Shown here: positions 1 through 64,000 of the stretch, piece after piece | Numbering within the stretch: the first letter of the stretch is position 1 | Layout: every line of letters begins with the position of its first letter | Virus record (IMG/VR): IMGVR_UViG_3300010401_000032 | Coordinates: 90,145 to 154,144 of that record | DNA length: 64,000 bases | Reading direction: 5' to 3' (one strand) | Source of the DNA: a virus | The notes under the pieces: generated by a model | What the model saw: the letters and a program-made list of their open reading frames with translations, nothing else | What the model was told of the DNA's origin: nothing | The model's database searches: none | Position numbers and translations under genes: made by a program

Positions 1-261
1 GGACTCAGCTTCGCGGGCCTTCTTATTTTCTGCAACTACATCAATCTCACGCTTCTTATCGAATGCCTTCTTAAGCTTTGTAGCCATAAGACGAGCTTCG
101 TCTGGAGATTTAATATCTAAGATTTTCTTATATTGAACAACTTCATTGGGCGATAGGTCTAGTGTACGCTCGAATACCGAGTCGCCGGACATTCTAGCAA
201 GTAATTCTAGAAACTTTATTTTCTGTTGTTCTGTTAATTCAGGCAATTCTCTTTTAACCAT
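1..261 (-). CDS. Hypothetical protein, N-terminal part (runs off left edge)
   Basis: An open frame starts at an ATG (bases 259-261) and stays open to the window edge, giving 87 residues that begin MVKRELPELT and are rich in Lys and Glu. The start follows a GAGG ribosome-binding site, 8 bases after the stop of the GDP-mannose dehydratase gene, so it belongs to the same operon. The segment around residues 27-60 (DSVFERTLDLSPNEVVQYKK) looks helical, as in small phage proteins of unknown role. A helix-turn-helix is possible but not shown. No function is assigned. Confidence 0.75.
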   Translation of the reverse strand, partial: MVKRELPELTEQQKIKFLELLARMSGDSVFERTLDLSPNEVVQYKKILDIKSPDEARLMATKLKKAFDKKREIDVVAENKKAREAES

Positions 262-269
262 ATTATACC

Positions 270-1289
270 TCAATAAATAAATTCGTCCGCTCGTTTGCTG
301 TATGCCGGGTCCGGGGACTGTAAATGATAATCGTGTACACACATTTTATCTACCAATGTTTCAAAATCACATTCAGACTTCCATCCTAATGTTTTTTGTG
401 CCTTGCTTGAATCTCCTAATAGGATTTCAACGTCTTTTGGACGCATAAAAATAGGGTTAAATTTATAAACCTTATCCTTATCGAGATTAAACCACGTGCA
501 ACACGCTTCAAAGAAACTTGTCACTGAATGGGTCTTACCTGTCGCAATAACAAAATCGTCTGGTGTATCGTTTTGCAACATCATATGCATCGCTTTTACA
601 TAGTCGCCGGCATAACCCCAGTCTCGACTAGCTGTTATATTTCCAAGCTCTATATGCTCTTGAAGGCCCCACTTAATACGTGCAAGACTGGTAGTAATCT
701 TACGGGTGACGAATTCTTCGCCACGCAAAGGACTTTCGTGATTGAAGAGAATACCAACGGTCGCAAACATGTTATATGATCTGCGATATATCTGAGTCAT
801 ATGATGCCCATACATCTTTGATGCCGCGTATGGCGACTCTGGATTCATAGGAGAGTCTTCATTTAGAATAGCAACCTTACCATTAATAATTGGGTTGCCA
901 AACTGTTCGCTGGAGCCGGCCTGATAAAACTTACAGTCTGGTTTAATTTGACGAATTGCTTCTAAACAATTAAGAACGCCGAAACCGGTAATTTTGGAAG
1001 TAGTCTCGGGATATTGCCAAGATAACGCAACGTGAGACTGTGCGGCTAAATTATAGAATTCAGCAGGTTGAAATTTCTTAACGGTATTTTGTATACTTGA
1101 AAGATCCGTTACGTCGCCATCAACCAAGTGAAAGTTGGGACTTCCCATAAGAGTGCGAAGCCTTGAAAGGTTAGAAGTAGAGGTGCGACGGCGAACCCCG
1201 ACAACTCTATAATCCAATGAGAGAAGATGTTTACTTAAGTAGTAGCCGTCCTGGCCACTGATTCCCGTGATGATAACCGTCTTATTCAT
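270..1289 (-). CDS. gmd: GDP-mannose 4,6-dehydratase
   Basis: Converts GDP-D-mannose to GDP-4-keto-6-deoxy-D-mannose, the first committed step to GDP-L-fucose and other 6-deoxyhexoses. The 339-residue protein is full length for this short-chain dehydrogenase family. The N-terminus has the nucleotide-binding GISGQDG motif (residues 9-15). The family signature SSEQFG lies near residue 126, the catalytic Y154-x3-K158 is present (YAASK), and NHESPLRGEEFVTRKI matches the GDP-mannose dehydratase loop. The start ATG overlaps the stop of the upstream GDP-fucose synthase gene by 4 bases, so the two steps of one pathway are translated together. Family assignment is firm; the pathway role is inferred from the pairing. 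Confidence 0.95.
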   Translation of the reverse strand: MNKTVIITGISGQDGYYLSKHLLSLDYRVVGVRRRTSTSNLSRLRTLMGSPNFHLVDGDVTDLSSIQNTVKKFQPAEFYNLAAQSHVALSWQYPETTSKITGFGVLNCLEAIRQIKPDCKFYQAGSSEQFGNPIINGKVAILNEDSPMNPESPYAASKMYGHHMTQIYRRSYNMFATVGILFNHESPLRGEEFVTRKITTSLARIKWGLQEHIELGNITASRDWGYAGDYVKAMHMMLQNDTPDDFVIATGKTHSVTSFFEACCTWFNLDKDKVYKFNPIFMRPKDVEILLGDSSKAQKTLGWKSECDFETLVDKMCVHDYHLQSPDPAYSKRADEFIY

Positions 1290-2248
1290 GCTTGATTCCT
1301 ATACCAGTTTATTGTTCTTCTAATTGCTTCCTCAACCGATACCTGCGGTTCCCATTTGAGAACTTCTTTTGCTCTAGATATATCTAATGCTCTACGTGGT
1401 TGGCCATCTGGCTTGGTCGAATCCCACACGATATCAGAATTATAATTACCAATCCTTTTGATCATTTCCGCCAAGCTTTTAATAGTTATTTCTTGACCGC
1501 ACCCTAAGTTAATGGGTTCTGGCGAAACATTTTTTTCTATAGCAATCGCTATAGCCCTAGCACAATCACCCGCGTACAAGAAGTCGCGAGAGGCTGATCC
1601 GGTGCCCCATAAGGTTACAAACGTATTGTATTCGTAACTATCCTCATCTGTTAAACTAAGTTTTTGATCACGTCTAGATTGTTCAAATTTATTAATCAGT
1701 GCGGGTATAACATGTGACTTATCGGCCTCGAAATGATCGTGTTCGCCGACCATATTGGTTGGAATGAGATTAACTACATTAAGACCGTATTGTTTACTAT
1801 ATTCTATTCCAAGCTTCACTAGTGTTCTTTTGGCAATACCATAACCACTATTGGTCATCTCTGGCATGCCATCAAATAGTTCGCTTTCAATAAAGGGAAT
1901 CGTCTTGGGCGTGTGCGGATAGGAGCACGTCGTACCGAGCATAATGAATTTTTTAACCTTTAGGTCTTTGGCAGCCTCAAGAATATTCATGCCCATTTGA
2001 AGATTTTGATAGCCGAGCTTGCCCTGATTATTTTGATTAAATCCTATTCCGCCAACCACGCCCGCAAGATGAATAATAACATCGGGACCCCAAGCATAAT
2101 ATCGTGCTTCAATACCACACGGAGTATCATTTAATAAATCTAATGCACGAGAATTTGGAACATATAATTCGTGGTCGGTATTCTCTTCTAAATACCTTAC
2201 GAGATGATGACCTAAAAATCCGTAGCCGCCCGTTATAAGAATTTTCAT
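1286..2248 (-). CDS. fcl: GDP-L-fucose synthase (epimerase/reductase)
   Basis: Epimerises and reduces GDP-4-keto-6-deoxymannose to GDP-L-fucose with NADPH. The 320-residue extended short-chain dehydrogenase has the GGYGFLG nucleotide-binding loop (residues 7-13) and the catalytic Y136-x3-K140 pair (YGIAK). Residues HVIPAL include H179, at the same number as the catalytic His of E. coli Fcl. WGTGSASRDFLY matches the substrate-binding WGSGxxxREFL segment of the family. It overlaps both neighbours by 4 bases and precedes gmd in the transcript. The closest alternative is another GDP-sugar epimerase/reductase, but the combined motifs favour Fcl. Confidence 0.92.
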   Translation of the reverse strand: MKILITGGYGFLGHHLVRYLEENTDHELYVPNSRALDLLNDTPCGIEARYYAWGPDVIIHLAGVVGGIGFNQNNQGKLGYQNLQMGMNILEAAKDLKVKKFIMLGTTCSYPHTPKTIPFIESELFDGMPEMTNSGYGIAKRTLVKLGIEYSKQYGLNVVNLIPTNMVGEHDHFEADKSHVIPALINKFEQSRRDQKLSLTDEDSYEYNTFVTLWGTGSASRDFLYAGDCARAIAIAIEKNVSPEPINLGCGQEITIKSLAEMIKRIGNYNSDIVWDSTKPDGQPRRALDISRAKEVLKWEPQVSVEEAIRRTINWYRNQA

Positions 2249-2760
2249 TCCTTTAATCCAATTCCTCTTACGATGCAGGGTCGCTTGGAATGTTGGCCGC
2301 CAACACCCTCATACATCAATACTTTAAAGCCAGCATCCTCAAGAAGCTGTCTAATACATTCTGGCGTGAAACGCCAATAGTCTCCCGGATAGTTATGTAT
2401 CTCGAAATCAAATACGGTTGTTAAATAAAATAGCCCTCCGGGCTTTGTAACGCGGAAGGCTTCTTTGATAACTTCTCGTGGCCAGTCAACATGTTCTAAG
2501 CAATCAGTGCTTATAATAACATGAAAGCTGTTATCGGTAAACGGCATCTGCTTGGCGTCAGATACTACGTCAACGCCGGGGCCATTTTGCATATCGAGCC
2601 CAACATACTCTAGCACCTGCGGTGCTATGGTCTTGCGACAAATTATATCTTCTTGTCCAGGGGCAATCCAACTGCCTATTTCTAGCACTCGCATGTCTTT
2701 ATTGAATGGCATTCTTTGAGCGGCTTCATGCTCAATCCATCCTCTATTATGCACATCCAT
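2245..2760 (-). CDS. SAM-dependent methyltransferase (type 11 class I fold)
   Basis: A 171-residue class I methyltransferase. Motif I is VLEIGSW near residues 25-31, followed by YVGLDMQNGPGVD and the STDCLEHVDWP segment typical of Methyltransf_11 proteins. The post-motif KPGGLFYLTT and YPGDYWRFTP segments are common in methyltransferases of bacterial glycan clusters. The usual glycine-rich motif I is degenerate (GSWIAPG). It sits between GDP-fucose synthase and another methyltransferase, so a sugar or glycan hydroxyl is the likely acceptor, but this is inferred from context only. The start overlaps the upstream gene by 14 bases. Confidence 0.8.
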   Translation of the reverse strand: MDVHNRGWIEHEAAQRMPFNKDMRVLEIGSWIAPGQEDIICRKTIAPQVLEYVGLDMQNGPGVDVVSDAKQMPFTDNSFHVIISTDCLEHVDWPREVIKEAFRVTKPGGLFYLTTVFDFEIHNYPGDYWRFTPECIRQLLEDAGFKVLMYEGVGGQHSKRPCIVRGIGLKE

Positions 2761-3334
2761 TAAGAAACTCCTCTACGGTAATTACGTTCATGATCTCGTC
2801 GCGATGACGCTTAAAAATGTCCCATGTCCATCCTTCAACTGGGGCAATAAACTTCTGTTCCCACGTAGTGTCATCGCGTCTTATGACCCCACAGCCCCAA
2901 TCAGTATCTATCGTAAACATCTTTAAATCATGTCGCCACGATCTAAGACTTGCGAACGCCTTCCAACAGTCGCCAGTCCAAGGCTGACCGGAAAGCCCCT
3001 CTCTGAGTTGATGCCACTCCTCCGTAGGAAGCATATCGTGACATACTATTATGCCCTGTTCATTAAGAAATGTCAATGAATTAGTGATATCTTTTTGAAC
3101 TTGTTCTGCTAAATGTAGACCATCAATAAAGATTAAGTCATATTTTTGCTTACAATGATTAGCGAAGAACTCATCGGAGGTCATAGTATAATCGCCGCAC
3201 CCATTGGGGTCTACGCCGTGTTTAATAGGCACGTTAATCTGATTAAGAGTTTCGCGACCCAAGACCCCTATCTCAAGATAAGATTTAAAGTCGTATTTAT
3301 CGATAAGATATTTAATTATATCATAACGTTGCAT
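2747..3334 (-). CDS. Class I SAM methyltransferase (Methyltransf_24-like)
   Basis: The 195-residue protein starts with a short helix, then YLEIGVLGRETL (motif I), an acidic HGVDPNG strand, YDLIFIDGLH near residue 85 and IIVCHDMLPT. This combination of FIDGLH and a later HDM is typical of Methyltransf_24 proteins, which often O-methylate sugars. Upstream and downstream neighbours are a GT2 glycosyltransferase and another methyltransferase. The junction with the GT2 gene is TAATG with one shared base. The substrate is not evident from sequence. The small-molecule O-methyltransferase role is an inference from family and context. Confidence 0.8.
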   Translation of the reverse strand: MQRYDIIKYLIDKYDFKSYLEIGVLGRETLNQINVPIKHGVDPNGCGDYTMTSDEFFANHCKQKYDLIFIDGLHLAEQVQKDITNSLTFLNEQGIIVCHDMLPTEEWHQLREGLSGQPWTGDCWKAFASLRSWRHDLKMFTIDTDWGCGVIRRDDTTWEQKFIAPVEGWTWDIFKRHRDEIMNVITVEEFLNGCA

Positions 3335-4164
3335 TAGTAGCCTACATCCTGTAAGTAAGGAAGATAAATATTAGATTCGTGAAAGTGTCGCCAATTCTGG
3401 TAAACGTTATTATTTAAAGCAGCAGGATTATACAATGAATTCCAATCCACGTAATACCATTTCTGATTCCACATAGATCTTAATGTATTATGGTCGGCTT
3501 GAAGATAGCCATCATAGGCGTGGTGGATAGATCCATTTTTGGAAGTCATATTATGATAGTGGCGACAACGAACGTCGTGACTCACGGCCGCGTAACCTCC
3601 ATGAATATATGCTCTCAATGCGAAGTCAAGATTTTCGTATTGTGCTTTCCATCGTTCGTCAAAGTAGCCAATTTTATCGAACGTTGTCTTCGGCCAAAAT
3701 TGTATGGTTAGTTCCTGGGCAATACATTTAGTTATTCCATTGTCAGCATAAGATTCTTTTTGATATTCTATATCAGATATATCGGACATTGGACAGACTT
3801 GATATATATCTTGATTATTATCTAGGCATTTTAGTAATTCATCATCTAATCCATGTTCAAATAAAGTATCAGAGGTAACAAGCGACACAAACTTGCCGCG
3901 TGCCACGTGAGCTAGTAGATTAATACCGCGACTTATGCCTATATTATTACGCAGTGTAATTGATTGAAAACCAAATTTTCTAGCGAGTGATTCCGTGAGC
4001 ACGCTTTGTTTTTCTGGGCCACCCTGATCTATCAAATATACTTCGGACTTTAACGTGCTATTCTTATGAAGATATAGAGATTCAACGCAGTTCTTATAAT
4101 GCTCCTCAGCAACGGGATCATTACCAGGATTATAATTTAATACGCCGAATGTAATGTCTATCAT
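3334..4164 (-). CDS. Glycosyltransferase, GT2-like (GT-A fold)
   Basis: The 276-residue protein opens with a GT-A nucleotide-binding half: DITFGVLNYN, then EVYLIDQGG, NNIGISRGIN and GKFVSLVTSDTLF. The last segment sits where GT2 enzymes keep the metal-binding DxD; here it reads TSDT, so the motif is weakened. Later segments (FDERWKAQYENLDFALRAYIHG) match the acceptor half of GT2 proteins, in which an ExxDF-like stretch carries the catalytic base. It probably transfers a sugar from a nucleotide donor in the glycan pathway; donor and acceptor are unknown. Start and stop overlap neighbours by 4 bases and 1 base. Confidence 0.82.
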   Translation of the reverse strand: MIDITFGVLNYNPGNDPVAEEHYKNCVESLYLHKNSTLKSEVYLIDQGGPEKQSVLTESLARKFGFQSITLRNNIGISRGINLLAHVARGKFVSLVTSDTLFEHGLDDELLKCLDNNQDIYQVCPMSDISDIEYQKESYADNGITKCIAQELTIQFWPKTTFDKIGYFDERWKAQYENLDFALRAYIHGGYAAVSHDVRCRHYHNMTSKNGSIHHAYDGYLQADHNTLRSMWNQKWYYVDWNSLYNPAALNNNVYQNWRHFHESNIYLPYLQDVGY

Positions 4165-4793
4165 TTTATTAACCTGACTATCGTATCATTCGCCGCCGCT
4201 CCTGGCGTGCGAATATACTCAAGTTGAATTTGACAATTTAAAGTGCTTAAAAATGAAAAGAGCTTACTGTGCGAGTACGTATTCCAAAAGTAGGTGCAGC
4301 CGTTCTCGTCTGGCTCCGACTCTTTAATAATGTCCTCGGGAGAATCCGATAGATCTACGAAGAAAACTAGGATAGCTTCTTTTGCTGCGACCCTGAATAC
4401 TTCTTTAATCGCCGTCTCGTAGCCCTCGCCAAGATGTTCTAAAATATGTCTGGCGATAACTACGTCGAACGCATTGTCTATAAATGGTATTTCTTGGATG
4501 CGACCCTCTCGTAAAGAAATGCTGTCGCCATACAGGCTGCGAGCATGAGCCAAAAAGTTCTTTGTTCGATCTAGTCCCGTGTATTTGCAGCGTGCTCCAA
4601 AATTTCTAAACACTTCATAGTTGACGCAAGTGCCACATGCAACATCCAATACTGTAGTATTAGGATCATTGAAGCCATGAATTAAAGCAGCAAGTCTTTG
4701 GCGACCTAAGTTATCTGTACCGGTTCTGTGATTACGCAGAAAGGAAGCTATGTGCTCCGGAGTAAAAAAGTCGTGATTATTTATTTCTGGCAT
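4161..4793 (-). CDS. SAM-dependent methyltransferase
   Basis: A 210-residue class I methyltransferase with a clean motif I (VLDVACGTCVNY), motif II (YTGLDRTKNF), the IPFIDNAFDVVIARHILEHL segment typical of Methyltransf_11 proteins, and a following helix-strand unit ending in AILVFFVD. It lies between a GT2 enzyme and another methyltransferase and overlaps both (4 and 13 bases). Likely to methylate a sugar precursor or the finished glycan, but the substrate cannot be read from sequence. Confidence 0.82.
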   Translation of the reverse strand: MPEINNHDFFTPEHIASFLRNHRTGTDNLGRQRLAALIHGFNDPNTTVLDVACGTCVNYEVFRNFGARCKYTGLDRTKNFLAHARSLYGDSISLREGRIQEIPFIDNAFDVVIARHILEHLGEGYETAIKEVFRVAAKEAILVFFVDLSDSPEDIIKESEPDENGCTYFWNTYSHSKLFSFLSTLNCQIQLEYIRTPGAAANDTIVRLIK

Positions 4794-5326
4794 GTGACGT
4801 GCATTTCCAAATTAGATCTATCTACAAATGCTTTTGGTATACCATCTAAAAATTCAATATTTTGAAATCCCACTAATTTTAATAGCTTATTAATAACGCT
4901 CTTGTCTGCTATTAATTGATGTTGGCCTGCTGAACATAACCAGTCAGAGTAATTCGCGAATGGTCCATTTGCACCATCGGCTCTAGCCCATTGAGGAAAA
5001 TTATAATAAAGCCAAACAATCTTTTCAAAGTCTGGTAGCTTTAGCTCAAGCTTGCCGCCCGGCTTTAGGACTCTTCGCCATTCGTTCAATGCATCAGTAG
5101 CAGTCTTAGGATTGAGTGGATTAGAGAGATGAGGTTCGTATGCATTTCCAGCCCTAAAATGTTCTAGTATATGCGATGCATAAATCTCATCGACGCTATT
5201 GTCTTCAAATGGAAGTGCTGATACGTCGGCCTTTAAATCGGCAGATGGATGATCAAAGTCTACGTTAATATAGCCGGGCATATTGTCGCCATGACTGGCA
5301 AGATTAAGTTTAATAAACGTCGCCAT
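4781..5326 (-). CDS. Predicted SAM-dependent methyltransferase (COG4627-like)
   Basis: The 181-residue protein begins ATFIKLNLASHGDNMPGYINVD, continues with ALPFEDNSVDEIYASHILEHF, and has WRRVLKPGGKLELKLPDFE. This matches a group of short predicted methyltransferases common in glycan and capsule clusters in which motif I is LNLASG-like. I chose the ATG at 5326; a TTG two codons upstream is possible but less likely. The start overlaps the end of the upstream gene by 17 bases. Several enzymes of this group have no proven activity, so the catalytic role is inferred. Confidence 0.75.
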   Translation of the reverse strand: MATFIKLNLASHGDNMPGYINVDFDHPSADLKADVSALPFEDNSVDEIYASHILEHFRAGNAYEPHLSNPLNPKTATDALNEWRRVLKPGGKLELKLPDFEKIVWLYYNFPQWARADGANGPFANYSDWLCSAGQHQLIADKSVINKLLKLVGFQNIEFLDGIPKAFVDRSNLEMHVTCQK

Positions 5327-5567
5327 TTTCAATCACTTTCTTATCCTCATAGGTAGCAACCGCACGCCTGTAGAATTCTAATTTAGCACATTCTAATGTG
5401 CCGATAATAGTATTATAACCTATATAATTTTCTTCTGTATTTCTCAAATATTTAAGACACAGACTTGTAATCACATAGTTGAGATCGCCAGGACTCTCGA
5501 CGTGCTGAAATACGTCCTGAATATATGGATCGACATCTTTGCGTAATTTTTGTTTAATATAGGGCAT
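5310..5567 (-). CDS. Small conserved phage protein (DUF6899-like)
   Basis: An 85-residue protein. The pattern MPYIKQKLRK at the start, GDLNYVITSLCLKYL, IGTLECAKLEFYRR and YEDKKVIENGDVY at the end recalls the DUF6899 family of small phage and metagenomic proteins, whose function is unknown. This is recognition from memory, not a search. It overlaps the upstream glycosyltransferase by one base and the downstream methyltransferase by 17. Because relatives occur outside glycan loci, it may not take part in sugar modification. Confidence 0.75.
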   Translation of the reverse strand: MPYIKQKLRKDVDPYIQDVFQHVESPGDLNYVITSLCLKYLRNTEENYIGYNTIIGTLECAKLEFYRRAVATYEDKKVIENGDVY

Positions 5568-6532
5568 TATATAATTCCTACTTCCTTAAAAATATGTTCA
5601 AATCTATTCGACCATTGATGGTCTTTGATCATGCGAGCATGACCGGCGGCAGCGATTTTTTCTCGCTCGTCAGAATTAGCGAGATAATACTTAGTTTTAT
5701 CAATTAATTCCTGTACCGTTCTGGCAATAACAATTTCTTTATCTTCAATAAAGTATGAATCTAGATCGTCTGCCGGCGTACTGATTTGAAGACCCTGCAC
5801 CTGCGGAATCTCAAAGTGCCTTCCTTTAATTTGAGGCATTGTTCCATGATGCCATGGATTAGATAGATTAAGATTAACCTTGGATGTGTTGAATACGTCT
5901 ATGATTTCTTTGAAGTCTGTCTTGTATCCGTGCCAGTTTTTATACCCGTCCCAATAATTACCGAAGAGGTCTATCGATATCCCCGCTTCCATCATGGCAT
6001 CTATGACTTCGCTTCTAAGGAATTTGCCGTTTGGCATCTGTCCGTGCTTTTGTCCAACGAAGGATGCATCATACTTATACGATTCCCTATTGGGCTTGTA
6101 AAGCGGAGAACCGGCCCACTGAGACTTAATGACCTTCATTCCGCTTTGTTGATACCATGGAATGGTTGCTGAGTGCGTAGTCACGAAATGAGACACGCGA
6201 TCTTTACGAGGAAGAATCCAGTGCTGGAAACGCCATGAGCTATCGCAGTCCCATTGAATGACAGGAACGCCCGCCCTTAGAGCCAGCTTCGCAATACCTT
6301 CCGGTAAATCTAATGTTTCATTGAAAGCTACGTTAAAGATTGCGTCATAATTAAAATCAGCAATAAACATATCAAGAGATCGTGGATCTGCGTCTGGGTA
6401 ATAGTAACAATCTTCTAGAGAATTTTGTTTACAATATTCGGCAAACCCCGCTTCAATATTCATGTGCTCATACGAAAAGCCTTCTTCCGGCTTTCCGTAA
6501 TTATATAGTAAGCCTACGTATAATATTTTCAT
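5567..6532 (-). CDS. CgeB-like glycosyltransferase
   Basis: The 321-residue protein resembles CgeB/YkvP-type GT-B glycosyltransferases. The N-terminal half has MKILYVGLLYNYG, PVIQWDCDSSWRF and HFVTTHSATIPWYQQSG. The C-terminal half has DASFVGQKHG, ISIDLFGNYWDG and the KVNLNLSNPW...KGRHFEIPQVQGLQIS region, which is the conserved signature of these enzymes (R-x-FE-x-P near the donor site), followed by AGHARMIKDHQWSNRF. It probably uses a nucleotide sugar in the cytoplasm. A second CgeB-like gene lies at 7442-8362, so the operon carries a pair. Confidence 0.82.
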   Translation of the reverse strand: MKILYVGLLYNYGKPEEGFSYEHMNIEAGFAEYCKQNSLEDCYYYPDADPRSLDMFIADFNYDAIFNVAFNETLDLPEGIAKLALRAGVPVIQWDCDSSWRFQHWILPRKDRVSHFVTTHSATIPWYQQSGMKVIKSQWAGSPLYKPNRESYKYDASFVGQKHGQMPNGKFLRSEVIDAMMEAGISIDLFGNYWDGYKNWHGYKTDFKEIIDVFNTSKVNLNLSNPWHHGTMPQIKGRHFEIPQVQGLQISTPADDLDSYFIEDKEIVIARTVQELIDKTKYYLANSDEREKIAAAGHARMIKDHQWSNRFEHIFKEVGII

Positions 6533-6768
6533 GATACTTGTGTTAAATAATCAATCTTCCAGGATATACATTCTGTCAGAATGCCGTCTTCTTCCGCGAT
6601 CCATTCAGACGCTAACATTTCAATACGTCTATTGGCAAAATCCGCTGCCTTAGCCCTGGTTTCAAAGGGGCCAAAAAATACTGTTTCATCTTTCCATGCT
6701 GTATTATCAGAACGATCTTTTAGATTTTCCTCTATAAGAACATACATATCAACTTGTTTCTTTGTCAT
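6529..6768 (-). CDS. Small hypothetical protein
   Basis: A 79-residue acidic protein with no recognised family. The middle reads FFGPFETRAKAADFANRRI, similar to the GPF-x-T-xx-A-xx-A pattern seen in many small phage proteins that pair a strand with a helix. It overlaps the neighbouring glycosyltransferase genes by 4 bases at both ends, which supports it as a real coding unit. No function is proposed. Confidence 0.7.
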   Translation of the reverse strand: MTKKQVDMYVLIEENLKDRSDNTAWKDETVFFGPFETRAKAADFANRRIEMLASEWIAEEDGILTECISWKIDYLTQVS

Positions 6769-7430
6769 CTCGGCACCGATGTTCCTAGTGAGTAGATGTA
6801 TAGGCGTTCAGGTACTTTCATAAAGATAAATCCGGCCGCTGCGGCACGTTGCCACAGATCCCAATCTTCGCGGCCCAATAGAGCCTTGTCCGTTCTGTAC
6901 ATATTTAAAGTCTCAAGAGCGGAACGGCGAATCATCATACTGCCGTGACATAAGATGTTCTCCTGTGATAGCCTGTTTACGATTTCATCGTGCTTGGAAT
7001 ATTGAAGTACTGAAAAGCAGTTTGGATGCATAACGCCGTCTACTAGATCCCATGCGTTCGTCCCGCAAAAGTCAACCTTGGTATTACGCAATAAGCAGTT
7101 TCTTTGTATTTCAAGCTTACAATCCATCCACTGATCGTCCGCGTCTAGATAGGCGATCCAATTTGTGGTGCAGTGCGAAATGCCATAATTTTTGGCTGCT
7201 GCCAATCCTTGCTTACGCGGACGTTCAAGTACCCGAAGATTGAGAACGTCCTTATAATGATCGACTAGTGCCCGCGTGTTCTCCCAGCATTCGTCCAGTA
7301 CCACTACTGTCTCAAATTCACAGTATGTTTGCCGAGTGAGAGATTCTAATGCTCTTTGCAAAAGCATGTCGTGCTCATGGTCGGGACTATGGGCACAGAC
7401 TAGAACACTAATTGTATCAGACTCTTTCAT
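6765..7430 (-). CDS. Glycosyltransferase family 2
   Basis: A 221-residue GT2 enzyme with textbook layout: TISVLVCAHSPDHEHDMLLQ, LESLTRQTYCEFETVVVLDE, GLAAAKNYGISH and WIAYLDADDQWM, where DADD is the metal and nucleotide-binding DxD. The second half has the substrate-side GREDWDLWQRAAAAGF (ED as catalytic-base region). It is short, lacking membrane segments, so it acts as a soluble cytoplasmic transferase. I start at the ATG at 7430; a TTG two codons upstream is in frame. Five bases separate it from the preceding CgeB-like gene. Sugar specificity is unknown. Confidence 0.88.
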   Translation of the reverse strand: MKESDTISVLVCAHSPDHEHDMLLQRALESLTRQTYCEFETVVVLDECWENTRALVDHYKDVLNLRVLERPRKQGLAAAKNYGISHCTTNWIAYLDADDQWMDCKLEIQRNCLLRNTKVDFCGTNAWDLVDGVMHPNCFSVLQYSKHDEIVNRLSQENILCHGSMMIRRSALETLNMYRTDKALLGREDWDLWQRAAAAGFIFMKVPERLYIYSLGTSVPR

Positions 7431-7441
7431 TTTCAATTTCT

Positions 7442-8362
7442 TTAATTAGGACATACATATTCGGGAAATACATTACTGAGAATTTCATGACAGCGACGGG
7501 TATAAGTGTGTCTTCGTAAAAATTTCTCTTGAAAGCCAAATCGAACCGGCCGCCATCTTGAGTCAAGTTCTTTGATGAGATTGAACAACTCTTCTTCGTT
7601 TCTATATTCTAAGCAAGGAATACCTAAGTCGTGTACTCCATCGTCTTGTGGCGTAATCAAATGGGATCCAGCCGCGATTACTTCGAAGGGCCGCATGGGA
7701 ATAAGACCGGCACCGCCGCCAGCAATATCATTTATAACATAATGAGATCGCATTAGTGTATCTACATATTCTTCTCTGAATGCATTTGTGACGTATTGTA
7801 CGTTGGCGTTTGGAACGAGAGACTGAATAGATTCATATAATTGTCTGCGTTCTGGACGATCTGATCCTATAATTAAGAAGTCTATATCTTTAGTCACCGG
7901 ATAAACAATATCATGCTTTAAAAAGACATATTGTCCACTATCAAAGAATATGGGACGAGCATGCTTGTCGTAATCGGCTGCGTAGGGCAGATAGATTTCG
8001 TGATCTTTGACAAAGTTTTTATTGGCAACGAAGTTGAATTCACAGCCGAGATAATTAGTTTCAAGTAACCATCTTCTAGGATATAATGATAAATCAAACC
8101 ACCAAGATGCTCTGGCGACCACATTGATATTTTTCAGTTCCTCATAAAATCTATCGCCATCGCCGCATTCCATTTGAAGATATAGATCATAAGTACCAGA
8201 CAAAGAAGCAAGAGTATTGCCTTCAATCATTTCATTGGTTTCGTAATAGTTGCCATACGGAAACACCGTATGTCCTAATTCGCGAAATGCTTTGACGACA
8301 AAATCCCCGGTCGCCCAACCGCGACTTTGAGGTATGCCCCTGTAACTAACAATAATTCTCAT
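7442..8362 (-). CDS. CgeB-like glycosyltransferase, second copy
   Basis: A 306-residue protein with GT-B features: MRIIVSYRGIPQSRGWATGD at the start (shortened here), FRELGHTVFPYGNYY, YDLYLQMECGDG, ARASWWFDLSLYPRRW in the N-terminal half. IDFLIIGSDRPERRQLYE opens the C-terminal half and GLIPMRPFEVIAAGSHLIT carries the R-P-FE-x-x-AAG donor-site signature shared with CgeB/YkvP proteins. It is only distantly similar to the gene at 5567-6532. It overlaps the small gene downstream by 4 bases. Acceptor unknown. Confidence 0.82.
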   Translation of the reverse strand: MRIIVSYRGIPQSRGWATGDFVVKAFRELGHTVFPYGNYYETNEMIEGNTLASLSGTYDLYLQMECGDGDRFYEELKNINVVARASWWFDLSLYPRRWLLETNYLGCEFNFVANKNFVKDHEIYLPYAADYDKHARPIFFDSGQYVFLKHDIVYPVTKDIDFLIIGSDRPERRQLYESIQSLVPNANVQYVTNAFREEYVDTLMRSHYVINDIAGGGAGLIPMRPFEVIAAGSHLITPQDDGVHDLGIPCLEYRNEEELFNLIKELDSRWRPVRFGFQEKFLRRHTYTRRCHEILSNVFPEYVCPN

Positions 8363-8544
8363 TTATTAGTTATAATAGTGCCATCGGGCCACGCAGGAGC
8401 CGGATAGGTTTGATTGGGCATCCAGTTAATTTTTACAGAAGCATTTTCTAGCACTAAATCAAATAGCTGCTTAGTCTGTAAATCATTCAGATTCAATTCT
8501 TTGGCGAAAGCTAATGCTCTTTCAAGTTTATTTATTAACGTCAT
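8359..8544 (-). CDS. Small hypothetical protein
   Basis: A 61-residue protein beginning MTLINKLERALAFAKEL, a probable amphipathic helix, with a proline-rich C-terminus (YPAPAWPDG). I chose the ATG at 8544 rather than an in-frame TTG at 8577, because the upstream 50-residue gene stops at 8546 and the ATG follows it directly with a GGA-type binding site. It overlaps the CgeB-like gene by 4 bases. Not recognised. Confidence 0.65.
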   Translation of the reverse strand: MTLINKLERALAFAKELNLNDLQTKQLFDLVLENASVKINWMPNQTYPAPAWPDGTIITNK

Positions 8545-8545
8545 A

Positions 8546-8698
8546 TTATTTCCATTTTCGGGGATCGCCCCATTCAAGAATAACAGCTAATCTAGTCATG
8601 TGTTCCCAATTGCACTTACATCGTAATAGTACTTCTGCTTTACCGCTTTCTTGGCGAACGGCATCATTGATAAGCATTGCGTCTTTAATGCTTATCAT
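8546..8698 (-). CDS. Very small protein, 50 residues
   Basis: The space between the GMP reductase gene and the next small gene is filled by a 50-residue frame beginning MISIKDAMLIND and ending LEWGDPRKWK. The start ATG shares ATGA with the stop of GMP reductase and follows a strong GAAGGA binding site inside the reductase's last codons. The stop lies 1 base from the next ATG. It has two Cys (CKC, residues 27-29) next to aromatic and basic residues. This tight packing supports translation. Function unknown. Confidence 0.7.
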   Translation of the reverse strand: MISIKDAMLINDAVRQESGKAEVLLRCKCNWEHMTRLAVILEWGDPRKWK

Positions 8699-9720
8699 AG
8701 TCTTCCTTCTCCGTGTGGTCTACCCTCGGCCGCTCCTGCTGCCGAAATTTCTACCCAATCTGCACGCTCTCTAATTTGCTTTAAATTATTGGCCCCGCAA
8801 TAGGTCATTCCACTTCTAATGCCACCCATAAGATCACCTATTACATCTTTGATCGGGCCTTTTGCTTTCACTTTTATCTCTACGCCTTCGGCGGTTTTCC
8901 AATCTGCTTGATGGCCGAAATGATCTTCGGCGGCTTCCTTGGAGGCCATACCTCGGAACACCTTGTGTTCCGAAATAATTTCTCCTGGCGTTTCATCTGT
9001 ACCAGCTAGCATTCCACCTAGCATAACCGCGTCTGCTCCCGCCGCAAATGCTTTTACTGCATCGCCTGGGGTTCGTATACCACCATCGGCAATAATAAAA
9101 CAATTCACTCTACGACACTCTTGTATCGCTGAAAATTGCGGGACGCCGAAGCCCGTCTTGATACGTGTACTACAAACAGACCCCGGACCAATTCCAACCT
9201 TGATAGCATCCGCTCCACAGCCGGCCAAATACTCGGCTCCCGCGTAAGTGCAAACATTCCCAGCAACGATATATACATCGTCGCGAGATTCTTTGATTTG
9301 CTTTATTAAGTGACCTACTGCCTTACTGTGTCCGTGAGCAACATCGATACAAAAGTATCGAGCACCCACTTCATAAAGGGCATTAAAACGATCGAGTTTT
9401 TCATTTACGCCTAATGAAATAACCATATCGGATTGACCCGCCGTAAGATTTGGATTATCGCCCATTTTTGCAATCGTTTCATCGTACATTGCAAGATTAT
9501 CTTCTATAGAACAGAATCTATGTAAGAATCCTAGACCGCCAAGCTCTCGTAATCTGAATGCCATTTCTGGTCCAGTAACAGTATCCATATTGGAACTTAG
9601 AATAGGAATGTCTAATACAAGATTACCCAATTCAACAGACGTATCAACGTCTTGTCGACTGACAATATTATTGAATCTCGGTATTAGAGAGATGTCATCA
9701 AAAGATAAGGCTTTAACCAT
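8695..9720 (-). CDS. guaC: GMP reductase (IMPDH/GMPR family)
   Basis: The 341-residue (beta/alpha)8 protein lacks the CBS pair of most IMP dehydrogenases. The loop GPGSVCSTRIKTG carries the catalytic Cys183 and Thr185. MASKEAAEDHF, then ADWKTAEGVE with Glu278, match the GMP reductase segment that supplies the Thr-Glu dyad; the Arg-Tyr flap of IMP dehydrogenase is not present. The reaction would be GMP + NADPH to IMP + ammonia + NADP. The C-terminal GGIRSGMTYCGA is shared by both families. It overlaps neighbours by 8 and 4 bases. In this operon it may rebalance guanine nucleotides released as GDP by GDP-sugar transfer, or salvage host GMP; both are inferences. IMP dehydrogenase is the alternative. 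Confidence 0.85.
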   Translation of the reverse strand: MVKALSFDDISLIPRFNNIVSRQDVDTSVELGNLVLDIPILSSNMDTVTGPEMAFRLRELGGLGFLHRFCSIEDNLAMYDETIAKMGDNPNLTAGQSDMVISLGVNEKLDRFNALYEVGARYFCIDVAHGHSKAVGHLIKQIKESRDDVYIVAGNVCTYAGAEYLAGCGADAIKVGIGPGSVCSTRIKTGFGVPQFSAIQECRRVNCFIIADGGIRTPGDAVKAFAAGADAVMLGGMLAGTDETPGEIISEHKVFRGMASKEAAEDHFGHQADWKTAEGVEIKVKAKGPIKDVIGDLMGGIRSGMTYCGANNLKQIRERADWVEISAAGAAEGRPHGEGRL

Positions 9721-10378
9721 ATAGTTGTTTCAACTGCGTCTGATCGATATTATCGTTCTCGTCATATGTCGCACCTATGAAATGTCCCGGTTCTATTGGG
9801 CTTGGAAATGGAATTCCGGGCCAAAAATTAGTATGAAAATCGGCATGGTTCAGTGTGTCGTTCTTAACTACCGGCCATACAACTTGTGTCAAAAAGTCCT
9901 GGTCACATTGCCAACGGGCTTCGTGACTCTGTGCCCATTCCATGGCGTGTCTTGACATTTCGGAGAATAGTCCCTTTTTAATACCAAACATACCGCCGAG
10001 AATTGGCACGGAATGATGAAAGTGACAATGCATAGTATGAAAAAACTTATCGCTTTGAAGCCATTGGTCGACAGCTTCTTTTTCTCGTAGAGATAGACGT
10101 GAATCGCAATCTCTACTAATCATAACTTCTACATTAGCTTCGCTAATTGGCCGAAAACGATCTAACATCATACGCCAATCCCCCACCGCATCATAGAAAA
10201 TTACCTTACAATTTGGTTGCTGTGAAAGATTGAGTGGTGTTTTACCTGGAACATCAGCACTAACATAATACCAACATTCCCAGTCTGGATAAATAGTTTT
10301 AGCTAGTTCGGCGTTTTTGATGGCTCCTACGCAGTACTTAGGATTATTCCCCCAAAGACAAAACGATATAACTTTCAT
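9713..10378 (-). CDS. Putative glycosyltransferase with DxD motif
   Basis: A 221-residue protein with KVISFCLWGNNPKYCVGAIKNA at the start (shortened), PDWECWYYVS, then VMISRDCDSRLSLREK, whose D-C-D resembles a metal-binding DxD of GT-A enzymes, and a later HFIGATYDEND. A conserved SRDCDSRLS-type motif also occurs in uncharacterised capsule-associated proteins. Together with its place between GMP reductase and a HAD protein in a sugar operon, a nucleotide-sugar transferase is the best reading. It is not typical GT2. Start overlaps a 45-residue gene by 4 bases. Confidence 0.65.
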   Translation of the reverse strand: MKVISFCLWGNNPKYCVGAIKNAELAKTIYPDWECWYYVSADVPGKTPLNLSQQPNCKVIFYDAVGDWRMMLDRFRPISEANVEVMISRDCDSRLSLREKEAVDQWLQSDKFFHTMHCHFHHSVPILGGMFGIKKGLFSEMSRHAMEWAQSHEARWQCDQDFLTQVVWPVVKNDTLNHADFHTNFWPGIPFPSPIEPGHFIGATYDENDNIDQTQLKQLYG

Positions 10379-10512
10379 CGGAATTCACTCATATCACATG
10401 GCTCTATTCTATCTTCATTCACTCTATACCATCCAATTGGAACACCAAACATTTCTGATACTCCACTACTGGCGACGCACATATAATGTGGGCCGTCCCA
10501 GTCGATTGTCAT
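10375..10512 (-). CDS. Very small protein, 45 residues
   Basis: A 45-codon frame beginning MTIDWDGPHYMC and ending MSEFR shares ATGA with the downstream start. It fills most of the gap after the HAD gene. No good binding site precedes this ATG, but the frame stays open upstream to a TTG at 10551 inside the HAD gene (adding LEQNLNIGSGTYE), which has a GGAG 11 bases upstream. Either start gives a small acidic beta-type protein. Not recognised. Confidence 0.55.
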   Translation of the reverse strand: MTIDWDGPHYMCVASSGVSEMFGVPIGWYRVNEDRIEPCDMSEFR

Positions 10513-10535
10513 CTCGTATGTGCCAGAACCGATGT

Positions 10536-10904
10536 TTAGATTTTGTTCCAAGGTTTAAAATTCTCCAAGAATTCCATAGTGGGGTAAACCCCACTAAAGT
10601 TGATTGCTCGATCGTCAATATAAACTGACGCACCACGCTTAACACATGAGAATGCAAGCTGATCAATTAAATGATTTGGCATTCCATGATCTCTAAACCA
10701 AGCATGAAGGGCGGCTTCTGATTCGCCATGTAACATACGACACGTAAAAATGACTACATGAAAATGTTTTACTGCTTCGCAGAGCCATGCAATAGCCCCC
10801 GGAACGGGCGGATCCGGAAGATATATAGGATCTTCCTGGCTAAATTTTGTTTTGTAGCTATTGATCACGCCATCAAAATCTACGTAAATAACCTTCTTAA
10901 TCAT
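10536..10904 (-). CDS. HAD-superfamily phosphatase-like protein
   Basis: A 122-residue HAD-fold protein. Motif I is YVDFDGVIN (nucleophile Asp9, acid Asp11), motif II is VIFTCRM (Thr), and motif IV is YIDDRAI, giving the metal site. No cap domain is visible, as in minimal HAD phosphatases and the phosphatase half of polynucleotide kinases. In a sugar operon it could remove phosphate from a sugar intermediate, but nucleotide or nucleic-acid 3' phosphate is as likely. It overlaps the upstream gene by ATGA. Confidence 0.75.
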   Translation of the reverse strand: MIKKVIYVDFDGVINSYKTKFSQEDPIYLPDPPVPGAIAWLCEAVKHFHVVIFTCRMLHGESEAALHAWFRDHGMPNHLIDQLAFSCVKRGASVYIDDRAINFSGVYPTMEFLENFKPWNKI

Positions 10905-11161
10905 GATACTCCGGCATCAGTTGTCCAAACTGCTCCAAATAATACATAAACCAAGCCATAGTATCCAGTATAACGAGCCATATGTCTTACGTATCGATCT
11001 GTCGCACTCTGAAAATCGTTACAATTCTTATTCAATTCCTGTATAGTTCTTGGTTCGCGATTTTCAATCTTAATGATATCAAGCCACAACTTTTTACGTC
11101 TATTATTTATCGCTCTTAAGTGTTGAGAACGACGTTTGATTTTACGATAAAACCCAATCAT
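10901..11161 (-). CDS. Hypothetical basic protein
   Basis: An 86-residue protein with a very basic N-terminal half (FYRKIKRRSQHLRAINNRRK) and a C-terminal hydrophobic stretch (YTGYYGLVYVLFGAVW) that could contact or cross a membrane. It lies between a GT4 glycosyltransferase and the HAD gene and overlaps both (20 and 4 bases). No family recognised. The hydrophobic tail raises the possibility of a membrane-tethered accessory in glycan assembly, but this is speculation. Confidence 0.65.
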   Translation of the reverse strand: MIGFYRKIKRRSQHLRAINNRRKKLWLDIIKIENREPRTIQELNKNCNDFQSATDRYVRHMARYTGYYGLVYVLFGAVWTTDAGVS

Positions 11162-12290
11162 AGCACTTCTCTAATTGTTTGTTTACAATACTGGCTTCGA
11201 AATATCTCATGGCTCTTCGCCGGGCAGTACGTCCAAAATAGTCGCGTAGTCTCACGCGATCTGTTTCGTCTTCATTGGCAAACTCTTCGTTAAGAACTAA
11301 TTGCTCAAGAATATCTCTGTATGCAACCCAATCGCCCACTGGCACAACAAAGCCGGCGTCGCCAATAATCTCTGATTGACCGTTATAGATTCCGCTTTCG
11401 TGAGATACTACTGGTAGTCCATGCATCATGGCCTCTTGTATATTACAAGGACAACACTCTCCATCATGACGTGCGTGAGCATAAATGTCAAGTCCCATAT
11501 AGAACTTAGATAAAGCTTGATCGCTTATAATGGGTTCGCCGAATCTTATGTTTTGTATTCCAAGCTTACTGGCACAATCGATCCAGTTCTGACAAGGATT
11601 AATTACTATATACCAAACATTAGGATATCTCTTCTCTACCTCCGCGAAAGCTTTTAATGAGATAGGGTCAAAGTTATCTGGACGGCCAACGCGACCAATG
11701 AGAATTGCATCGTGCGGTATCTTAAACTTGTTCAGTAATTCTTCTCGACATAAATCCTTGTTATCAATAGTCATATCTAGAACTGGTTGTTCTATTGGAT
11801 TATAGATTACTGGACCGACTTCGTTGCCACTAGAAACGGCTCGCTCTTTAATATAATCTGATATATAAATATGTAGGTCTATTTGACTCTCTGGCGTCGT
11901 ATCGTTATAACCAAAGATGTTAGTTTCGACCCACTTGGCTCTTGGAGCCATGTAACGGAATGCTGGCCACTCGTTGTAACCGCTTCTGTGAACATGCACA
12001 ATCTGCGGATCGATTTGCTTTAAAACATCAAATAGATTGTCCTTCTCTGGAAGGTACGGAGATTGGCGACCCTTCTTGCCGGGTTCCCACTGATAGGGAA
12101 TCACCCGATCATTTCCAAGCCAAGAGCGTACAACGTCAAGGCGTTCGTTTGCTGGATCATTATCTCTATAGACAATATATGGATCAAACCTGTCGCTTCG
12201 CGACAGGTACTTGGCGAATAGTTGTGCCGTGCGGTCTGTGCCGCTATAACCAACCGTCTTGGAATGATGTACTACTCGTATTTTGTTCAT
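11142..12290 (-). CDS. Glycosyltransferase family 4 (GT-B fold)
   Basis: A 382-residue GT4-like enzyme. N-terminal half: KIRVVHHSKTVGYSGTDRTA, a GG-type loop variant, and PQIVHVHRSGYNEWP. C-terminal half: DAILIGRVGRPDNFDP opens the donor domain, DIYAHARHDGECC and NIQEAMMHGLPVVSHESG form the GT4 donor-site signature (E-x7-E region, here degenerate at the first position). It is a paralog of the gene at 12474-13580, with shared VGRPDN and DIY-HAR-DGE blocks. Starts by ATGA overlap with the small gene upstream. Confidence 0.88.
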   Translation of the reverse strand: MNKIRVVHHSKTVGYSGTDRTAQLFAKYLSRSDRFDPYIVYRDNDPANERLDVVRSWLGNDRVIPYQWEPGKKGRQSPYLPEKDNLFDVLKQIDPQIVHVHRSGYNEWPAFRYMAPRAKWVETNIFGYNDTTPESQIDLHIYISDYIKERAVSSGNEVGPVIYNPIEQPVLDMTIDNKDLCREELLNKFKIPHDAILIGRVGRPDNFDPISLKAFAEVEKRYPNVWYIVINPCQNWIDCASKLGIQNIRFGEPIISDQALSKFYMGLDIYAHARHDGECCPCNIQEAMMHGLPVVSHESGIYNGQSEIIGDAGFVVPVGDWVAYRDILEQLVLNEEFANEDETDRVRLRDYFGRTARRRAMRYFEASIVNKQLEKCYDWVLS

Positions 12291-12481
12291 ATTTCTGGTA
12301 AGGCTTCTACTTCTTCGTCCGTCATCTCTATAACTTCAATAGTAAAAGAATCACCCACGTAGGGATCATCTTCGTACCAATCGCGGATACAGCTAAATAG
12401 ACCGTCTAAGGTATCGGCATTTAATACGCTCCAATGATCGCCATCTACTAATTCTGGACTGATCCTAAAATACTTAGCCAT
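12287..12481 (-). CDS. Small acidic hypothetical protein
   Basis: A 64-residue acidic protein (pI clearly low: many Asp and Glu) beginning MAKYFRISPELVDGDHWS and ending TDEEVEALPEI. I start at the ATG at 12481, which overlaps the upstream GT4 stop by 8 bases; a TTG at 12508 would overlap more. The gene sits between two paralogous GT4 enzymes. Not recognised. Confidence 0.65.
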   Translation of the reverse strand: MAKYFRISPELVDGDHWSVLNADTLDGLFSCIRDWYEDDPYVGDSFTIEVIEMTDEEVEALPEI

Positions 12482-13580
12482 TGATAACCTCTTCGTAAAT
12501 CTTTTCAAGTTTCTTGACGCAAACGCTTGCTTCGAATTCGGCTTCCGCTTTATGTCTGCCAGCCTCGCCCATTCTGAATCTCATGCCCTGATCATCAATC
12601 AACATCTTTAAAGCTTCTGCATATTCATCGGGATGATTATTAACCACCCAACCTGTCTCGGCAGTATTCACTAAAGTAGTTTGTGCTTGAAATACGCCCA
12701 TTCCTGGAACGCTTGCTCTGGCATAATGCGTAATCACGGGTTTACCATGGATCATAGCCTCGGCAATATTAACGCCGAATGTTTCGCCATCCGCTCTAGC
12801 ATGAGTATATATATCTAAACTATTATAGAAAGTGCTTAAAATTAAAGGATTAGTTGTGGGTTCGACAACGTGAAATGGTATTTCGTACTTGACTAAATCG
12901 TCGATCATGTTACTCGGCGGTGCAACTACGATGAAACGAATATCGTACCCCTGTAGTCGAAGTAGACGAACGGCGTCAACGCTGACCGAATTATATATAC
13001 CATTGTCTGGTCGCCCGCATCTCCCTACTACAGTTGCCCCTTCTTCGTGCCATTGGCTAGCAATTGGAAGAACTGAATCCGCGTATGGCATTTCAACTGG
13101 ATTATTAACAAAGTCAAATCTTGGGTTTGCACCCCTCAAATACATTCTAAGCGAATGATTCATAAGCCATTCACTCATAAAGAGATCGCGGTCTATCGCA
13201 GAATTAGGATCTATAAAGCCAAATACATTAGTAATAACAAAACGAGGAACGGTGATATGTATATTGGGACGCGGGAATTCCGCGTAGCCCGATTGATATA
13301 CGTGCAAAATATCTGGCTTAAAATTATCTATTACCTGCTGTAGTTCGTCGCCATTAACAGAACTTCTATTTTCCCAAGAATTAACTTCGAAAAGCTTGCC
13401 GCCAGAAACACGGGCGGCTTTTTGAAATTCTTCAAGCCTTGGATGTTCGCCGGTCTTTTCAAAGACCACGGCTACTTCAAACTTATCGCTATTCGCGTGT
13501 TCGAAAAATAACTGACACGTCTTCTCCGTACCGCCCAAACCAAGATGACGAAGATAATGCAGAACTTTAATTTTTCTCAT
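12474..13580 (-). CDS. Glycosyltransferase family 4 (GT-B fold), paralog
   Basis: A 368-residue GT4-like enzyme. RKIKVLHYLRHLGLGGTEKT has the GT4 loop LGGTE that positions the acceptor, DILHVYQSGYAEFP follows. The donor half opens with TVVGRCGRPDNGIYN and has DIYTHARADGETFGVNIAEA with the E-x7-E pair (GETFGVNIAE), then AMIHGKPVITHYA. It shares about the same plan and several blocks with the GT4 at 11142-12290, pointing to duplication within the operon and possibly sequential addition of related sugars. Confidence 0.9.
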   Translation of the reverse strand: MRKIKVLHYLRHLGLGGTEKTCQLFFEHANSDKFEVAVVFEKTGEHPRLEEFQKAARVSGGKLFEVNSWENRSSVNGDELQQVIDNFKPDILHVYQSGYAEFPRPNIHITVPRFVITNVFGFIDPNSAIDRDLFMSEWLMNHSLRMYLRGANPRFDFVNNPVEMPYADSVLPIASQWHEEGATVVGRCGRPDNGIYNSVSVDAVRLLRLQGYDIRFIVVAPPSNMIDDLVKYEIPFHVVEPTTNPLILSTFYNSLDIYTHARADGETFGVNIAEAMIHGKPVITHYARASVPGMGVFQAQTTLVNTAETGWVVNNHPDEYAEALKMLIDDQGMRFRMGEAGRHKAEAEFEASVCVKKLEKIYEEVING

Positions 13581-13899
13581 GAAGTTGTCTTCTAAGATAG
13601 CTAACTTCTGCCTCTAGTTCACGAATGCGTTGCTTAGAGGCTCGTGCATGAGCGGATAATATACAAGGATTTATATGTTCGCCAATTGATTGTGTATCAA
13701 CTTCATGATCAAGAGCTTTGGCACGAGATTCCCACTCTAAAGCTTTCTGTTTCTCTAGATGAATCTGAAATTCTAAATGATAGATGACGCTCTCTTGACT
13801 GGCAACTTGCTTGTGAAGATCGGTAACAAGTTCCAATAACTCGTTAGCAACATAACGATACCATTTATATCGCCAACGTGTAAGTTTCTTATAGGCCAC
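13567..13899 (-). CDS. Coiled-coil protein
   Basis: A 110-residue protein. The N-terminus is basic and aromatic (MAYKKLTRWRYKWYRY), followed by heptad-rich segments: NELLELVTDLHKQVASQE, EFQIHLEKQKALEWES and a second coiled coil RIRELEAEVSYLRRQL near the end. Overlaps the upstream GT2 by 11 bases and the downstream GT4 by 14. A scaffold or pairing role in the glycan complex is conceivable; the family is not recognised. Confidence 0.7.
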   Translation of the reverse strand: MAYKKLTRWRYKWYRYVANELLELVTDLHKQVASQESVIYHLEFQIHLEKQKALEWESRAKALDHEVDTQSIGEHINPCILSAHARASKQRIRELEAEVSYLRRQLHEKN

Positions 13900-14704
13900 T
13901 AATCCACTCTTCGCGTTGCGGTAGGTTGTTGAAGTCTCTGAATTCTTTAGCGTGCTTCAAATGACTGTCAAAGTTATGACCAAAAAACTCGGAAATGGCA
14001 GCGTATGTTTCGTAGTTATTGGCTCGTTTGTTACTATTTTCAATGGAATCGGGTCTTTGTGTATAGACCGTAAGCTGCTCCGGAATCGATAGACCGTGAT
14101 AGCCGTTGCTCATAAAGTATAACCAGAGCCAATAATCGAACGCTGACTTGTATTCGGCGGCTCTCTTATCCATTAGCTGCCAATCAAGATCGCGTTTAAA
14201 TTCTGTATTGTTGAGCCACGCAACCTGTGGTCCGCCCCAGCATTCTCGTGTCATAAGCTCAAAGTCGAACTTAGGTTTTAAGCCACGTCCAATCAGTTGT
14301 TTCTTTTCATTAATGACCGTCATGCCGCCATAACAGAATCCTATTTTGGGACCGTTATATAGTGGACTCTGAATGAACTTTAAATACTTGTGTACAATTT
14401 CTGTGGTGCGAGGATCGTGAAAATCATCGGTATTCGAGTTCATAACAAACTCGCCCTTGGCACATCTCCATGCACGCAACCAAGACGCTCCGTACGGCTC
14501 GCGTTTCGGCCAATAGACATAATTGACGCGACTATCTATCTCTGCCCATTTCTGGGCTATCGGTCCATCAGCACCGGGCGAATCGGGATTAACAACAACG
14601 ATTTCAAAATCTGGATCGGTTTGTCTTTCAAGCAAGTCAGCAATATGCTCATCCAAGAAATGAGCAGAATCATAGGTTGATACAAGATAAGAAAGCTTAG
14701 GCAT
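13889..14704 (-). CDS. Glycosyltransferase family 2
   Basis: A 271-residue GT2 enzyme. The N-terminal half reads PKLSYLVSTYDSAHFLDE, LLERQTDPDFEIVVVN, GASWLRAWRCAKGEFVMNSNTDDFHDP, in which NTDD occupies the DxD site. The acceptor half contains KSAFDYWLWLYFMSNGYHG, consistent with the ExDxW-type region of GT2. No transmembrane segment is seen, so it works in the cytoplasm on a soluble or membrane-bound acceptor. Overlaps its neighbours by 8 and 11 bases. Confidence 0.87.
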   Translation of the reverse strand: MPKLSYLVSTYDSAHFLDEHIADLLERQTDPDFEIVVVNPDSPGADGPIAQKWAEIDSRVNYVYWPKREPYGASWLRAWRCAKGEFVMNSNTDDFHDPRTTEIVHKYLKFIQSPLYNGPKIGFCYGGMTVINEKKQLIGRGLKPKFDFELMTRECWGGPQVAWLNNTEFKRDLDWQLMDKRAAEYKSAFDYWLWLYFMSNGYHGLSIPEQLTVYTQRPDSIENSNKRANNYETYAAISEFFGHNFDSHLKHAKEFRDFNNLPQREEWISGL

Positions 14705-15713
14705 TTACGACCATTCCGTTATGATAATGACTCATGTGCGGTTGAGACTGTCGGGACATGCAGAGCCAAATGTTTCCCCATTCTTCATTTTTCAAAACCT
14801 TAGAATAGAATTTATCGTCTTCCCAACCAAGACTGGCCGCCGTAGGATTTTCACAATGTATAAATCTAGGATGCTGTTTCATGATTTCTGGATGCTCACC
14901 GCTAAAAGCTAAAACTGGCTCGGTATCTGCGAACCAATCTTTGACTTTCTGATCAAACTTTTTATTTGCGGCCCCATGGCCCGCAAGTTCTTTTTCGTAG
15001 TACTCTTGCTTAGTTTTCATTATTTCATTCATATTCGAACGTGCATATCCATAATGATATATGAAAAAATTATTCAACATAACTCTACGATGTTGATAGT
15101 GCGGTGAAAAATAAGTACAGTGTCCAGCCGGATCAGTTGCAACAGGATGACTATTATATTTCATGCCTCGAACGTACTTAAATATACGTTGATGCTGAGG
15201 TTGCCATTCAGGACCCGGCACAGCTACGTGCCAAAAATCTCTATAGAAATGTAAAAAATTAGGGACAAACTCGCATGCCGCAGGATTAAGATCTATAGCT
15301 TTTCGTAAGCGACGAATATCCTCAGGGCGATAAAATTCATCTGCGTCATTAATAATGATCCAATCGCCAGGAAGAGAAATATCCAGAAATGTTTGTTTCA
15401 TTTCCTCAAGATTCTTCCATGGTTTCCTAATAGATATCAATGTTAGTTTTTGATCTGGATCGTGATTAGCTTTAAAATCATTGATGATTTCGATTGTACG
15501 ATCTGTCGAATGTCCATCTGGCGTTGAATTAGGACGATTCTGCACCGCCCCTTCGATCACTATAATCCTATCTACTTCATTATAGATGGACGCAAGCGTT
15601 AAGCCAATGAATTCTTCTTCGTTGTGGGCTTGAATACACTGAACTAGACGGGCAGGTTTATTAACCCGTTCGGCTATACACTTCATTTGGCTTTCGTAAT
15701 AGATTTGATTCAT
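14697..15713 (-). CDS. Glycosyltransferase family 2 (large form)
   Basis: A 338-residue GT2-related enzyme. ARLVQCIQAHNEEEFIGLTL, EVDRIIVIEGA, TDRTIEIINDF and DWIIINDADEFYRPED (DADE as DxD) follow the WaaE-like or SPBc2-like GT2 layout. The rest is a His- and Tyr-rich acceptor domain (YFSPHYQHRRVMLNNFF, IYHYGYARSN). It overlaps the preceding GT4 by 4 bases and the following GT2 by 8 bases. Donor unknown. Confidence 0.85.
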   Translation of the reverse strand: MNQIYYESQMKCIAERVNKPARLVQCIQAHNEEEFIGLTLASIYNEVDRIIVIEGAVQNRPNSTPDGHSTDRTIEIINDFKANHDPDQKLTLISIRKPWKNLEEMKQTFLDISLPGDWIIINDADEFYRPEDIRRLRKAIDLNPAACEFVPNFLHFYRDFWHVAVPGPEWQPQHQRIFKYVRGMKYNSHPVATDPAGHCTYFSPHYQHRRVMLNNFFIYHYGYARSNMNEIMKTKQEYYEKELAGHGAANKKFDQKVKDWFADTEPVLAFSGEHPEIMKQHPRFIHCENPTAASLGWEDDKFYSKVLKNEEWGNIWLCMSRQSQPHMSHYHNGMVVNA

Positions 15714-16969
15714 AGTGATTCCTCAATGCTCGCCGCTACGGCACCTTCTTTTTTATCGTCAAAACGTACTACGCCAGTAGCTTTCCATGATTCATGAGCA
15801 GAGATCAACTGTTCTGTTACTTTTGATGCAATAGTTCTATAATCAAACTTGTTACCAACCATCATGGCATTTTGTTGTTTTTGTAATACGGCTTGCCACT
15901 CTTTTAGATTAGCCTCGTTTAACTGACCTTCGGCAGCACCTTTCTTTAAAAGGTAGAATCTCTGCATAACCATTGACATCTCGGCGACGGAAGGTTCAAA
16001 ACACTGTTCTAAGCCAGTGAATAATCCTGGATCTCCGTGGGGCATGTCGTAAAAGAAAGACGCACAGCCGTTATAAATTAATGCGTTTTGCGTGCTAACG
16101 AAATCTTGCAAGCCGGTTTTATCATGTGAAATAACCGTCTTACCGTGGGCCAGGGCATCGAATACCGGTATGCCCCAACCTTCTGATCTACTTGAACAAA
16201 CGTACGCATCACCTCTAGCATGTAAGCTTTGAATATCTTCGTCTGACATAGTTCCTATCAATGGAAGAACCGGCGGGAACTTGTTTGTCGGTATACGGGT
16301 TTTCATTTTGACATTTTCGATATAGCTCTTAACGTGAGTTAAATCGTTTTGTCTGTCCTGCATACTAATGTAGGTCTTTAAAACTAAGAGAACGTCGTCG
16401 GGCACACTAGAGAATGCCGCGTAATATGCCCGCAGCAAAAGATCTATTCCCTTTTTCGTGCTAAGTTGACAAATATTATAGAATATTGTTCTATTACCAG
16501 CATTCTTAATTTCAAATGGCTGGTACTTCTTTTTGTAAATATCATTATCGCATGGCGGTGCCGCAACAAGAATGGGGCGTCTTATGCCAGATCTCAATAA
16601 AGTTTCAGCATTAAAACGTGACGGCACAATGAGAAAGTCAAAACTCTGTGCTGTTTGTGCCCAAGACGGCTGTAATCTGTCCGTTTCAAAGAATGTATAC
16701 AGTCCATTAACGACACCTGGAATTGGAACCGCTTCCACATTACAGGTGGTCATTTGAGTTACAATATCAACATTCAAAAGATCTTTTTGTAGATGCGGAG
16801 CCATCCATTCCGGTATATCAAAAGATTGTCCGTTGTCAAGACGATCGTACTTTAATGGACGAGCTACCACGTCTAATCTTTCGTCTTGCTTTAGCATGCG
16901 TAAAAAATTACGCGATACTGTTGCAAATCCGGAGAAATCAAATAACGGACCTGTAAATAGAAGTTTCAT
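15710..16969 (-). CDS. Glycosyltransferase family 4
   Basis: A 419-residue GT-B enzyme. The N-terminal half begins KLLFTGPLFDFSGFATVSRN, the loop that replaces the GG motif. The donor half has RTIFYNICQLSTKKGIDLLL, then YVCSSRSEGWGIPVFDALAHGKTVIS, where the E-x7-E pair appears as E-x7-D. A C-terminal extension rich in Lys and Ala (AEGQLNEANLKEWQAVLQKQ) follows. It lies one base after the stop of the larger GT4 gene and may act on the product of it. Confidence 0.87.
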   Translation of the reverse strand: MKLLFTGPLFDFSGFATVSRNFLRMLKQDERLDVVARPLKYDRLDNGQSFDIPEWMAPHLQKDLLNVDIVTQMTTCNVEAVPIPGVVNGLYTFFETDRLQPSWAQTAQSFDFLIVPSRFNAETLLRSGIRRPILVAAPPCDNDIYKKKYQPFEIKNAGNRTIFYNICQLSTKKGIDLLLRAYYAAFSSVPDDVLLVLKTYISMQDRQNDLTHVKSYIENVKMKTRIPTNKFPPVLPLIGTMSDEDIQSLHARGDAYVCSSRSEGWGIPVFDALAHGKTVISHDKTGLQDFVSTQNALIYNGCASFFYDMPHGDPGLFTGLEQCFEPSVAEMSMVMQRFYLLKKGAAEGQLNEANLKEWQAVLQKQQNAMMVGNKFDYRTIASKVTEQLISAHESWKATGVVRFDDKKEGAVAASIEESL

Positions 16970-16970
16970 A

Positions 16971-18773
16971 TTAGACGAACTCTTGTTGATTCTGTGCTTG
17001 TGATTGTTGTATACCGGCCGCTTGTTTTCTCATTTGATCTCTAATCTTGGAGCCGTCCGACTGTTGATTACCGATGGCAACAAACTGGGCCATAAGCTGC
17101 TCTCGCGTGATCCCCATGCTAAGATGCTCAACCCAAGTTTTTGCACCATTTGGATCTACAGCGGGATATTTCAAAACGTTCAAATATAGCCAATCTACAT
17201 ATTCTTCATTATTAAGATTCGGCGGAATTGGAAGTGCTGCAACTGTATTCACTTCGGAGATTGGACTATCCCACGTCTGAGAACGATCGAGCGGCTGAAC
17301 ATTATCCAATACATATTCCCATTGTTGGAATAATTTATCCCAGTCATAGTTATCGACAACGCATTGATAGGCTTCCTTTGACAGTTCTGAAAGCTTCTCT
17401 TTATTAGAGATCATTTCAAACATCTTGTCTGCCAAATCTTCGATGTCTGGGTGAGCACGCTTGCAACTTGTTTCTGCTTCGTAGTAATAACGACCGACAT
17501 CAATAACATCGCCACCCTTATTGCAGGTGTAGTTATCTTTCGTAATGTCCATTTCTTTAAAGTGATCGTAGTTTGGATAACGGCCCTTCTCACGCATGGC
17601 GGTGTAATCTGTAGCCAGCGTTGGCACTCCGCAAGCTTTCGCCTCTTGTATCGGCATACCATCACCTTCGCATATAGAGCATTGAACATATAAATCCATC
17701 ATGCTATACAGCTTTGCCAATGTTTCTCTATCAAAGCCAATGCTGGTACTGGGCGGCGAAGCATCAATCTTATTGCAGTGCGGACAAGGTAACTTAATTC
17801 TACCTTCTTCTATGGGTTTTTTCCACAGATTCATTGCGTATGTAACAGACGGCTCTTTGCACGAATGACAGTGCATAGATTGTAGAATACTACCTCTAAT
17901 GCCCTTATTATAATACGGCATCCAGTCATGTGTTTCAAGACGCATGATGTGTCTAGGATAATCGTAAGAGTGTACGTTATCTGGCCAAGACGAGTGTATG
18001 AGGAGGGTGGCCTTGTCTACAATCTCATTACCCTTATACTTAGCTTTCATACGAGAAAAACCGTCGATAAGATCTGGATAAAGTTTACGAGATTGATTTC
18101 TCATAACAGTACCAATAACTGTTATTTCTTTATTGAGATTCCAGAAGTCTCTTACTTCTTTTTTATCCATTGGCTTGAAAGTACTAAGGTCTACTCCCGG
18201 TCGCATAGGCTTAGGGAATATCTTCATCTTTCTTTTGCCAGTTGGCAACACCTGACTTTGACGACGCAAAGCGTGAACGCCGTAATCAGAATAAGCCAAA
18301 ACTAAGTTGGCATTTTCATAAGTCTCAATCCACTCTTCCGCTTGTGGTTCTGCGTCCACTGTTGGCATAATAATCCATTTAAACCAAGGGCGGAAAGCGT
18401 TTCTCTCTTCGAATTCCAACATCCAAAAATCTCTAATATCAATAACGATATCGGGCTGAAAATCTAATAGAACGGCATTAAGTTTGTATTCGCCGAATTG
18501 GTTTGTCATTTGTCCGCGAGCACGTGGATGGGGACAGTTCTGCCCGAACACGGACGCTTCCTGTTGATTGGTCGGAAGCACACCATAAAATTTCCAACGA
18601 CCATTTATAAATGATTGAACACGAGGATCGTTTTGATGTGCGTAAGATCCTAACTCTGCAATTTCATATTTGCCGGTTGCAGCAAGCCGTGGTAATAATT
18701 CTCTGTAATATGTCGAGAATCCAGTATTAAGGAAGCTAGCTTCACCTATAAACAGAATGCGTTTTTTGCTCAT
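16971..18773 (-). CDS. GT4 glycosyltransferase with zinc-ribbon insert and DUF4214 tail
   Basis: A 600-residue multidomain protein. Residues 1-190 form the acceptor half (KKRILFIGEASFLNTGFSTY). Residues 200-490 form the donor half with ITVIGTVMRNQSRKLYPDLI and CSICEGDGMPIQEAKACGVP (E369 and E377, the E-x7-E pair). An insert holds two CxxC pairs (C302/C305 and C330/C333), a likely zinc ribbon. Residues about 523-570 (EYVDWLYLNVLKYPAVDP, then GITREQLMAQFV) match the DUF4214 repeat found on secreted and glycan-associated bacterial proteins. The tail is Gln-rich. It is the first gene of the glycan block, ATGA-coupled to the sigma gene, suggesting an early step of assembly. Confidence 0.85.
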   Translation of the reverse strand: MSKKRILFIGEASFLNTGFSTYYRELLPRLAATGKYEIAELGSYAHQNDPRVQSFINGRWKFYGVLPTNQQEASVFGQNCPHPRARGQMTNQFGEYKLNAVLLDFQPDIVIDIRDFWMLEFEERNAFRPWFKWIIMPTVDAEPQAEEWIETYENANLVLAYSDYGVHALRRQSQVLPTGKRKMKIFPKPMRPGVDLSTFKPMDKKEVRDFWNLNKEITVIGTVMRNQSRKLYPDLIDGFSRMKAKYKGNEIVDKATLLIHSSWPDNVHSYDYPRHIMRLETHDWMPYYNKGIRGSILQSMHCHSCKEPSVTYAMNLWKKPIEEGRIKLPCPHCNKIDASPPSTSIGFDRETLAKLYSMMDLYVQCSICEGDGMPIQEAKACGVPTLATDYTAMREKGRYPNYDHFKEMDITKDNYTCNKGGDVIDVGRYYYEAETSCKRAHPDIEDLADKMFEMISNKEKLSELSKEAYQCVVDNYDWDKLFQQWEYVLDNVQPLDRSQTWDSPISEVNTVAALPIPPNLNNEEYVDWLYLNVLKYPAVDPNGAKTWVEHLSMGITREQLMAQFVAIGNQQSDGSKIRDQMRKQAAGIQQSQAQNQQEFV

Positions 18774-19375
18774 TTTATCTTACTCTTAATATTTCTTTCA
18801 ATCATATATACGTTATTAACCGAAATACTTAATCTCTTTGCTACTATAGAGGCCGAAACATTACCCAAAATTCTATCCTGTAAAATAGTCTTTTCTTGAG
18901 TGGTCTGTGCCGCTTCTTCTAAGATTGTTTGTATATCTTCTGACGTATGACATTCGATAGATTCCTCGTCTATACATGAAGACTGTTTTCTACTATACGC
19001 CAATCGAAGATCCTTAACGTGCTGAATATCAATAGTCTTCTTTAATCGGTCGCTTAAAATATCAACTATCTCTTCGTCTGACTTACCATCATTTGCCAGC
19101 CTATTGACTTTAGAAGCTAAGTTCGTAGTTCGATGATCTACTGTAAACACGCCAAGAAATCTGCCGGCCTCGTGATATATTTCCTGTTTAACTAGGCGAG
19201 AAACAAAGGATTTAATATTGGATCCACAAGACGGATCATATTCCTTAATAGCTCTTAACGCAGCGATTCTACCTATCTGGTAGAGGTCATTAATATCTAT
19301 TGCGGCAGAAGAGAAGCATGCCGAACGTGCAATATGATTTATTAATGGAATATAGGCTTCTAGTACATCTACCAT
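18770..19375 (-). CDS. RNA polymerase sigma factor, sigma-70 family
   Basis: A 201-residue sigma-like protein. Residues 1-75 match region 2: LINHIARSACF, then DINDLYQIGRIAALRAIKEYD and SFVSRLVKQEI, the core-binding and -10 recognition helices. The C-terminal 40 residues (NVSASIVAKRLSISVNNVYM) resemble region 4 helix-turn-helix. It would redirect host RNA polymerase, most likely to phage late promoters. It has its own sigma70-like promoter, with the -10 six bases before the ATG, so the mRNA is probably leaderless. Its target could be the TTAGTGTATT element in the late region; that link is inferred. Confidence 0.88.
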   Translation of the reverse strand: MVDVLEAYIPLINHIARSACFSSAAIDINDLYQIGRIAALRAIKEYDPSCGSNIKSFVSRLVKQEIYHEAGRFLGVFTVDHRTTNLASKVNRLANDGKSDEEIVDILSDRLKKTIDIQHVKDLRLAYSRKQSSCIDEESIECHTSEDIQTILEEAAQTTQEKTILQDRILGNVSASIVAKRLSISVNNVYMIERNIKSKIK

Positions 19376-19409
19376 AATTACATTATTGCAATTTTACACA
19401 AAACGTCAA
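19376..19409 (-). promoter_or_regulatory. Sigma70-like promoter for the sigma gene, predicted leaderless
   Basis: On the minus strand: TTGACG (19404-19409), 16 bases, AATAAT (19382-19387), 6 bases, then the ATG of the sigma gene. The predicted start site falls on or next to the ATG, leaving no room for a ribosome-binding site. The geometry is identical, base for base in spacing, to the promoter at 30071-30104. The -35 box overlaps the last codons and stop of the upstream gene. Confidence 0.75.
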
Positions 19410-19615
19410 GATTTTTTCTTGGTTTTTTTCTCGCGTTTAAACCACATATATGGCACTGAAAAAGGATAGAGCGGCTCCCATCCTTCTTTAGCTTTCTTAT
19501 TAGCGAGATCAACCACCATAGAATTAACATCGTCTATTTTGGCAAGTCCCATTTGTATCATCTGCTTCTGATCGTCACTTAATGGAAGTGACTCAAAGCT
19601 ATATTCGTATATCAT
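19406..19615 (-). CDS. Small hypothetical protein (DUF4177-like tail)
   Basis: A 69-residue protein. The C-terminal part ANKKAKEGWEPLYPFSVPYM, followed by WFKR and a Lys-rich end (EKKTKKKS), has the look of DUF4177-type small proteins, where an aromatic GW motif precedes strands. It starts by ATGA overlap with the stop of the DNA polymerase gene. Function unknown. Confidence 0.68.
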   Translation of the reverse strand: MIYEYSFESLPLSDDQKQMIQMGLAKIDDVNSMVVDLANKKAKEGWEPLYPFSVPYMWFKREKKTKKKS

Positions 19616-22600
19616 GCTACCCTTTCTATTATATCAGCAATCAAGGATCCTCGTTCGTCCATTTTGCCTCTAATTTTAATTATACTGCCGGCTTCTAATA
19701 AATACTTGGCACGAGAAAACGTCTGTGGGAAAACTACTATGTTGTCCATCATATAAGTATTGTCTCGTGCTGTGACGAAAGCCATTGGATCGCCCTTCTT
19801 AGTAATGATCTCTCTTATGGAATCTACGCAAACGGCAATTTCAAATCTCGTTTCCGGCTCTCCGTGCTTGATAAGATCAATGCACTTATCCTTAGCTCTA
19901 TAAATATCAGCTTCGCTACCGCTCAGGCTAATACCAAGGTAATGTTGCTCCCACGCAATGCGTTGTGCCTTACTATCAAAGAGGTCGCCATTATCGTACT
20001 CTGCTAATAGCTCTCTAATAGTCTTACGTCTAGAGATGTTTGGTAATTTTAATGAATATTTTTCCTTGATAATAGTAGCCTTTTGTTCATCAGAAATAGC
20101 ACGTACTATCTTTATTCTATCTTTTAAGCCTTCTTGGAATGGAAGAAGGGTATCGATAAGTTCACGATCCTTTGCCGTCAGATTCTCTAATAGCCTGAAT
20201 CTTCGTTGAGATTCTACTCGGTGTTCTTGCATGTCATCAAAAGCCCCGCCCCTAATGAGGGCGAGCATTGCCGCAGAACTAATCTTGTTCTTGGTAGATA
20301 GAACTTGCCAAATCATGTCGTCCAGCGTCGTGCATTCTTTTGAAATCTTTATGAGATCATTTATGGCCACGTTGCCAACGCCCTTAAGGGCAGTCATTCC
20401 AAAGGCTATTTGCTTATCGCTGATAATGTCAAAATCTTTATTGGCGTGTTTAATACGCGGTGGCACTACCTCTAGATCAAACAGTTTGGCGTCGTATACA
20501 AGTGCCGACAACTGCTCAAACTTTTCTGGGTGTGACTCTGTGTGACGTAGTTTAGCACAGAAAAATTCTATAGTATAATTTGCTTTCAAGTATGCTGTTT
20601 CATAAGCCAGTAATGCATAGCCGATACCGTGAGATTTATTGAAGCCGTATCCGGAGAATTTATCTACATAGTCCCAGATATCACTTGATATTTGATCTGA
20701 TATGCCATTAGCTACACAGCCGGCAATAAACTTCTCTTTCCATTTTTTCATCTCCTCGGGCTTCTTCTTACCCATGGCTTTACGAACGGAGTCAGCGTCC
20801 GCAAGTGACATACTGGCCAACTGTTTACAGATTTCAATAACCTGTTCCTGATACAGTAATGCCGAATACGTACGACCCATGATCGGCTCTAGAGACGGGT
20901 GAATATACTCGGCGGCTTCCCCTTTAATCTTCACGTTGCGATACGCAGTATGCATCTGCGATTCCATTGGGCCTGGACGAATGATGGAAACCAAGTCTGA
21001 TAATTGATCTATATTTTGTGGCTCAAGATTCTTAGACCAAGTTTTACCTAACTGTTTCTCTATCTGGAAAATTCCCATTGTAAATCCCTGGCATAGCATT
21101 GCCCATGTCTTTGGATCATCTAAAGGAATTAGTTTTCTAGATAGGTCAATTTTTCTACGCTTCTTCACTAGGTCCATGGTAACTTGAATATCGTCTAATG
21201 TAGTTAGACCAAGTATATCAAGCTTTAAAAGACTTAGAGAGTCTACAGTGTTCATATCCCAACCAAAGATTAAGTCGCCGTCCTTTGATCTCGTCAGGGG
21301 GTATGGACTCTCATCAAATGGAATATCTGAAATAACTACGGCGGCTGCGTGGATGCCCGTGCTCTTGTAGCATCCTTCAAGAGCTAAGGCGATTTTAAAC
21401 CATGGCGTATATTTATCGTAGTACGCTTTCAGTTCTGGCACTGTATCAATAGCTTCTTGCAAAGAGATCGGAACGTGTTCGTCGTTCTTTGCTGGCACCA
21501 ATGCAGTAATCTTATTGGCTTCGTCAAAAGGCATGTCATATACCCTAAAGACTTCTTTCAGAACTGCCTTCGCTTGCAATCCACTAAGGGTAACTAACTG
21601 TGCTACATTTCTAGCACCGAATCTATCTTTGATGTACTCAAGAGCGTCTTGTCTAAAGGAACGCGGTACGTCAGTATCAATATCCGGAAGTCCGCCACGA
21701 CCCTTATTTAAGAAACGTTCCCAGATTAGTCCATATTTCAACGGATCAATCTCTGTGATGCCGAGTGTATAACTAACCAAACTGCCTCCGGCACTTCCTC
21801 GACCATGCCCCAAGAGAACGTTTTTGTGACGAATCCAATTAACCACGTCATAAACTATTAAGAAATAATCGACGAATCCCATCTCCTCTATATCTTTTAA
21901 TTCGCGATCTAGTCTATGTTGATATGTCTCATATGCGTCGCCAGCGTTAATATCCGAAACTAGTCTTTTCAGTCCGTCATTTGCTAACTCGTGCAAATAT
22001 TGACTCCCCGTCTTGCCCTCGGGGACAAACTGATATTTCGGTAGTCTGCGTTTTTTAAGATCTAGGACAACGTGGCATCTGTTAGCAATCTCATTAGTTA
22101 AATCAAGTTCTTCTTTTGTAAAATCGCACGCTTCCATTTCTTCACGAGTCTTAATATAATATTCTTCGTGAGAAAAATTGGTATATGTTGAGCGTTGATA
22201 TTTATTGGTATTCATTTCCAATAAAGTCTTATGTGCCTCGGCGTCATGTTGCCGTACATAATGCACATTGTTCGTTGCGACCGTTCTTAGGTTATATTTC
22301 TTGGCTATCTGTCTGAGACGTATGTTGATCGTAGCCTGCTCATTAACGAAGTTGTTTTGAACCTCTAAGAATAGATTGTCATTACCGAATATCTTTATTA
22401 ATCTTCTGACTATGCCTTCCGCTTTAAATAGTGCCGCGGGCTCCGAGACCTCTCCGTCTTGAGATGTCTTGTCATAGAGATTATAAGAAATCACCCCGTC
22501 AAGACTGCTGCCAGTTAAACAAATGACGCCCTCTTTATGCTTTTCAAGCAAATTGAAATCTATACGAGGATTATAATAGTAATAATCTTCGCTATTTGCA

Positions 22601-22917
22601 ATACTTGCAAGTCTCGCTATATTAGCCAAACCTTTTTCTGTTTCTGCCAACAGCACCATATGATAAACTTGCCTGGATTTATGGATCTTAGACTGTTTAG
22701 CATCTTCGCAAAAATAAAGGTCTACACCGATGATCGGTTTAATACCCTCTGATTGAGCAGCCTTAATGAAATTAACGGCATTAAAAAGATTAGAGTAATC
22801 AGTTAACGCTACCGCTGTTTGTCCGACGGCTTTAACTTGCTTGACTAACTCGTCAATATCGGCCGATCCATAGAGCATGGACGCCTTAGAGTGTGTATTT
22901 AAGTGTGTAAAAGTCAT
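19612..22917 (-). CDS. dnaE: DNA polymerase III alpha subunit (C-family, DnaE-type)
   Basis: An 1101-residue bacterial-type replicative polymerase, near the usual 1100-1160. The N-terminal PHP domain starts FTHLNTHSKASMLYGSA; two expected metal ligands are changed (HLNTH for HxH-type, ALTDYSN for ALTDHGN), so proofreading by PHP is doubtful, as in E. coli DnaE. The palm holds GHGRGSAGGSLVSY and GLPDIDTDVPRSFRQ with the catalytic Asp pair. FGYGFNKSH-like residues (FSGYGFNKSHGIGYAL) mark the fingers and the C-terminus ends in an OB domain (IIKIRGKMDERGS). It replaces the family A or B polymerase usual in phages. Overlaps neighbours by 4 bases on both sides. Confidence 0.95.
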   Translation of the reverse strand: MTFTHLNTHSKASMLYGSADIDELVKQVKAVGQTAVALTDYSNLFNAVNFIKAAQSEGIKPIIGVDLYFCEDAKQSKIHKSRQVYHMVLLAETEKGLANIARLASIANSEDYYYYNPRIDFNLLEKHKEGVICLTGSSLDGVISYNLYDKTSQDGEVSEPAALFKAEGIVRRLIKIFGNDNLFLEVQNNFVNEQATINIRLRQIAKKYNLRTVATNNVHYVRQHDAEAHKTLLEMNTNKYQRSTYTNFSHEEYYIKTREEMEACDFTKEELDLTNEIANRCHVVLDLKKRRLPKYQFVPEGKTGSQYLHELANDGLKRLVSDINAGDAYETYQHRLDRELKDIEEMGFVDYFLIVYDVVNWIRHKNVLLGHGRGSAGGSLVSYTLGITEIDPLKYGLIWERFLNKGRGGLPDIDTDVPRSFRQDALEYIKDRFGARNVAQLVTLSGLQAKAVLKEVFRVYDMPFDEANKITALVPAKNDEHVPISLQEAIDTVPELKAYYDKYTPWFKIALALEGCYKSTGIHAAAVVISDIPFDESPYPLTRSKDGDLIFGWDMNTVDSLSLLKLDILGLTTLDDIQVTMDLVKKRRKIDLSRKLIPLDDPKTWAMLCQGFTMGIFQIEKQLGKTWSKNLEPQNIDQLSDLVSIIRPGPMESQMHTAYRNVKIKGEAAEYIHPSLEPIMGRTYSALLYQEQVIEICKQLASMSLADADSVRKAMGKKKPEEMKKWKEKFIAGCVANGISDQISSDIWDYVDKFSGYGFNKSHGIGYALLAYETAYLKANYTIEFFCAKLRHTESHPEKFEQLSALVYDAKLFDLEVVPPRIKHANKDFDIISDKQIAFGMTALKGVGNVAINDLIKISKECTTLDDMIWQVLSTKNKISSAAMLALIRGGAFDDMQEHRVESQRRFRLLENLTAKDRELIDTLLPFQEGLKDRIKIVRAISDEQKATIIKEKYSLKLPNISRRKTIRELLAEYDNGDLFDSKAQRIAWEQHYLGISLSGSEADIYRAKDKCIDLIKHGEPETRFEIAVCVDSIREIITKKGDPMAFVTARDNTYMMDNIVVFPQTFSRAKYLLEAGSIIKIRGKMDERGSLIADIIERVA

Positions 22918-23579
22918 GAATCAACTTGATTTCTATTGCGACGCGGTGCTTTTCGTTCGGTTGGCTTGGTATAAACTTCGCCAGGAATTCGATCTAGAGA
23001 TACGTTTCTTTCTTTTTGAAGCTTGCGTATTCTATGCTTATTAGCTTTCTCTGTATGGGTCGCCTGATAATTACCATCTTTGTCATATTGGCCGCTTCGA
23101 ACTGGCTCTATGCCGGCCTTGTCCCAAATATCACCAATACGTTGTTTTGTTTTAATACCCGGTGGGTTTGAGTACTGTAGAGAATAACCATCGGTAGCTT
23201 TCAAAGACAGGCCGCATTCCTTATGATGGCAAATTATCTCACCCGTGTCAATCAATTCGGGTAGTTCTTCTAACGAGCCTTTAATGTTGAAAAAGTCTTC
23301 TGGTCCTGAGCCGTACTGTATATGAAGCCAACCGTGGTTAAATAAGCCGATAAGTGAGGCGTGTCCATCTTTACATTGATAATGCTTCATGGCGTTAAAT
23401 AGAGTGGCCCCCTCTTTAACGAAGATGGGATTGTTAATATTGTCTACTTTACACGTTGGACATACAACTTTATTCTTGAGAATTTTACGTTGTATAGCCT
23501 CTTCTTCTGATCTTGAAATAAGAAGCTCTGTTTCATGACTCTTTTCCCAGCAACAGACAATAACCTTAGTTCGTGCCAT
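22914..23579 (-). CDS. Zinc-motif protein of unknown function
   Basis: A 221-residue protein with Cys pairs CPTC, YQC...H and a later ICHHKEC that suggest one or two zinc sites, followed by a basic C-terminal third (HRIRKLQKERN, RKAPRRNRN). The basic tail and position between polymerase and protease genes are compatible with nucleic-acid binding. I start at the ATG at 23579; an ATG four codons upstream (23591) is possible. Not recognised as a known family. Confidence 0.65.
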   Translation of the reverse strand: MARTKVIVCCWEKSHETELLISRSEEEAIQRKILKNKVVCPTCKVDNINNPIFVKEGATLFNAMKHYQCKDGHASLIGLFNHGWLHIQYGSGPEDFFNIKGSLEELPELIDTGEIICHHKECGLSLKATDGYSLQYSNPPGIKTKQRIGDIWDKAGIEPVRSGQYDKDGNYQATHTEKANKHRIRKLQKERNVSLDRIPGEVYTKPTERKAPRRNRNQVDS

Positions 23580-24156
23580 CGTATTTTTCATCCCATATAT
23601 GATCTATAATGCCAAGTCTTTGTGCTTCTTCCGCATCAAAAAAGTGATCTCCAACCTGCTCTGTATATTCCCTCCAGAACTCGGCCGGTTTACTTGTGTG
23701 AAGGGCCATTAGCTCATACCACCTATCTCCCATTTTGTCGTGATGCTCAATATCTTTCTTCACTTCATCAATTCGTTTATCTATAAAGCTGTCCCATGAT
23801 TGGTGAATCATAAACCATGTATTGGGCGTGGCATATCTTTCTCCTGGCTGACCACACGCTACTAATAAGGGGGCGGCCGACATGCATTTCCCTATGGCAG
23901 TTGTGTAAATTGGAGACTTCAAAGTTCTGATAACGTCATAGAGAGCAAACATTTCATATTCGCTGCCGCCAAAAGAACCAATAAATAATTCAATTGGTTT
24001 TTCTGTAGATTCAGAATCCATATAATACAAGCCTTTAATAACCATACCAATTGCAGTTTCGCCAACGTCATCGAATAAAAATATGCGACGATTCTGGCGA
24101 TCGATACCATATTCGAAATATGCTTCTATCCAATCGCGTGTTATTTTTGCTCGCAT
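23566..24156 (-). CDS. clpP: ClpP-like serine protease
   Basis: A 196-residue ClpP-family protein, the usual length. PIELFIGSFGGSEYE holds the oxyanion-side GGS, AIGKCMSAAPLLVA carries nucleophile Ser93, and TWFMIHQSW carries His118. Asp170 in EYTEQVGDHFFDAEEA completes the triad. A KYxDG-type tail replaces the usual C-terminus. It could form a barrel and degrade host or phage proteins with a host ClpA/X, or act alone. Its position among replication genes, not next to capsid genes, argues against a prohead-maturation role. Overlaps the downstream gene by 14 bases. Confidence 0.88.
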   Translation of the reverse strand: MRAKITRDWIEAYFEYGIDRQNRRIFLFDDVGETAIGMVIKGLYYMDSESTEKPIELFIGSFGGSEYEMFALYDVIRTLKSPIYTTAIGKCMSAAPLLVACGQPGERYATPNTWFMIHQSWDSFIDKRIDEVKKDIEHHDKMGDRWYELMALHTSKPAEFWREYTEQVGDHFFDAEEAQRLGIIDHIWDEKYDGTN

Positions 24157-25136
24157 GTATTAAACTTTCCTTTCCATTCTTTCGCACAAACGCCCGTATC
24201 GCAAATGGCATTACATGTAAAATATCTATAGCCATTATTTGCATTGCGTTCTGCGAAGTTAACATTGTTTGGCACGATTCTATGTATCCACTCCGTAGAT
24301 TCTATCTCGCGTATTTTGTCCTGAACAAATCTTTCGGTATCGTCATCTTCTTTTTTAGAAAAGGCGAGTGTAATTGGCGACTTAGTAAAATAGTCAAAAG
24401 TTAAAATAACGTTCTTAAATTTATATCCTTTTTTATGGATATCATCTATGAACTCGCGGCGAGCCGCGAGCGAATACATTTTAACCTGAATATCTTCTCT
24501 GCACTCTTTATAATTCTGAGCCCATGCACCCGTTTTATAGTCTATAACGTGAATGGTGTCTTCGTTTTCTTTAATAACCAAGTCCATGAATCCATTCATT
24601 GGTACTTCTGTGCCGGGCACCATGATACGAAACGGATACTCTGTACCAATAATCTTACCGTCATTATCTTTTAAGAGCTTAGGCCAAATATTTGTGTATC
24701 TGTTAATAACGGACTGCAATGATGAGACCGTATTATCAAATAGGTCTCTTGGGCATCCAGGTAAATTATCTAGTGCTTTTAATGAGATAGAACAGATGCC
24801 GTCGGTTTTGTTCGCATGAGGGCACGTGTCGCAATACGGTTTCTTTTGAGCATACTCTTTTGCCTTTGCTAGCAACAGAGGGCTTGGCATAGTCTCAGCT
24901 TCGCCGTGTCTATTCTTTGTTTCTAGAATGCCGCCGAATCCGGCATATAGTCGACGCACCCAATCCTTATCGGTATCATTTGAATATTGCTCTAGAACGT
25001 CATGCATTAAGGTGCCGATTACTGCACCCCAATTTGATTTCAATTCTATTTCAGTATGATAAGTGAGCCAAAATTTAAACAAGCACGTATCGTACGTTTT
25101 AATCTTGCTTGCAGAAATAGAAGACAGTTTTAACAT
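24141..25136 (-). CDS. PD-(D/E)XK nuclease, RecB/Cas4-like
   Basis: A 331-residue nuclease of the PDDEXK_1 type. SASKIKTYDTCLFKFWL opens like RecB-family proteins, VIGTLMHDVLEQY holds the first His/Asp region, GFMDLVIKENEDTIHVIDYKTG contains the Asp and DYK catalytic core, and QVKMYSLAARR is the motif after it. Cys residues (CDTC, CNAIC, C-terminal TC) could bind an iron-sulfur cluster as in Cas4. It probably processes DNA ends during recombination or host DNA breakdown. Not followed by CRISPR or Cas1. Confidence 0.85.
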   Translation of the reverse strand: MLKLSSISASKIKTYDTCLFKFWLTYHTEIELKSNWGAVIGTLMHDVLEQYSNDTDKDWVRRLYAGFGGILETKNRHGEAETMPSPLLLAKAKEYAQKKPYCDTCPHANKTDGICSISLKALDNLPGCPRDLFDNTVSSLQSVINRYTNIWPKLLKDNDGKIIGTEYPFRIMVPGTEVPMNGFMDLVIKENEDTIHVIDYKTGAWAQNYKECREDIQVKMYSLAARREFIDDIHKKGYKFKNVILTFDYFTKSPITLAFSKKEDDDTERFVQDKIREIESTEWIHRIVPNNVNFAERNANNGYRYFTCNAICDTGVCAKEWKGKFNTCEQK

Positions 25137-26203
25137 AATATATCTTTAAAGATGCGTTGCAGTTCGGGAACGGGAAGTTCGCCGCAATCAGAATCGGGGG
25201 GTAATTCTACCTTATGTAAATTGAATATATCGCCAACAATTCGCTTGGTTTTTTCCCAGCCCTTTTCACCGGGCGATTTGCCGTCTTTATATTTATTGGG
25301 ATCATCATTATCATAAGCGACAAATAGATCCTTAACGCCACACTTTACCAACAGCGTTCGATGTCCATGACATAGATTAGTACTGAGTGTGGCGACCCAA
25401 TTATGTATGCCGGCCTCTTCTAATTTCATTCCATCTAATGGGCCTTCAACAAGTATGAGGCGACGATCTGGTTCCAAGTATCTACGGGCACGAAATAGAT
25501 TGTATAGAATGGATCCAGTAAAAAGATGTGGTTCTGATGGATGTGGAATTCTGTTAAAGTAACGACCGTGCAGCCACTTTATATATTCTAAGCCACGATT
25601 TTCGAAGTAAGATTTCTCATGAATGGTTCTGCCAGTGTAGCCAACTAAATGACCATCGTGATCCCTTATAGGGAAAACAACCCTATCGTGCATATAGGTG
25701 CCATACCGGTTCCATAAGCCGACTTCATATTTTCTTAAGACATTAAGGTCAAATCCACGATTCAATAAATACGTAGGATCGGGCTGTAAGAATTTAAGAT
25801 TGTCTTCCGCTAATGGTTCGTGAATATGTAGCGTGACACTTTTGACACTATCGGGTTCGGCGGCTAGGACGGTCACGTCTACGTTCTTATTAGTTAGTGT
25901 ATCGTTAATCCACTGAAACGTTTCCTTGAAAGATGTTCCAAGAATGCTGCTAACCAAACCAAAAATATCGTTTCCTCTTGACTCTTCGCAGTGGTGAGAC
26001 CAACACACCCACTTGCCAATATCTGAACGCCAGCTAAATGCAGTTGTATTATTACGATCACCACCATGCTGTTTACATGGACACGCGGCCTGCATCAGTC
26101 CGTTACCGCGATCATTATAACAGATCTTCAATTGATCAAATAAATAGCCAATGTTCCTATTGGCGTGATTACGAATCGAGCGTTTCTTTTCGTTCTCAAT
26201 CAT
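25130..26203 (-). CDS. DNA primase (zinc-binding and Toprim)
   Basis: A DnaG-like primase. The N-terminal part has ACPCKQHGGDRNNTTAFSW and KWVCWSHHC, a CHC2-type zinc site. The Toprim part has ILVEGPLDGMKLEEAG (E and the DG glycine) and FVAYDNDDPNKYK, the DxD of the metal site. DnaB-interaction helices typical of host DnaG are absent, as in phage primases. I chose ATG 26203, overlapping the helicase stop by 8 bases; ATG 26212 or an upstream TTG (26254) are alternatives. Acts with the helicase encoded just before it. Confidence 0.85.
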   Translation of the reverse strand: MIENEKKRSIRNHANRNIGYLFDQLKICYNDRGNGLMQAACPCKQHGGDRNNTTAFSWRSDIGKWVCWSHHCEESRGNDIFGLVSSILGTSFKETFQWINDTLTNKNVDVTVLAAEPDSVKSVTLHIHEPLAEDNLKFLQPDPTYLLNRGFDLNVLRKYEVGLWNRYGTYMHDRVVFPIRDHDGHLVGYTGRTIHEKSYFENRGLEYIKWLHGRYFNRIPHPSEPHLFTGSILYNLFRARRYLEPDRRLILVEGPLDGMKLEEAGIHNWVATLSTNLCHGHRTLLVKCGVKDLFVAYDNDDPNKYKDGKSPGEKGWEKTKRIVGDIFNLHKVELPPDSDCGELPVPELQRIFKDILC

Positions 26204-27650
26204 GGTCTGCATCTGGTGTTTGCTGCTGCTGTTGACGCTGAGTCGGTTTGCCAATATCTAATTCTATAAATTCGCCATATGATAAATTCACATTATAGTT
26301 TATGTAATGTCCCCATAATCCCTTACCAAAACGAGCTTTCCAAATACGAACCGAGTGAGATCCCTCTCCGTCTTCTGCTCGTTCATTTTCTGTCTTACGC
26401 TTAAAATAAGAAACAGAATCGACGTTTTCGCTAATGCGTTTGCCACCGGCCACGCAGCGTATTCCGCCCTCGTCTGGCTCATTGTTCGTTTGACCAAAGG
26501 CTATCATTGGCACGTTGTACTTATGAACGAAATCATGTAGGTGCGAAATATGTAAGCCGTGCTGTTGCCACTCTTGGAGAACGCCGCGACTAATTTCATT
26601 CGTCATTGCAAGCTTGATATAATCATATACAATCAAGCATTGAGGCTGGGATGTATCTCTATCGGGCTTGACATGGCTTAAAAGCCATCGTCTTACGTGA
26701 GGAACTACTTCCATAACGCTCATGCCACTAATCGATTGATAGCTAATTGGCATTTTGCTTACGAGTTCTTTTAGCCTAGGATCTGCCAACCTACGGCCAT
26801 ATGCTATAATTTCATCAATCTTGTTTTGATCAGTAATGCCAGTGTTTCGTATTTGAGACTCTGACATTTTCCATAGGCCAGTTTCTATATATTCAGACGG
26901 CACCTTTGTAAGCATAGCTGCCATGCGAATCCATTGATCTGCCTTGCTTAATTCGCTGTCAAGATACAAAACCGGTAATCCTTTTCGAGCGGCTATGACG
27001 GCAGCCTTTAGACCAAATTGAGATTTCCCACTGCCGGTCGTTCCGACTATAAAGGTAATGCCACCATTTCGTATGTGTCCAACAAGCTCCTGCCAAATCG
27101 GATATCCAAGATCCAAGCCAATATGTCCAGGGTTATCCGCCAGGGAATCTAGGAATTCCCAAAACCCTTCACGCATATCGATGATAGCATGCTCGCCCTT
27201 ATCGATCGTATTAATCTTATTTAGTATGTCGTTCTCGACTTTACTAATCATTATCGATAAAGGATCGTCGGTGCTAGATAAATAATCCTTTAGTTCTATG
27301 AACGTTTCGGCGTACTGTGTTTTGAGAGATTGTCTTTTGACTTCTTGAAATAAACTTGCAATCTCCTGTGATGTAATCGACTCGCCAAAAAGTTCATCTA
27401 TCCACACGCCATCCTTCGTAGCAGATAAGAAATTATTATGACCAATAGACTTGGCCTCTGCAATAATCTTGGCCTTGGTTAAGGACTTTGCTTCTTTATC
27501 TATTACAAGTGACCTTATCGCCTCAAAGGTCATCTTTGTGGTAGAGTGCTGAAAATCGTCGGTATCTAGATACTCTACGTATTCAAATAGCTTGTCTGGA
27601 TACTGTACGATCCCAGCTAGAAATACTTTTTCTGCCGCAATATTACTCAT
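26196..27650 (-). CDS. Replicative DNA helicase, DnaB-like
   Basis: A 484-residue DnaB-family helicase. Residues 1-150 form the helical N-terminal domain. IVGTTGSGKSQ (203-210) is Walker A, LYLDSELS the DnaB H1a region, CLIVYDYIKLA the Walker B, and PMIAFGQTN the sensor region. The last residues are a Gln-rich tail (QRQQQQQTPDADHD), not typical of DnaB and possibly flexible. It would unwind the fork ahead of the phage DnaE. It overlaps the endonuclease gene upstream through ATGAG. Confidence 0.92.
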   Translation of the reverse strand: MSNIAAEKVFLAGIVQYPDKLFEYVEYLDTDDFQHSTTKMTFEAIRSLVIDKEAKSLTKAKIIAEAKSIGHNNFLSATKDGVWIDELFGESITSQEIASLFQEVKRQSLKTQYAETFIELKDYLSSTDDPLSIMISKVENDILNKINTIDKGEHAIIDMREGFWEFLDSLADNPGHIGLDLGYPIWQELVGHIRNGGITFIVGTTGSGKSQFGLKAAVIAARKGLPVLYLDSELSKADQWIRMAAMLTKVPSEYIETGLWKMSESQIRNTGITDQNKIDEIIAYGRRLADPRLKELVSKMPISYQSISGMSVMEVVPHVRRWLLSHVKPDRDTSQPQCLIVYDYIKLAMTNEISRGVLQEWQQHGLHISHLHDFVHKYNVPMIAFGQTNNEPDEGGIRCVAGGKRISENVDSVSYFKRKTENERAEDGEGSHSVRIWKARFGKGLWGHYINYNVNLSYGEFIELDIGKPTQRQQQQQTPDADHD

Positions 27651-28029
27651 CTTTTGTCCGAACTTCTTGTATCAAATCTTTCAGTTCTTCCAATGAAATG
27701 TTCCCCGACACTTCTATTAAATCAATCCCATTAAGGACGCACCAAGCTTTCTTACGTTCGTCGCGAGCTTGAGAATTTTGAAACCCCTTCTTGTCTGTAT
27801 GAAAAAACTTATTGAATTTAAAGTGTTGTTCGCCATGATATTCGAAAGCAAGGCAGTAGTGCGGCAAGTAAAAATCTAAAAACAATCTCTCTTCTGGTAG
27901 TCCAAATTCCTCTAATATAAGAGCCTCTTGTCCATATATGCCTTGAATAAGTCGACCAAGATTAAATTGACCAATAGACTTACTTTGTTCTCTTGAGAGA
28001 ATGGGATATCTTTCAGGCAAAATATCCAT
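27643..28029 (-). CDS. Putative PD-(D/E)XK endonuclease
   Basis: A 128-residue protein with LFLDFYLPHYCLAFEYHGEQH, a D-x(n)-E-Y-x-G-E-Q-H arrangement of the restriction-like fold, followed by RDERKKAWCVLNGIDLIEV. This resembles small single-domain phage nucleases and Vsr-like proteins. I start at the ATG at 28029, which has a GCGAG binding site and follows the recA stop by 13 bases. A nick or junction-cleaving role in recombination beside RecA is plausible but not shown. Confidence 0.72.
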   Translation of the reverse strand: MDILPERYPILSREQSKSIGQFNLGRLIQGIYGQEALILEEFGLPEERLFLDFYLPHYCLAFEYHGEQHFKFNKFFHTDKKGFQNSQARDERKKAWCVLNGIDLIEVSGNISLEELKDLIQEVRTKDE

Positions 28030-28042
28030 GCGAATCTCGCGG

Positions 28043-29197
28043 TTACTCAGCGTCTTGAATTTCATTAGCAGATAAAGTATCAATAGGATTATTGGCGGCA
28101 GTCTTCAAGACTTCTTTTAGTTCATCGCTTAATTTGGTCACTAATGTTGCGTCCATTAATAGGCGACGAGCAGCATTAAACTGACTCATCCATGAACCAG
28201 CACGTTCCTCGTCTTCCATCACGTATTCATTAGTGGTCCTATCTAGCTTGGGTAAGAATACTTGTTTGCCGCCCTTACCGCCCATTTTTAATACGCCAAA
28301 ATTACAGCACTGTGATACCAGTTCTTGCTCATAGAAAATTCCATTCTTAAATAGAATTAAGAAAGAGTTTTCATTACCATCAGGAGCAAGTTTGTTTTTG
28401 ATAATTTTATATCTTATAATCACGCCATATTTGTTAGCGTCTGCGTCTTGTAAATAGTCGGCCTTACGGGGCTTGAAAAGTTGAATTCGTTGTGAGGCGT
28501 AGAACTTCAAAGCCTTGCCGCCCGGCGTTGAAGTAGGATCGCCATACATAGTAATCTTATCTCTAATTTGATTGATGAATATGAGAGTGACTTTGTTTCC
28601 CTCGGCGACACCTATTAACTTACGCATTGCGTCGGAAATGAGTTTGGCCAAATTGCCGACCTTGGCTTCGCCAATCTCGCCAGCTAATACCGCTGCGGGT
28701 TGAGCCGCGTCGATGGAATCTAAAATAGCTACTCCACCAGGACACATGGCGGCGAACTTTCGCATGGCTTCAAATGCCTGCTCTCCATTCGTGGCGTTTA
28801 CTATCCAGAGTGGGCAATCACCTTCTTTGCCGGCCTCCATTTGTTCTATAGCCTTATCTATGTATGGACGCAAAGAACGCACCGTACGCATCAGCGACAG
28901 GTTTAAGTTCTTCTCCATGTTTATATATAAAACGGTCTTGCCCTTTCTAATAGCACGGCCGGCAACTTCTAAAGAAAGAGTTGTTTTACATGTTGATTCT
29001 TCGCCAAAGATCTCGGTTATTCTGCCCTCTGGAAAGGGTACGACTAAATCGTAGTCCAAAGTATAAGATCCACTTTCATTAGCGGATGGATCAATTACCT
29101 GTGCGGCTGTCATGGCCTGAACGCCTTCTACTTCAACCGTTTGCTTAAAAAAGTTGAATGCTTCTATGTTTTCAGATTTCTTTTGCTTGTTGGCCAC
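28043..29197 (-). CDS. RecA/UvsX-like recombinase
   Basis: A 384-residue RecA-family protein that should pair homologous DNA strands. EIFGEESTCKTT (Walker A, residues 65-72) has Cys70 where the canonical Gly sits before Lys; T4 UvsX also breaks this position. YINMEKNL supplies the catalytic Glu (E95), GGVAILDSIDA is Walker B, and FINQIRDKITMYGDPTSTPGG matches the RecA loops L1-L2. The start is GTG at 29197, chosen because GGGAG lies 7 bases upstream. It overlaps the upstream gene by 26 bases. Confidence 0.9.
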   Translation of the reverse strand: MANKQKKSENIEAFNFFKQTVEVEGVQAMTAAQVIDPSANESGSYTLDYDLVVPFPEGRITEIFGEESTCKTTLSLEVAGRAIRKGKTVLYINMEKNLNLSLMRTVRSLRPYIDKAIEQMEAGKEGDCPLWIVNATNGEQAFEAMRKFAAMCPGGVAILDSIDAAQPAAVLAGEIGEAKVGNLAKLISDAMRKLIGVAEGNKVTLIFINQIRDKITMYGDPTSTPGGKALKFYASQRIQLFKPRKADYLQDADANKYGVIIRYKIIKNKLAPDGNENSFLILFKNGIFYEQELVSQCCNFGVLKMGGKGGKQVFLPKLDRTTNEYVMEDEERAGSWMSQFNAARRLLMDATLVTKLSDELKEVLKTAANNPIDTLSANEIQDAE

Positions 29198-29618
29198 TTT
29201 CTAACTCCCTTAAAAATGCGATGAGTGATTTCGGCTTCTCTTGTTTTTTGTACTGAACATTTTCAAGTCCGGTACTGGAAAGATCTTGACGCCGATCACA
29301 ATAAAGTCTATGTACTTGTTCTAAATCGTAGTTTTGAAATAGCTTTCTAGCGACGACTGCCATTTTGGCAAATTCCTGAGGACTGATCTGCGTTGGCTTG
29401 CACTTCCAGATATAAAACGCTAACTGCCCGTACGACAATCCATACGGGTCTTGATTTAGTTTCTTAATAGCGGCAACGATACGTCCCCATTGCTTGCTAT
29501 TAGAACCACGCCATGGAAAGATATCGCTGCGGATATCGCGATTGAGCCAAATAAATTCTGTCAATAGATTGGCGGAATCGTGTTCTATGTTAGGCGTTGT
29601 GATAGAAGTATATTTCAT
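29172..29618 (-). CDS. Hypothetical protein
   Basis: A 148-residue protein with LNRDIRSDIFPWRGSNSKQW, an Arg-Trp-rich core, and QVHRLYCDRRQDLS and EKPKSLIAFLRELE later. No family recognised. ATGA overlap with the leading gene of the operon and a RecA gene immediately downstream. May be a DNA-metabolism accessory, as its neighbours are, but nothing in sequence proves it. Confidence 0.65.
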   Translation of the reverse strand: MKYTSITTPNIEHDSANLLTEFIWLNRDIRSDIFPWRGSNSKQWGRIVAAIKKLNQDPYGLSYGQLAFYIWKCKPTQISPQEFAKMAVVARKLFQNYDLEQVHRLYCDRRQDLSSTGLENVQYKKQEKPKSLIAFLRELESGQQAKEI

Positions 29619-30070
29619 GCCGGGTGATCATTGATGATTATGGCAGGATCACCTTTCACGTAGGGTCGAATTTCGTGCTTTATATTTCCAGACTCGGAAA
29701 CCCACGTAATAATAACTTCTAAGCCCTTAAGATAGCCTATACCACGTTCTTGACCCTCAAATATTCCCTGGTCACACAATAGAACGCCGATAGACTTACT
29801 GTGCCAATATCCGTTAATCTGCGGAGTTTTATCTGGACCACGATACGGAAGTAAAACTACTTGACAGCCGTATGCTTCTAAACGAAGATTGGTTAACTTA
29901 AGATTGTGAATCTTGACATAATCGCTAAGTCTTCTCCACGCGGAGACTTCTCCAGGTGTCACGTCTTCGAAAACTGTAGTGCCATCAGATAAAGAAGCTA
30001 TCCATCGACTTGCAGTCGGATCTTCGTTAGGTTTAGGTACATACGGATGTTTAGACGTAAAGACTAACAT
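29615..30070 (-). CDS. Hypothetical protein, first gene of the replication operon
   Basis: A 151-residue protein, beta-rich in pattern (LKLTNLRLEAYGCQVVLLPY, GYWHSKSIG). Its ATG sits 6 bases after a good -10 box, so it should be read from a leaderless mRNA. It begins a 30-kb run of coupled genes. No family recognised; the opening MLVFTSKHPYVPKPNEDPTA is not diagnostic. An early function is suggested only by position. Confidence 0.68.
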   Translation of the reverse strand: MLVFTSKHPYVPKPNEDPTASRWIASLSDGTTVFEDVTPGEVSAWRRLSDYVKIHNLKLTNLRLEAYGCQVVLLPYRGPDKTPQINGYWHSKSIGVLLCDQGIFEGQERGIGYLKGLEVIITWVSESGNIKHEIRPYVKGDPAIIINDHPA

Positions 30071-30104
30071 ATGAGCATTATGACACGAAAGACTAAAATG
30101 TCAA
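30071..30104 (-). promoter_or_regulatory. Sigma70-like promoter of the replication operon, predicted leaderless
   Basis: On the minus strand: TTGACA (30099-30104), 16 bases, CATAAT (30077-30082), 6 bases, then the ATG at 30070. -35 is a perfect consensus; -10 matches at 5 of 6. The start site would fall at the ATG. The spacing is the same as for the sigma-gene promoter at 19376-19409, which argues that both are real and use the same start mode. Confidence 0.8.
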
Positions 30105-30106
30105 CG

Positions 30107-30129
30107 AAAAAGGCGGGGATAACCCCGCC
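30107..30129 (-). terminator. Rho-independent terminator after late operon
   Basis: A perfect 7-bp GC stem (30112-30118 with 30123-30129) with a 4-base loop, followed on the minus strand by five T. It ends the late transcript after the last virion gene and separates it from the replication-operon promoter, whose -35 begins only a few bases on. Confidence 0.85.
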
Positions 30130-30151
30130 CTTTAGTCGCTAATCGTATAGA

Positions 30152-30685
30152 TTATAGGAATTCTAATTGCATGTAATAGCCGAAATTCGTCTTACGGCCG
30201 GCGGCCGTAGGTGAACCGCTTATAAGTAAATGATAGTCGTGAACGTGTGCTCCGATTGCCTGATCATTTAGACTCATAACCGCACCGGCAGAAGAAATCT
30301 CTGACCAAGCTGCGTCGGCCGAATTTCCAGATGTGTCTCTTAATTGTGCTGCCTTGACTGTGATACCAGTTGCCAAGCTACCAATATTTGGTACACCGGA
30401 ACCAGCATCAAAGTTCACCGCTCTAAAGGTAGCATTCTGTGTTACAACGGCGGTTCCATTAGGCTCCGTGAATCTGCAAAGCAATGTACCGGACTCTCGT
30501 GGTATATTGGCAAATCCACCTGTAAATGGAACCCCAGAGTTTTCCACGCTAGAGGCACCGGTAAATTTGTTGTTGACCATTTGCCCGAGGTTCGCACCTA
30601 GATAATCTGTTCTAAAAGTACGATCCTGGTACTGTCCAACAATAACAGCACTATTCGGAGCACCATTAACTCCGAAGAAGCCCAT
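30152..30685 (-). CDS. Small virion or tail-fibre-associated protein
   Basis: From the ATG at 30685 the protein is 177 residues, rich in Gly, Ser, Thr and Ala. The second half (GTLLCRFTEPNG, AHVHDYHLLISGS, FGYYMQLEFL) resembles the two paralogs at 42128-42778 and 42965-43522, which carry matching FVYLNI- or YVYLAV-type strands and a final aromatic strand. The open frame continues upstream of this ATG to base 30856 without any ATG, GTG or TTG, so the true N-terminus is probably longer (see next entry). It is the last gene before the terminator. A minor tail-tip or fibre role is inferred. Confidence 0.6.
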   Translation of the reverse strand: MGFFGVNGAPNSAVIVGQYQDRTFRTDYLGANLGQMVNNKFTGASSVENSGVPFTGGFANIPRESGTLLCRFTEPNGTAVVTQNATFRAVNFDAGSGVPNIGSLATGITVKAAQLRDTSGNSADAAWSEISSAGAVMSLNDQAIGAHVHDYHLLISGSPTAAGRKTNFGYYMQLEFL

Positions 30686-30856
30686 ACGATTAGGGCTATT
30701 TGTGGCACCAATTTCGAAATTGAAAATTTCGAATCTAGTAGTAGCTTGTCCTGCGGCATAAAGAGAGGCAACGGAATTGCCTAATACGCCAGAAGTACCA
30801 AAAAATCTAATACCGCTTACAATAATAACACCTAATTTCTTTCTTTTAAACTCTAA
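30686..30856 (-). other. In-frame extension of the previous gene with no canonical start codon
   Basis: Fifty-six sense codons precede the ATG at 30685, giving protein-like sequence such as SGIRFFGTSGVLGNSVASLY and RFEIFNFEIGATNSPNR. The frame is closed only by a TAG at 30857-30859. The only visible starts are rare ATT codons; one at 30821-30823 lies 7 bases after an AGG. The late-promoter-like decamer at 30915-30924 precedes it. A sequencing error or an ATT start are both possible. Confidence 0.5.
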
Positions 30857-30914
30857 CTATCCATATGGAACATTAGGTAAATCAGAACTATGGCAAAAAA
30901 CCAATGCTACTAAT

Positions 30915-30924
30915 AATACACTAA
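30915..30924 (-). promoter_or_regulatory. TTAGTGTATT element (candidate late-promoter core)
   Basis: Exact TTAGTGTATT on the minus strand, followed by ATT, and containing the TAG stop of the 695-residue gene. It precedes the small virion gene at 30152. Seven such elements lie at gene junctions in the late region; see the others for comparison. No -35 motif is shared between them. Confidence 0.5.
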
Positions 30925-33008
30925 TATGGAATAAACACTAGTTCGCGTGCGGGCATTGCTGCCCCAACGCTTGTGTCAATTCTAGCAATAGACTTAACTT
31001 CCCAGTAATTTGTTGATTCTTCAATCCGAATGATATATAAGCTTTTAATGCCAGATTTTACCCAGGCTATTATAGCGTATATACCGTCCCTTAGGTGAGT
31101 TGCCCCAGAAATTTCAATTACATCCATGATTTGGGCAGATGTAGCATGACCTATAAAGGGTGCTCCATTAATATATTTGACCATACCAAATTGTACAGTA
31201 CCACAACTAGGTGCAGAACCGTCGTCTGAAAATGGTTCTGTTCCATCAGTAACAACGTCCATTGGAATAAGTCCACTGCCGATATCGGTGCCGTTTTGCC
31301 CGCCGTAGAAAACATATTGTTTGCCACCAATATTCACTCCTCTATCCTGAATAAGTCCACTAGATACAAGTGGCACATACTTATTCAAATACTTGAAAGT
31401 ACTATCAAATTTCCAATATGGAAAACCACCGGCACCGATATCGTTACCATTGGAAACCCAATATTCATCAGCAATTGGATCATGCCATAAATCAAAAAAG
31501 AATGCACCGTCATTAACTGGAAATTGATTAGTAATATTAGGCTGAGTAACGTCTGATGTACTTGTAATTGCAGCAGATAAATCTAGTATATCGTTATATC
31601 GTCCAAGTCTTAATTGGCCCGAGTTGCTGGCAAACGGTCTTTGTATAGTCGGATGCAATCTATAGATATTATTTACGCTCGGTCTCGTAAGACCAACGAA
31701 CGTAGACCAATTACCGCTATCACTTACCGGAATCGATCCGAACGTAACTTGAGAAGCTATTGGAGTTTGATCAGCATATCTTACCCATAATGATGTAAAT
31801 GTAAATGGAGACAATAGGGCTAGACCAGAAGGATAACCAAAGTTAGATCCGGCGTATGAAGCCTGAGTATTTCTATCTGTCATCCATAGTGTATCATCAA
31901 AAACTTGATATCCTATATTAGAATTTGTGTTTGTAATAATAGAATTAGACGGCCAAGACGCCGCTGGAGTGGGCCAGTAACTAAAGATTCCGGATTCGAT
32001 TGTAGTGAAGGAGAAATTTGCAAATCTATTAATACCCGCTACTCTATAAACACCAGAGCCTTGTGATCGCGGCGTCGAAAATATTCTTGTAGTTTCCGCG
32101 TTGCCACCTAATGAAAGCGATCTAATACTATCCATGAAAAAATCAAAATCATCTGTATTAAATTTGATTCCATGCCCCAATGCTATACTTGTTTGTTCTC
32201 TTAATGCATAGCCATCGAATCTTACTACTCCAGAAAATATAGGGTCGGTTGCATAGAATTCATTCCCTGACAAAAGTTCCGGTTCCCTGCCAGTAAGTGG
32301 CACTAAAGAACCGTCCGTCTTTTGAAAAGATGGAAATATTGGAGCACATAATATCATGAACGTGTCATTAGCATTAGTATCTCCTCTTCGTCCATGGGCA
32401 GTTCTATAATCAGATCTGCTAAAAAATGGTGCCGGATTGAACATGACTTCGCCGAAGTCTATATCGTATAGAACGCCAGAAGATCCTAGTACGTCTGTAA
32501 CGTTGTAGTCGATAATACCCACTTCCGAAGGAAATCTATGGGCATTATGGCCGGTCGTAAAAAATTCTGGAGCAAAATAAAATCCACTCGGACTATCTGG
32601 ATATGCTGACTGAAACCATCCCTTTAAAAAGTCTTCATTAGAATAATCGGAGTCATTTGTATAAAAATTAAATAATGATTCCAATGCACTTCTTGTATCT
32701 TGTATGACATCTATATAGCTAAGAGAAGCGGGGGCTACCTCATTACCTAGAGTAGATCCGTTAGCCTTGGGTTCATATGGACCAGACGGAGCAATGGCCG
32801 GATTGATATAGACAAAAAAGTCTGACAAAATATGGCTGCTAACAAGCCTGCGAAATTTTCTCATTTCAGCGGTAATGATGAACTGTGCCTGCTCCAGTAA
32901 AATACCAGACGGACCTATAGCTGGACGAGCACTATAGGGCTCAGGAACCCTAAAAGATCCCTTACCTATAGCATATTCATATGGGGGTATACCTGATTGT
33001 AAAACCAT
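30921..33008 (-). CDS. Large tail-fibre or tail-tip protein
   Basis: A 695-residue protein rich in Ser, Gly, Asn and aromatic residues. The N-terminal part (RVPEPYSARPAIGPSGILLE) is followed by a mainly beta-type body with many Asn-Thr turns, as in receptor-binding or fibre proteins. I counted about fifteen Ser-Gly dipeptides by hand. No domain is recognised. It sits immediately after the 1124-residue hub (TAATGG overlap) and before the small virion gene, consistent with a component attached to the tail tip. Confidence 0.6.
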   Translation of the reverse strand: MVLQSGIPPYEYAIGKGSFRVPEPYSARPAIGPSGILLEQAQFIITAEMRKFRRLVSSHILSDFFVYINPAIAPSGPYEPKANGSTLGNEVAPASLSYIDVIQDTRSALESLFNFYTNDSDYSNEDFLKGWFQSAYPDSPSGFYFAPEFFTTGHNAHRFPSEVGIIDYNVTDVLGSSGVLYDIDFGEVMFNPAPFFSRSDYRTAHGRRGDTNANDTFMILCAPIFPSFQKTDGSLVPLTGREPELLSGNEFYATDPIFSGVVRFDGYALREQTSIALGHGIKFNTDDFDFFMDSIRSLSLGGNAETTRIFSTPRSQGSGVYRVAGINRFANFSFTTIESGIFSYWPTPAASWPSNSIITNTNSNIGYQVFDDTLWMTDRNTQASYAGSNFGYPSGLALLSPFTFTSLWVRYADQTPIASQVTFGSIPVSDSGNWSTFVGLTRPSVNNIYRLHPTIQRPFASNSGQLRLGRYNDILDLSAAITSTSDVTQPNITNQFPVNDGAFFFDLWHDPIADEYWVSNGNDIGAGGFPYWKFDSTFKYLNKYVPLVSSGLIQDRGVNIGGKQYVFYGGQNGTDIGSGLIPMDVVTDGTEPFSDDGSAPSCGTVQFGMVKYINGAPFIGHATSAQIMDVIEISGATHLRDGIYAIIAWVKSGIKSLYIIRIEESTNYWEVKSIARIDTSVGAAMPARELVFIPY

Positions 33009-36000
33009 TATGCAAATCTAAAGAGAGCACCCTTGACTATTTCTACGAAGCTTACTGTACTTGTTTGTCCGAATCCACCGCTAGGTACTGTATTAACCGT
33101 TGTCAAAAATCCTCTATCTCCTGATACTGCGAATTCTCTAAATGGCACGGGAATAACATTTGGGTATAATTGTCCGGAAGCTATACTAAATCTGCCGTCG
33201 GCCCCTATACCAAGTTCTTTACATAATGCTACGGCAGTTGGCAGCCCTTGTTCGACAACGCTAATAATTTCAACGGGAGTTACTCCAGCACCAGCTTGTT
33301 GAACTGTGCTTGTAATAAAGATTCTGTCGTTGCTGGCCCCAGGGGATACCGGTGCGTCTCCTTGAACCGCCAAAACAGTTTTATCGCCAACGTTAACAGT
33401 TCCATTGAGAACAGAAACGCCCAAGATGGCACGGTTGACCCCAAGTGTCGCTAGTGTTGTAGGGTCAACAATAGTAACGTCATATTTACTTGAATCAAAT
33501 CCGTTTACTTGGTTAACAAATACGATCGTTCCGTTGCCGAATGGGCGACCTTGAGTGAAGTATCTTAAGATAATATTGCCGTCCGGCAATTCAAAGTCGT
33601 CGGTATGATACATGGCTTCGTCACTAATGTTCAAGAAGCCGTCTATGCAAATTGCTCCGTCAACGAAGTCTGGGTTAGAAGAGTCAAATGCATGTGGTGG
33701 TTTTGTATAACCATGCTGATCGATACCACGATAGCGTTCAGGTTCTTCGGATCCAGGAGCACTGCCTAATGTGAATATATTGTTAACTTCGTTAACAGTT
33801 ACACGAACGGCCTTTTCATCCCTGTCAAAGAATAGAGGCGGGAAGAATGGATCACCTGGTAATAGTGGATCTGCCGGAGGACCAGGATTAGGATCAAGTA
33901 ATGATAGATCTGTAAAATCTATAGGATTCAAAATGCCGTTTAAGTGAGCACGAACACGTTCGCCAAGCGGGGCATCGCGTCCAAACTTCGGGAAGTAAGA
34001 CTGGATCTTATATCTTGTTAAGAATCCATCAATACCAAAGCTAATATTCAGTTCATTAACACCGTGACTGATCTCTCCATATAGTCCTGAAGGACCAATA
34101 TTTTGTTCGGCAAAAGCATCGAATGAAAGTACAGGTAGTCCTACTTGCTGAAAATCTGCATATCTAGAAGAACTGCGAGGAACTATCTTGCCCTCTACTC
34201 GACGAATGGCACGATCCGACATTACTTGTAATGAGGTCTGATTACCCTCGGGAGAGAACGCCCATGGCACGAATTGATCGTCTAGTTGAACGTCTTCGTC
34301 ACGCTCGTAATGTAAGTCTCCCAAAACCCATTGGCTAGGATATGCTTGACCATAGCGGCTACGAGATTCTATTGGAATTGCAACGCCGGAAAGTGAATCA
34401 TACACATTAAGAATAATAGATGGATTAATAATATCTAATAGCCCGGAACCGGCGAGCTTGTTTTGAATATTAATTAATGTTGCTAGCTGGCTAATAACGT
34501 TATCTTCGACAAGTCCGCCTGAGGGTCCTGCATTAACCGGCAATTGACAAAGAACAGTACCTTCCGGATAATCTTCGAATGAATAGAGTTCGTCGCTTCT
34601 AGGATTGATAACTCGATTACCGACTAACGACAGGTCTACCGGTATATAGTGTTCGCCAGATCCGTTTGGATTAAATGGAGGTGCATCTTCGGTCCAATTG
34701 CCGAAGCTGGCAGGACTATCATCGCCTTGCGGGCCATAAATAGTAAATGCCGGAAGCTTGCAGTAGGCTCTTACTCTAAAATCATCTGTCACGAATGGGC
34801 TTACGGGACCCAATAGTTTATTAATTTCATAGTCGTCAACATAAACTCCGCTGCCGCCATTGACAACAACTCCAGAAGAAGACAGTTTATAGCCTTCAAC
34901 CTGATTTTCAATATTTGCCCAGGCCGCGTCAACTAAACGGAATAGACCAGAAGCTTGATTAAATAATAGTCCTTCGGCGACATATGAACGCCCATAGTGT
35001 CTAGACGAGTGATCACGAACTCTATTATAGTATGCGATCGTCCAGTTTTGATCTTCGTCGCGACGATTGTTAATAACACGAATACCGGATGCTTCATTAC
35101 CGCCACCGAGTGCGGAAAGCGGCATGAGTGGGTCTAATCTACTTTGGAAACTAGGATCTTGAGCGGCTATAGATCCTTCGTCTGGTGGTAATCCATATCC
35201 TGTTGGCGTACCACTTGGGTCAGCACTTTGATAGATCTTAAAATAGGTCCACTGTTCAATGCCAGCAAGTGCAAGCTGTAGTTCTTTTTCGGTTGGTTTA
35301 TATGTACGATAGAAGCCGCCAGCATCATAGAAACCAATTGTAAGCTTGGACCATGCCGGATAAAATATTAATTGTATTCCGCTTGCCTGAGTATTAAGGT
35401 CAACAATACCATCCAAGCCAAAAGTATCAATCCCGTCTATGGGGCTTAGAATGTTTGAATTTATAAAGCCCTCTTGGTGGCCGCCGATAACTCTAAATCT
35501 AGTTGGATCGGGAACAACGTCCTGCCCGAAACCAAGCTGAGTTGTTTCATTGAGTCCGCTAGCACTACCGAATTCAGAAACTAAATCCAGAATGTCCGTT
35601 TCTGATATATCGAATACGGCCTTCTTATTGACAAGGTTGATCTTCTGTGCGTCCATATTCCAATACCAGTCGTATCCAGTATCGAATAATACGCGAGTTA
35701 TAACCTCGTCAAATGTATTAAGATTAAATTGGAATCTTAGGGCTTCTGACGTGCCATCAATGTTTTTTTCGATCTGTGCGACCGTAGGCAAATCGGCAAT
35801 AGGGAACGCACATTTGTTTTCATTAAAATGAAGGTCTATAGCCGTTAATATTTGGCTGTATGTTCCGCCGAATTGTAATATACGCTTATATTCTTGTATA
35901 TTAGAATCAATCGTTCCATTAATATCCGTTAGACCATTAACAATTCTAAATGCACGGGCTATAGATATGACTCCACTAGGGGCGTCCTCACTCAAGTCCT

Positions 36001-36382
36001 CCGTGTGTATCTTAACCTTACGCAATAATCTTCGATCGTCTTCAACGGTTACGTTAACAATCGTGCCGCCAGCACTGGTAGTATAGTCTGCGTGAGTTAC
36101 CTTGCCACGTAAGAAGAAGTCGCCAACGAATAATTCTAAGCTATGTCCAATATCAGGAAGTTGACCAGACGCACCATGGAAAGTTCCCGGCATGCCGTCA
36201 TCGCATGGAATCCATTCCATTTGGAATGAGTGCGGAGTAAGATTAAAGCCAAAGGTTGCATTGATAGAAGATAAGAATGCACACAACTGAGAGCCGGGCT
36301 CATTATCATTGAATTGACCAGACGGCCAAGGAATACCATTTAACGGTACGCCTACACCACTAACAATAATTGTATTAGTCAT
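33008..36382 (-). CDS. Tail hub or tail-associated large protein
   Basis: An 1124-residue protein. The first 200 residues (GHSLELFVGDFFLRGKVT, NVTVEDDRRLLRKV) have the look of the beta-barrel domains of phage tail-hub proteins (gp27/gp44/late control D type), followed by RFRVIGGHQE-type segments and long beta-rich stretches. The C-terminal third (about residues 850-1124) is again beta-rich. Nineteen Ser-Gly dipeptides were counted. It follows the adhesin gene with a 3-base gap and leads into the 695-residue gene. Hub identity is a plausible inference from position and N-terminal pattern. Confidence 0.6.
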   Translation of the reverse strand: MTNTIIVSGVGVPLNGIPWPSGQFNDNEPGSQLCAFLSSINATFGFNLTPHSFQMEWIPCDDGMPGTFHGASGQLPDIGHSLELFVGDFFLRGKVTHADYTTSAGGTIVNVTVEDDRRLLRKVKIHTEDLSEDAPSGVISIARAFRIVNGLTDINGTIDSNIQEYKRILQFGGTYSQILTAIDLHFNENKCAFPIADLPTVAQIEKNIDGTSEALRFQFNLNTFDEVITRVLFDTGYDWYWNMDAQKINLVNKKAVFDISETDILDLVSEFGSASGLNETTQLGFGQDVVPDPTRFRVIGGHQEGFINSNILSPIDGIDTFGLDGIVDLNTQASGIQLIFYPAWSKLTIGFYDAGGFYRTYKPTEKELQLALAGIEQWTYFKIYQSADPSGTPTGYGLPPDEGSIAAQDPSFQSRLDPLMPLSALGGGNEASGIRVINNRRDEDQNWTIAYYNRVRDHSSRHYGRSYVAEGLLFNQASGLFRLVDAAWANIENQVEGYKLSSSGVVVNGGSGVYVDDYEINKLLGPVSPFVTDDFRVRAYCKLPAFTIYGPQGDDSPASFGNWTEDAPPFNPNGSGEHYIPVDLSLVGNRVINPRSDELYSFEDYPEGTVLCQLPVNAGPSGGLVEDNVISQLATLINIQNKLAGSGLLDIINPSIILNVYDSLSGVAIPIESRSRYGQAYPSQWVLGDLHYERDEDVQLDDQFVPWAFSPEGNQTSLQVMSDRAIRRVEGKIVPRSSSRYADFQQVGLPVLSFDAFAEQNIGPSGLYGEISHGVNELNISFGIDGFLTRYKIQSYFPKFGRDAPLGERVRAHLNGILNPIDFTDLSLLDPNPGPPADPLLPGDPFFPPLFFDRDEKAVRVTVNEVNNIFTLGSAPGSEEPERYRGIDQHGYTKPPHAFDSSNPDFVDGAICIDGFLNISDEAMYHTDDFELPDGNIILRYFTQGRPFGNGTIVFVNQVNGFDSSKYDVTIVDPTTLATLGVNRAILGVSVLNGTVNVGDKTVLAVQGDAPVSPGASNDRIFITSTVQQAGAGVTPVEIISVVEQGLPTAVALCKELGIGADGRFSIASGQLYPNVIPVPFREFAVSGDRGFLTTVNTVPSGGFGQTSTVSFVEIVKGALFRFA

Positions 36383-36385
36383 GTT

Positions 36386-39300
36386 TTACGCACCTCCATT
36401 TTGTAGATAATCATTACCAGCTTCCAAGCTATCTGTCCATGTGACGCCACGGGAATCTCTTATAATCCAAATTGGTCTATATGTTCCAGGTCTTGTGTAA
36501 ACGTGGGTCGGATTTGACGATGTGGTTGTCTGACCATCATCAAAGTTGAGTAGTCTAGCCGAGATGCTCACGCCATCGGGTATTGTATTCACCACTGTAG
36601 TAAAGTCTACTGTTAGTGCAGCAGCACCGACACGAGGAACTCCAGAAAGACTAATTATAACTGGATCTATTCCCGACGCAACATTAACAATCCGTGTTGC
36701 GGATCCGTGCATACCATCCGAATCTATAGCTTCAAATCTTACAATATAGAAACCACTAGATGCAAAGTTGTGTTGTATTGGATATAGACTAATGCCACTT
36801 TCAACGCCAGCAACATTAGGAGTGAAGTCACCGAAATTCCATCTTGTTTGTACAATGGTTTTATCTTGTTGCCCAGAAGCAAAACCGACGAAATATTGAT
36901 TGAATGGCGGCACTAATCCACTCACTGTTGCATTAGGAGTTATGATATCAACGAATGGCGGAAGTTCGTTTTGGAAAATTATAATCTTCGCGTCAAAGTC
37001 AGAGGATGTTGTTTGTGCAATTTCAAGCTGTGCGTCGAAATCTTTTGCAGCCATTACCTCTAGCGTATAGCTAGTATCAAATTCAATTCTACCTTGTAAT
37101 GCTCCAATGATAAACCCACCAAGTAGACCGCTACCAATATCTATGGTTAGATTAGCACCAAGAATTAGACCACCGAATAGACCAGAGCCTATCGCTTGAC
37201 CACGAATATAACCAGCAATCATGCCTGAGCATGCCGTAGATCCAACAACGTATCCGCCTAATAATCCTGATGCGACATCCAGACCGCGAATAAATCCACC
37301 GATAGTACCGTCTGCGAAAACCTGTCCAGAAATGTATCCGCCGAACAATCCACTGCACGCCGTACTACCAGTTATAATACCACCGATTATACCAGAGCTT
37401 GTATCAAGACCTTGGGCATAACCACCGATTAAACCAGAACCGGTATCTTGTCCATAAATAAATCCGCCCATGACACCGCTAACGACACTCGCTTCTGCTG
37501 CATCAATTCCATTCAAAGCTACATAACGTACTTCATTATCAGTTAATGCTCTAGAGAAGTAGAAAACGTCAGTAAGAATAGATGCCTGATCGTTGAGTGT
37601 ATTGGTATTAAAATCCCATGGTGCCGAGTTTTGGTGATTTAGGAATGTAATAAGTTTGGCCGCCGAATTAGTAGGAACCCACGGCCCCAATCCAGAAGTA
37701 CTACCGGTGCGAGGGTCAATACCGACCTTAAGATTTTTTCTATCTACTTCTGTTCCATCTACATAACAAATTAATGCCGATGCTACGGGATCGAAAACCC
37801 AACAATAATGTGCCATACCGTCAATACGGGGTGGACGTGGCGTTCCCCATTTATAGACATCGAATCTAGTTTGATCCTCGTAAATACCATCGCCTTCGAA
37901 TGTTCCACATACTATCTGACCAGATTGAGATGTATCAGAGCTATTGTCATAATAGCCATTTCCAGCAGTTGAAAGAACCATCTTCATGTCATTGTTATCG
38001 TCATTAACAATGACCCATCCACGATCTAAATTAATAGTTGTATCGCTAACTGAGTTGCTTCCAAGTATACCATATGATAAAACTACGTCAGCCGTATTAG
38101 CTGTAGCAATATCATTTCTTTTAACTAGTAAAAATCCAACAGAAAATCCAACGTGAGGATTATTAAATGCTACGCCGGAAACAGCAAATGGCGGATAGAA
38201 TGGTGCATTAGTTAGTGTCGCGTCGACGAACGAAATACCACTACATTGTATCAGAAGATCAGAATTAGCTAGTGGCCCCGGAAGAATTTTTAATTGTCTT
38301 AATGCGGTCGCGGTCTGTTGTCCCTGTCCAACGAGAATTCGACCTTGAATAATACCACTAAGATTATGTCCTTTTAACGAAAGGTCACGAATACCGGAGA
38401 AACCATTGGTCATTCCATTAAATCTCCAATAACCTTCTAAATTAGAATCGGAGATTGTCACCTGCGTAGTAGGCATAGAATCGGTATAGCCTTGAATTGT
38501 CGGCTGCAATATACCACTAATTGCTAATGCCTCTACTTCATGTTCTTCAAATATACCACGCATGACGAACATATTACGCATATATATTTCGCCAAGGCCA
38601 CCGTCTCGGGCAATCTGTGTAGCATACGTATTACTTCCAATTTCTCCACCGAAGTTTAATGTCCAGCTTTCTGTCGTAGAGTTGGGAGGTTGAGCACTCC
38701 ACATTTTAGCTGTAGAAGCCGGCACACGTACTGTTTGTACTAGAATTCCATTAATCCATAATTCAATAGCAACTACGGCCTGACCAGTAGTTTCATTAGA
38801 AACATTATATGGAGAATCAAACTTTGAGTGGAAGAGTATCTTAGATGGTACGCCGAATGGAATTCTGCCAGAAACCAATGGCTTAAAGGCAGTGCCAGCG
38901 AAAACATCTTCACGACCCTGAAATACTATTGTCACGCCCGAGCCGGCAGAAGCATCGATTGTTGTTAAGAATGATCGTAGTTCGCCAACGTTCGTCGGTG
39001 ATGCATTACCACCAATACCACCATAAACATGAAGTGTTGAATTAAAATCAAACTTTTCTGAATCGCTTGTAGATCCAAGTAAAGTAATGGGTATTCTTCC
39101 GCTTGGAGTAACTTCATATCCAATAATATACTCACCAAGTATATTTTGAGAAGCAAGGTCGTTTTCCTCATTAACTGGCTTATATCTTTCAACTAAATTA
39201 CCTATTGATGATCTAGCCCCCCCGGCATCCGAAACAACGTTAGTACCAAGAGATCCTCCGCGAACTGTAAATACTCCAGACGTAATACCTAGATTGCCAA

Positions 39301-41311
39301 AGCTAGATAATTCTGGCGGTAACGTTCTACCCCTGAATAGATCGTGTGAATTGGGTGCATTATATGTCAGTCCCCATTGAGTACTTGTATTTCCTCTTGA
39401 AAGTGTTCCGGGGAATATGCTCCATATTCGGGCCTTATCTTCTATCAGTACGTCATCCACTGTAAATGTATCGCATGGCCAATAACCCATTAATCTAGTG
39501 TCATATATCGTTCTGTAAATAGAACTGATGTCAATACCATTTTGGGCTATGAATCTAACCTCGCTAGGCAATAGAGGTCGATTGAAAACTGATATGGGAC
39601 CGAACCATGTCTTATTACCACCGGCAGCAAAAAGACCACGAGCGGCAGAATCAACTATAGTATCTTGAACACCGTTACCAAACATTAATGGATATCCACT
39701 ACCAACCAGCTTAATTAGTTGGGTCGTAAGAGAAGCAACGAGCGTACCGCTACCTTGTTGAATGCCATTAAGATAAACCGCAAGACCCTTTGTTTGATCG
39801 TCGTAAACAACGGAATAACATGCGGTGCTTGTACTATTATAACCGCTGGTGCTGGTATCTATTTCAAATAAATTAGCAGAAATATCTCCAACTGGATACG
39901 CAGAGAATCTCATTCTGTTTGGCGTACCAAACTCAGTCAGTGCTATACCGAATGTTGCAGCAGAAATTGCCGTTGGTGCGGTATTGGCCGTGTTGGATGA
40001 TACAGATCCCCACGACATAATCATGTTGTCATCGCGGCCGTTCCCGGCGGCAGCGGGACCTGCAAAGATATTAATACTCCAACTACGTGAAGATAATATA
40101 GTATCAATCATGCCGCTAGTAGCGATCATCGCAGTACTAGCAGTCGCGGCATTTTGCATTAATCCACCGCCTTTAAAAGGTCCAGGATTAACTACTGCAC
40201 TATCGGCATCGCCTTCATCGATCAAACTTATTAGCGGGAAGTGATTCTTGCTGGCGTCTGGATATCCAACTGATCTAAATGGATAATATCCAACTAAATT
40301 AGCGTCGGTTAACAATACTTCTTTTGTTGGAAGCGTTATGCTTGGTTGTGGTTGTAGACCACCAGTATTATGGAGCGTGAGCATCTCTCCTTCTGGCAAT
40401 ACTCTTCTGAATAAATAAACGCCAGAAAGTAAATGATTCCAACCGGCAGTACCAGTATAGTTATTTGTGCCCGCTGCCGCATCGTCAGAATTACCAATAC
40501 CAAATGCACGGCTTAAAATACTTGTGTTACTTAGGTCTAGTTCTACGCTAGTTGTACCACTAGCCGCTACTCGTCCGTCTTTGTATAAAACAACTTGGTT
40601 ACTAGTACCGTCTATAAACCTGTAAGTAAAAGCTATATGGGTAAATCTACCAGATTCAATAGGAATTCTTAACGACAGGGGTGATGTAGCGTTTGCACTT
40701 TCTAAAGCAATATATGCAGCTAATTGATTAGGACCACCAAATTGAGTACTACTATTCTGTGCCGCACCGGTTAGTTTACCAGAAATACCAAGGTGATACC
40801 CGCCGTTTGCATTATTATATAAGAATTGACCAATAAGAGAGTGGCAACGTGCAGATTCAGTTTCCCAATTATACGTGCCGAGGTTAGCGTCGGTGGCAAA
40901 ATTAATGTAGCCGTCGCTATTGGGATATACCCATACGCCAACAGTAATACCGCTGTTAACAACATTCTGCGACAGTGTTTGCTCGCGTGATTGCGTACTG
41001 CCATTTCCAAGAATTAGATATCGACTATAGGGAGAAGAATCTGTTCCAAGCTTCCAATAGCCTTGAGCCATATATCCAGTATTCAAAGTACCAGAAGAGG
41101 CATTAAATATGGAAGTGGTGCCGGGCCAAACTGATTTTGATCGAGCGTGATCTATGGCGGTGGCCGTAGTGGAAACCGCTACATGTAAATCGAACGACAG
41201 ACCGCTAGGATGACCCGCTCTAGTAGTAGAGTGGTTAAGAAAGAATGGGGCACCACTAGGTTCATTAAGCGGCCAGAATCCAATTAATGAGCCATCGTTA
41301 ATGTCAGCCAT
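36386..41311 (-). CDS. Large adhesin: LamG-like domains, 14-residue repeats and PKD domains
   Basis: A 1641-residue protein. Four concanavalin/LamG-type domains start with D-x-L-x-GYW/FW-type strands (near residues 7, 336, 602, 974) and end with F-RxL-x-x-EVRxxAxNG motifs. Residues about 1276-1408 hold nine 14-residue repeats of the form SG-x-x-GG-x-x-x-G. Two PKD-like domains follow (about 1450-1545 and 1545-1630), with WNFGD and LNFDDG signatures. About 38 Ser-Gly dipeptides were counted. No transmembrane or signal segment is seen. This is most likely the host-binding or carbohydrate-binding fibre of the tail. Confidence 0.75.
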   Translation of the reverse strand: MADINDGSLIGFWPLNEPSGAPFFLNHSTTRAGHPSGLSFDLHVAVSTTATAIDHARSKSVWPGTTSIFNASSGTLNTGYMAQGYWKLGTDSSPYSRYLILGNGSTQSREQTLSQNVVNSGITVGVWVYPNSDGYINFATDANLGTYNWETESARCHSLIGQFLYNNANGGYHLGISGKLTGAAQNSSTQFGGPNQLAAYIALESANATSPLSLRIPIESGRFTHIAFTYRFIDGTSNQVVLYKDGRVAASGTTSVELDLSNTSILSRAFGIGNSDDAAAGTNNYTGTAGWNHLLSGVYLFRRVLPEGEMLTLHNTGGLQPQPSITLPTKEVLLTDANLVGYYPFRSVGYPDASKNHFPLISLIDEGDADSAVVNPGPFKGGGLMQNAATASTAMIATSGMIDTILSSRSWSINIFAGPAAAGNGRDDNMIMSWGSVSSNTANTAPTAISAATFGIALTEFGTPNRMRFSAYPVGDISANLFEIDTSTSGYNSTSTACYSVVYDDQTKGLAVYLNGIQQGSGTLVASLTTQLIKLVGSGYPLMFGNGVQDTIVDSAARGLFAAGGNKTWFGPISVFNRPLLPSEVRFIAQNGIDISSIYRTIYDTRLMGYWPCDTFTVDDVLIEDKARIWSIFPGTLSRGNTSTQWGLTYNAPNSHDLFRGRTLPPELSSFGNLGITSGVFTVRGGSLGTNVVSDAGGARSSIGNLVERYKPVNEENDLASQNILGEYIIGYEVTPSGRIPITLLGSTSDSEKFDFNSTLHVYGGIGGNASPTNVGELRSFLTTIDASAGSGVTIVFQGREDVFAGTAFKPLVSGRIPFGVPSKILFHSKFDSPYNVSNETTGQAVVAIELWINGILVQTVRVPASTAKMWSAQPPNSTTESWTLNFGGEIGSNTYATQIARDGGLGEIYMRNMFVMRGIFEEHEVEALAISGILQPTIQGYTDSMPTTQVTISDSNLEGYWRFNGMTNGFSGIRDLSLKGHNLSGIIQGRILVGQGQQTATALRQLKILPGPLANSDLLIQCSGISFVDATLTNAPFYPPFAVSGVAFNNPHVGFSVGFLLVKRNDIATANTADVVLSYGILGSNSVSDTTINLDRGWVIVNDDNNDMKMVLSTAGNGYYDNSSDTSQSGQIVCGTFEGDGIYEDQTRFDVYKWGTPRPPRIDGMAHYCWVFDPVASALICYVDGTEVDRKNLKVGIDPRTGSTSGLGPWVPTNSAAKLITFLNHQNSAPWDFNTNTLNDQASILTDVFYFSRALTDNEVRYVALNGIDAAEASVVSGVMGGFIYGQDTGSGLIGGYAQGLDTSSGIIGGIITGSTACSGLFGGYISGQVFADGTIGGFIRGLDVASGLLGGYVVGSTACSGMIAGYIRGQAIGSGLFGGLILGANLTIDIGSGLLGGFIIGALQGRIEFDTSYTLEVMAAKDFDAQLEIAQTTSSDFDAKIIIFQNELPPFVDIITPNATVSGLVPPFNQYFVGFASGQQDKTIVQTRWNFGDFTPNVAGVESGISLYPIQHNFASSGFYIVRFEAIDSDGMHGSATRIVNVASGIDPVIISLSGVPRVGAAALTVDFTTVVNTIPDGVSISARLLNFDDGQTTTSSNPTHVYTRPGTYRPIWIIRDSRGVTWTDSLEAGNDYLQNGGA
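37090..37487 (-). repeat. Nine 14-residue Gly-rich tandem repeats in adhesin
   Basis: Each unit is about 42 bases and encodes a variant of SG-[hydrophobic]2-GG-[YF]-x-x-G-x3, for example GSGLIGGYAQGLDT, CSGLFGGYISGQVF and ASGLLGGYVVGSTA. Bases vary more than residues, so the repeat is maintained at protein level. It separates the LamG part from the PKD part. The GG and GxxxG spacing could form a tightly packed sheet or polyglycine-like sandwich. Confidence 0.85.
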
Positions 41312-41775
41312 TATAAGGACTCCATAATGATATGATCTCCCGTAAATGGAGATACTCTGTAGCGTTTAATGACGTTGTTGCCACCATCAAGAACATCTAA
41401 ATTAATAAATAGATGATTGGCGTCAATGATCGGCTTCTTGCTTATGAGCCATCCAGGTCTTTGGCCTTCCATATTTAATGGATAATATTCTGTAACAAAG
41501 CAATGGAGATCTGCTTCAGTCCACGCTTCAGAAGACAAAAGCCCCATGTCTTCAAAGTACTTATCTTCTGTACGAAAAGCTCTAAATAGAGAGTTCTCTT
41601 GAGCGAGAGAAAGTATAACGCCTTCGTACGTTGCAACGTCGCTTACGGCAGTGCCGCCAAGACGAAAAATTTCATCGCTGCTCTTCGTGCAGGCGATTTC
41701 TACAGATCGGTCAAAATGCGTGTTAACCGATAAAAGGCCGTTGTTGCCTTCATATTCAAATCTTGCTTTTACCAT
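41311..41775 (-). CDS. Hypothetical tail protein
   Basis: A 154-residue protein beginning MVKARFEYEGNNGLLSVNTH, acidic, with beta-rich spacing and DLHCFVTEYYPLN and PFTGDHIIMESL near the end. Its ATG has a strong TTAGGAGTAAGG binding site and is preceded by a TTAGTGTATT element at 41816-41825 and a terminator hairpin. It is followed immediately by the adhesin gene (1-base overlap). A role as adhesin partner or chaperone is inferred from this coupling. Confidence 0.65.
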   Translation of the reverse strand: MVKARFEYEGNNGLLSVNTHFDRSVEIACTKSSDEIFRLGGTAVSDVATYEGVILSLAQENSLFRAFRTEDKYFEDMGLLSSEAWTEADLHCFVTEYYPLNMEGQRPGWLISKKPIIDANHLFINLDVLDGGNNVIKRYRVSPFTGDHIIMESL

Positions 41776-41815
41776 CCTTACTCCTAAGACTAAGCCGAGC
41801 TATGTCTTGAATGAA

Positions 41816-41825
41816 AATACACTAA
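41816..41825 (-). promoter_or_regulatory. TTAGTGTATT element before adhesin operon
   Basis: Exact decamer on the minus strand, followed by TTC. It is partly inside the terminator: its TTAG is the last part of the hairpin. A transcript started here would begin just after the terminator, about 40 bases before the 154-residue gene with its good binding site. Confidence 0.45.
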
Positions 41826-41853
41826 GGCGGCACTTTTAACGGTGCCGCCTTAG
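41822..41853 (-). terminator. Rho-independent terminator, 12-bp perfect stem
   Basis: Stem 41822-41833 with 41842-41853, perfect over 12 bp (ctaaggcggcac / gtgccgccttag), with an 8-base loop, followed on the minus strand by TGTATTTTC. It ends the transcript of the 61-residue gene. Because the inverted repeat is symmetric it could also act on the plus strand, but no plus-strand gene is present. Confidence 0.85.
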
Positions 41854-41862
41854 TTTAACAAT

Positions 41863-41872
41863 AACACACTAA
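41863..41872 (-). promoter_or_regulatory. TTAGTGTGTT element (one mismatch)
   Basis: TTAGTGTGTT on the minus strand, followed by ATT, 3 bases after the TGA of the 61-residue gene. The context (stop, then element) is the same as at 30915, 42122 and 54924. It lies just before the terminator hairpin, so a transcript from here would be very short; this argues that the element might instead mark RNA processing. Confidence 0.35.
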
Positions 41873-41875
41873 ATA

Positions 41876-42061
41876 TCAGAGCATATTAGTGAATGGATCG
41901 CCAGCGGCGACGCCAACACCAAGGTTATTAACCGCAGTGATTAGGCCACCACGAACAGTCGTAGAAGTCTTACGATCTGAGTGGTATTCTAACTTCGTGC
42001 TTAAGCTCCAAAGTACTGCATTTGCGTTGTTAGTGCTAGATGCTGCATTGAATGTTGCCAT
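41876..42061 (-). CDS. Small 61-residue virion-region protein
   Basis: MATFNAASSTNNANAVLW opens a Ser-, Asn- and Thr-rich protein that continues with TKLEYHSDRKTSTTVRGGL and LGVGVAAGDPF. It has an AGGAGA binding site 8 bases before its ATG, its own upstream TTAGTGTATT element (42122) and its own terminator (41822), so it forms an almost isolated transcription unit. No family recognised. Strong signals suggest abundant product, perhaps a small structural protein. Confidence 0.75.
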   Translation of the reverse strand: MATFNAASSTNNANAVLWSLSTKLEYHSDRKTSTTVRGGLITAVNNLGVGVAAGDPFTNML

Positions 42062-42121
42062 AAGTTTATCTCCTGTACAGGTTACACGTGTGAAATAGAC
42101 TATAAGAGTCTACCATTAAAT

Positions 42122-42131
42122 AATACACTAA
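42122..42131 (-). promoter_or_regulatory. TTAGTGTATT element before 61-residue gene
   Basis: Exact decamer on the minus strand, followed by ATT. It contains the TAG stop of the 216-residue gene and lies about 60 bases before the ATG of the 61-residue gene. Same placement as at 30915. Confidence 0.5.
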
Positions 42132-42778
42132 CCGCCAAATTCGTGGAATACGTCATTTAGCCAATAATTAAAGACTAATGCTAGTCTTAGAAGCCCAGAA
42201 CCACACACGCCGAAAGAACCGAGCGGAGTGCCGAGCGGGACAACAATGTTTAAATAAACGAATTCTGACGAATTCAAATCGTCTTGTGCTACTATACCAG
42301 CCGTACCATCTTGTCTAAAAACATTCTGTTTGCTTGGAACGGTCCTCGGAATACGGGCAACCGAGCCGGAAGGCAGACTTAAATTATATCTCCAAATATT
42401 ACCGCTTGGAGCATACTGCATAAATGCCCTATCTAGTCCCTGATCTTGGCTAGCTTGAAAAGCACTATCGTCCGTTAGGAACAACCTTAGATCCGAGATA
42501 GCTGTACCGCTCGCGGCAAGATTAAATGTTATGGCAGTTGGCTTAGAAGCTAGATGAGATGGCACCGGTAATGTAGTTAAATCGAATTTTGTATTTTCAA
42601 ATAGTAATGTTCCAGAAGTAGTTCCAGGTCTGAGTGGATTTGCCATCATACAACCAGAAGCGACCATCTGCTTGAATGCAAATGATCCGCCCGCTATATG
42701 ACGAGTTCCGATAGGACTTGCTGGCTCGCCAGTATCCCACTCAAAAATTCTAATTACTGGAAAATCTCCACCGGCCAT
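42128..42778 (-). CDS. Tail or fibre protein, paralog A
   Basis: A 216-residue beta-rich protein. FPVIRIFEWDTGEPASPIGT opens it; DLRLFLTDDSAFQ, FVYLNIVVPLGTPLGSFGVCG and LRLALVFNYWLNDVFH follow. The same order of strands is seen in the 185-residue gene at 42965-43522 and in the gene at 30152-30685, so these three are related. It has an extra C-terminal NDVFHEFGG. Role inferred as minor tail-tip or fibre component from position after the distal tail protein. Confidence 0.7.
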   Translation of the reverse strand: MAGGDFPVIRIFEWDTGEPASPIGTRHIAGGSFAFKQMVASGCMMANPLRPGTTSGTLLFENTKFDLTTLPVPSHLASKPTAITFNLAASGTAISDLRLFLTDDSAFQASQDQGLDRAFMQYAPSGNIWRYNLSLPSGSVARIPRTVPSKQNVFRQDGTAGIVAQDDLNSSEFVYLNIVVPLGTPLGSFGVCGSGLLRLALVFNYWLNDVFHEFGG

Positions 42779-42960
42779 TATTCTTCCTTACGGATATGTT
42801 TCTCTGTAAGTTCTTTTTGAAGCTGTGGTTCGACCGGCAAAAATCTACCGCCCGTGCGTCTAACGAATATAGCGGTATTACCAACCAAGACAAGTCTTAT
42901 GCCATACGGTAAAGAATTGAATTCCGGTTCACCAACCTTGCGTAATTTAATTTCATCCAT
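42778..42960 (-). CDS. Small hypothetical protein
   Basis: A 60-residue protein beginning MDEIKLRKVGEPEFNSLPYG, with LVLVGNTAIFVRRTGGRFLP and a charged tail (KELTEKHIRKEE). I start at the ATG at 42960, 4 bases after the upstream stop; a longer frame to 43020 would overlap that gene. No function known. It is coupled to the 216-residue gene by TAATG. Confidence 0.65.
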   Translation of the reverse strand: MDEIKLRKVGEPEFNSLPYGIRLVLVGNTAIFVRRTGGRFLPVEPQLQKELTEKHIRKEE

Positions 42961-42964
42961 TGTA

Positions 42965-43522
42965 TTAACTAAAATCGTAGAGTAGACGATAGCGGAACGT
43001 ACCTGCTCCTGCACCACCATATGTACCGAATGGAACGTTTACTCCAGCTTCAACAGCCAAATAAACATACTGGCTAACGTCATTATCTCGCACGCCGCTC
43101 ATCCACGGTTGTCCCAATGGCCATTCGCTTTGAATAGTACCAGAGAAGTTCGGTTTGTTTGGTATAACAACTGGCGTATTGAGGGCGGCAGAATCAAGCG
43201 TCAGATTTGGTACAAAGTGGAATTGTTTTTGTTCCAAGAATCGATATGATCCCGCTCCCCATGCAGAAGTATTCACCAAGAAGAAACGCATATTGAATAC
43301 GCCGGAAGCGTCCGCTATATTACTAATACGGGCATAGCATAACAGCGTAGGAGAAGTAGCCCCCGATCCGGTCGTGTTTAGTTGGCCAAAGTCTAGAACA
43401 CCACCCGCACCGGTATCTACCGTCCGTATAAAGCCAGCTACCGTAGAATGTAGGTGTCTAGATCCGGAAGGATTAATGGCTGGATTCTGTTGTATCCATT
43501 CTATGCTAGGGAATTGAACCAT
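42965..43522 (-). CDS. Tail or fibre protein, paralog B
   Basis: A 185-residue protein, MVQFPSIEWIQQNPAINPSG at the start, MRFFLVNTSAWGAGSYRF, then YVYLAVEAGVNVPFGTYGGA and FRYRLLYDFS at the end. It aligns in pattern with the 216-residue gene downstream and the 30152 gene. Probably a beta-sandwich subunit of the tail tip or fibre. Overlaps the distal tail gene by one base (TAATG). Confidence 0.7.
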   Translation of the reverse strand: MVQFPSIEWIQQNPAINPSGSRHLHSTVAGFIRTVDTGAGGVLDFGQLNTTGSGATSPTLLCYARISNIADASGVFNMRFFLVNTSAWGAGSYRFLEQKQFHFVPNLTLDSAALNTPVVIPNKPNFSGTIQSEWPLGQPWMSGVRDNDVSQYVYLAVEAGVNVPFGTYGGAGAGTFRYRLLYDFS

Positions 43523-45027
43523 TATGCCATCCTCAATGCGATATCTGAATTGATATCTGGTGCTGTAGATATATCAATCGTGAATATTAGTTCTAATGTG
43601 GCCTGACATGTTAGTTCAATCTCGCTGAATTGAGAACTTAGTTGACCAATTCTAACAGTAACGTAATTGGCTGGATTACCGTGAATAGCTTTTAGTCTAT
43701 TTAGTTCGTCTTGAACGAACTGGATAGCACGGTTAGTATCGTTTTGTTGACTACCAGTATTCTTAGCTTGTGCTTGGCATTGAATAGATATTGTGCCCTC
43801 TGTCGTAGTAGCTATGTCCTGTATGATATTACCTAATCCCCTGAAAGGAATAGGATGACTAACGAATAATCGTATGCCTTCTGTAATAGAGATATTAGAT
43901 GAGGTTGATACAATACCACTAGGCAGTTTGGCGTTCGGATTATCTGTGAATGTAATAGAGAAATCTACAGTGCCACGACAAGCATTTTGCGTTACTGTAA
44001 ACGCCGTTGGATTATATATCGCTAATCCGCTGCCGTTAGATCCCTCTTTGTATTTTTCATATACACCAGATGCATCCCACTTAAGTTGAGGCTTGATATG
44101 TCCTAAGAATCCAGAACATGCACGTTCGAAACCAAGTCCACCTATTCCATGAAGCGGCGTAATTGTTCTGCCGAGACCTTGGACCGTGCCAGCTAATGTT
44201 ACTGTAGCAATACCGTTTTGATCTTCTTCGAAAGATTCTGTTCTCTGAGAGAAGTAGAATGGAACGCCGCTGACTATAGTGAATACTTCTGTGACAGAAT
44301 AAGTGCCATTAAATACGTCGGCTACCTCTTCTCTTTGTACAGATACTTCAAATATAGGTCCGCCGGATGGATTAGCCGGATGTATCAGGCTATATAAACC
44401 AGAGCCATTTGGTTCGACGAAACATGGAATTTCAATAGGTAGTTTATCTATGCCTATTCTCGCCCTAACTGCTCTAAAAGCCTGTAAGAACTTATCGGGT
44501 TCGCCCTCTGGTCCCTCGGCGTTGATTTGGTGAGTGATGTCTACCGTACATGACTCATTGTTTTCTTTAAAAGACCATTGGTCAGTTAAGCTAGAAGTTA
44601 TACCGCTTACTCCAGAAGCAACAACTAAATCTTCTAATTCAATCGTGTAGTCTATACGTTGAAACTGAGTATCAGCAGCTACGTCAACAGTAAGTACTTT
44701 CGGCGTCAAGCCGGAAGAGATAATAGAACCCTGCGGCAGAGTTACGTTACCCGGACCAGCTAAAATCAAAAAGTCTTTATTATCTTCCGAGAATGCAGTT
44801 CTAAGTTCCGTCTGCTTTTCGAACATGAGTTCGTAACTGCCAGAAGGAACGATAAGAACGGTGCCCGTTAATGTGAGGTGATTTCTATTCGACGTTCTTG
44901 TGCCGGCACTATCAAACTCCGATTCGACCGACCAGTTAATTAACGGGGCGGGTACGAGCTTACAATTATTGTAGTAAACTTCTACCGGTGACTGCGGCGG
45001 ATGGGGAATTTCTGATTCAACGTTCAT
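43522..45027 (-). CDS. Distal tail protein-like
   Basis: A 501-residue protein located directly after the tape measure, where siphophages carry the distal tail protein. It is beta-rich (LTLTGTVLIVPSGSYELMFE, TYSVTEVFTIVSGVPFYF) and ends with SSQFSEIELTCQATLELIFT. About eleven Ser-Gly dipeptides were counted. It is longer than a typical Dit (about 250), so it may be an evolved Dit with an extra domain. Assignment rests on position and composition, not motif. Confidence 0.6.
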   Translation of the reverse strand: MNVESEIPHPPQSPVEVYYNNCKLVPAPLINWSVESEFDSAGTRTSNRNHLTLTGTVLIVPSGSYELMFEKQTELRTAFSEDNKDFLILAGPGNVTLPQGSIISSGLTPKVLTVDVAADTQFQRIDYTIELEDLVVASGVSGITSSLTDQWSFKENNESCTVDITHQINAEGPEGEPDKFLQAFRAVRARIGIDKLPIEIPCFVEPNGSGLYSLIHPANPSGGPIFEVSVQREEVADVFNGTYSVTEVFTIVSGVPFYFSQRTESFEEDQNGIATVTLAGTVQGLGRTITPLHGIGGLGFERACSGFLGHIKPQLKWDASGVYEKYKEGSNGSGLAIYNPTAFTVTQNACRGTVDFSITFTDNPNAKLPSGIVSTSSNISITEGIRLFVSHPIPFRGLGNIIQDIATTTEGTISIQCQAQAKNTGSQQNDTNRAIQFVQDELNRLKAIHGNPANYVTVRIGQLSSQFSEIELTCQATLELIFTIDISTAPDINSDIALRMA

Positions 45028-45033
45028 GATATC

Positions 45034-48000
45034 TTATTTCGGCTGACTGAACGAGCTTAGTAAGCCACGCTCTCTAAGGGAAGTGAATATACTATCCAAT
45101 TGATCCAATTGAAGGGCAAGTTGCTTATCTACTTGATCGGATGTAACGTTCTTGACTGCCGCTTCTAATTGAGAACGTAGATTTTCTAGACCAGTTATTG
45201 TCACGGTATTATTCTGATTAGTTTGTAATACGATACGTACTTCATTACCAACGGCCGCTGCCTTAGCTTGAGGATTTTGATTATCGGTTGCAGTATTGCT
45301 TTGAATAAGAGAATTGCTTGCCTTCACCTCATCTAGCGTATTGTTCAATGACGATAGTTGATTTACTATCTCGGTGAAGGCTTCGGTATTATCCCCGCCA
45401 CCGCTATTGATAGTTGCCAAGGCAGAAGTAATGGACGCAGAAATAGCAGCTACTAATGCTGCCGGCACTTGATTGACGGCATTAATACTTGCAGCAATAG
45501 AACTGCCGAAATTACCTTGGTCGAAATTTGGCACGAATCCGCGATGACGCATAGGGATTACTGCCTCGGACGTATTCGCTACGGCGAGACCGGCACCTGT
45601 TGGCATGGCACGTTTTTCACGCATGCCTGCACGCAATAGGCCGGCCGCTTCTTTCGGCGTAAGATTACCACCAGCGAAGTTCGGAATATGACCATTTACA
45701 AGATTGTTAAGATTAGTTTGTGCCTCCATCATACTAAGCTTTGCACTAATGGCACTAGTAATGCCACGAATTATGTTTTCGCCAACGTCCCTAAAGGTCG
45801 AGTTTTGTTCGGCGAATAACTGAGCTTCCTTTTCAATTTGAAGTAATGTATTACGGTCCTGTGCGGCGACAACACCAGCGGCTAGTTCTCTACGCTCTTG
45901 GTTGGCCTGATCAAGTATTGAGCTTTCCACAAGAATAGAATCGTGTACCTTTTCAAGACCTTCTTGGGCACGTTCCTCAAGTAATTTAGAAGCTTGTAAT
46001 TGTTCTTCGGCCTTATCGACTGCCGCCTTAGCATTAACGACCTGAGCAAATTGCAACTTAGCGTCTTGTAACGAAAGATCTTGTAGCTTCTGTAGTTGCT
46101 CTACTTGTTGCTTATTGAGATCTTGAATGGCCGGCAAGCCTTCTTCTGGAGCAACGCCAGCACCGACTTGACCGATGGCCTGCTTTAATTGATCAGTAGT
46201 AAATCCGCCAATGTTTGCCGTAGACGGCAAGAAAGAGAGAGCGTCTAGAATTTGCTTTCTAAATTCAACTGGAAGACCTAATAGAGTTTTGCTTACATCA
46301 GAAAGTTCACCCTCCGTTAGGTGTAAGAAAGCCTGGAATGATCCACCTAACTTATCTGCCACGAGTTGAAGGCCGGCAATACCACGCCCTAGAGCTTGGT
46401 TCTCCTGTCCGGTTTGTCCAAAGATGCCGGTGCCGGCCTGTACTATAGAGTCGCGAGCCTGTTGCAAGAACGATAGAGTCTCTTCTCCTAATTGACGCTC
46501 AAGGTCTATTCTCTTTTGAAGCGTAATATTAGCATCATTCAATACGCTTGTAAAAGCGTTATTCAAAGAAGATAGTTGGCCGTCGAAGGTATATACGTCT
46601 CCAGTAAGGGCCGCAATGTCACGACCCAAAAGATTTGATTTTACTCTAGCTTCTGCTAAAGCATTACCAAATTCTAATTGAGCTTGGATAAGAGACTTAT
46701 ATGCATCGGCTACGCCTCTGGTAGACTCGATAACTTCTTTTTGCTTGTCTTGCAGTTCTCCGCGAGCATCAGCTTCTTGCTTGAAAAGGTCGGCTATCTT
46801 TTGATTTCTGAAATCATTAAAGCTACGCTCTGAGTCTCTTAACTCTTTGGCGAAGTTTCTAGAGGCGTCGGCAACTTTTTCTATTAGTTCTAATCGTCTC
46901 TTCTCTAGCTCTGCTGCCTTCTCGGCCGCTTCCTTTTCCGCTGCTAAAACCTTAATTTTTGCTTCTGTCGCATCAACGGTGGCTTGTTGCTTAGTCTTTT
47001 CTATTTCTAATTCAATACCATGTTTTTCAGCGGTTAGTGCAGCGGCACTATTAGAATTTGCTTGATCTGCTAGTCTACGATTAACGTCTTTAAGCTTAAG
47101 ATCTAATACTTCAAGCTTACCGGCAGATTCGTCCGCTATTGCATTTAATTCTGTTTGAGCTTTAACGATCTTTGTTTGTGGCTTATCTTCTGCGAAAGCT
47201 CCGGAAATAATTTGTTGGATGCCCTTACTTAATTGTGAGCCACCCTTTAATACGTCAGTAACATCGTTAAGAGATATATTTTGGAAGGCGGACAATACGT
47301 CCGTTGTAACTGCATCTCCGAATTTGCGTAATTCAGAACTGAACTTACGAGTAGACTCAAAAGCGTTAATGCTTGCGGCAGCTTCCTCATCGAACATATC
47401 TTTTGCACGCTTTTGTTGTTCGGCTATCAGATCGTTTTCTTTCTTCTGTAGCTCAAGCTTGTCCTTAGTTTGTTGCTCTACAATCTTTAGAATTTCATCG
47501 GCGGCATCACGCTCGGCCTTTGGTAACTCACGAATAACATGAGTGAACTGATCTATAGATTTTTGATCAAGCGACTGCGGAACTTCTAGAAGATTCTTTA
47601 ATAGTGTTTGGAAATCAACGCCCTTTGAGAAGTTGAAATTTCCAAGATTTTTAATAGCCGCATTCAATTGTTCGCGAAGAGACTTTTGAGTTTGTTGAGA
47701 TGAACGCTGAGTTAGCATAAACTCATTATCAAGACGCTTCAAGTCGTCTTTTAATGCCGCCGGTCCAGCCTTGGCCACTTCAAGTTCTTGACCAAGATTT
47801 CTAATTTCGTCGGCGAAGTCTATAATCTTTTGAGTATCGGTAAATTCTTTGAAGTCGAATGCTTGCTTGATACGACCGGTCACATCACTGATCTCAACTT
47901 CACCAGCACCTAGCGTGCGTGTTAGTAAGCTAAATGCTTGTCCAACATTTAAAGTGCCTTCTTGTAAGCCCGCCATTAAATCGTTGAATTGGGCCGTACG

Positions 48001-50250
48001 ACCGTTGGCTTCGGCAACCGCACCTATTTTTTCTTTTTCAAGATTAATGAAATTCTTTAATACGTCGATATCGCCCAATAGAGCATTACGTAAGTCTTCG
48101 GCATCAACATTAAGATCTTTAAATGGCAAAGAGGTTGCAACCTCGGCCAGTGTATCGTTTATACTCTTATTAAGTTCTTCACCTAATTTCTTGCCCTTTA
48201 GGCCAGAAGCAAGAGCGTCGAATAATTGACCGGCAGCCTCCGCACCTTTATTTCCACCGCCTTGAATGCGGAATTCTACACCGGCAGTATTTCCTTGTTT
48301 CGTAATACGTGCCGTTTCTTCGTCGCGTGCTTTATTATTGTCATCTATAGCGGCGGTAATAGTCTTGAAAGCTTCCGTAACTATTCCAATTGTCCCAGCA
48401 GTAATTGCAGCCTGCTTACCTAACGCGGCAAAGGTTGCAGCTAGTGACACGCCCTCGCTACTAACCTTAAGAATATCTGATCCACCTCTGCCGAAGGCGG
48501 TATTCGTCGCCTCTAGTTTTTGAGCTAGGGTATCAAATAATTTAGGTAAGAATGATCCAATAACAACCAAAGCCCCAAGGCCGGTAACGGTTTCTGTAAA
48601 TGTTTTCTTTAAAGAAGTGAGACTAAGAGTCGATCTAGCAAGTGCGACTGCATTTTCTTTAATAGCTACTGCATGTCCTTGCAATGATTGTGTATCTATA
48701 TTTAATCTTAATCCATGAGCCTGATCAAGGGTAGTATTAGTTGCGACTTGTGCAGAGAATTTACCAACTAGAGAAGCACTATTTGTAACAATAGAACCGA
48801 AACGAGTAAGATCAACTCCTACAGTTGCTATTGCGGCTTGCGTCTTGGTTAATGGCCCAATAAAATCTGCTTGACCAGGAGCAGGAGCATTAGATTTACC
48901 TCCGCCTCCTAGACCACCTCCAGCCAAACCGAAAATTGATTTACCAAGTTGTATACCACCTAAAGCTAGTAAAGGTGCTAAATTACCACCAAGTTCTCCT
49001 ATGACTTTAGTAATACTAGTAAATATGTCTAGTAATTTAGTTGCAATCTGTAGGGCACTCTTAAGAGCGTCTTGCACGCCAGCGTCGCCGAGTGATTTAG
49101 CAAGTTCTTGTCCTTGGGCAATTAATTTACCTAATTGACGATCAAGTTTTTGGTCAGTGATTGTTCGCTTTGAATCAACAGCACCGGCGGCTTGAGAAGC
49201 AGACGCAGCAAGTTCATTGGCACGCTCAACAGAATTTAATGTAGCAATTAACGATTCGAATTGACGAGTACCAGCAATGGCTTTAGCGGCAGAAGCGGCT
49301 TGAGATTCGGTTAAGCCACCGAAAGCTTTCTTAAGATCTGTAAGAACAGCTAGCGTCGGACGTAAAGAACCATCAAGGTTTTCAACAGATACTCCTAATG
49401 CCTCTACAGCACTTCTAGATTCACCGGCGGCGAATATACGGGTTTGTAAAGTCTTGAAGAACGTACCAATTTCAGAACCGGACTTACGGGTTTGTTCTCG
49501 TAATGCAGAAATCAAACCTATGCCCTGATTAATATCTTTGCCGAATTCAGCCAATGAGTTACCACCGGCTCTAAAGGCTTCGGCTACGTCTTGAGCTTCA
49601 ACGGCAGATAAGTCTTCTACCTTTACGAGAGCATCAAGCGATTGTGCTAGCTTATCTCCAGAAAGACCGAATTGCTTATTAACGGACAACAAGAATTCAA
49701 CAGCGTCAGCAGATTTCAAAGTAGAAACTTGCGTGGCGATAATTGCTAGTTGTGCTCTTTTTTGAGCGTCAGCAATTTCTAAACCGGCTTGAACGAAGGT
49801 CTTTGTAACTTCTAAAACTTCTTGGGTTGTAACACCAAGGTCAACGGCAGTTTTTAGTGCAGCCTCGCCGATAGCATCCATTTGACCGGCAAGTTCCTTG
49901 ACGTTGGTTTTAACAATGTCTCGCAAGGCATTATCAAATTCGAATAAGAATTTAACGCCGCCCTGAATGGTCTTATTAAGGGTAGAGAACGTCGGAAGTA
50001 AAATTGCAAACTGGGCCATTCTATTTAAGAATAATCTAGCGACCCGTTCGTTTTGACTAAGTGCGTTGGCCGTCTGATTTAGACGTTGATTAAGACCGGC
50101 GGCATTCGATCCCGCTTGTTTTATATTGACACTAACCTGTTGAAGTTGCTGCGGCATGTTCGCAACAGACTGACTAATCTTACGAAAGATCTGCGGGTTG
50201 ACTTGCACGTCAACCAGTTTCAAAATGCCTTCTAATTGAAACTTATTCAT
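45034..50250 (-). CDS. Tail tape measure protein
   Basis: A 1738-residue protein. Residues 60-450 contain the TP901-type tape-measure core: MAQFAILLPTFSTLNKTIQG, VTTQEVLEVTKTFVQAGLEI, AFRAGGNSLAEFGKDINQGI and FFKTLQTRIFAAG. A long charged coiled coil (KVADASRNFAKELRDSERSF, ARGELQDKQKEVIESTRG) and hydrophobic segments around residues 435-460 and 550-570 (LGALVVIGSFLPKLF) follow. Phage tape measures set tail length at roughly 0.15 nm per residue, so a tail near 260 nm is suggested. No peptidoglycan hydrolase motif is visible. Confidence 0.92.
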   Translation of the reverse strand: MNKFQLEGILKLVDVQVNPQIFRKISQSVANMPQQLQQVSVNIKQAGSNAAGLNQRLNQTANALSQNERVARLFLNRMAQFAILLPTFSTLNKTIQGGVKFLFEFDNALRDIVKTNVKELAGQMDAIGEAALKTAVDLGVTTQEVLEVTKTFVQAGLEIADAQKRAQLAIIATQVSTLKSADAVEFLLSVNKQFGLSGDKLAQSLDALVKVEDLSAVEAQDVAEAFRAGGNSLAEFGKDINQGIGLISALREQTRKSGSEIGTFFKTLQTRIFAAGESRSAVEALGVSVENLDGSLRPTLAVLTDLKKAFGGLTESQAASAAKAIAGTRQFESLIATLNSVERANELAASASQAAGAVDSKRTITDQKLDRQLGKLIAQGQELAKSLGDAGVQDALKSALQIATKLLDIFTSITKVIGELGGNLAPLLALGGIQLGKSIFGLAGGGLGGGGKSNAPAPGQADFIGPLTKTQAAIATVGVDLTRFGSIVTNSASLVGKFSAQVATNTTLDQAHGLRLNIDTQSLQGHAVAIKENAVALARSTLSLTSLKKTFTETVTGLGALVVIGSFLPKLFDTLAQKLEATNTAFGRGGSDILKVSSEGVSLAATFAALGKQAAITAGTIGIVTEAFKTITAAIDDNNKARDEETARITKQGNTAGVEFRIQGGGNKGAEAAGQLFDALASGLKGKKLGEELNKSINDTLAEVATSLPFKDLNVDAEDLRNALLGDIDVLKNFINLEKEKIGAVAEANGRTAQFNDLMAGLQEGTLNVGQAFSLLTRTLGAGEVEISDVTGRIKQAFDFKEFTDTQKIIDFADEIRNLGQELEVAKAGPAALKDDLKRLDNEFMLTQRSSQQTQKSLREQLNAAIKNLGNFNFSKGVDFQTLLKNLLEVPQSLDQKSIDQFTHVIRELPKAERDAADEILKIVEQQTKDKLELQKKENDLIAEQQKRAKDMFDEEAAASINAFESTRKFSSELRKFGDAVTTDVLSAFQNISLNDVTDVLKGGSQLSKGIQQIISGAFAEDKPQTKIVKAQTELNAIADESAGKLEVLDLKLKDVNRRLADQANSNSAAALTAEKHGIELEIEKTKQQATVDATEAKIKVLAAEKEAAEKAAELEKRRLELIEKVADASRNFAKELRDSERSFNDFRNQKIADLFKQEADARGELQDKQKEVIESTRGVADAYKSLIQAQLEFGNALAEARVKSNLLGRDIAALTGDVYTFDGQLSSLNNAFTSVLNDANITLQKRIDLERQLGEETLSFLQQARDSIVQAGTGIFGQTGQENQALGRGIAGLQLVADKLGGSFQAFLHLTEGELSDVSKTLLGLPVEFRKQILDALSFLPSTANIGGFTTDQLKQAIGQVGAGVAPEEGLPAIQDLNKQQVEQLQKLQDLSLQDAKLQFAQVVNAKAAVDKAEEQLQASKLLEERAQEGLEKVHDSILVESSILDQANQERRELAAGVVAAQDRNTLLQIEKEAQLFAEQNSTFRDVGENIIRGITSAISAKLSMMEAQTNLNNLVNGHIPNFAGGNLTPKEAAGLLRAGMREKRAMPTGAGLAVANTSEAVIPMRHRGFVPNFDQGNFGSSIAASINAVNQVPAALVAAISASITSALATINSGGGDNTEAFTEIVNQLSSLNNTLDEVKASNSLIQSNTATDNQNPQAKAAAVGNEVRIVLQTNQNNTVTITGLENLRSQLEAAVKNVTSDQVDKQLALQLDQLDSIFTSLRERGLLSSFSQPK

Positions 50251-50900
50251 GAGTTCAGATTCTTATTAAGACTTAAAATTAGTTGTTCTTGGATTGCAGA
50301 CTCTATGGCCTGTATATTCTGTTCTAACCATTGCACTTCATAGTTTTGAAATTCTACTGGAAATTCCCACTCGCCAGAACTGCCGAAAGAACCTTGCGGT
50401 AACATGAGACCACCGGGAGCACTTCTAATACGAATATTCTTTTTCATGCCACGACGTAGTTTTGACCTCGGTACGAAACCACGATCGGGAACCTTAAGAT
50501 CATCTACTATCCATTCTAGCCAAGATTGAATATGTAGATTGCCAGTCCCCGATGCCGGGTGAGGAGTTAACATTTTCAAAGTAGCTACGTCGCCGAATTG
50601 AAGCAATAAAGTATTATTATTAGTTGAGATTTTGAAAGCCTTCTCATAGGCGGCTAGCAGTCTTCTGGGCTGTGATTTCTCAATACCTAATTCGCTTAAT
50701 CCTTCTGGGCTTGAAATAAAATTAAAGAAAGGGGTGTCTGAGATGCCGCGAATCCCGAAGTCGCCGTATATCATGGCATGAATCAGGCTCTTACTCATCC
50801 AGACTTTTAGGTCCGCAAGAGTTTTAGCCCAGTTCGCCCGTAAGAACACGGAGACCGTATCAACTGGGTTGACTAATGTTAGTTCCCAACTTTTTGGCAC
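50247..50900 (-). CDS. Tail assembly region protein
   Basis: A 217-residue protein beginning PKSWELTLVNPVDTVSVFLR, with KSLIHAMIYGDFGIRG and a Trp-rich C-terminal part (WLEQNIQAIESAIQEQLILS). The start is GTG at 50900, with an AAAGG site 9 bases upstream; it overlaps the preceding gene by 41 bases, more than elsewhere. In this position, next to the tape measure, phages carry tail assembly chaperones, but no chaperone motif is visible. Confidence 0.6.
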   Translation of the reverse strand: MPKSWELTLVNPVDTVSVFLRANWAKTLADLKVWMSKSLIHAMIYGDFGIRGISDTPFFNFISSPEGLSELGIEKSQPRRLLAAYEKAFKISTNNNTLLLQFGDVATLKMLTPHPASGTGNLHIQSWLEWIVDDLKVPDRGFVPRSKLRRGMKKNIRIRSAPGGLMLPQGSFGSSGEWEFPVEFQNYEVQWLEQNIQAIESAIQEQLILSLNKNLNS

Positions 50901-51624
50901 GCTTGACTACCTTTCGTTTCGTTTTCTCATTTTCCTTTTTAATAGCGGCTTCTGCCCTTGTCTTGACTTCAACTAAAACTTTTTCTTCAACCTCTCTATC
51001 GAGCATTCGATCTTCGAGTGTTTTTACATATTTATTTTCTGGGTACTCATTAATAAGACTTTGACGTGCTTCGTCCAAAATCTGAGATTGTAGAGTGATA
51101 ACCTTAGCATAAACCGTAGACTTTGAATTGAGGTCTCGTTCACGAACGTATTCAGAATAATTATCCCAGTAACGTTTGTTAATCGATTTGATTACAGTAC
51201 AGGCGGCCATGATTGATTCCGTCTTGACCATTTCGGCAACGCCTTCGGCAGAATTCATATAAACGGTTTGTTGAACTAGGAATAGTTCCCACATGCGTTT
51301 TCTACCCTCTGCAATATTGCGTGCAGCAGAAAGACACTTATCGTTATTGCCTTCAGCTTCAGCGGAACGAAGTTCAACTTGTGAAACCGCTATTTTGCCA
51401 ACAACCTTCTTGAATTCTTTGTCGTCGTTTTCAGTCCACATATTATGCTCTCTCATAATTTCGCGAAGTTTTTCTCTAGGGAAAACACCTTCGGCGAGAG
51501 CATGACTATAGGCGATACGATATTGACGCTCGCCTTCATTCTCTTCGGCAAGAGTTGGCGTTTTAAGCTCAAATTCACACTCTTGTCCATTGCGGTCTAC
51601 AGCCTTAAATACACGTTCGATCAT
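50860..51624 (-). CDS. Charged helical protein, possible tail assembly chaperone
   Basis: A 254-residue, strongly charged, mostly helical protein (KTPTLAEENEGERQYRIAYS, EVEEKVLVEVKTRAEAAIKK). The FELKTPTLAEENEGERQYRI beginning is in keeping with tape-measure chaperones, which are acidic and helical. The C-terminus is Lys-rich and overlaps the next gene. Start ATG has AGGAGCAAGGT upstream. Family not recognised. Confidence 0.55.
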   Translation of the reverse strand: MIERVFKAVDRNGQECEFELKTPTLAEENEGERQYRIAYSHALAEGVFPREKLREIMREHNMWTENDDKEFKKVVGKIAVSQVELRSAEAEGNNDKCLSAARNIAEGRKRMWELFLVQQTVYMNSAEGVAEMVKTESIMAACTVIKSINKRYWDNYSEYVRERDLNSKSTVYAKVITLQSQILDEARQSLINEYPENKYVKTLEDRMLDREVEEKVLVEVKTRAEAAIKKENEKTKRKVVKRAKKLGTNISQPS

Positions 51625-52166
51625 ACCTTGCTCCTATATAGTTTAACTACCTCACGCCTCCACTCTTGATACTTGGGCCGAACGCCCGTGTGTAAAGAGT
51701 AGCGATCCATAATTGGAAGTACACAATTTATACAAGATAATGTACCAACAATCTCTAGAATCATATAACCGGTTTCTTCATACAATACGCCAGTGCCAAA
51801 TTCCGTTCGAATAGCCTCTAACACTGATTTCTTGTCTGGACTAGCATAAATCATAATCGATGGCTCGCTATTGAGCGAGAACTCGATTTTCTGCACTGTG
51901 TCCATGAATGTTCTTGTAATAGAGAGAGTATTATCATCATTCATCCGCAACGGACGATATGTGATTTCATAGTCTCTTAATTCATCTCTCTGTGCTCTTA
52001 TAACGTCGTTAAAGGAGGTGCGAATGTCTCCTTTAAATATGTTAGTATCGCGTGAGTTATCCAATTGGGGAAACATCGTTTCAAATTTTTCTAATGTCTT
52101 AATCATTAGATGTTTGATCCGACGATCAAGACTATTGCTAAGTTGCTCTTGTGAGGGGTTTTTCAT
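51621..52166 (-). CDS. Hypothetical protein between tail tube and tape measure
   Basis: A 181-residue protein with DRRIKHLMIKTLEKFETMFP, then DYEITYRPLRMNDDN, and MILEIVGTLSCINCVLPIMD. It has a mixed alpha-beta look and no recognised motif. ATGA overlap with the upstream gene. A tail-assembly or virion role is inferred from the block. Confidence 0.55.
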   Translation of the reverse strand: MKNPSQEQLSNSLDRRIKHLMIKTLEKFETMFPQLDNSRDTNIFKGDIRTSFNDVIRAQRDELRDYEITYRPLRMNDDNTLSITRTFMDTVQKIEFSLNSEPSIMIYASPDKKSVLEAIRTEFGTGVLYEETGYMILEIVGTLSCINCVLPIMDRYSLHTGVRPKYQEWRREVVKLYRSKV

Positions 52167-53356
52167 CTGCGTCTAATTGGGATAACGTTGGTTTTCATGC
52201 CATAAAATTCACGAGTTTTTCTATTGCGTAGATGCTGTTCTTCTATAGCACCATTTTGCTCTATGATATCCTGCTCTTTATTAATGAGCTTTCTCATGCC
52301 TTGGTTGTTACGAGAGTATACGGCATTCGCCTTTTGTTCTTTTTCTTCACGAGAATACTTGTGCCACGTTCCATAGAGACAGCTATTATCATGCAATATA
52401 CGTTCGCCCAAGTATTTTCCTTTATTTTTCTCCTTGGCTCCGCACGTGCAATCGTTAATATATTCGCCGTCCAGTACGCGGCCCTGTTCTACGTGATCAT
52501 TCATAGTCTCGTCAGTAGTCTTCTTATTAAGATCTCTATTCGCAAGCCATTGATCAAACAAGTCGTCATCCTGAATAGTTTCAAATGACGGCGGTTCGTG
52601 TCCTTCAATAGCAGAGTCATAAACTCTACTCCAGTAAATCAAAAGCCTATGATTAACGGTAAGATCACCAATACTACGATTAAAAATTGAACTGAGATTC
52701 TCTCTACAAATCGTCCAGGTGATACGCCATTCTGGAGAACGAGCTATTTCGCGTATGTCCTTAATTTCCATCATGCCTTCGGACACCATTTCCTGTATGA
52801 GGAAATACAATAGGCTAAAATAATGTTCCTTAAAATAAATGATGGCAGAATCATCGGGTAGGATTTTTCTGCCGTCTGGATAGAATATAACTCTTTGTAA
52901 GAGACAAAGAGATGCAATTTCATGTGCTAGGTATTCTGCACTCGCTCCACGAAATTCAAAACGCTTATGTTGGACAGCAAGCTTTTGTTTCTGTGCTTCG
53001 GCAATTTGCGTCTGGATAATATTTTGACGCGACTTAAACTTCTTTTTTGCCGTGAATTCAGACTCTAAAAAAGCAATGTGATCGTCGATAGTTTTTTCGA
53101 CAAATTCATCCTTGTCTGTCCAATAGCCAGCTAACTTAGCATTAGCGGTAATTTCTTCTTCAGAAGGCACGCCCTGTTGTTTTGACTTATGTATTTCAAG
53201 CTCTCTTTGAATCATATAGTGATTACGATCTTCGAGAGTTAGATCTTTGATAACTACATACGCTAGATCTAATGGACGAGCTATATCATCTGGAATAAGA
53301 ATAATTCTCTTATCCCATAATAGCTTATAAATCCTATCCTGAACCGTCAAAACCAT
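52163..53356 (-). CDS. Hypothetical protein with Cys cluster
   Basis: A 397-residue protein, first gene after the tail-tube terminator. Coiled segments (KKKFKSRQNIIQTQIAEAQK) and a Trp-rich middle (SPEWRITWTICRENLSSIF) precede a C-terminal Cys set, NDCTCGAKEKNKGKYLGERI with a later DNSCLYGTWH, that could bind zinc. I start at the ATG at 53356, which has an AGG 8 bases upstream; GTG at 53365 is the alternative. It may be a tail assembly factor; family unknown. Confidence 0.6.
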   Translation of the reverse strand: MVLTVQDRIYKLLWDKRIILIPDDIARPLDLAYVVIKDLTLEDRNHYMIQRELEIHKSKQQGVPSEEEITANAKLAGYWTDKDEFVEKTIDDHIAFLESEFTAKKKFKSRQNIIQTQIAEAQKQKLAVQHKRFEFRGASAEYLAHEIASLCLLQRVIFYPDGRKILPDDSAIIYFKEHYFSLLYFLIQEMVSEGMMEIKDIREIARSPEWRITWTICRENLSSIFNRSIGDLTVNHRLLIYWSRVYDSAIEGHEPPSFETIQDDDLFDQWLANRDLNKKTTDETMNDHVEQGRVLDGEYINDCTCGAKEKNKGKYLGERILHDNSCLYGTWHKYSREEKEQKANAVYSRNNQGMRKLINKEQDIIEQNGAIEEQHLRNRKTREFYGMKTNVIPIRRR

Positions 53357-53382
53357 ACCTTGCACCTATTGAAAAAGAAAAA

Positions 53383-53420
53383 GGCGGCGGGGTTCACCCC
53401 CTCAGGAATCCCCCGCCGCC
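53383..53420 (-). terminator. Rho-independent terminator after tail tube gene
   Basis: A perfect 10-bp GC stem (53383-53392 with 53411-53420) with an 18-base loop, followed on the minus strand by two T5C runs. It separates the tail-tube gene from the following block and may set a high ratio of tube to later products. Confidence 0.85.
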
Positions 53421-53431
53421 AGTTCGGTATC

Positions 53432-54850
53432 TTAGATACCTAGAGTAGAACGCTTAAATGGCGGGCATCCTACGTTGAAGCGACTGTTACCAGTTGCGAA
53501 CACAATAATTCTATGGTTCGGTTGGAAGAAGTCGTGTGAAACGTTGAATACGTTGAAGCTAGAGTAGTTGTAAGTAACAGTCATACTGTCACCGCCAGCT
53601 TCGCCACCACCTGTTTCTGTGCTGACTAGACGATTAGCATCGCCAAGGTCAACCTGCATACCATCGCAAGTACGAATGATAATCGTATTCGATGCTGTCG
53701 TATTGTCATGTCCTCTGCAACAGTCGATTGCAGATGTTGCATCAACCAAGTCACCCTGAGCGGTAACAACTTCAATTGATGTAGTTGCTTCTAGAGGGAA
53801 TGCAGGAGCTTTGAAGTATGGACGCTTAGATCCAAGTTCGAAGATGTCATTTCTAGAAATTGCGAACGATACTGTAATCGTCTGAATGTGTTCAGCGATG
53901 AAGTCAGTATTCGCATTAGCAATCAATTGTTGAGTACCGGCTAGAGTACCAGGGCCTTGAGCACCGAAGCCACCGTTAACGAACGCGGCGTCGATACCTG
54001 AGACTGATGGTGCAATAACGCCAGGGATGTCGTTAGGTAGAATCGAACGACTAATTTCAACTTCTTCACGACGTTGAATACCAGAGCCTACAACGATGAT
54101 ACCGAAACGATCTTCGCCACCGGCAGTTTCAGCGGCACCACCCTCAACTAGTGCTGAGGTATTGCCGTCGTGTCCGAACACGCCAGAAGGAGTTCCTTCG
54201 GGGGCTTCGGGGTTGTTGCCGTCTTGATCATCGGGCCAAACGACGATTGGGTCTGCGGGACTTCCGCCGTTATTACCGGCAGTAACACCAGACACCGCAA
54301 CCATAACGCCCCAGAGCTTGTCATTACCAACTAAAGTAATGTCTTCTGTTACGAAGCCGTCAATTGGGAACGTGTAAGAAACGTTTGATACATACATACC
54401 GGAAGCTGTACAAATAGATTGTGGCTTGCCGGTTGCACGGAATTTTGTATCCGGATAAATTTCTAAAGCAATATCAACACGGTATGCGGCAGTACGAGCA
54501 ACGATGTCGTTTGCACCCGCCGGATTTGTTACCATAAAGAAGAGTGGTTTACTACCGTCAATTGCCTTCGATAGAGATACTTCAATATCGGGCTGACGTT
54601 CTGAGTACTCGTAAAGCTCTACTTGACCAATTTGGAAAACTTGTTCCAAGTTGAAAGTCGTAGTCATACTCATGCTTTGAAGACCACGCGGCACTTCCCA
54701 TAGACCATTAACTTGATCAACACCTGAGGCGAGCGGACCCGTGCTAAACTCTCTCGAATTTGCGGGTGCTACAGCCCCAGTGGGCGGTGCAGCATTATCT
54801 TTAATGGCAATCTGTTCGATTGCCCAGAAGACGCGATTATTATTAGCCAT
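53432..54850 (-). CDS. Major tail tube protein, probable
   Basis: A 472-residue protein between the connector genes and the tape measure. TTTFNLEQVFQIGQVELYEY and RQPDIEVSLSKAIDGSKPLF match the pattern of large tail-tube proteins, with strands in the order expected of the tube beta-barrel. A middle insert rich in Gly, Asp and Asn (residues about 190-260) is probably an exposed domain. A strong GGAGGG site precedes the ATG, and the gene has its own upstream TTAGTGTATT and a downstream terminator, as expected for an abundant protein. A tail sheath is the alternative, less likely. Confidence 0.65.
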   Translation of the reverse strand: MANNNRVFWAIEQIAIKDNAAPPTGAVAPANSREFSTGPLASGVDQVNGLWEVPRGLQSMSMTTTFNLEQVFQIGQVELYEYSERQPDIEVSLSKAIDGSKPLFFMVTNPAGANDIVARTAAYRVDIALEIYPDTKFRATGKPQSICTASGMYVSNVSYTFPIDGFVTEDITLVGNDKLWGVMVAVSGVTAGNNGGSPADPIVVWPDDQDGNNPEAPEGTPSGVFGHDGNTSALVEGGAAETAGGEDRFGIIVVGSGIQRREEVEISRSILPNDIPGVIAPSVSGIDAAFVNGGFGAQGPGTLAGTQQLIANANTDFIAEHIQTITVSFAISRNDIFELGSKRPYFKAPAFPLEATTSIEVVTAQGDLVDATSAIDCCRGHDNTTASNTIIIRTCDGMQVDLGDANRLVSTETGGGEAGGDSMTVTYNYSSFNVFNVSHDFFQPNHRIIVFATGNSRFNVGCPPFKRSTLGI

Positions 54851-54893
54851 TATTTCCCTCCGTTACTGGGGCACTTTGCAAAGTTATACTAAA

Positions 54894-54917
54894 AAGACGG
54901 CTTGTACTTTGCCGCTT
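54894..54917 (-). terminator. Weak hairpin, possible terminator
   Basis: A short inverted repeat (CGGC with GCCG, 4 bp, plus weaker outer pairs) followed on the minus strand by TCTTTTT. It lies between the 341-residue gene and the tail-tube gene. The stem is short, so termination is uncertain; it may be a leaky attenuator. Confidence 0.4.
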
Positions 54918-54923
54918 ATAGAT

Positions 54924-54933
54924 AATACACTAA
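54924..54933 (-). promoter_or_regulatory. TTAGTGTATT element before tail tube gene
   Basis: Exact decamer on the minus strand, followed by ATC, starting right after the TAA of the 341-residue gene and about 73 bases before the tail-tube ATG. It precedes a weak hairpin, so transcripts from here would carry a structured leader. Confidence 0.5.
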
Positions 54934-55959
54934 TTATAGTATTGGATTCTCGATTGTAGGTAGCGTAGAAATAGGTCCAAAGATATGACCTAATGGTGTA
55001 GTTGGAGCATTTAAGAATGTTTCTACTGTATAAGTGATTATAGCTCTTTCATATTCTTCGGCGGATTGAAGATTACGCGGATTGGCTGTCATGATATTAG
55101 TAATATATCTAACAGGAATACCAGATCCTATAGTCGTGATTAACTCTCTATTTCTCAGCATTTCCTGATATGGAACGTATTCAGGAGATAGAGTGTTGAG
55201 TATACCAGAGAGTGGCAACGGAGCTATATTAAAATCTATCATAGGAATAGCTTTTCGCCATTGACTCGTAATGATATCAATTATATTGTCTCGTTGTAAA
55301 TCGTCCAATGCCCAAACGTGAAATTTAATCTCATCGGTGATGATAGCACTTCTATTGCCCAATTCATATCCTCTTAGATCTCTGCCGTCAACCTCGATAA
55401 ATACTGCTGGAAATGGTTGAGAGCGACCAGACGGATAAACAAGTTGCATAGATGTGAATGGATTGGTCACGTATTGACTCTCGATATATCCATCGCTGAA
55501 TTGTTGATTGAACTGATGTTCAAAACCAACTCTAACTTCTCTAACCGAGAACTCTCCGTTGACTTTTAATGCCGTGGGCTGCGGGGAATTAAAAATGATT
55601 CTACCGTTAATAAAGTCAATAGTGTGCCCAAACTGAGGATCAGTAGTAGGACGAAAACTGCCCTCAATATATACACCAGAGGCCACAACAGGAGGAGATG
55701 AAACGTTCGTACCATCGAGCGGTACGCCAGATTCATAAACCCAATTTCTAAAAGCCGATTGCCAAACTTGACCATCGCTGACTCCAAATAGTGTATCTTT
55801 AGCGGTTGAATCGGGAAGCAAAAGTGACATATCGCTACCGTCATAGAATGGCTGTCCACTGGCAATATTAGTGAATGCACCTTCTCTAAGAAAATGCATA
55901 TCAATAAAAAGCTTCATATTGAGCTTTAAAAGCGAGCGGAGTTTATATTCTAGACCCAT
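54934..55959 (-). CDS. Tail terminator or completion protein-like
   Basis: A 341-residue protein directly upstream of the tail-tube gene, where siphophages encode head-to-tail or tail terminator proteins. GHTIDFINGRIIFNSPQPTA and FIEVDGRDLRGYELGNRS resemble beta-sandwich adaptors. YVPYQEMLRNRELI and TIGSGIPVRYITNIMT follow. Six Ser-Gly dipeptides were counted. Assigned by position only. Confidence 0.5.
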   Translation of the reverse strand: MGLEYKLRSLLKLNMKLFIDMHFLREGAFTNIASGQPFYDGSDMSLLLPDSTAKDTLFGVSDGQVWQSAFRNWVYESGVPLDGTNVSSPPVVASGVYIEGSFRPTTDPQFGHTIDFINGRIIFNSPQPTALKVNGEFSVREVRVGFEHQFNQQFSDGYIESQYVTNPFTSMQLVYPSGRSQPFPAVFIEVDGRDLRGYELGNRSAIITDEIKFHVWALDDLQRDNIIDIITSQWRKAIPMIDFNIAPLPLSGILNTLSPEYVPYQEMLRNRELITTIGSGIPVRYITNIMTANPRNLQSAEEYERAIITYTVETFLNAPTTPLGHIFGPISTLPTIENPIL

Positions 55960-55961
55960 AA

Positions 55962-56513
55962 TTATCCTACATCAATATTCGGTGAGGGGTTTTCGGACTC
56001 TTGAATTTCACGTAATTTTATCATAAGATATCGTCTTACGGTAAATCCAATTGGACGAGTATCCGCAATAGCGTATCTGCGACCTTCAATACTAATACTG
56101 AGGGTCTCTTTTACGTGAGGCAATGCTTCAATAACGACTGTAATCATCGCCTCATTTTCTTTTAAGAATCCTATTCCAAGTTTATCATTAGGTAGATTAA
56201 GACGAGGGCCGACAACAATATGGGCTGTATATTCTACATCACGAGTAGTAATTTTTGTGCCAGGATTTCTGGTGTTCGTGGTTGGAACAGGAACTCTACC
56301 AAAGAATGGATTATATTGTTGTGGAGCATGTTGTGCTTGGGTAACATTATCTTGTTGTATTAATGGCTGTAAATGGAAGAGTACTGGGCCTCTGCGACCG
56401 CCGAGATCTTGAAGTGCTTCATCCATAACAGAATGATAGATATTTTCCAAGAAAGGCATATTAATGATGCCGCTTCCTGCTGTTAGGTCTTCAAAATTAT
56501 TAATCAAAATCAT
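55962..56513 (-). CDS. Head closure or neck protein-like
   Basis: A 183-residue protein with FLENIYHSVMDEALQDLGGR, a Gln- and Pro-rich middle, and a beta-strand half (YTAHIVVGPRLNLPNDKLGI, SISIEGRRYAIADTRPI). It lies in the block between capsid and tail tube, so a head-tail joining role is expected. No diagnostic motif; the 183-residue size fits the class. Confidence 0.5.
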   Translation of the reverse strand: MILINNFEDLTAGSGIINMPFLENIYHSVMDEALQDLGGRRGPVLFHLQPLIQQDNVTQAQHAPQQYNPFFGRVPVPTTNTRNPGTKITTRDVEYTAHIVVGPRLNLPNDKLGIGFLKENEAMITVVIEALPHVKETLSISIEGRRYAIADTRPIGFTVRRYLMIKLREIQESENPSPNIDVG

Positions 56514-57085
56514 GGTTGCACGTATCTAAACTTGACTCTAATTTTTGCATATCCAGGGGTTATTACCTTCACTTGGTCTGCTGGATTATTTTCCCAAACT
56601 ATTTCTTTTGTACACGGATCCATGTATTCACGACTAAAACCTAGGCCACGCATGACTACGATGTGCGGGTCGGCTTTTAATACACTTCTAAATTCGCCTA
56701 TTTTTAAAGTGCCAAATGAAGGATCATTTGTGAAGGTGCCACTTGGTCCTACGTAGGCGTCCATGCCGGGCATCAACTCGCCGACAATATGAAGCCAGTC
56801 CGTGATCCAATCTCCTTCGATACCAACGCCAACAATACTGCATGGTACGTCGGTCATGACACCATTACCTCTATAGGTTCTATGATATTGTCTGCCAAGA
56901 TTCATCCACTCCACATCATTTAATTGGATGCCGAATGGAATAACGTCCGTTGGGTCATATGCATATTGCACTATCGTCATCCCAGATAACGAGCCCAAAG
57001 ATAAACATCCGCCACGTTCTTGCGTAAATGGCGTAATGAAATCTATATTGACCTGTTCGGTCTGTCTAGCAGGTAGGAGAGACAT
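56510..57085 (-). CDS. Beta-rich head or neck protein
   Basis: A 191-residue protein with QVNIDFITPFTQERGGCLSL, TIVQYAYDPTDVIPFGIQLN, CSIVGVGIEGDWITDWLHIV and GMDAYVGPSGTFTNDPSFG. The last parts resemble capsid cement or decoration folds with repeated short strands. Neighbours are head-tail joining genes, so either a decoration or joining role fits. Overlaps the upstream gene by 20 bases. Confidence 0.55.
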   Translation of the reverse strand: MSLLPARQTEQVNIDFITPFTQERGGCLSLGSLSGMTIVQYAYDPTDVIPFGIQLNDVEWMNLGRQYHRTYRGNGVMTDVPCSIVGVGIEGDWITDWLHIVGELMPGMDAYVGPSGTFTNDPSFGTLKIGEFRSVLKADPHIVVMRGLGFSREYMDPCTKEIVWENNPADQVKVITPGYAKIRVKFRYVQP

Positions 57086-57425
57086 TTTGAAGTGCTATCT
57101 TAATTTGATCAACTTTTTTCTTATGTGACCAAGTTTTGTCGTATTTTGAAACCATTAAGGGGCCAATGTTATCTATAGTAGATTCAGGCAACCATCTTAT
57201 TTCGTGATAGGTGAATGCTATTTCTGGAAATGGTTTGCCGAACAGTTTAGATAAAATACCTTCTCTATATGTACAATCGACTAATCCGTCTTTACAAGAA
57301 TTATAAACTTGAAATGGAAGATTAGTTGGTTCTTGACCACATTCCTTGCCGTATATTCTATATATAATACCCGTGTCGGCACGAATATCTAATACCCCGC
57401 GAGGCTTTTTAGCAAAGACGAGCAT
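57066..57425 (-). CDS. Hypothetical protein in head-tail joining block
   Basis: A 119-residue protein with LDIRADTGIIYRIYGKECGQ, several Cys (ECG, NSC, DCT, final TC) and CTYREGILSKLFGKPFPEIA. Not recognised. One base separates it from the stop of the 284-residue gene. Confidence 0.55.
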   Translation of the reverse strand: MLVFAKKPRGVLDIRADTGIIYRIYGKECGQEPTNLPFQVYNSCKDGLVDCTYREGILSKLFGKPFPEIAFTYHEIRWLPESTIDNIGPLMVSKYDKTWSHKKKVDQIKIALQNVSPTC

Positions 57426-57426
57426 A

Positions 57427-58281
57427 TTAATATATCATCTTTCCAAAGTTGCCGGTCATACGGCTTAAGAAGGCTTTTATAGCCGCTTCTAATTCATTGC
57501 GTCTTTGGGTCGCGTCGAACTTGTGCAGATCGGATCTAAATCCAAGACGCGAAGACGAAATAGTAACTGTCACGCCATCGGCGTTAGTAACGGAAATGCC
57601 ATCTTGTCCGACTGACGTACTGAGACCGTCTATTGCCATCAATCTCTTAAGGGCACTGATTTCGCTTTCAAGTATAATAACTTCCATTTGCATAACAACT
57701 AGATCGCAAATTTCGTCGTTATTTGGAGTGATCGTGCCAGCTTCGGGATCGGCAATAATTGGGAATACTTTAATGCGTGGGCCGCCGAAACCACCAGGAA
57801 TACCCTGAGGACGAGAAGTTGGAGAAAGTCCGAGTCTTTGATTAAGTCTTCGAACTGCCTTAACGAGAACTCTTTGTAAGAATTCATCATTAAATATTAC
57901 GCCTGCCGCATCGCCAATGTCTATACGAACTGCGTCATATATGGCACTCGTTTTATCTTCGGGGGGATTGAATCCTATGCTTACAAGCACGTCTTGCACA
58001 ACGAACGTCTCAGAGGCTTTAACTAGGCTATCTAGTAGCGTAATGATAGTCCAATCAACGTGCCATAAACCTAACTGAAATCCAGCAGGAATAATACCCG
58101 AGCCAACATAATGTCCTAATGCTGGATTTAAAGCAACTCCACTAACGGCCGAGGCGTTAGAGGCGTCGAATAATTCAAATCCAACGTATTTTCCACTGAC
58201 AGATGCACCATTAGCGGATAAGAATATATCCAAAGCAGAAGCATCTTGACCAACAGTTAAAACTTTGCTTTCTCCAGACAT
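57427..58281 (-). CDS. Head-tail connector or adaptor-like protein
   Basis: A 284-residue protein immediately after the capsid gene. The N-terminal 100 residues form a beta-type domain (GKYVGFELFDASNASAVSGV) and the rest is helical with FNDEFLQRVLVKAVRRLNQR, in line with connector adaptors of the gp6/gp15 type that carry helical bundles. Strong TTAGGAG site before the ATG. A GTAGTGTATT element and the capsid terminator lie upstream. Confidence 0.6.
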   Translation of the reverse strand: MSGESKVLTVGQDASALDIFLSANGASVSGKYVGFELFDASNASAVSGVALNPALGHYVGSGIIPAGFQLGLWHVDWTIITLLDSLVKASETFVVQDVLVSIGFNPPEDKTSAIYDAVRIDIGDAAGVIFNDEFLQRVLVKAVRRLNQRLGLSPTSRPQGIPGGFGGPRIKVFPIIADPEAGTITPNNDEICDLVVMQMEVIILESEISALKRLMAIDGLSTSVGQDGISVTNADGVTVTISSSRLGFRSDLHKFDATQRRNELEAAIKAFLSRMTGNFGKMIY

Positions 58282-58299
58282 ATGAAGCTCCTAATAAGG

Positions 58300-58309
58300 A
58301 ATACACTAC
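58300..58309 (-). promoter_or_regulatory. GTAGTGTATT element after capsid terminator
   Basis: One mismatch to the decamer. It is followed on the minus strand by CCTTATTAGGAG and then the ATG, 18 bases after the element. It lies just behind the capsid-gene terminator, as expected for a promoter that restarts transcription of the connector genes. Confidence 0.5.
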
Positions 58310-58329
58310 TTATGATCATTGTAAATACA

Positions 58330-58355
58330 GACGGCCACTCATAAGAGTGGCCGTC
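58330..58355 (-). terminator. Terminator hairpin after major capsid gene
   Basis: An 11-bp perfect stem (58330-58340 with 58345-58355) with a 4-base ATAA-type loop, followed on the minus strand by TGTATTTAC, a poor T tract. Probably limits read-through from the highly expressed capsid gene. Confidence 0.75.
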
Positions 58356-58379
58356 CGTAAGTCATACTAAGTCAAGGAC

Positions 58380-59417
58380 TTAGAACTCGCCGATTAGGAC
58401 TCTACGGCTGTCGAGAACGGCGAAGCCGTGCTCCATCCAACCGAAGATTCCGGCTCTTTGCTCGCGATAAAGTGCGGGATCTTCGTACGTCTCAAGTTCG
58501 TAACGAATTGGCATAACGAAACTATCCATTGTGGATAGGTCGAGACCAATGCAGTATTCCTTAAGAGTTGCAGAAGATACGACTGAGTGAGCGTTGCCAA
58601 GAGTTACTTCGAGGAATTCCTCGTACTCTTGACCTTCGCCGAACTCGGTCATTTCGTGAAGAACGACACCGTAAATCTGAGCTAGGCCGTATTCCTTTGA
58701 AACGAAGATTTCACGACGAGTGAACTCGTCGATTTCGTCTACGTCCCAAGCACGAATGTCTTCCATAGCTTCCATAGATAGATAAGTGTCGGTCAAACGA
58801 CCAGCATTACCGTTACCACCGGCACCACGTGTCATCGCAGTCTTCATACGGCTGAGCAATTCCTTTGTGAATTGACCAGCGGCGGCGACTGGAGATAGCG
58901 TAGAACCAGTGAATGGAGCAGTGCCGTTGGCGTGAACAATTAGACCACGACCATCGGCTGCACCAAGAATGGTACGCCAACCGTCGCTATTGATCTTGCG
59001 AACGAAACCAGCTTCATAAACACGAATGGCTCGCATAATAACGTCGAATCGTGCTTCTCTTGCGTACTTCAAAGACCAGTCAATTGAGTTACCAATTGAG
59101 AATGTGGGAACCCACAATTCATCGCCTTCAACGTGACGCTCAGGAACACGACCTTGCTTCGGTAGGGTGAAGGCCATAAACTCGTCTTCTTCACCGGGCT
59201 TAACGAAGTCAAGAGGATAATTTGCTTGGGCACCAGGAGCGAGAACTTGCTTCTCGTAGATGCCACCAAGATTGTCACGATCAAAAATGCCCTGACGAAG
59301 AGGTGCATTTAGTTCGGCTGCCAAAGCCTTCTGTGCTTGACCGCGAACCTCTGTATCAGAGCTTGCAGTAGCACGAAGTGCTTCAATTGCTTCTTGCGGA
59401 TAACGGTTGTAATTCAT
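58380..59417 (-). CDS. Major capsid protein
   Basis: A 345-residue protein in the position of the capsid gene, directly after protease-scaffold and decoration genes and before connectors. GIYEKQVLAPGAQANYPLDF, then TFSIGNSIDWSLKYAREARF and VMRAIRVYEAGFVRKINSDGW give a mostly helical-plus-strand layout typical of HK97-fold proteins with an N-arm and spine helix. An AAGGAG site precedes the ATG. A strong terminator follows. No Ser-Gly dipeptide is seen, unlike the tail proteins. Identification is by position and pattern. Confidence 0.8.
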   Translation of the reverse strand: MNYNRYPQEAIEALRATASSDTEVRGQAQKALAAELNAPLRQGIFDRDNLGGIYEKQVLAPGAQANYPLDFVKPGEEDEFMAFTLPKQGRVPERHVEGDELWVPTFSIGNSIDWSLKYAREARFDVIMRAIRVYEAGFVRKINSDGWRTILGAADGRGLIVHANGTAPFTGSTLSPVAAAGQFTKELLSRMKTAMTRGAGGNGNAGRLTDTYLSMEAMEDIRAWDVDEIDEFTRREIFVSKEYGLAQIYGVVLHEMTEFGEGQEYEEFLEVTLGNAHSVVSSATLKEYCIGLDLSTMDSFVMPIRYELETYEDPALYREQRAGIFGWMEHGFAVLDSRRVLIGEF

Positions 59418-59428
59418 ATAGTTCTCCT

Positions 59429-59896
59429 TTATAGTTCAAGGCTAATCTTTAAGAACCCGTCAGCCGTACGAGCACTAAGTGCTTTACCGACGACTACTCG
59501 TCTGGCAGCAATTTGTTGACGGCTGACTTTTCCATTATCAGCGAGATAGAGTACGTCGCCTGGAGCGTAAGTACCAACTGATGCACCATCGGCTGTAGTA
59601 GTTTCTACGAAGTCAGTCCAGAAATCACCTTCCGTTGCTAGGCCGACAACACTGCCTGCCGAAACAACGTTACGCTGACGATACTCGGGAGCGTTAAAAG
59701 CATTGAGTGCTTCAACGTCGTCCATGAGTAAACCAGCGGGTTTTGAAAGTTGACCTGAAACTGCGGTTGCATTACCGTATTCGCCTAGACCAGCTACACC
59801 GGGAACAAAAGAGATGATACCTCCGCGTTCTGCGACACCAGAAACAGTAACGTCAATATTTGTCTCAAATACTTGACGGCTTTCTTTTAATGCCAT
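59429..59896 (-). CDS. Head decoration protein
   Basis: A 155-residue beta-rich protein directly upstream of the capsid gene. GGIISFVPGVAGLGEYGNAT, SAGSVVGLATEGDFWTDFVE and GTYAPGDVLYLADNGKVSRQ have the short-strand, Gly-rich look of trimeric capsid-stabilising proteins. GGAGGC site 9 bases before the ATG. Decoration proteins often lie in this order (protease, decoration, capsid). Confidence 0.7.
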   Translation of the reverse strand: MALKESRQVFETNIDVTVSGVAERGGIISFVPGVAGLGEYGNATAVSGQLSKPAGLLMDDVEALNAFNAPEYRQRNVVSAGSVVGLATEGDFWTDFVETTTADGASVGTYAPGDVLYLADNGKVSRQQIAARRVVVGKALSARTADGFLKISLEL

Positions 59897-59907
59897 AATA
59901 AGCCTCC

Positions 59908-61812
59908 TTATAGAACGGGATCGAAGCCCGGCTTACTTGCCGGAGCTTTTTCTTCTTTTTCACCACGACCAGCCAAAACCGTTGACGCTAACACGCGGAA
60001 CGGATTGACTGTCTCACCCTCGTCACCAACTTGTGAACCGGCAAGCTGGACGCCACCCTTGGCTTGAGCGTTCTCAAGCATCTTGGCAGGATCGTTCCCG
60101 GCGGTTTCACCAGCAATTTTGTAACGCGGTGTTCTTAATTGACCTGGATTAACTCCACTCTTAACATTGGTTTCGCCAGTGTTAGTAGGATTGATTAAAT
60201 CAGGTTCGTTTGGATTACCATTCATCGTATCCGGATTGGCGGTGCCACTCTCAGAACGACGCTTTGCTAGCAATGATTCAAAGACGTTTGCACATCCCTT
60301 GTCCGCTGGCTTTTGATCTTTGGCCTTTTTAGCCTTCTTCTCATCCATAGCGTTTTGCATTGCGGGCGGTAATTCTTTCTTTGCACCACGTGTGAGTTCA
60401 AGAACCATTAGTTCCTTCTCATCACGCCAGTGCGTATATTCTGCTTGAGATAGTGAAGAAGCATGTGCAACAAATGTTTCTAGTGCTTCTTCGGAAATCA
60501 CTTCGCCGAGCAATGAACGAACGTCTTGCTCACGAACGACTGACTCCGCTTCCGCTAGTTGTGCTTCAAGTTCTGATGCACGTGCGGCTCTTGAACGAAG
60601 TGATGCCATGGAGTTTTGAATCCAAGCAATCTTTGCCTTAAAAGCTTCTTCGCCCGTCTTTGCGGCGTCAATCTTAGCGATTTCAGGAGGAGTGTCGTCT
60701 GTTGCTCCTGCTGTTACATGATCATTAACTAGTTGATCAACCAATGAAGAATATTCATCGAGTTGGCCGCGAAGGGCGTCTAGTTCTGTCTTCTTGTTTT
60801 CTTGTGCTGTATTAAGTTCATTTAGCTTCTGACCTAATTCAACGCTTTGGTTTTCAGCTTGCGTTGCACGAGCAACTAAAGCTGCATGTTCACGCTCCGC
60901 TGCTGCAACCTTTTCTCTTTTATCGAGAACGGTTTCAACCGCAGAAGCAATAACTTCGGGCACGCCTTCGCCCTTTAGTTGTGCTGATGTATTCATAAAA
61001 ATTTCCTCCAGATGATCATTTCCTTGTAATTCAGTTAACTGTTGGAGCAAGAGTGCGATTTGCGACTCTGTGGGTTGCTCCGCTAAAGAGTTCATAGGCT
61101 CTACAGCCTCTATCACGGAACGCTTATTTGCGGGACGGTCCACAAAACCGCAGCCTCCAAAGGTAATTGACCTTAGGACGCGACCGATCCGCACATCGTC
61201 ATCCTTTTCAGGATGGCGATATACCCCGGTTCCTTTGTTAGCACGAAGATGCTCATCAAGGAACGCGGAGAACTTATTTCGGGTTACTACTTCACTTAGT
61301 TGACCTGTAGCCTTATCACAGAATCCATAACTATAATCATCAAACCATGCTTCCATGGAAACGTATAGCGAATTAGACTTAGAACGACGAGCGATTTCGC
61401 TAGCACGTTCCGGCTGTATCAAACTAAAAACAGCAGCTTCAACCCAAAGATCAAAGTCACGATCTGGAACAGCAGGACTATTAATGTCTAATATATTGCC
61501 GTTGAGATCGCGAGCTTGTACTGTATAAATAACACCAAGAATGTCTTTATCGTTATGTTGCCAATTAAACGGCTTTAAAACTGGGGTGTGACGAGCAGCC
61601 CAAGCTTCTTCACGAGTGAAGATATCGTCGTTTTCATTTGTACCAGCGGTGGGGCCGGCAGAAACTAAACAAGAACGAACATAAAGTAAATCCATTTGTG
61701 GCTTTAAATCAAAACCATAGCGGTCTTTTAGAGACGACGCGATGGCCTTAAATTCGTCAGACTTAGGTTCTAAAACCTCTGCCTTAGCCGTTAATGTTGT
61801 GCGATATTTCAT
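59908..61812 (-). CDS. Prohead protease fused to scaffold domain
   Basis: A 634-residue protein. Residues 1-240 look like an XkdF/T4-gp21-like prohead protease: KPFNWQHNDKDILGVIYTV holds His86, and NSLYVSMEAWFDD holds Ser152, the likely His-Ser pair, followed by VLRSITFGGCGFVDRPANK. Residues about 290-450 form a coiled coil (REKVAAAEREHAALVARATQ, LDALRGQLDEYSSLVDQL), as in scaffolds that line the inside of the prohead. The C-terminal part is Lys-, Asn- and Gly-rich and may be cleaved. The next genes are decoration and capsid. Catalytic residues are predicted, not proven. Confidence 0.7.
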   Translation of the reverse strand: MKYRTTLTAKAEVLEPKSDEFKAIASSLKDRYGFDLKPQMDLLYVRSCLVSAGPTAGTNENDDIFTREEAWAARHTPVLKPFNWQHNDKDILGVIYTVQARDLNGNILDINSPAVPDRDFDLWVEAAVFSLIQPERASEIARRSKSNSLYVSMEAWFDDYSYGFCDKATGQLSEVVTRNKFSAFLDEHLRANKGTGVYRHPEKDDDVRIGRVLRSITFGGCGFVDRPANKRSVIEAVEPMNSLAEQPTESQIALLLQQLTELQGNDHLEEIFMNTSAQLKGEGVPEVIASAVETVLDKREKVAAAEREHAALVARATQAENQSVELGQKLNELNTAQENKKTELDALRGQLDEYSSLVDQLVNDHVTAGATDDTPPEIAKIDAAKTGEEAFKAKIAWIQNSMASLRSRAARASELEAQLAEAESVVREQDVRSLLGEVISEEALETFVAHASSLSQAEYTHWRDEKELMVLELTRGAKKELPPAMQNAMDEKKAKKAKDQKPADKGCANVFESLLAKRRSESGTANPDTMNGNPNEPDLINPTNTGETNVKSGVNPGQLRTPRYKIAGETAGNDPAKMLENAQAKGGVQLAGSQVGDEGETVNPFRVLASTVLAGRGEKEEKAPASKPGFDPVL

Positions 61813-61824
61813 ATCCTATTAAGG

Positions 61825-61834
61825 AATAAACTAA
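61825..61834 (-). promoter_or_regulatory. TTAGTTTATT element before protease-scaffold gene
   Basis: One mismatch to the decamer. It is followed on the minus strand by CCTTAATAGGAT, then ATG, 12 bases after the element. The arrangement closely matches that at 58300-58309 (decamer, CCTTAxTAGGA, ATG). Confidence 0.45.
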
Positions 61835-61845
61835 ATAGACGCCTA

Positions 61846-62301
61846 TCAGCCAAAGTTTTCAGGTATATGGCAGTGATCACCGCATGGATGATTTTCGCCA
61901 TCGTGTACGTGAGAGCCGTCTATCGATATACCATATAAAGGTTTTTCTTTTTTATGGTGGTGTGCCCCGTAACGATTTTGCGGACCATGAGAGTGTCCGC
62001 CCGATGGCTTACCGCCTATTACGTGAGAGTGTAATCCTAATGGATTGGACTCAGAATGGATATGAACACCGTAATATGTGGCTTCTTCTTCTGGAGTTGA
62101 TGGAGCGTGATCCCAAACGGGAACGTTCGCGGGTTTCATTTCCAATCCGTATGGATCGGCAATATCAGTTCCGGGAACTTTTCTAACGCCATCTCCGCAC
62201 GGATCTTTTTCGTCGCCACGAGCACGAACTAAGGCTTCCTGAAAAGACCCATGCTGTAGTCCACGATTACGATCCCAAGTATCACGATCTAAAATATTCA
62301 T
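61846..62301 (-). CDS. Histidine-rich protein
   Basis: A 151-residue protein. The C-terminal half holds many His in short patterns: GVHIHS, GLHSHVIGG, GGHSHGP, GAHHHKK, GSHVHDG, CGDHCHIP, about 17 His in 75 residues with two Cys. Metal binding is very likely. The N-terminal half is acidic (DPCGDGVRKVPGTDIADPYG). It lies between the small head genes and the protease-scaffold gene, so a capsid or maturation role is expected. No named family is known to me. Confidence 0.7.
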   Translation of the reverse strand: MNILDRDTWDRNRGLQHGSFQEALVRARGDEKDPCGDGVRKVPGTDIADPYGLEMKPANVPVWDHAPSTPEEEATYYGVHIHSESNPLGLHSHVIGGKPSGGHSHGPQNRYGAHHHKKEKPLYGISIDGSHVHDGENHPCGDHCHIPENFG

Positions 62302-62303
62302 TA

Positions 62304-62615
62304 TTAGCTACCTTGCGTAAATTCGTTTACAGTATGAAGATCGTTAGTAATACCGCCGTCTGTTTCCGTTACTTCTGAAACAACGGTTCTTGCAAATCCG
62401 GCGGGAATCGTATAAGTGTCACGACACTTGCCGCCTGGAGCACTGGGAGTACCGATAGCACTTCCAGAAACGTGCGTAATTGTTACGCTTTCTTTTACGC
62501 CATTGCCATCGATGTCGATGGTACGATCCGTAAGACGTTGCATATGAGCACCGTTATTACGAACCTGAATAACGTTGATGTTATTACGATAACCAACATT
62601 TAGGGACGTTGCCAT
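62304..62615 (-). CDS. Small virion-region protein
   Basis: A 103-residue protein rich in Thr, Asn, Gly and Val with beta-type pattern (KESVTITHVSGSAIGTPSAP). RBS-like AAGAAAA precedes the ATG. Two bases separate its stop from the His-rich gene start. It may be a head or decoration component. Not recognised. Confidence 0.6.
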   Translation of the reverse strand: MATSLNVGYRNNINVIQVRNNGAHMQRLTDRTIDIDGNGVKESVTITHVSGSAIGTPSAPGGKCRDTYTIPAGFARTVVSEVTETDGGITNDLHTVNEFTQGS

Positions 62616-62977
62616 GATTTTTTCTTCTTTTTCTTGCCGCCGTCTGTTGGCTTCTGAGGTTCATTATAATAATTAGCCTCTTCTTGAGCAACCAACATAA
62701 AAGCTCCCAATGAAAAGTCAGCCTTGCTTACTTGAATATCTTTATACTTGCGTTTTACAGCACTGCGAACCGCCGACTGTAAAGCTTGAAGAGTACCGCT
62801 ATACCAAGAAGGTACGGAACTATATTGAGCTACTCTAGAAAGAGCATTACGTGCTTGGTCTTCGCTATTAATAGGAAAGTGATCCTTATGGTCTTTTACG
62901 TTCTTAGAATTCGCTGGAAACACTACGTCTCCGCGATTTCTAATTTCTGCCTTAGGATCTAATTTCTTATCAGCCAT
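62600..62977 (-). CDS. Small protein with HFPI-SRV domain
   Basis: A 125-residue protein. DHFPINSEDQARNALSRVAQ, then VPSWYSGTLQALQSAVRSAV forms a domain that is repeated in the neighbouring 297-residue protein (HHFPVITSTQAQSSMSRVLR, WYNGTLAELQKEVHDGI). It ends with a Lys-rich run (KKKKKK). I start at the ATG at 62977, overlapping the upstream stop by 8 bases; an ATG at 62992 is possible. A DUF6582-like domain of this shape occurs in phage head-morphogenesis proteins as far as I recall. Confidence 0.6.
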   Translation of the reverse strand: MADKKLDPKAEIRNRGDVVFPANSKNVKDHKDHFPINSEDQARNALSRVAQYSSVPSWYSGTLQALQSAVRSAVKRKYKDIQVSKADFSLGAFMLVAQEEANYYNEPQKPTDGGKKKKKKSWQRP

Positions 62978-63863
62978 TTTTCTTATTTTCATTCATCTTA
63001 TTAATGAGTGCTAGACGACGATCTTCTTGATAAGAAGCTGCCGTTGAGCTTGACATCATTAATTCGGACAAAACGTTTTGTTGAATATAAGTGCTCAATG
63101 TTTCGAATTGATCTGAGGATAGTCCACCGTCAATAATGTCTTGTGCGAGCTTCTTTGCTTGCTTGACATTATCAAGTTGAGAATCAATAACTTCCATTAG
63201 CCTGCCACCAAATGTCTTGCGAACATCATTATTCTTGCATAGCTCTACCGCTTGAGCAGTTGTGATGGTAGGAGCGGGAACTTGAGGAACTAGATCCTTC
63301 TTAATGACATCGTTCGGATCCTTAACAGATTGCAAAGATGTCTCGGCTGGAGTCTGACCATCAGACAATGCAATCGTTAGTTGCATATCTGGATGTAGCT
63401 TGACTATACCGTCGTGAACTTCTTTTTGAAGCTCGGCTAGCGTGCCGTTGTACCAGACTGGGCAATCAGCTAGACGCAATACTCTAGACATGCTAGACTG
63501 AGCTTGCGTACTCGTAATAACTGGGAAGTGATGCTTGGAATCCAAAAGCTTGGTGGAAGCTTGGCCAGCAATAGTTCCTCTGTGGAGTTTGTCAGAAATA
63601 GATTGATGAACAATCTGACGAGGCTTCGGATCTGGCTCTTGACCAACTACGGTAGGATCAATATTACCATTAACAGCCTGAGCAAAATTAGTAAAAGCGT
63701 CTTTGTATTCCATTGATGATCCTTTATTCTTAAAGTATTCGACTTCTGCTAGTCTTTTCTTTGCTTCGCCTTCTGATGATGAACAGCCCAGGTTCTTGCC
63801 AGTATGTGAAAATACACAATACTCACTACCAACTTTACGGATAATAGCGTTTGTTCTTTCCAT
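62970..63863 (-). CDS. Head-region protein with HFPV-SRV domain
   Basis: A 297-residue protein. The first 50 residues (EYCVFSHTGKNLGCSSSEGE, then AKKRLAEVEYFKNKG) match a small N-terminal domain seen in phage proteins next to portal and protease genes. The middle has the HFPV-to-SRV domain shared with the 125-residue gene. The C-terminal 100 residues are helical (VRKTFGGRLMEVIDSQLDNV). The ATG has GGGG upstream and comes 32 bases after the stop of the partial gene to the right. Confidence 0.6.
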   Translation of the reverse strand: MERTNAIIRKVGSEYCVFSHTGKNLGCSSSEGEAKKRLAEVEYFKNKGSSMEYKDAFTNFAQAVNGNIDPTVVGQEPDPKPRQIVHQSISDKLHRGTIAGQASTKLLDSKHHFPVITSTQAQSSMSRVLRLADCPVWYNGTLAELQKEVHDGIVKLHPDMQLTIALSDGQTPAETSLQSVKDPNDVIKKDLVPQVPAPTITTAQAVELCKNNDVRKTFGGRLMEVIDSQLDNVKQAKKLAQDIIDGGLSSDQFETLSTYIQQNVLSELMMSSSTAASYQEDRRLALINKMNENKKNG

Positions 63864-63895
63864 ATGTAAACCCCGTAAACTATAGTACTCTAAAA

Positions 63896-64000
63896 TTAGG
63901 CACGTAATAGATCTGGTTTATGTTCTATATGTTCTAATATTGCAGTTTGTGTCCAAGAAGATATCATAAATTGTCTACGCATCTCCCTAGTGGGTATCTT
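63896..64000 (-). CDS. C-terminus of an unidentified protein (runs off right edge)
   Basis: The frame read on the minus strand from the window end gives 34 codons (IPTREMRRQFMISSWTQTAI, HIEHKPDLLRA) and a TAA at 63896-63898. Only the tail is visible. In phages with this gene order the gene before the head-region block is often the portal, so this could be the portal C-terminus. The sequence itself gives no proof. Confidence 0.6.
   Translation of the reverse strand, partial: KIPTREMRRQFMISSWTQTAILEHIEHKPDLLRA

Follow-up and report, generated by a model that had tools for sequence, protein, structure and literature searches.

A conserved glycosyltransferase cassette with GDP-fucose synthesis genes in a lineage of uncultured tailed bacterial viruses, and its candidate virion targets

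Phage glycosyltransferases are usually regarded as isolated cargo genes whose target is unclear. A block of such genes, encoded on the minus strand of the virus record IMGVR_UViG_3300010401_000032 (161 kb), raises the question of whether it is cargo at all, and of what its glycan might be attached to. The block lies at positions 270-18773 of the window, that is, the whole 64,000-nucleotide stretch analyzed here (positions 90,145 to 154,144 of the record). An earlier note, made from the letters alone, had read it as an operon with eleven glycosyltransferase-like genes, a complete GDP-fucose branch, four methyltransferases, a GMP reductase and a HAD protein.

Gene content of the cassette

Ten of the eleven claimed glycosyltransferases were assigned by Pfam (four GT2, four GT4 and two of the CgeB/PF13524 type). 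The remaining one, an orphan DxD protein, had no meaningful Pfam match; its best Foldseek matches included glycogenin, PBCV-1 A064R and LgtC (E 2e-6 to 5e-6), and on its predicted structure it is a glycosyltransferase with a GT-A fold. Domain or fold evidence thus makes glycosyltransferases of all eleven, one of the points on which the earlier note had said that its reading could fail. Searching PDB by sequence or profile with the orphan and with the 600-aa GT4 gave nothing useful, and structure search gave matches. The 600-aa GT4 has four invariant Cys, arranged as two CxxC, and is a candidate priming enzyme. Two of the four GT2s have a degenerate DxD (Table 1).

Gene count, families, strand and the 1-14-base overlaps at most junctions agreed with the earlier description, and its four methyltransferases were all recovered by Pfam. 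Small unknown ORFs lie between the named genes. Its GMP reductase belongs to the IMPDH/GMP reductase family, but the HMM scores (269 bits for the IMPDH model, up to 244 for GMPR models) do not settle GMPR rather than IMPDH. The HAD protein did match PF18143, although below the cut-off and with an orthologue in a single relative. A promoter and terminator scan gave little above shuffles.

The orthologue profile of Gmd had GMD 1rpn as its best PDB match (E 3e-119), and that of Fcl had GDP-fucose synthetase 1e6u (E 5e-80). The catalytic residues of both are intact: Y154, K158 and E128 are invariant in the Gmd orthologue alignment, and C108, Y136, K140 and H179 in 16 Fcl sequences. The window proteins score below the NCBIfam equivalog cut-offs (348.8 bits vs 415 for Gmd, 229 vs 500 for Fcl). 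The enzymology proposed earlier, synthesis of GDP-L-fucose by Gmd and Fcl together with many transferases and methylation, is well supported as a prediction, for Gmd and Fcl by the profiles and conserved residues. The branch begins at GDP-mannose, and no gene supplying GDP-mannose was seen among the cassette genes of the window. From these genes, it is reasonable to predict that the phage builds a methylated, fucose-containing glycan.

Table 1. Features of the cassette and of other regions of the window (positions in the window; counts are of relatives with an orthologue)
Feature	Position	Strand	Evidence
Gmd, GDP-mannose 4,6-dehydratase	270..1289	-	PF16363 E 1.8e-109; 14/15
Fcl, GDP-L-fucose synthase	1286..2248	-	NF047922, below cut-off; orthologue-profile match
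Methyltransferase, swap zone	2245..2760	-	PF08241 E 2.8e-13; full-length in only 4
Methyltransferase, swap zone	2747..3334	-	PF13578 E 1e-9; 4
GT2, degenerate DxD, swap zone	3334..4164	-	PF00535 E 7.4e-6, over cut-off; orthologue motif VTSD
Methyltransferase, core	4161..4793	-	PF08241 E 3.5e-17; 15/15
Methyltransferase-like, clade-specific	4781..5332	-	PF08241 E 5.5e-9; 6
DUF6899 small protein	5310..5567	-	PF21840 E 2.5e-28; 1
CgeB-like glycosyltransferase, core	5567..6532	-	PF13524 E 9.6e-26; 14/15
GT2, core, DAD motif	6765..7436	-	PF00535 E 5.3e-22; 15/15
CgeB-like glycosyltransferase, core, fast evolving	7442..8362	-	PF13524 E 9.6e-9; 15/15 at 34-48%
IMPDH/GMP reductase family enzyme	8695..9720	-	PF00478 E 1.5e-98
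Orphan glycosyltransferase, predicted GT-A fold, R-D-x-D-S-R motif	9713..10378	-	AlphaFold pLDDT 92.9; Foldseek; 13/15
HAD-like protein, accessory	10536..10904	-	PF18143 E 9e-4; 1/15
GT4, core, E-x7-E	11142..12290	-	PF13692 E 7.5e-10; 15/15
GT4, core, E-x7-E	12474..13580	-	PF00534 E 3.3e-9; 15/15
GT2, core, degenerate DxD (NTDD)	13889..14704	-	PF00535 E 1.5e-14; 15/15
GT2, core, DAD motif	14697..15713	-	PF00535 E 2.8e-8; 15/15
GT4, core, E-x7-D	15710..16969	-	PF00534 E 9.6e-12; 15/15
GT4, 600 aa, C-terminal DUF4214	16971..18773	-	PF00534 + PF13946; GT-B fold; E-x7-E invariant
Sigma-70-like protein, directly upstream of cassette	18770..19375	-	PF04542 E 5.2e-9
DnaE-type DNA polymerase, fixed upstream neighbour	19612..22917	-	tblastn to phage dnaE genes; 49-72% identity in relatives
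Tail/adhesin proteins with most conserved Ser-Gly sites, candidate glycan acceptors	30152..45027	-	SG enrichment and site list
Two structural proteins, 472 and 341 aa	53432..55959	-	12/12 Ser-Gly sites retained by 80% or more of relatives
Head cement-like protein	59429..59896	-	PF22758 E 7e-4, below cut-off; 2/2 Ser-Gly sites conserved

Conservation across the lineage

The earlier note had proposed looking for the same set in related genomes. The block is kept there: its ordered core was found downstream of dnaE in all 15 relatives whose contigs span the locus (the basis of every count out of 15 given here), with none of the patchy presence that characterizes accessory cyanophage LPS clusters. 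Finding one set in one order in 15 further genomes puts the co-occurrence of its genes far beyond chance. The genes are also intact and conserved, so the objection that they might be inactive copies fails. Distances among the glycosyltransferases, Gmd and Fcl follow those of the capsid protein (r 0.58-0.91), as is the case for nearly all core genes; the IMPDH/GMP reductase family enzyme tracks them weakly (r 0.31, p 0.057). Rather than stray cargo, the cassette of about 15-20 kb belongs to the conserved core of an entire lineage of uncultured tailed bacterial viruses.

One segment, from the core methyltransferase to Fcl, is exchanged between clades. This swap zone contains methyltransferases and a GT2 here, and nucleotidyltransferases, a HAD phosphatase or an aldolase in other clades; part of the methylation is therefore clade-dependent.

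The dnaE-linked GT4 gene was also present in 43 far more distant contigs. Among viral contigs, 79 loci were identified when an alignment of the 600-aa GT4 served as the query, where the single sequence found none. Neither megablast of the block nor tblastn with the capsid protein or the 600-aa GT4 gave a match in 50,697 phage records, and thus no cultured relative was found by that route. None of the papers listed by our literature search reports this lineage. A contig of 158 kb, provisionally placed by binning in a Hydrogenophaga MAG, carries a sister phage that shares the cassette; with the binning provisional, Hydrogenophaga as host is only a lead.

Candidate targets of the glycan

The cassette might alter LPS or capsule on the surface of the infected host, which could, for instance, prevent superinfection; a role of this kind has been considered for cyanophage LPS clusters. 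O-antigen loci typically hold GT2, GT4, Gmd and Fcl sets, and the cassette resembles them both in this content and in its layout of a core with a variable centre. Clusters in P-SSM2 and S-SSM7 are also annotated as LPS genes (PMC3037559). However, the cassette proteins of the window had no membrane segment (top 19-residue hydropathy 1.40), nor did the hydropathy scan find the membrane-spanning GtrA, GtrB or GtrC of Gtr-type systems there. The cassette therefore lacks a flippase, a polymerase, a ligase and a membrane-bound initiating transferase, although such membrane enzymes could be borrowed from the host. The core is, moreover, co-inherited with the virion rather than patchy, and surface remodelling leaves the Ser-Gly conservation in virion proteins, described below, unexplained. 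We consider this explanation improbable.

A second alternative is that the transferases hyperglycosylate the bases of the phage DNA, which would evade restriction. Hypermodification of DNA by phage glycosyltransferases has been reported (Pyle 2024, as cited in PMC12619734). Even phages that are very distant have the first glycosyltransferase gene close to dnaE, a linkage that would fit a DNA-related role as well. Against this, no thymidylate-synthase-type hydroxymethylase (PF00303) was found in any of 25 records, in a search whose control was positive in 9 of 14 genomes. Tet/JBP-type oxygenases were found in 0 of 25 records, but no control gave a signal in that search, and we do not count it as firm evidence. 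Eleven glycosyltransferases plus fucose synthesis and methyltransferases would also exceed the needs of known base modification, and we regard a DNA target as very unlikely. With neither membrane segments nor a hydroxymethylase, a surface polysaccharide made on a lipid carrier is disfavoured, and so is canonical DNA glycosylation.

Virion proteins carry a different kind of signal. Ser-Gly was the most over-represented dipeptide in tail-region virion proteins in 10 of 10 genomes tested (at 30152..45027 of the window, 2.28x expected and rank 1 of 261). Across virion proteins, conservation of the Ser that precedes Gly is 0.81, compared to 0.51±0.03 in within-gene shuffles. No comparable conservation was seen in T4, in lambda, or in the replication and cassette genes of the lineage itself. 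Distant phages with the dnaE-linked GT4 showed a weak Ser-Gly excess without significant conservation. Ser-Gly could thus be a sugar attachment site, perhaps O-linked; none of the papers listed by our literature search reports a Ser-Gly sequon in phages.

Even if virions are glycosylated, Ser-Gly might be a structural turn motif of the folds of this lineage rather than the acceptor. Ser-Gly followed by hydrophobic residues would be a plausible beta-turn or strand start, Ser-Gly does not occur in the major capsid protein, and lambda, for which no glycosylation is known, has a modest excess (1.62x). Yet the lambda Ser-Gly serines are not specially conserved, and in the lineage the effect is common to unlike virion proteins (cement-like, tail and LamG/PKD adhesin proteins) and absent from non-virion genes. 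A turn motif is a rather unlikely explanation, if a less remote one than the two above. Taken together, the missing membrane segments, the missing canonical hydroxymethyl-base gene and the Ser-Gly signature point to virion proteins as the putative glycan target.

The explanation that we favour, as probable, is virion glycosylation by a soluble system like that of chloroviruses, with fucose in its glycan, which would be the core glycosylation machinery of this tailed-virus lineage. How the glycan is assembled, what it is attached to and by which bond, and what it is for, we infer as follows. Host GDP-mannose would be converted to GDP-L-fucose by Gmd and Fcl, and about ten soluble glycosyltransferases, a set that stays fixed, would assemble a conserved oligosaccharide core in the cytoplasm of the host, with the swap zone altering its decoration clade by clade. 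No lipid carrier would be involved: the glycan would be joined directly to exposed proteins of the virion, in tail, adhesins and head cement, an assignment made because of the Ser-Gly motif; the bond may be an O-linkage to the Ser of [P/A/G/V]-S-G-[V/I/L]. The glycan might act as a shield or a receptor decoy. Points that count against this reading are the major capsid protein without Ser-Gly, the distant phages in which Ser-Gly is not significantly conserved, the degenerate DxD of two GT2s, the scores of Gmd and Fcl under the equivalog cut-offs, and the linkage to dnaE.

Relation to known systems and implications

The chlorovirus PBCV-1 performs autonomous capsid glycosylation with virus-encoded GMD and GMER (PMC5408694). 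Like the cassette, chloroviruses have their own GMD and GMER/Fcl for GDP-fucose, several soluble glycosyltransferases, some common to all members and others variable, and a predicted methyltransferase domain (PMC5408694). By predicted fold, the orphan and the 600-aa GT4 resemble chlorovirus glycosyltransferase structures; profile search with these two found no sequence homology to chlorovirus PDB chains. Chloroviruses, unlike this lineage, infect eukaryotes, encode 6-8 glycosyltransferases against 11 here (PMC5408694), and glycosylate the major capsid protein, whereas the candidates here are Ser-Gly sites of tail and cement proteins.

Mycobacteriophages glycosylate capsid and tail proteins, with glycans reported at C-termini (Freeman 2023, as cited in PMC12619734); those with announced genomes have few glycosyltransferases, such as two in Maravista, and no fucose pathway described for them. 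The earlier note had called the number of transferases together with the fucose branch unusual. The cassette is indeed large, but it is not wholly unprecedented: the cyanophages P-SSM2 and S-SSM7 have large LPS gene clusters (PMC3037559), the available text of PMC10611076 reports GDP-fucose-pathway genes in P-SSM2, and it also reports GDP-mannose dehydratase and GDP-L-fucose genes in the freshwater Dishui Lake phages DSL-LC02 and DSL-LC03. Clusters of the P-SSM2/S-SSM7 type occur in only a few large genomes, where they have been discussed as possible "stuffer DNA" (PMC3037559), whereas here the core is in every locus-spanning relative. The lake phages were read as cyanophages with psbA/psbD, with no comparable glycosyltransferase cassette described in that same text. 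Moraphages are also an uncultured aquatic phage lineage and have four putative glycosyltransferases among their core genes; they differ in having jumbo genomes, and their description does not mention fucose or mannose or explore the acceptor (PMC12619734).

A large glycan-building block including a fucose pathway is thus an inherited core module in every locus-spanning relative, and comparative genomics singles out residues of particular virion proteins as candidate acceptors. Acceptors in other phages can be sought with the same test of Ser-Gly conservation. We put forward tentatively, as a possibility short of an even chance, that the cassette is the bacterial-virus counterpart of chlorovirus autonomous glycosylation: a lineage-wide block of about a dozen soluble transferases with GDP-fucose synthesis and a modular, clade-specific decoration segment, which would O-glycosylate exposed virion proteins at a dedicated, maintained Ser-Gly-[V/I/L] sequon. 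If true, this would give a mass-spectrometry prediction down to the single site and a supply of soluble glycosyltransferases for glycoengineering, and would suggest that complex autonomous virion glycosylation arose in bacterial viruses in parallel to giant algal viruses.

Organization of the sugar block and its enzymes

In the 161,114-base IMG/VR virus record that contains the window (G000:C1:90145-154144), the structural module (30-64 kb) is followed on the minus strand by replication genes, a DnaE-type polymerase, a sigma-70-like protein and the sugar block (18773-270), with overlaps of a few bases between most adjacent genes of the window. Judging from its head and tail genes, the virus is a tailed phage; a domain search also identified a LamG/PKD adhesin and weakly matched a head cement protein. 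The sigma-70-like protein perhaps regulates phage late genes or the operon. The sugar block, the 600-aa GT4 and the capsid protein had no matches in 50,697 phage records, and a close cultured relative is absent from that collection.

Coordinates of features in the window and in related records
Feature	Location	Strand	Remarks
DnaE-type polymerase	19612-22917	-	between replication genes and sigma-70-like protein
Sigma-70-like protein	18770-19375	-	directly upstream of sugar block
1641-aa adhesin	36386-41311		LamG and PKD domains; run of short Gly-rich repeats, SGLIGGYI-type
GT2-like gene outside cassette, same genome	L006:8529-9134	+	
GT2-like gene outside cassette, same genome	L008:7245-8054	-	below cut-off
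dnaE of relative G010	G010:C1:39616-43686		large in-frame insertion, single 1373-aa frame
IMPDH/GMPR of relative G017	L056:9151-10983		enlarged, 610 aa
IMPDH/GMPR of relative G013	L050:10080-11345		enlarged, 421 aa

The earlier note had counted eleven glycosyltransferases (GTs), and the count held: ten have Pfam support (four GT2, four GT4 and two PF13524/CgeB-like), and the eleventh (9713-10378) was recognized by its predicted fold. It gave no meaningful family match; the orthologue alignment showed invariant R89, D90, D92, S93 and R94, a RDxDSR motif conserved across relatives, and yielded a confident AlphaFold model (pLDDT 92.9). The model resembles GT-A enzymes; its top matches, at moderate TM-scores, include glycogenin, the PBCV-1 A064R transferase and LgtC. 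In the 600-aa GT4, four cysteines are invariant and form two CxxC pairs; the protein also has a C-terminal DUF4214 and a GT-B fold whose best structure match is the chlorovirus NY-2A GT 3oy2. Across relatives, all four GT4s conserve E-x7-E or E-x7-D, and the GT2s carry DxD in two cases and a degenerate DxD in the other two. GT2 matches also occur in relatives at places comparable to the two GT2-like genes outside the cassette.

The Gmd orthologue profile matched solved GMDs first (E 3e-119), and that of Fcl matched solved GDP-fucose synthetases first (E 5e-80), with the other listed SDR enzymes far behind. Fcl residues C108, Y136, K140 and H179, the catalytic residues of the enzyme by comparison with E. 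coli GMER, are invariant in 16 sequences. A gene for GDP-mannose synthesis was not seen among those of the window's cassette, so host GDP-mannose would be needed; a mannose-6-phosphate-isomerase-like cupin is present in four relatives.

Inheritance of the cassette

A capsid-protein search retrieved 19 viral loci, those aligned over their length being 67-89% identical to the query. The earlier note had proposed looking for the same gene set in related genomes, and it was present: in all 15 relatives spanning the locus, several GTs and Gmd- or Fcl-type enzymes are encoded downstream of dnaE. The two records that lack Gmd/Fcl are small pieces of 45 and 29 kb, the longer ending inside dnaE. According to orthologue tables and gene order, the core comprises, in order, GT4-600, GT4-419, GT2-338, GT2-271, GT4-368, GT4-382 (numbers are lengths in aa), the orphan GT-A, IMPDH/GMPR, CgeB-306, GT2-223, CgeB-321, methyltransferase-210, Fcl and Gmd; relatives differ from this scheme by a few local rearrangements and losses. 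Clades differ in what lies between methyltransferase-210 and Fcl, an exchanged interval: the window's clade has methyltransferases and a GT2 there, and other clades have sugar nucleotidyltransferases, a HAD phosphatase, a TylF-like methyltransferase or a class II aldolase. The enlarged dnaE and IMPDH/GMPR genes of some relatives possibly contain inteins or other inserts.

Core-gene distances among the genomes correlate with those of the capsid protein (GTs, Gmd and Fcl, r 0.58-0.91; core methyltransferase, 0.46; IMPDH/GMPR, 0.31, p 0.057), and the core was therefore inherited together with the virion. In contrast, LPS clusters are carried only by certain cyanophages with large genomes (PMC3037559). 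When used as the query of a broader search, the GT4-600 alignment retrieved 35 loci at 54-79% identity and a further 44 distant loci (L093-L132, L134-L137) at 29-39%. DnaE matched on the same locus in 43 of these 44, so the dnaE-GT linkage is old; GT4-419, CgeB-321 and Fcl have matches in several of them too. A 158-kb contig (L058; NZ_JAILWB010000012.1, G031:C4) encodes a capsid protein 88% identical and the same sugar cassette, and its MAG binning gives a possible lead to Hydrogenophaga sp. as candidate host.

Ser-Gly in virion proteins

The Ser-Gly (SG) motif was noticed by reading tail proteins, and being derived from the data itself its weight rests on controls rather than on the initial enrichment. 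SG is the top over-represented dipeptide in the structural proteins of the window's genome (157 observed vs 91.5 expected), not in its remaining proteins. Among 261-328 dipeptides of the tail region, it takes the top rank in 10/10 lineage genomes tested (1.96-2.29x, z 6.3-8.5), compared with 1.17x in T4, 1.20x in P-SSM2, 1.62x in lambda and 0.90x in the cassette proteins. The serine is kept at a frequency of 0.81 across relatives, where within-gene serine shuffling gives 0.51 +- 0.03 (123 sites); in tail genes the values are 0.83 for SG serines, 0.39 for other serines and 0.54 for non-Ser residues before Gly. The effect was absent in T4/RB49/RB69 (0.56 vs 0.58), lambda/N15/HK97 (0.51 vs 0.46), the lineage's replication genes (0.37 vs 0.43; few sites) and its cassette genes (0.46 vs 0.48). 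Strong over-representation and conservation in virion proteins extend lineage-wide (window 30152-59896; L138-L146).

Tail, adhesin and cement-like proteins hold most of the 87 well-conserved sites, whose context is [P/A/G/V]-S-G-[V/I/L]; the capsid protein has none, and 5 SG occur in the 1738 aa of the tape-measure-like protein. In G018, a deep relative with a GT/Gmd/Fcl cassette, SG is enriched about 2x in structural stretches, and its conservation is less pronounced (z 2.4). In distant phages that have fewer sugar genes, enrichment is at most 1.7x and SG conservation was not significant. SG is a candidate glycan acceptor in virion proteins, a purely structural meaning being its main rival.

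Proposed scheme and its alternatives

Most likely, host GDP-mannose would be converted to GDP-fucose, one transferase would prime the Ser of SG, the remaining core GTs would extend the glycan, and clade-specific enzymes would decorate or methylate it; beyond enzyme families, these steps are our reconstruction. The 600-aa GT4 is a candidate priming transferase because it comes first in gene order and is retained most widely. Remodelling of the host surface is a less likely alternative, yet conceivable because the phage could borrow host membrane enzymes. Membrane segments are absent from the window's cassette proteins, whose hydropathy over 19 residues peaks at 1.40, and this argues against surface modification of the flippase/polymerase or Gtr type. 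Of the alternatives, DNA glycosylation has the least support; a thymidylate-synthase-type hydroxymethylase was found in 0/25 records with a positive search control, which speaks against canonical glycosylated DNA, and a Tet/JBP search, run without a control, gave 0 matches.

The proposed virion glycosylation resembles that of chlorovirus capsids, which likewise involves soluble GTs, GMD and GMER and a predicted methyltransferase (PMC5408694). Comparison of two phage GTs with solved structures showed similarity to chlorovirus enzymes in fold alone, and we therefore do not claim membership of that system. Taken singly, phage GTs, gmd/fcl genes in phages and glycosylation of virions are already known (PMC3037559, PMC10611076, PMC12619734); new here are the lineage-wide architecture of a core with an exchanged interval and the Ser-Gly signature. 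Were Ser-Gly purely structural, virion glycosylation itself would still stand.

Follow-up and report, generated by a model that had tools for sequence, protein, structure and literature searches.

A predicted leaderless sigma70-type promoter before a phage sigma-factor gene, and the promoter class to which it belongs

Introduction

In the DNA window analyzed here, which spans 64,000 bases (positions 90145-154144 of a 161,114-base (161-kb) virus record that may be incomplete), the gene for a phage-encoded sigma-70-family protein is preceded by a short sequence that resembles a bacterial promoter and runs directly into the start codon. This locus raises the question of whether the sigma gene and the glycosyltransferase-like genes behind it have a promoter of their own, which form of RNA polymerase would read it, and whether its transcript would begin with the start codon itself. 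In Actinobacteria and Deinococcus-Thermus, leaderless genes are frequent (about 20% or more; PMC3160421, PMC12340547). Among phages, the cI and cro genes of PY54 were found to be leaderless by RACE, and lambda cI likewise, as cited in the same paper (PMC4488713); a study of Cluster O mycobacteriophages, e.g., Corndog, gives 8-9 predicted SigA promoters, three of them predicted with +1 at the start codon (PMC4351075), and in one transcriptome paper phage transcripts are described as often leaderless (PMC5312081). The leaderless mode itself is already known, in bacteria and in a few phage genes. We propose that the site before the sigma gene is most probably a leaderless promoter of host-sigma70 type, one of a class shared with related phages, that feeds the sigma and glycosyltransferase genes, the phage sigma factor then serving a second kind of promoter with the motif TTAGTGTATT.

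Anatomy of the predicted promoter

The sequence at this site, read on the minus strand from 19409 to 19373, is TTGACG TTTTGTGTAAAATTGC AATAAT GTAATT ATG, with a spacer of 16 nt and a discriminator of 6 nt (Table 1). The original prediction had described the arrangement TTGACG-N16-AATAAT-N6-ATG before the sigma gene and named no strand; we confirm it on the minus strand. The two hexamers are near TTGACA/TATAAT, their spacing of 16 nt falls within the 16-18 nt of sigma70-type promoters, and they match the consensus at 10 of 12 positions, TTGACG and AATAAT each being one base off. In addition, TGn precedes the -10 element both here (TGC AATAAT) and at the only other site of this pattern in the window, the promoter at 30071 (TGT CATAAT). 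A 16-nt spacer with a 6-nt discriminator is ordinary sigma70 geometry; the oddity of the 19.4-kb site is the start codon positioned at +1, rather than the spacing. Bacterial RNA polymerase initiates about 7 nt past the -10 element, preferably with a purine at +1 that is preceded by a pyrimidine at -1. The predicted +1, after an offset of 6 nt, is the first base of the ATG, and the base in front of this A is a T, in keeping with transcription from a pyrimidine-purine step.

The assignment of the start codon is firm, and no Shine-Dalgarno motif precedes it. The frame is closed upstream by a TAA seven codons before the ATG, and the start cannot be moved downstream: residue 6 is already the first of sigma region 2, and the nearest in-frame alternative start is codon 76. 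The protein matches the Pfam profile of region 2 above the cut-off (E 5e-9) and that of region 4 below it (E 0.04), while a match to the PHROG 351 sigma family (E 3e-10) spans residues 5-201 of its 201 residues. We infer that host sigma70 would read the site, the extended -10 compensating for the non-T first base of the -10 element. The first transcribed base would then be the A of the ATG; with this +1, the mRNA would therefore be leaderless and translatable without a Shine-Dalgarno sequence.

Table 1. Coordinates in the window of the predicted promoter elements, genes and motifs
Feature	Position	Strand	Remarks
-35 element TTGACG	19404..19409	-	bases 19406-19408 (TGA) double as stop of the upstream 69-aa gene
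Spacer, 16 nt	19388..19403	-	3' end TGC (extended -10, TGn)
-10 element AATAAT	19382..19387	-	
Discriminator GTAATT, 6 nt	19376..19381	-	final T precedes A of ATG
Start codon ATG, predicted transcription start	19373..19375	-	+1 = A at 19375
Sigma-70-family protein, phage-encoded, 201 aa (ORF)	18770..19375	-	region 2, residues 6-69; weak region 4, residues 159-199
69-aa protein, no known function	19406..19615	-	directly upstream of the sigma gene; conserved in relatives
Genes behind the sigma gene	10536..18773	-	
Six glycosyltransferase-like proteins	16971-18773, 15710-16969, 14697-15713, 13889-14704, 12474-13580, 11142-12290	-	
Sister promoter TTGACA-16-CATAAT-6-ATG	30068..30104	-	head of the replication block
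Strong intrinsic terminator GGCGGGG-TTAT-CCCCGCC-TTTTT	30107..30129	-	directly upstream of the 30071 promoter; z -4.4
Late-type motif TTAGTGTAT	41817..41825	-	41 nt before 154-aa gene; leader AGGAG
Late-type motif TTAGTGTAT	42123..42131	-	before 61-aa gene; leader AGGAG
Late-type motif TTAGTGTAT	54925..54933	-	before 472-aa gene 53432-54850; leader GGAGG
Late-type motif TAGTGTAT, G in front	58301..58308	-	before 284-aa gene 57427-58281; leader AGGAG

Tests against chance

The pattern TTGACR-N16-NATAAT-N6-ATG is matched twice in the window, whereas 100 dinucleotide shuffles produced no match (mean 0.00). The second match is the 30071 promoter, whose element lengths had been described as equal to those before the sigma gene; read from 30104 to 30068, it indeed has 16 and 6 nt. 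Under a promoter model trained on related phages only, with a threshold score of 14, the whole record contains 17 sites scoring at least 14, against 1 in the reversed sequence and 0.3 per shuffled genome; the 19.4-kb site, with a score of 14.3, ranks last among the 17. A short AT-rich gap could mimic a promoter, and single sites may arise randomly: a looser pattern search of the window returned two more matches (3042-3076, minus strand; 34544-34581, plus strand), both within coding sequence, which look like chance. The 19.4-kb site, however, stands exactly at a true gene start and in the only gap of its gene block; in view of this position and of the shuffled sequences, we regard a chance resemblance as very improbable here.

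The claim that two independent sites with the same unusual spacing make chance unlikely thus holds in part: the lengths are equal and the shuffles contain no such site, whereas the spacing itself is that of ordinary sigma70 promoters. Nor is the site best described as an independent replicate of one peculiar spacing; it is rather a member of a class in which the spacer measures 16-17 nt and the ATG follows the -10 element at an offset of 5-9 nt, and it shares the geometry and score of the sites in related records.

A predicted leaderless promoter class in related phages

The exact pattern TTGACN-N15..17-TATAAT yielded 63 sites in the record and ten relatives, with 1 match to the reversed pattern. 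An ATG lies 4-9 nt past the -10 element in 43 of the 63, with an offset peak at 6, compared with 0 of 18 sites in 15 unrelated phages (T4, P1, SPO1, MD18, Mx1, Stills, S-CBWM1, lambda, T5, phiKZ, N4, SPBc2, Felix O1, FBB1, and f2b1; Fisher 7e-8). After the removal of duplicates, 37 of 58 sites in seven records have an ATG at offsets 5-9 (binomial 2e-27); TTG occurs twice and GTG never at these offsets, and exactly 6 nt is the commonest value (17 sites). In E. coli, AUG is by far the favored start codon for leaderless translation. A common leaderless start mode, which had been suggested from the two window sites, is thereby supported across 11 records, and the proposed search of the remaining genome turned up many leaderless sigma70-type promoters, both elsewhere in the record and in related ones. 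For the pattern and the class as such, a chance origin was rejected on the basis of the shuffles, the reversed sequence and the unrelated phages.

The number of leaderless-class gene starts is about 7-18 per genome. Most of the promoters of the record lie within its first 60 kb, amid small genes and tRNAs, and some occupy open intergenic stretches of the early region. From the consensus and the locations of the sites, it can soundly be inferred that early genes would be transcribed via host sigma70. The class is common to a group of tailed phages of about 150 kb, in which it would chiefly serve early and regulatory genes.

The bases around the start codons carry a second signature. Gene starts were called mechanically as the longest ATG ORF, and 84 of them were assigned to the leaderless class by a score blind to the base at -1. 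That base is a pyrimidine at 75 of the 84 starts (C 55, T 20), compared with 637 of 1333 other starts (48%; C 324, T 313; Fisher about 1e-14). Shine-Dalgarno motifs are depleted in the leaderless class (8/84 vs. 381/1333 at the other starts). Both features fit transcription beginning at the A of the ATG.

Conservation of the site and relatives of the phage

Searches of viral contigs with the sigma protein found no relatives; with the neighboring DnaE-type polymerase as query, we identified 15 loci with 54-73% identity. No DNA-level relatives were found among named phages, and the terminase shares only some 24% identity with those of the best-covered named phages. The junction before the sigma gene varies among the relatives. 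In L014, the sister lineage (DnaE tree support 96/95), the sequence at this junction is TTAACA-16-TATAAT, followed by 12 nt to the ATG and therefore by a short leader; L019 and L026 have a promoter-like -10 element and a leader carrying GGAGG; in L020 and L022, the genes overlap and there is no promoter; and an SSB-like gene intervenes in L015-L018, L021, L025, L027 and a contig from a Hydrogenophaga bin. Conservation at the orthologous site was thus not found in these relatives, some of which have a promoter-like sequence of another geometry there and others no promoter. At the level of sequence, it is the class that is conserved and not the single 19.4-kb site. The rIIA-type gene, for which orthology in the relatives is by length and position, is apparently leaderless in two records and has a leader of 40-56 nt in three.

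The Hydrogenophaga-bin contig, a close relative to which the IMPDH gene led, is a 157,945-base phage contig (L029/G011:C4) binned in a Hydrogenophaga metagenome-assembled genome; its identity to the window phage is 71% for DnaE and 68% for IMPDH. In a sample of 300 genomes of Hydrogenophaga's order, the same contig is the sole DnaE match of >37% identity among the matches listed. Its bin is a weak hint to the host, or a binning error, and we leave the host open because binning is weak evidence. Matches to NAMPT and RIIA were dropped as host pointers, being too widespread.

Predicted own promoter and possible read-through from the replication block

The sigma gene belongs to a minus-strand block of 22 genes (30070 to 10536, 19.5 kb), in which all junctions but one overlap or are separated by 1 nt. 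The sole gap measures 30 nt and is filled by the sigma-gene promoter. This anatomy, with six glycosyltransferase-like proteins encoded behind the gap, supports the claim that the sigma factor and the glycosyltransferase block have a promoter of their own. Read-through from the 30071 promoter could also reach the sigma and glycan genes, as we found no terminator at the 19.4-kb junction.

The promoter might therefore be real but act as a minor booster, the sigma gene being translated chiefly from replication-block read-through and the geometry of the site following from its packing into 30 nt. The sigma gene indeed stands at the end of a gapless stretch led by the 30071 promoter, with no terminator found before it, and several relatives have no promoter at all at this junction. 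Yet the only gap of the block is precisely here, and a read-through mRNA would have no Shine-Dalgarno sequence before the sigma ATG; moreover, packing alone fails to explain the geometry, because the class also occurs in open intergenic early regions. We consider a minor role possible, if on the whole doubtful, and prefer the reading that the 19.4-kb promoter would supply a transcript of the sigma and glycosyltransferase genes besides the read-through from the replication block.

A probable second promoter motif at structural genes

A k-mer comparison of intergenic upstream regions revealed 37 occurrences of TTAGTGTA against 1.4 expected. The fuller motif TTAGTGTA[TC]T has 47 matches, compared with 6 in the reversed sequence, and 44 of the 47 are within 110 nt of a gene. 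A Shine-Dalgarno sequence is present in 32 of these 44 genes, a frequency far above that of the leaderless class (8/84; Fisher 4e-13). In seven related records (L010-L013 and relatives), TTAGTGTATT precedes structural genes, the leaders of which usually contain a Shine-Dalgarno sequence, and the motif recurs before counterpart genes across records, e.g., before a portal-type gene of this record and of five relatives (804-822 aa). We therefore regard TTAGTGTATT as a probable late promoter. One further late-type motif, TTAGTGTATTATTAG at window position 30924 on the minus strand, lies about 230 nt before gene 30152-30685 and would give an unusually long leader.

The position of the 19.4-kb element directly before the sigma gene, together with its slight departures from consensus at -35 and -10, could be taken to indicate that the phage sigma factor itself recognizes the element and so regulates its own gene in place of the host sigma70 holoenzyme. 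The element, however, matches the sigma70 consensus and a class spread across the early region, and the quite different TTAGTGTATT at structural genes is a better candidate for the phage sigma; autoregulation of this kind is accordingly improbable. We favor recognition of the 19.4-kb site by host sigma70, after which the phage sigma would bring RNA polymerase to the structural genes via their TTAGTGTATT promoters. Under these assignments, early genes would probably depend on host sigma70 and be expressed from leaderless mRNA, and late genes would have a different promoter, probably read by the phage sigma.

In T4-like and SPO1-like cascades, early genes are read by host sigma70, and a phage sigma redirects the polymerase to a short late motif. 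The layout proposed here, with host sigma70 early and the phage sigma late, would be the same. The late motif is TTAGTGTATT here but TATAAATA in T4, and the early class of the present phages is leaderless. Tentatively, and with rather less than even confidence, we suggest that this phage group splits expression by promoter and by translation mode: the early genes, transcribed via host sigma70, would be leaderless, the late genes would have Shine-Dalgarno leaders and TTAGTGTATT promoters read by the phage sigma, and the sigma gene itself would be leaderless. If so, changes in ribosomes or initiation factors during infection could move synthesis from early to late proteins.

Comparison with known leaderless genes

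As in the present class, bacterial leaderless genes, including those with the -10 motif of Deinococcus-Thermus (PMC12340547), have their Pribnow box about 12 nt ahead of the start codon, which is itself at +1, and lack space for a Shine-Dalgarno sequence (PMC3160421). The difference is that here most consensus promoters of a phage group are arranged in this way; they have a full TTGAC -35 element and stand beside a second class with leaders. The cI gene of lambda and the cI and cro genes of PY54 (PMC4488713) are likewise regulatory genes of phages whose transcripts begin at the A of the ATG; they are one or two immunity-switch genes of temperate phages, whereas the present phages have about 7-18 such gene starts per genome. 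Cluster O belongs to a different phage group, with only three promoters predicted to be leaderless and no counterpart of the late motif noted in the available text (PMC4351075). The literature, as far as it was covered, contained no description of a phage group with a leaderless main consensus layout beside a leadered late class. Such a group would be a natural system for asking whether phages use two translation-initiation modes for timing. In practical terms, the promoter class flags early genes in unculturable phages, and leaderless-class starts will be misplaced by gene callers built around a Shine-Dalgarno sequence.

Repeats and tRNAs near the early promoters

Inverted repeats of 6-8 bp, with a sequence differing from site to site, were observed in the spacer or around the -35 and -10 elements of 11 of the 58 deduplicated early promoters, against 2.1 expected and a maximum of 6 among 300 shuffles (for instance, G000 17581-, 18965- and 22402+ (L008/L009), G003 61663-, and G010 40700+, 38634+, 16322- and 2179-). 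These repeats could be operators or structures. The 17-bp palindrome of Cluster O differs in being one repeated sequence and in lying mostly away from promoters (PMC4351075). In one relative (G005:C1), a leaderless cassette is repeated in four near-identical copies with small changes, TTGACG-AGCCGCGAGAATAATG-TATAAT-TGAAGC-ATGAAAAC, at 5214+, 6346+, 138215- and 140439-. Finally, the about 20 phage tRNAs include one with a CTA anticodon (L010:2685-2761, record 42285-42361), called as tRNA-Pyl by ARAGORN, which is a possible amber suppressor.

Follow-up and report, generated by a model that had tools for sequence, protein, structure and literature searches.

A conserved decamer at gene junctions as the predicted late promoter element of a phage clade

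The late promoter element of phage T4 is TATAAATA. The T4 late promoters (gp55, gp33, gp45) consist of a short single element without a -35 box, with the strand-separating segment immediately downstream, and are served by a small sigma factor that has only a domain-2 equivalent (PMC2988020), features that the system proposed here would share. The gp47 late promoters of phage 7-11, by comparison, are bipartite (GTAAtg-(16)-aCTA) and belong to a phage sigma factor that does possess region 4 (PMC8948821), an arrangement different from the one described below. In phiEco32, gp36 reads tAATGTAtA alone, with transcription starting 6 to 8 bp downstream, and its promoters lack a -35 element because gp36 lacks region 4 (PMC8948821). 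These gp36 middle and late promoters (PMC8948821, PMC4331800) are the nearest characterised case to the element described here, with which they have in common a single -10-like element, without a -35 box, lying ahead of late genes in the sense orientation.

The window, i.e., the whole 64,000-nucleotide stretch that was analysed (positions 90,145 to 154,144 of IMG/VR record IMGVR_UViG_3300010401_000032), is part of a 161-kb phage genome in which the decamer TTAGTGTATT occurs eight times, including four copies within the window. When counted genome-wide in both orientations, all eight exact copies were found at gene junctions in the sense orientation; the corresponding pattern gave 39 matches, versus 8 for its reversed control. 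Within the window, 14 matches with at most one mismatch were found on the two strands, exceeding the number in each of 100 shuffled sequences (mean, 6.3). Seven one-mismatch matches (3480, 7753, 15633, 21578, 25894, 37594 and 43692) are intragenic or antisense and have background-level scores; the signal in the window resides in the exact and junction copies. Nor is the decamer equally common inside genes or on the other strand: 58 of 73 exact copies are junction-sense, versus a background of 7% (P ~1e-53). Across 12 genomes, TTAGTGTA was the highest-ranking junction word, with 89 junction occurrences observed versus 1.4 expected from gene bodies. The consensus of the decamer is TTAGTGTANT, and a literature search for TTAGTGTA combined with "late promoter" returned no match. 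Aligned with phiEco32, TAATGTATA agrees with TAGTGTATT at 7 of 9 positions or with TAGTGTATA at 8 of 9; the form found here (TAGTGTANT, 7-8/9 identical) thus departs from the phiEco32 consensus itself, tAATGTAtA, its third position being G rather than A and its TAG being preceded by a fixed T. The 7/9 match of the decamer to tAATGTAtA is modest, being equalled by 3.5% of shuffled decamers. Additionally, the genome of this phage is about twice as large as that of phiEco32, with no shared DNA. In contrast to the T4 promoters, finally, the element is not TATAAATA-like.

The seven positions listed in the preliminary description were recovered as given, each of them on the minus strand, where the genes at these loci are encoded. 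Six of them are backed by orthologous sites in relatives, starting with the exact match at 30915..30924 (PWM score, 19.3), predicted to serve gene 30152-30685, whose orthologue is preceded by a site in 15 of 16 genomes. The TAG of this element doubles as the stop codon of gene 30921-33008; the observation that four sites overlap or touch the preceding stop is explained simply by the TAG within the decamer: at 83 of 233 sites, this triplet terminates the gene lying upstream. A second exact match, at 41816..41825, is predicted to serve gene 41311-41775 and has a GC-rich hairpin directly 5' of it (terminator-like stem, 41854-41821), with the TTAGT of the element belonging to the stem; this pairing of hairpin and element was kept at the orthologous locus in most relatives. 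About 300 nt away, the exact match at 42122..42131 (PWM score, 20.5) sits at the end of gene 42128-42778 and is predicted to serve a 61-aa open reading frame (41876-42061). The double arrangement recurs in relatives: 15 of 16 genomes have sites orthologous to those at 41816 and 42122, most of them two. The fourth exact match, at 54924..54933, is the predicted promoter element of gene 53432-54850, which encodes a 472-aa protein (mean identity among relatives, 75%); the site was present in 15 of 17 genomes, 53 to 88 nt ahead of the gene.

Two of the one-mismatch sites are likewise backed by relatives. The variant GTAGTGTATT at 58300..58309 (PWM score, 15.1) follows a hairpin located 3' of the major capsid gene and is predicted to serve gene 57427-58281, with orthologous sites in 13 of 18 genomes, TTAGTGTATT or TTAGTGTACT in most. 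The variant TTAGTTTATT at 61825..61834 is the predicted promoter element of gene 59908-61812, by way of which it would also serve the 155-aa gene and the major capsid gene. A site is found here in 17 of 17 genomes, and 13 of the 17 carry the same G-to-T variant ahead of the 634-aa gene. The layout around CCTTAxTAGGA that had been pointed out at 58300 and 61825 is indeed common to both sites but is not conserved in their orthologues. A further variant, TTAGAGTACT at 63884..63893 (minus strand; PWM score, 13.0), did not appear in the preliminary list; it is predicted to serve gene 62970-63863, and 14 of 17 genomes carry a site ahead of the orthologous gene, most commonly in the form TTAGAGTATT. 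The remaining one-mismatch site, TTAGTGTGTT at 41863..41872, is without comparative support. Since it alters an A that is otherwise 99% invariant, and since none of the other genomes shows the variant at this locus, we regard it as probably a chance match rather than a working element.

Among the related phage records, the orientation of the word followed gene direction in 18 of 18, and a given orthologous gene was preceded by a site in as many as 17 of 17 phages; individual genes, including the portal gene and the gene block preceding the capsid gene, had sites in 13 to 17 genomes each. In distant relatives, which were assessed by pattern counts and by loci no longer than 21 kb, the element has drifted to TRGTGTATWWT, the general form in the wider clade, and the density of GTGTA at 36 distant loci was 4.0 per kb in sense junctions versus 0.5 to 0.6 elsewhere. 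The form GTGTATAAT, seen in distant relatives, includes TATAAT. The element was clearly kept in G014, G017 and G018, with a strand ratio of 5:1 for TWRGTGTATWWT and of 7:0 for GTGTA in late junctions in G018, and was weakly supported in G022 and G025 (2:0 and 3:1 in late junctions). Capsid-related loci of this large, uncultivated clade number over 560 in IMG/VR. In the phage collection searched, no close isolate was found by DNA, by the 472-aa gene or by two of the sigma-like proteins discussed below, sigma A and sigma C (chance-level matches for the latter). Terminase matches were to distant phages (23 to 33%), and the capsid protein reached a single isolate, Bacillus phage G (25%), in which the strand bias of the motif is weak (89:64, versus 69:63 for the control).

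On the basis of 84 aligned contexts, no information was found at positions -40 to -2, in agreement with the initial observation that there is no shared -35 box, and positions +10 to +14 are G-poor. The decamer sites thus do not have the bacterial sigma-70 layout (TTGACA, 16 to 18 bp, TATAAT), the -35 signal being absent; a separate TTGACA/TATAAT class was found in the same genomes. Element and gene are separated by as little as a few and as much as about 90 nt, and 40 of 225 sites (18%) have a GC-rich hairpin ending just 5' of the decamer, versus 6 of 225 controls. Judging from these sequence comparisons, the decamer is very probably a phage-specific late promoter. That it might be the promoter core of a phage sigma factor, as was proposed at the outset, is well supported by the junction and sense enrichment, the single element without a -35 box, the orthologous late genes and the fit with phiEco32. 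The factor then put forward as its reader, encoded at 18770-19375, is probably the wrong one; it is one of three sigma-like proteins (A, B and C) encoded by the genome.

The reading we favour, with some confidence, is that the decamer constitutes the whole late-promoter recognition element, -10-like, and that sigma C most likely reads it. Sigma C (genome positions 1241-1831, outside the window) is encoded just upstream of the terminase-portal block and is the most conserved of the three. Searches recovered it from 11 of the 12 distant phage records and from 15 of 18 close ones, of which the three without it are fragments of 29 to 68 kb. In G018, where the motif is clearly kept, it is the only sigma-like protein found. 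As a sigma factor it is weakly recognisable: its Pfam Sigma70_r2 match scores 13 bits, below the cut-off, and its structural model (pLDDT, 72) matches sigma domain-2 folds only at high Foldseek E-values. No region 4 or helix-turn-helix match was obtained in Pfam and NCBIfam, so that the candidate reader resembles gp36, which has no region 4 homology either. The distant sigma C of G025 matches phrog_1740, the PHROG of phiEco32 gp36, at 1e-5; a direct profile comparison between sigma C and gp36 was not significant, and gp36 is without the conserved Cys cluster (CVRC..C..C) of sigma C. Kinship with T4 gp55 was rejected for sigma C and sigma A alike, as neither matches gp55 or its PHROG family, phrog_234.

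Sigma A (18770..19375, minus strand) appears an unlikely reader, even though it is a clear member of the sigma-70 family (Pfam Sigma70_r2, 5e-9; Sigma70_r4, 0.04). It is encoded in a replication-gene block, together with a DnaB-like helicase and Pol III alpha, and T4 gene 55 likewise lies near replication genes. The block is preceded by a host sigma-70-type promoter (TTGACA-16-CATAAT at 30077..30104, minus strand; 11 of 12 consensus bases), a type also found ahead of the orthologous gene in G004 and, in weaker form, in G006; since a sigma-70-like promoter adjoins sigma A just 5' in the reference genome, the protein could be made before the late genes. However, sigma A has diverged rapidly (31 to 51% identity to most relatives and barely recognisable, at 20 to 22%, in the syntenic candidates of G014 and G017) while the element remained unchanged. 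Furthermore, it was not found in G018, where the element persists, or in G022, G025 and G026, all of which keep sigma C, although profile searches may miss divergent copies. Its weak region-4-like C terminus also fits poorly with an element that has no -35 partner.

Slightly less likely still is a reading by sigma B, by a host alternative sigma factor or by host sigma-70 redirected by a phage activator. Points in its favour are that no other protein of the genome matches sigma factors as strongly as sigma B does (phrog_351, 1.5e-21) and that GTGTATAAT contains TATAAT. Yet in 10 of 11 genomes the sigma B operon itself has the element at its head, which places sigma B downstream; sigma B was not found in G018, G022 and G025, with the same reservation about divergent copies; and the host sigma-70 promoters form a class of their own. 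Apart from sigma-70 boxes and tRNA and terminator words, no further junction word stood out as a possible third class of promoter that sigma A or sigma B might use.

An RNA-level signal, either a processing site or part of a composite terminator, is improbable. The location of sites in leaders and the excess of hairpins over controls would suit it, and processing had initially been suggested by the site at 41863, now without comparative support. We rejected this option, however, given that hairpins are missing at 82% of sites, that the sites have neither a structure nor flanking sequence in common, with nothing shared upstream of the decamer, and that the distance to the next gene is variable; the bases past the element are G-poor in a constant register, which fits promoter melting, and the hairpins fit terminators set right ahead of a new start. 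An operator or other DNA-binding site, not itself contacted by polymerase, would account for a short, strongly conserved word in variable surroundings but is highly improbable for a nonpalindromic decamer that has a single orientation relative to the downstream gene and is not accompanied by a separate promoter element at constant spacing.

Returning to sigma C, we infer the promoter status, start point and reading factor of the decamer as follows. Host RNA polymerase carrying the phage-made sigma factor, with its region 2 and no recognisable region 4, would bind the decamer immediately 5' of the transcription start, in the manner of a -10 box acting without a -35 box, and melt the AT-rich, G-poor bases downstream, with transcription starting some 6 to 9 bases past the element, as in phiEco32. 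Host sigma-70 promoters (TTGACA/TATAAT) would drive the early genes and sigma C the late genes, with sigma B, its operon being headed by the element, itself a late product. We tentatively speculate, as a possibility we hold less likely than the reading by sigma C itself, that late transcription in this clade involves an undescribed family of Cys-cluster, region-2-only sigma factors and a clade-specific, drifting element, which would also feed at least one further phage sigma factor, sigma B, in a three-sigma cascade.

Gene-specific variants that are kept across the clade, such as TTAGTTTATT ahead of the 634-aa gene in 13 of 17 genomes, suggest single-base tuning of promoter strength. Sigma C has drifted as well as the element (A to G ahead of GTGTA), which provides a natural data set bearing on -10 choice by a minimal, region-2-only sigma factor. 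Finally, for this clade, which has no close isolate in the collection searched, the findings supply both a signal marking late genes and a candidate for its reader, so that sequence alone may suffice to call late operons in many metagenomic phages.

The preliminary description had named seven sites in the window (30915, 41816, 41863, 42122, 54924, 58300 and 61825), and these were correctly placed, the minus strand being the coding strand there. Counted over both strands of the 161,114-base record, of which the window covers bases 90145 to 154144, the decamer occurs in eight exact copies (two plus, six minus), all at gene junctions and oriented with the downstream gene. One-mismatch copies within genes looked random, with the exception of TTAGTGTACT, which is mostly junctional too. 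One further site in the window, at 63884 (TTAGAGTACT), had been missed, and that at 41863, listed as a one-mismatch copy, was unsupported.

The record belongs to a phage; it contains capsid, portal and terminase genes and also encodes Pol III alpha, a DnaB-like helicase and glycosyltransferases; at least six glycosyltransferase-like genes lie in a row at window positions 11142-18773, and an IMP dehydrogenase is found at 8695-9720. A 24.5-kb stretch of it had no DNA relatives among 50,697 phage records. Judged by capsid protein, 19 loci in IMG/VR are close, out of a total exceeding 560; our comparison set consisted of 18 genomes or fragments, each read whole.

TTAGTGTAYT tracks the gene strand in all 18 of these records, its reversed control being rare. 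In 12 genomes, 58 of 73 exact copies were junctional and in sense (expectation, 7%; P about 1e-53), and TTAGTGTA was the most over-represented junction 8-mer of all (89 versus 1.4 expected). The weight matrix from the 18 records reads T T A G T G T A N T; position 9 is T in 63%, position 6 is G or T and position 5 is T or A. Scores of at least 12 were reached 213 times at junctions in sense, compared with 52 times in sense within genes, 16 times antisense in genes and 15 times antisense at junctions. Among 36 distinct loci of the wider clade (capsid identity, 48-68%), GTGTA occurs 4.0 times per kb at sense junctions; the figure is 0.54 for the opposite orientation and 0.5-0.6 within genes (P about 1e-36). 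Its flanks drift: G mostly precedes it, and a TATAAT-like sequence often follows.

Across 84 contexts, conservation was nil at -40 to -2, and there is therefore no -35 box, as originally proposed. G is scarce in the five bases 3' of the decamer (4 to 14 of the 84) and again preferred 8-11 bases past it. The next start codon follows at 18-73 nt in the middle half of cases. At 83 of 233 sites, the TAG of the element is the upstream gene's stop codon. A GC-rich hairpin ends immediately 5' of 40 of 225 elements, versus 6 of 225 controls, which fits a terminator set right ahead of a new start. The stem at 41816 includes the element's first bases. Judged by sequence, the element very probably acts as a promoter.

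With regard to amber codons, a tRNA with a CUA anticodon, labelled tRNA-Pyl by ARAGORN and of the amber-suppressor type, is encoded outside the window at genome positions 42285-42361, as well as in G006, G007, G009 and G012 (5 of 18 records altogether). Despite this tRNA, a substantial fraction of the genes in these phages terminate in TAG (in the present genome, 28 of 169). A late element, TTAGTTTATT, lies immediately 3' of the tRNA here.

The sites recur before orthologous genes: upstream of portal in 15 of 17 genomes, of gene 57427-58281 in 13 of 18, of gene 53432-54850 in 15 of 17, of gene 41311-41775 in 15 of 16 (two sites in most) and of gene 30152-30685 in 15 of 16. The 634-amino-acid gene ahead of the capsid gene (59908-61834, including its promoter) has one in 17 of 17. 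Because that gene keeps the off-consensus TTAGTTTATT in 13 of 17 genomes, the variant at 61825, originally listed as a mismatch, is conserved, and the retained base suggests selection for a weaker promoter. The 230-nt leader at 30915 is probably shorter in reality, since the upstream frame holds the N terminus that orthologs possess: gene 30152-30685 is apparently 40-60 residues short of them, and the missing part (30686-30920) is open in the same frame without an ATG, GTG or TTG start. The extended frame perhaps begins at ATT.

Among known late-promoter systems, sigma factor gp36 of phage phiEco32 recognizes tAATGTAtA, transcription starting 6-8 bp beyond it; gp36 has no region 4, which accounts for the missing -35 box (PMC8948821). 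Our element is identical to that sequence at seven of nine bases, or eight of nine in the form ending in A. T4 late promoters act similarly (PMC2988020) but differ in sequence, and no kinship to the T4 late sigma factor gp55 was found.

Three distinct sigma-70-like proteins are encoded in this single genome, a pattern retained in most close relatives: sigma A (window 18770-19375; genome 108914-109519), sigma B (genome 71230-71748) and sigma C (genome 1241-1831), which, assuming a circularly permuted record, directly precedes the terminase-portal block. Sigma B is 25-57% identical to its orthologs, has a region-4-like end and stands in an operon that bears the element in 10 of 11 genomes. Sigma A, initially suggested as the reader, also has a region-4-like end; its identity is 31-51% to most orthologs and 20-22% to the G014 and G017 candidates. 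Sigma C shares 44-72% identity with its orthologs. Among the 18 close records it was found in 15, and the three without it are fragments of 29-68 kb; of 12 distant phage records, 11 have it. It was the only Sigma70_r2 protein found in relatives G018 (170 kb) and G025 (166 kb), and profile searches detected neither sigma A nor sigma B in G018, G022 or G025. G018 retains the element (TWRGTGTATWWT, 5:1 on strands and 7:0 in late junctions); support in G022 and G025 is thin. No region 4 match was found in sigma C, as expected for a promoter with no -35 box. One distant sigma C protein matches the PHROG of gp36 at 1e-5, though gp36 and the sigma C profile, when compared directly, gave no significant match. 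We infer that sigma C is a considerably likelier reader than sigma A, and from these sequences its assignment to the element seems reasonably probable. Upstream of the sigma C operon (locus L009, 2367-2572, and the equivalent region of relatives), several genomes share an A-rich GCTTRAAAA..GGGAAAAA followed by a GTACTAT-like sequence, which may represent a further class of promoter or a weak site of self-regulation.

TTGACA/TATAAT boxes make up the second class of junction words. One such promoter (window 30104-30077), matching at 11 of 12 bases, stands in front of the replication block containing sigma A, which suggests that the early genes of this phage are under the control of host sigma-70.
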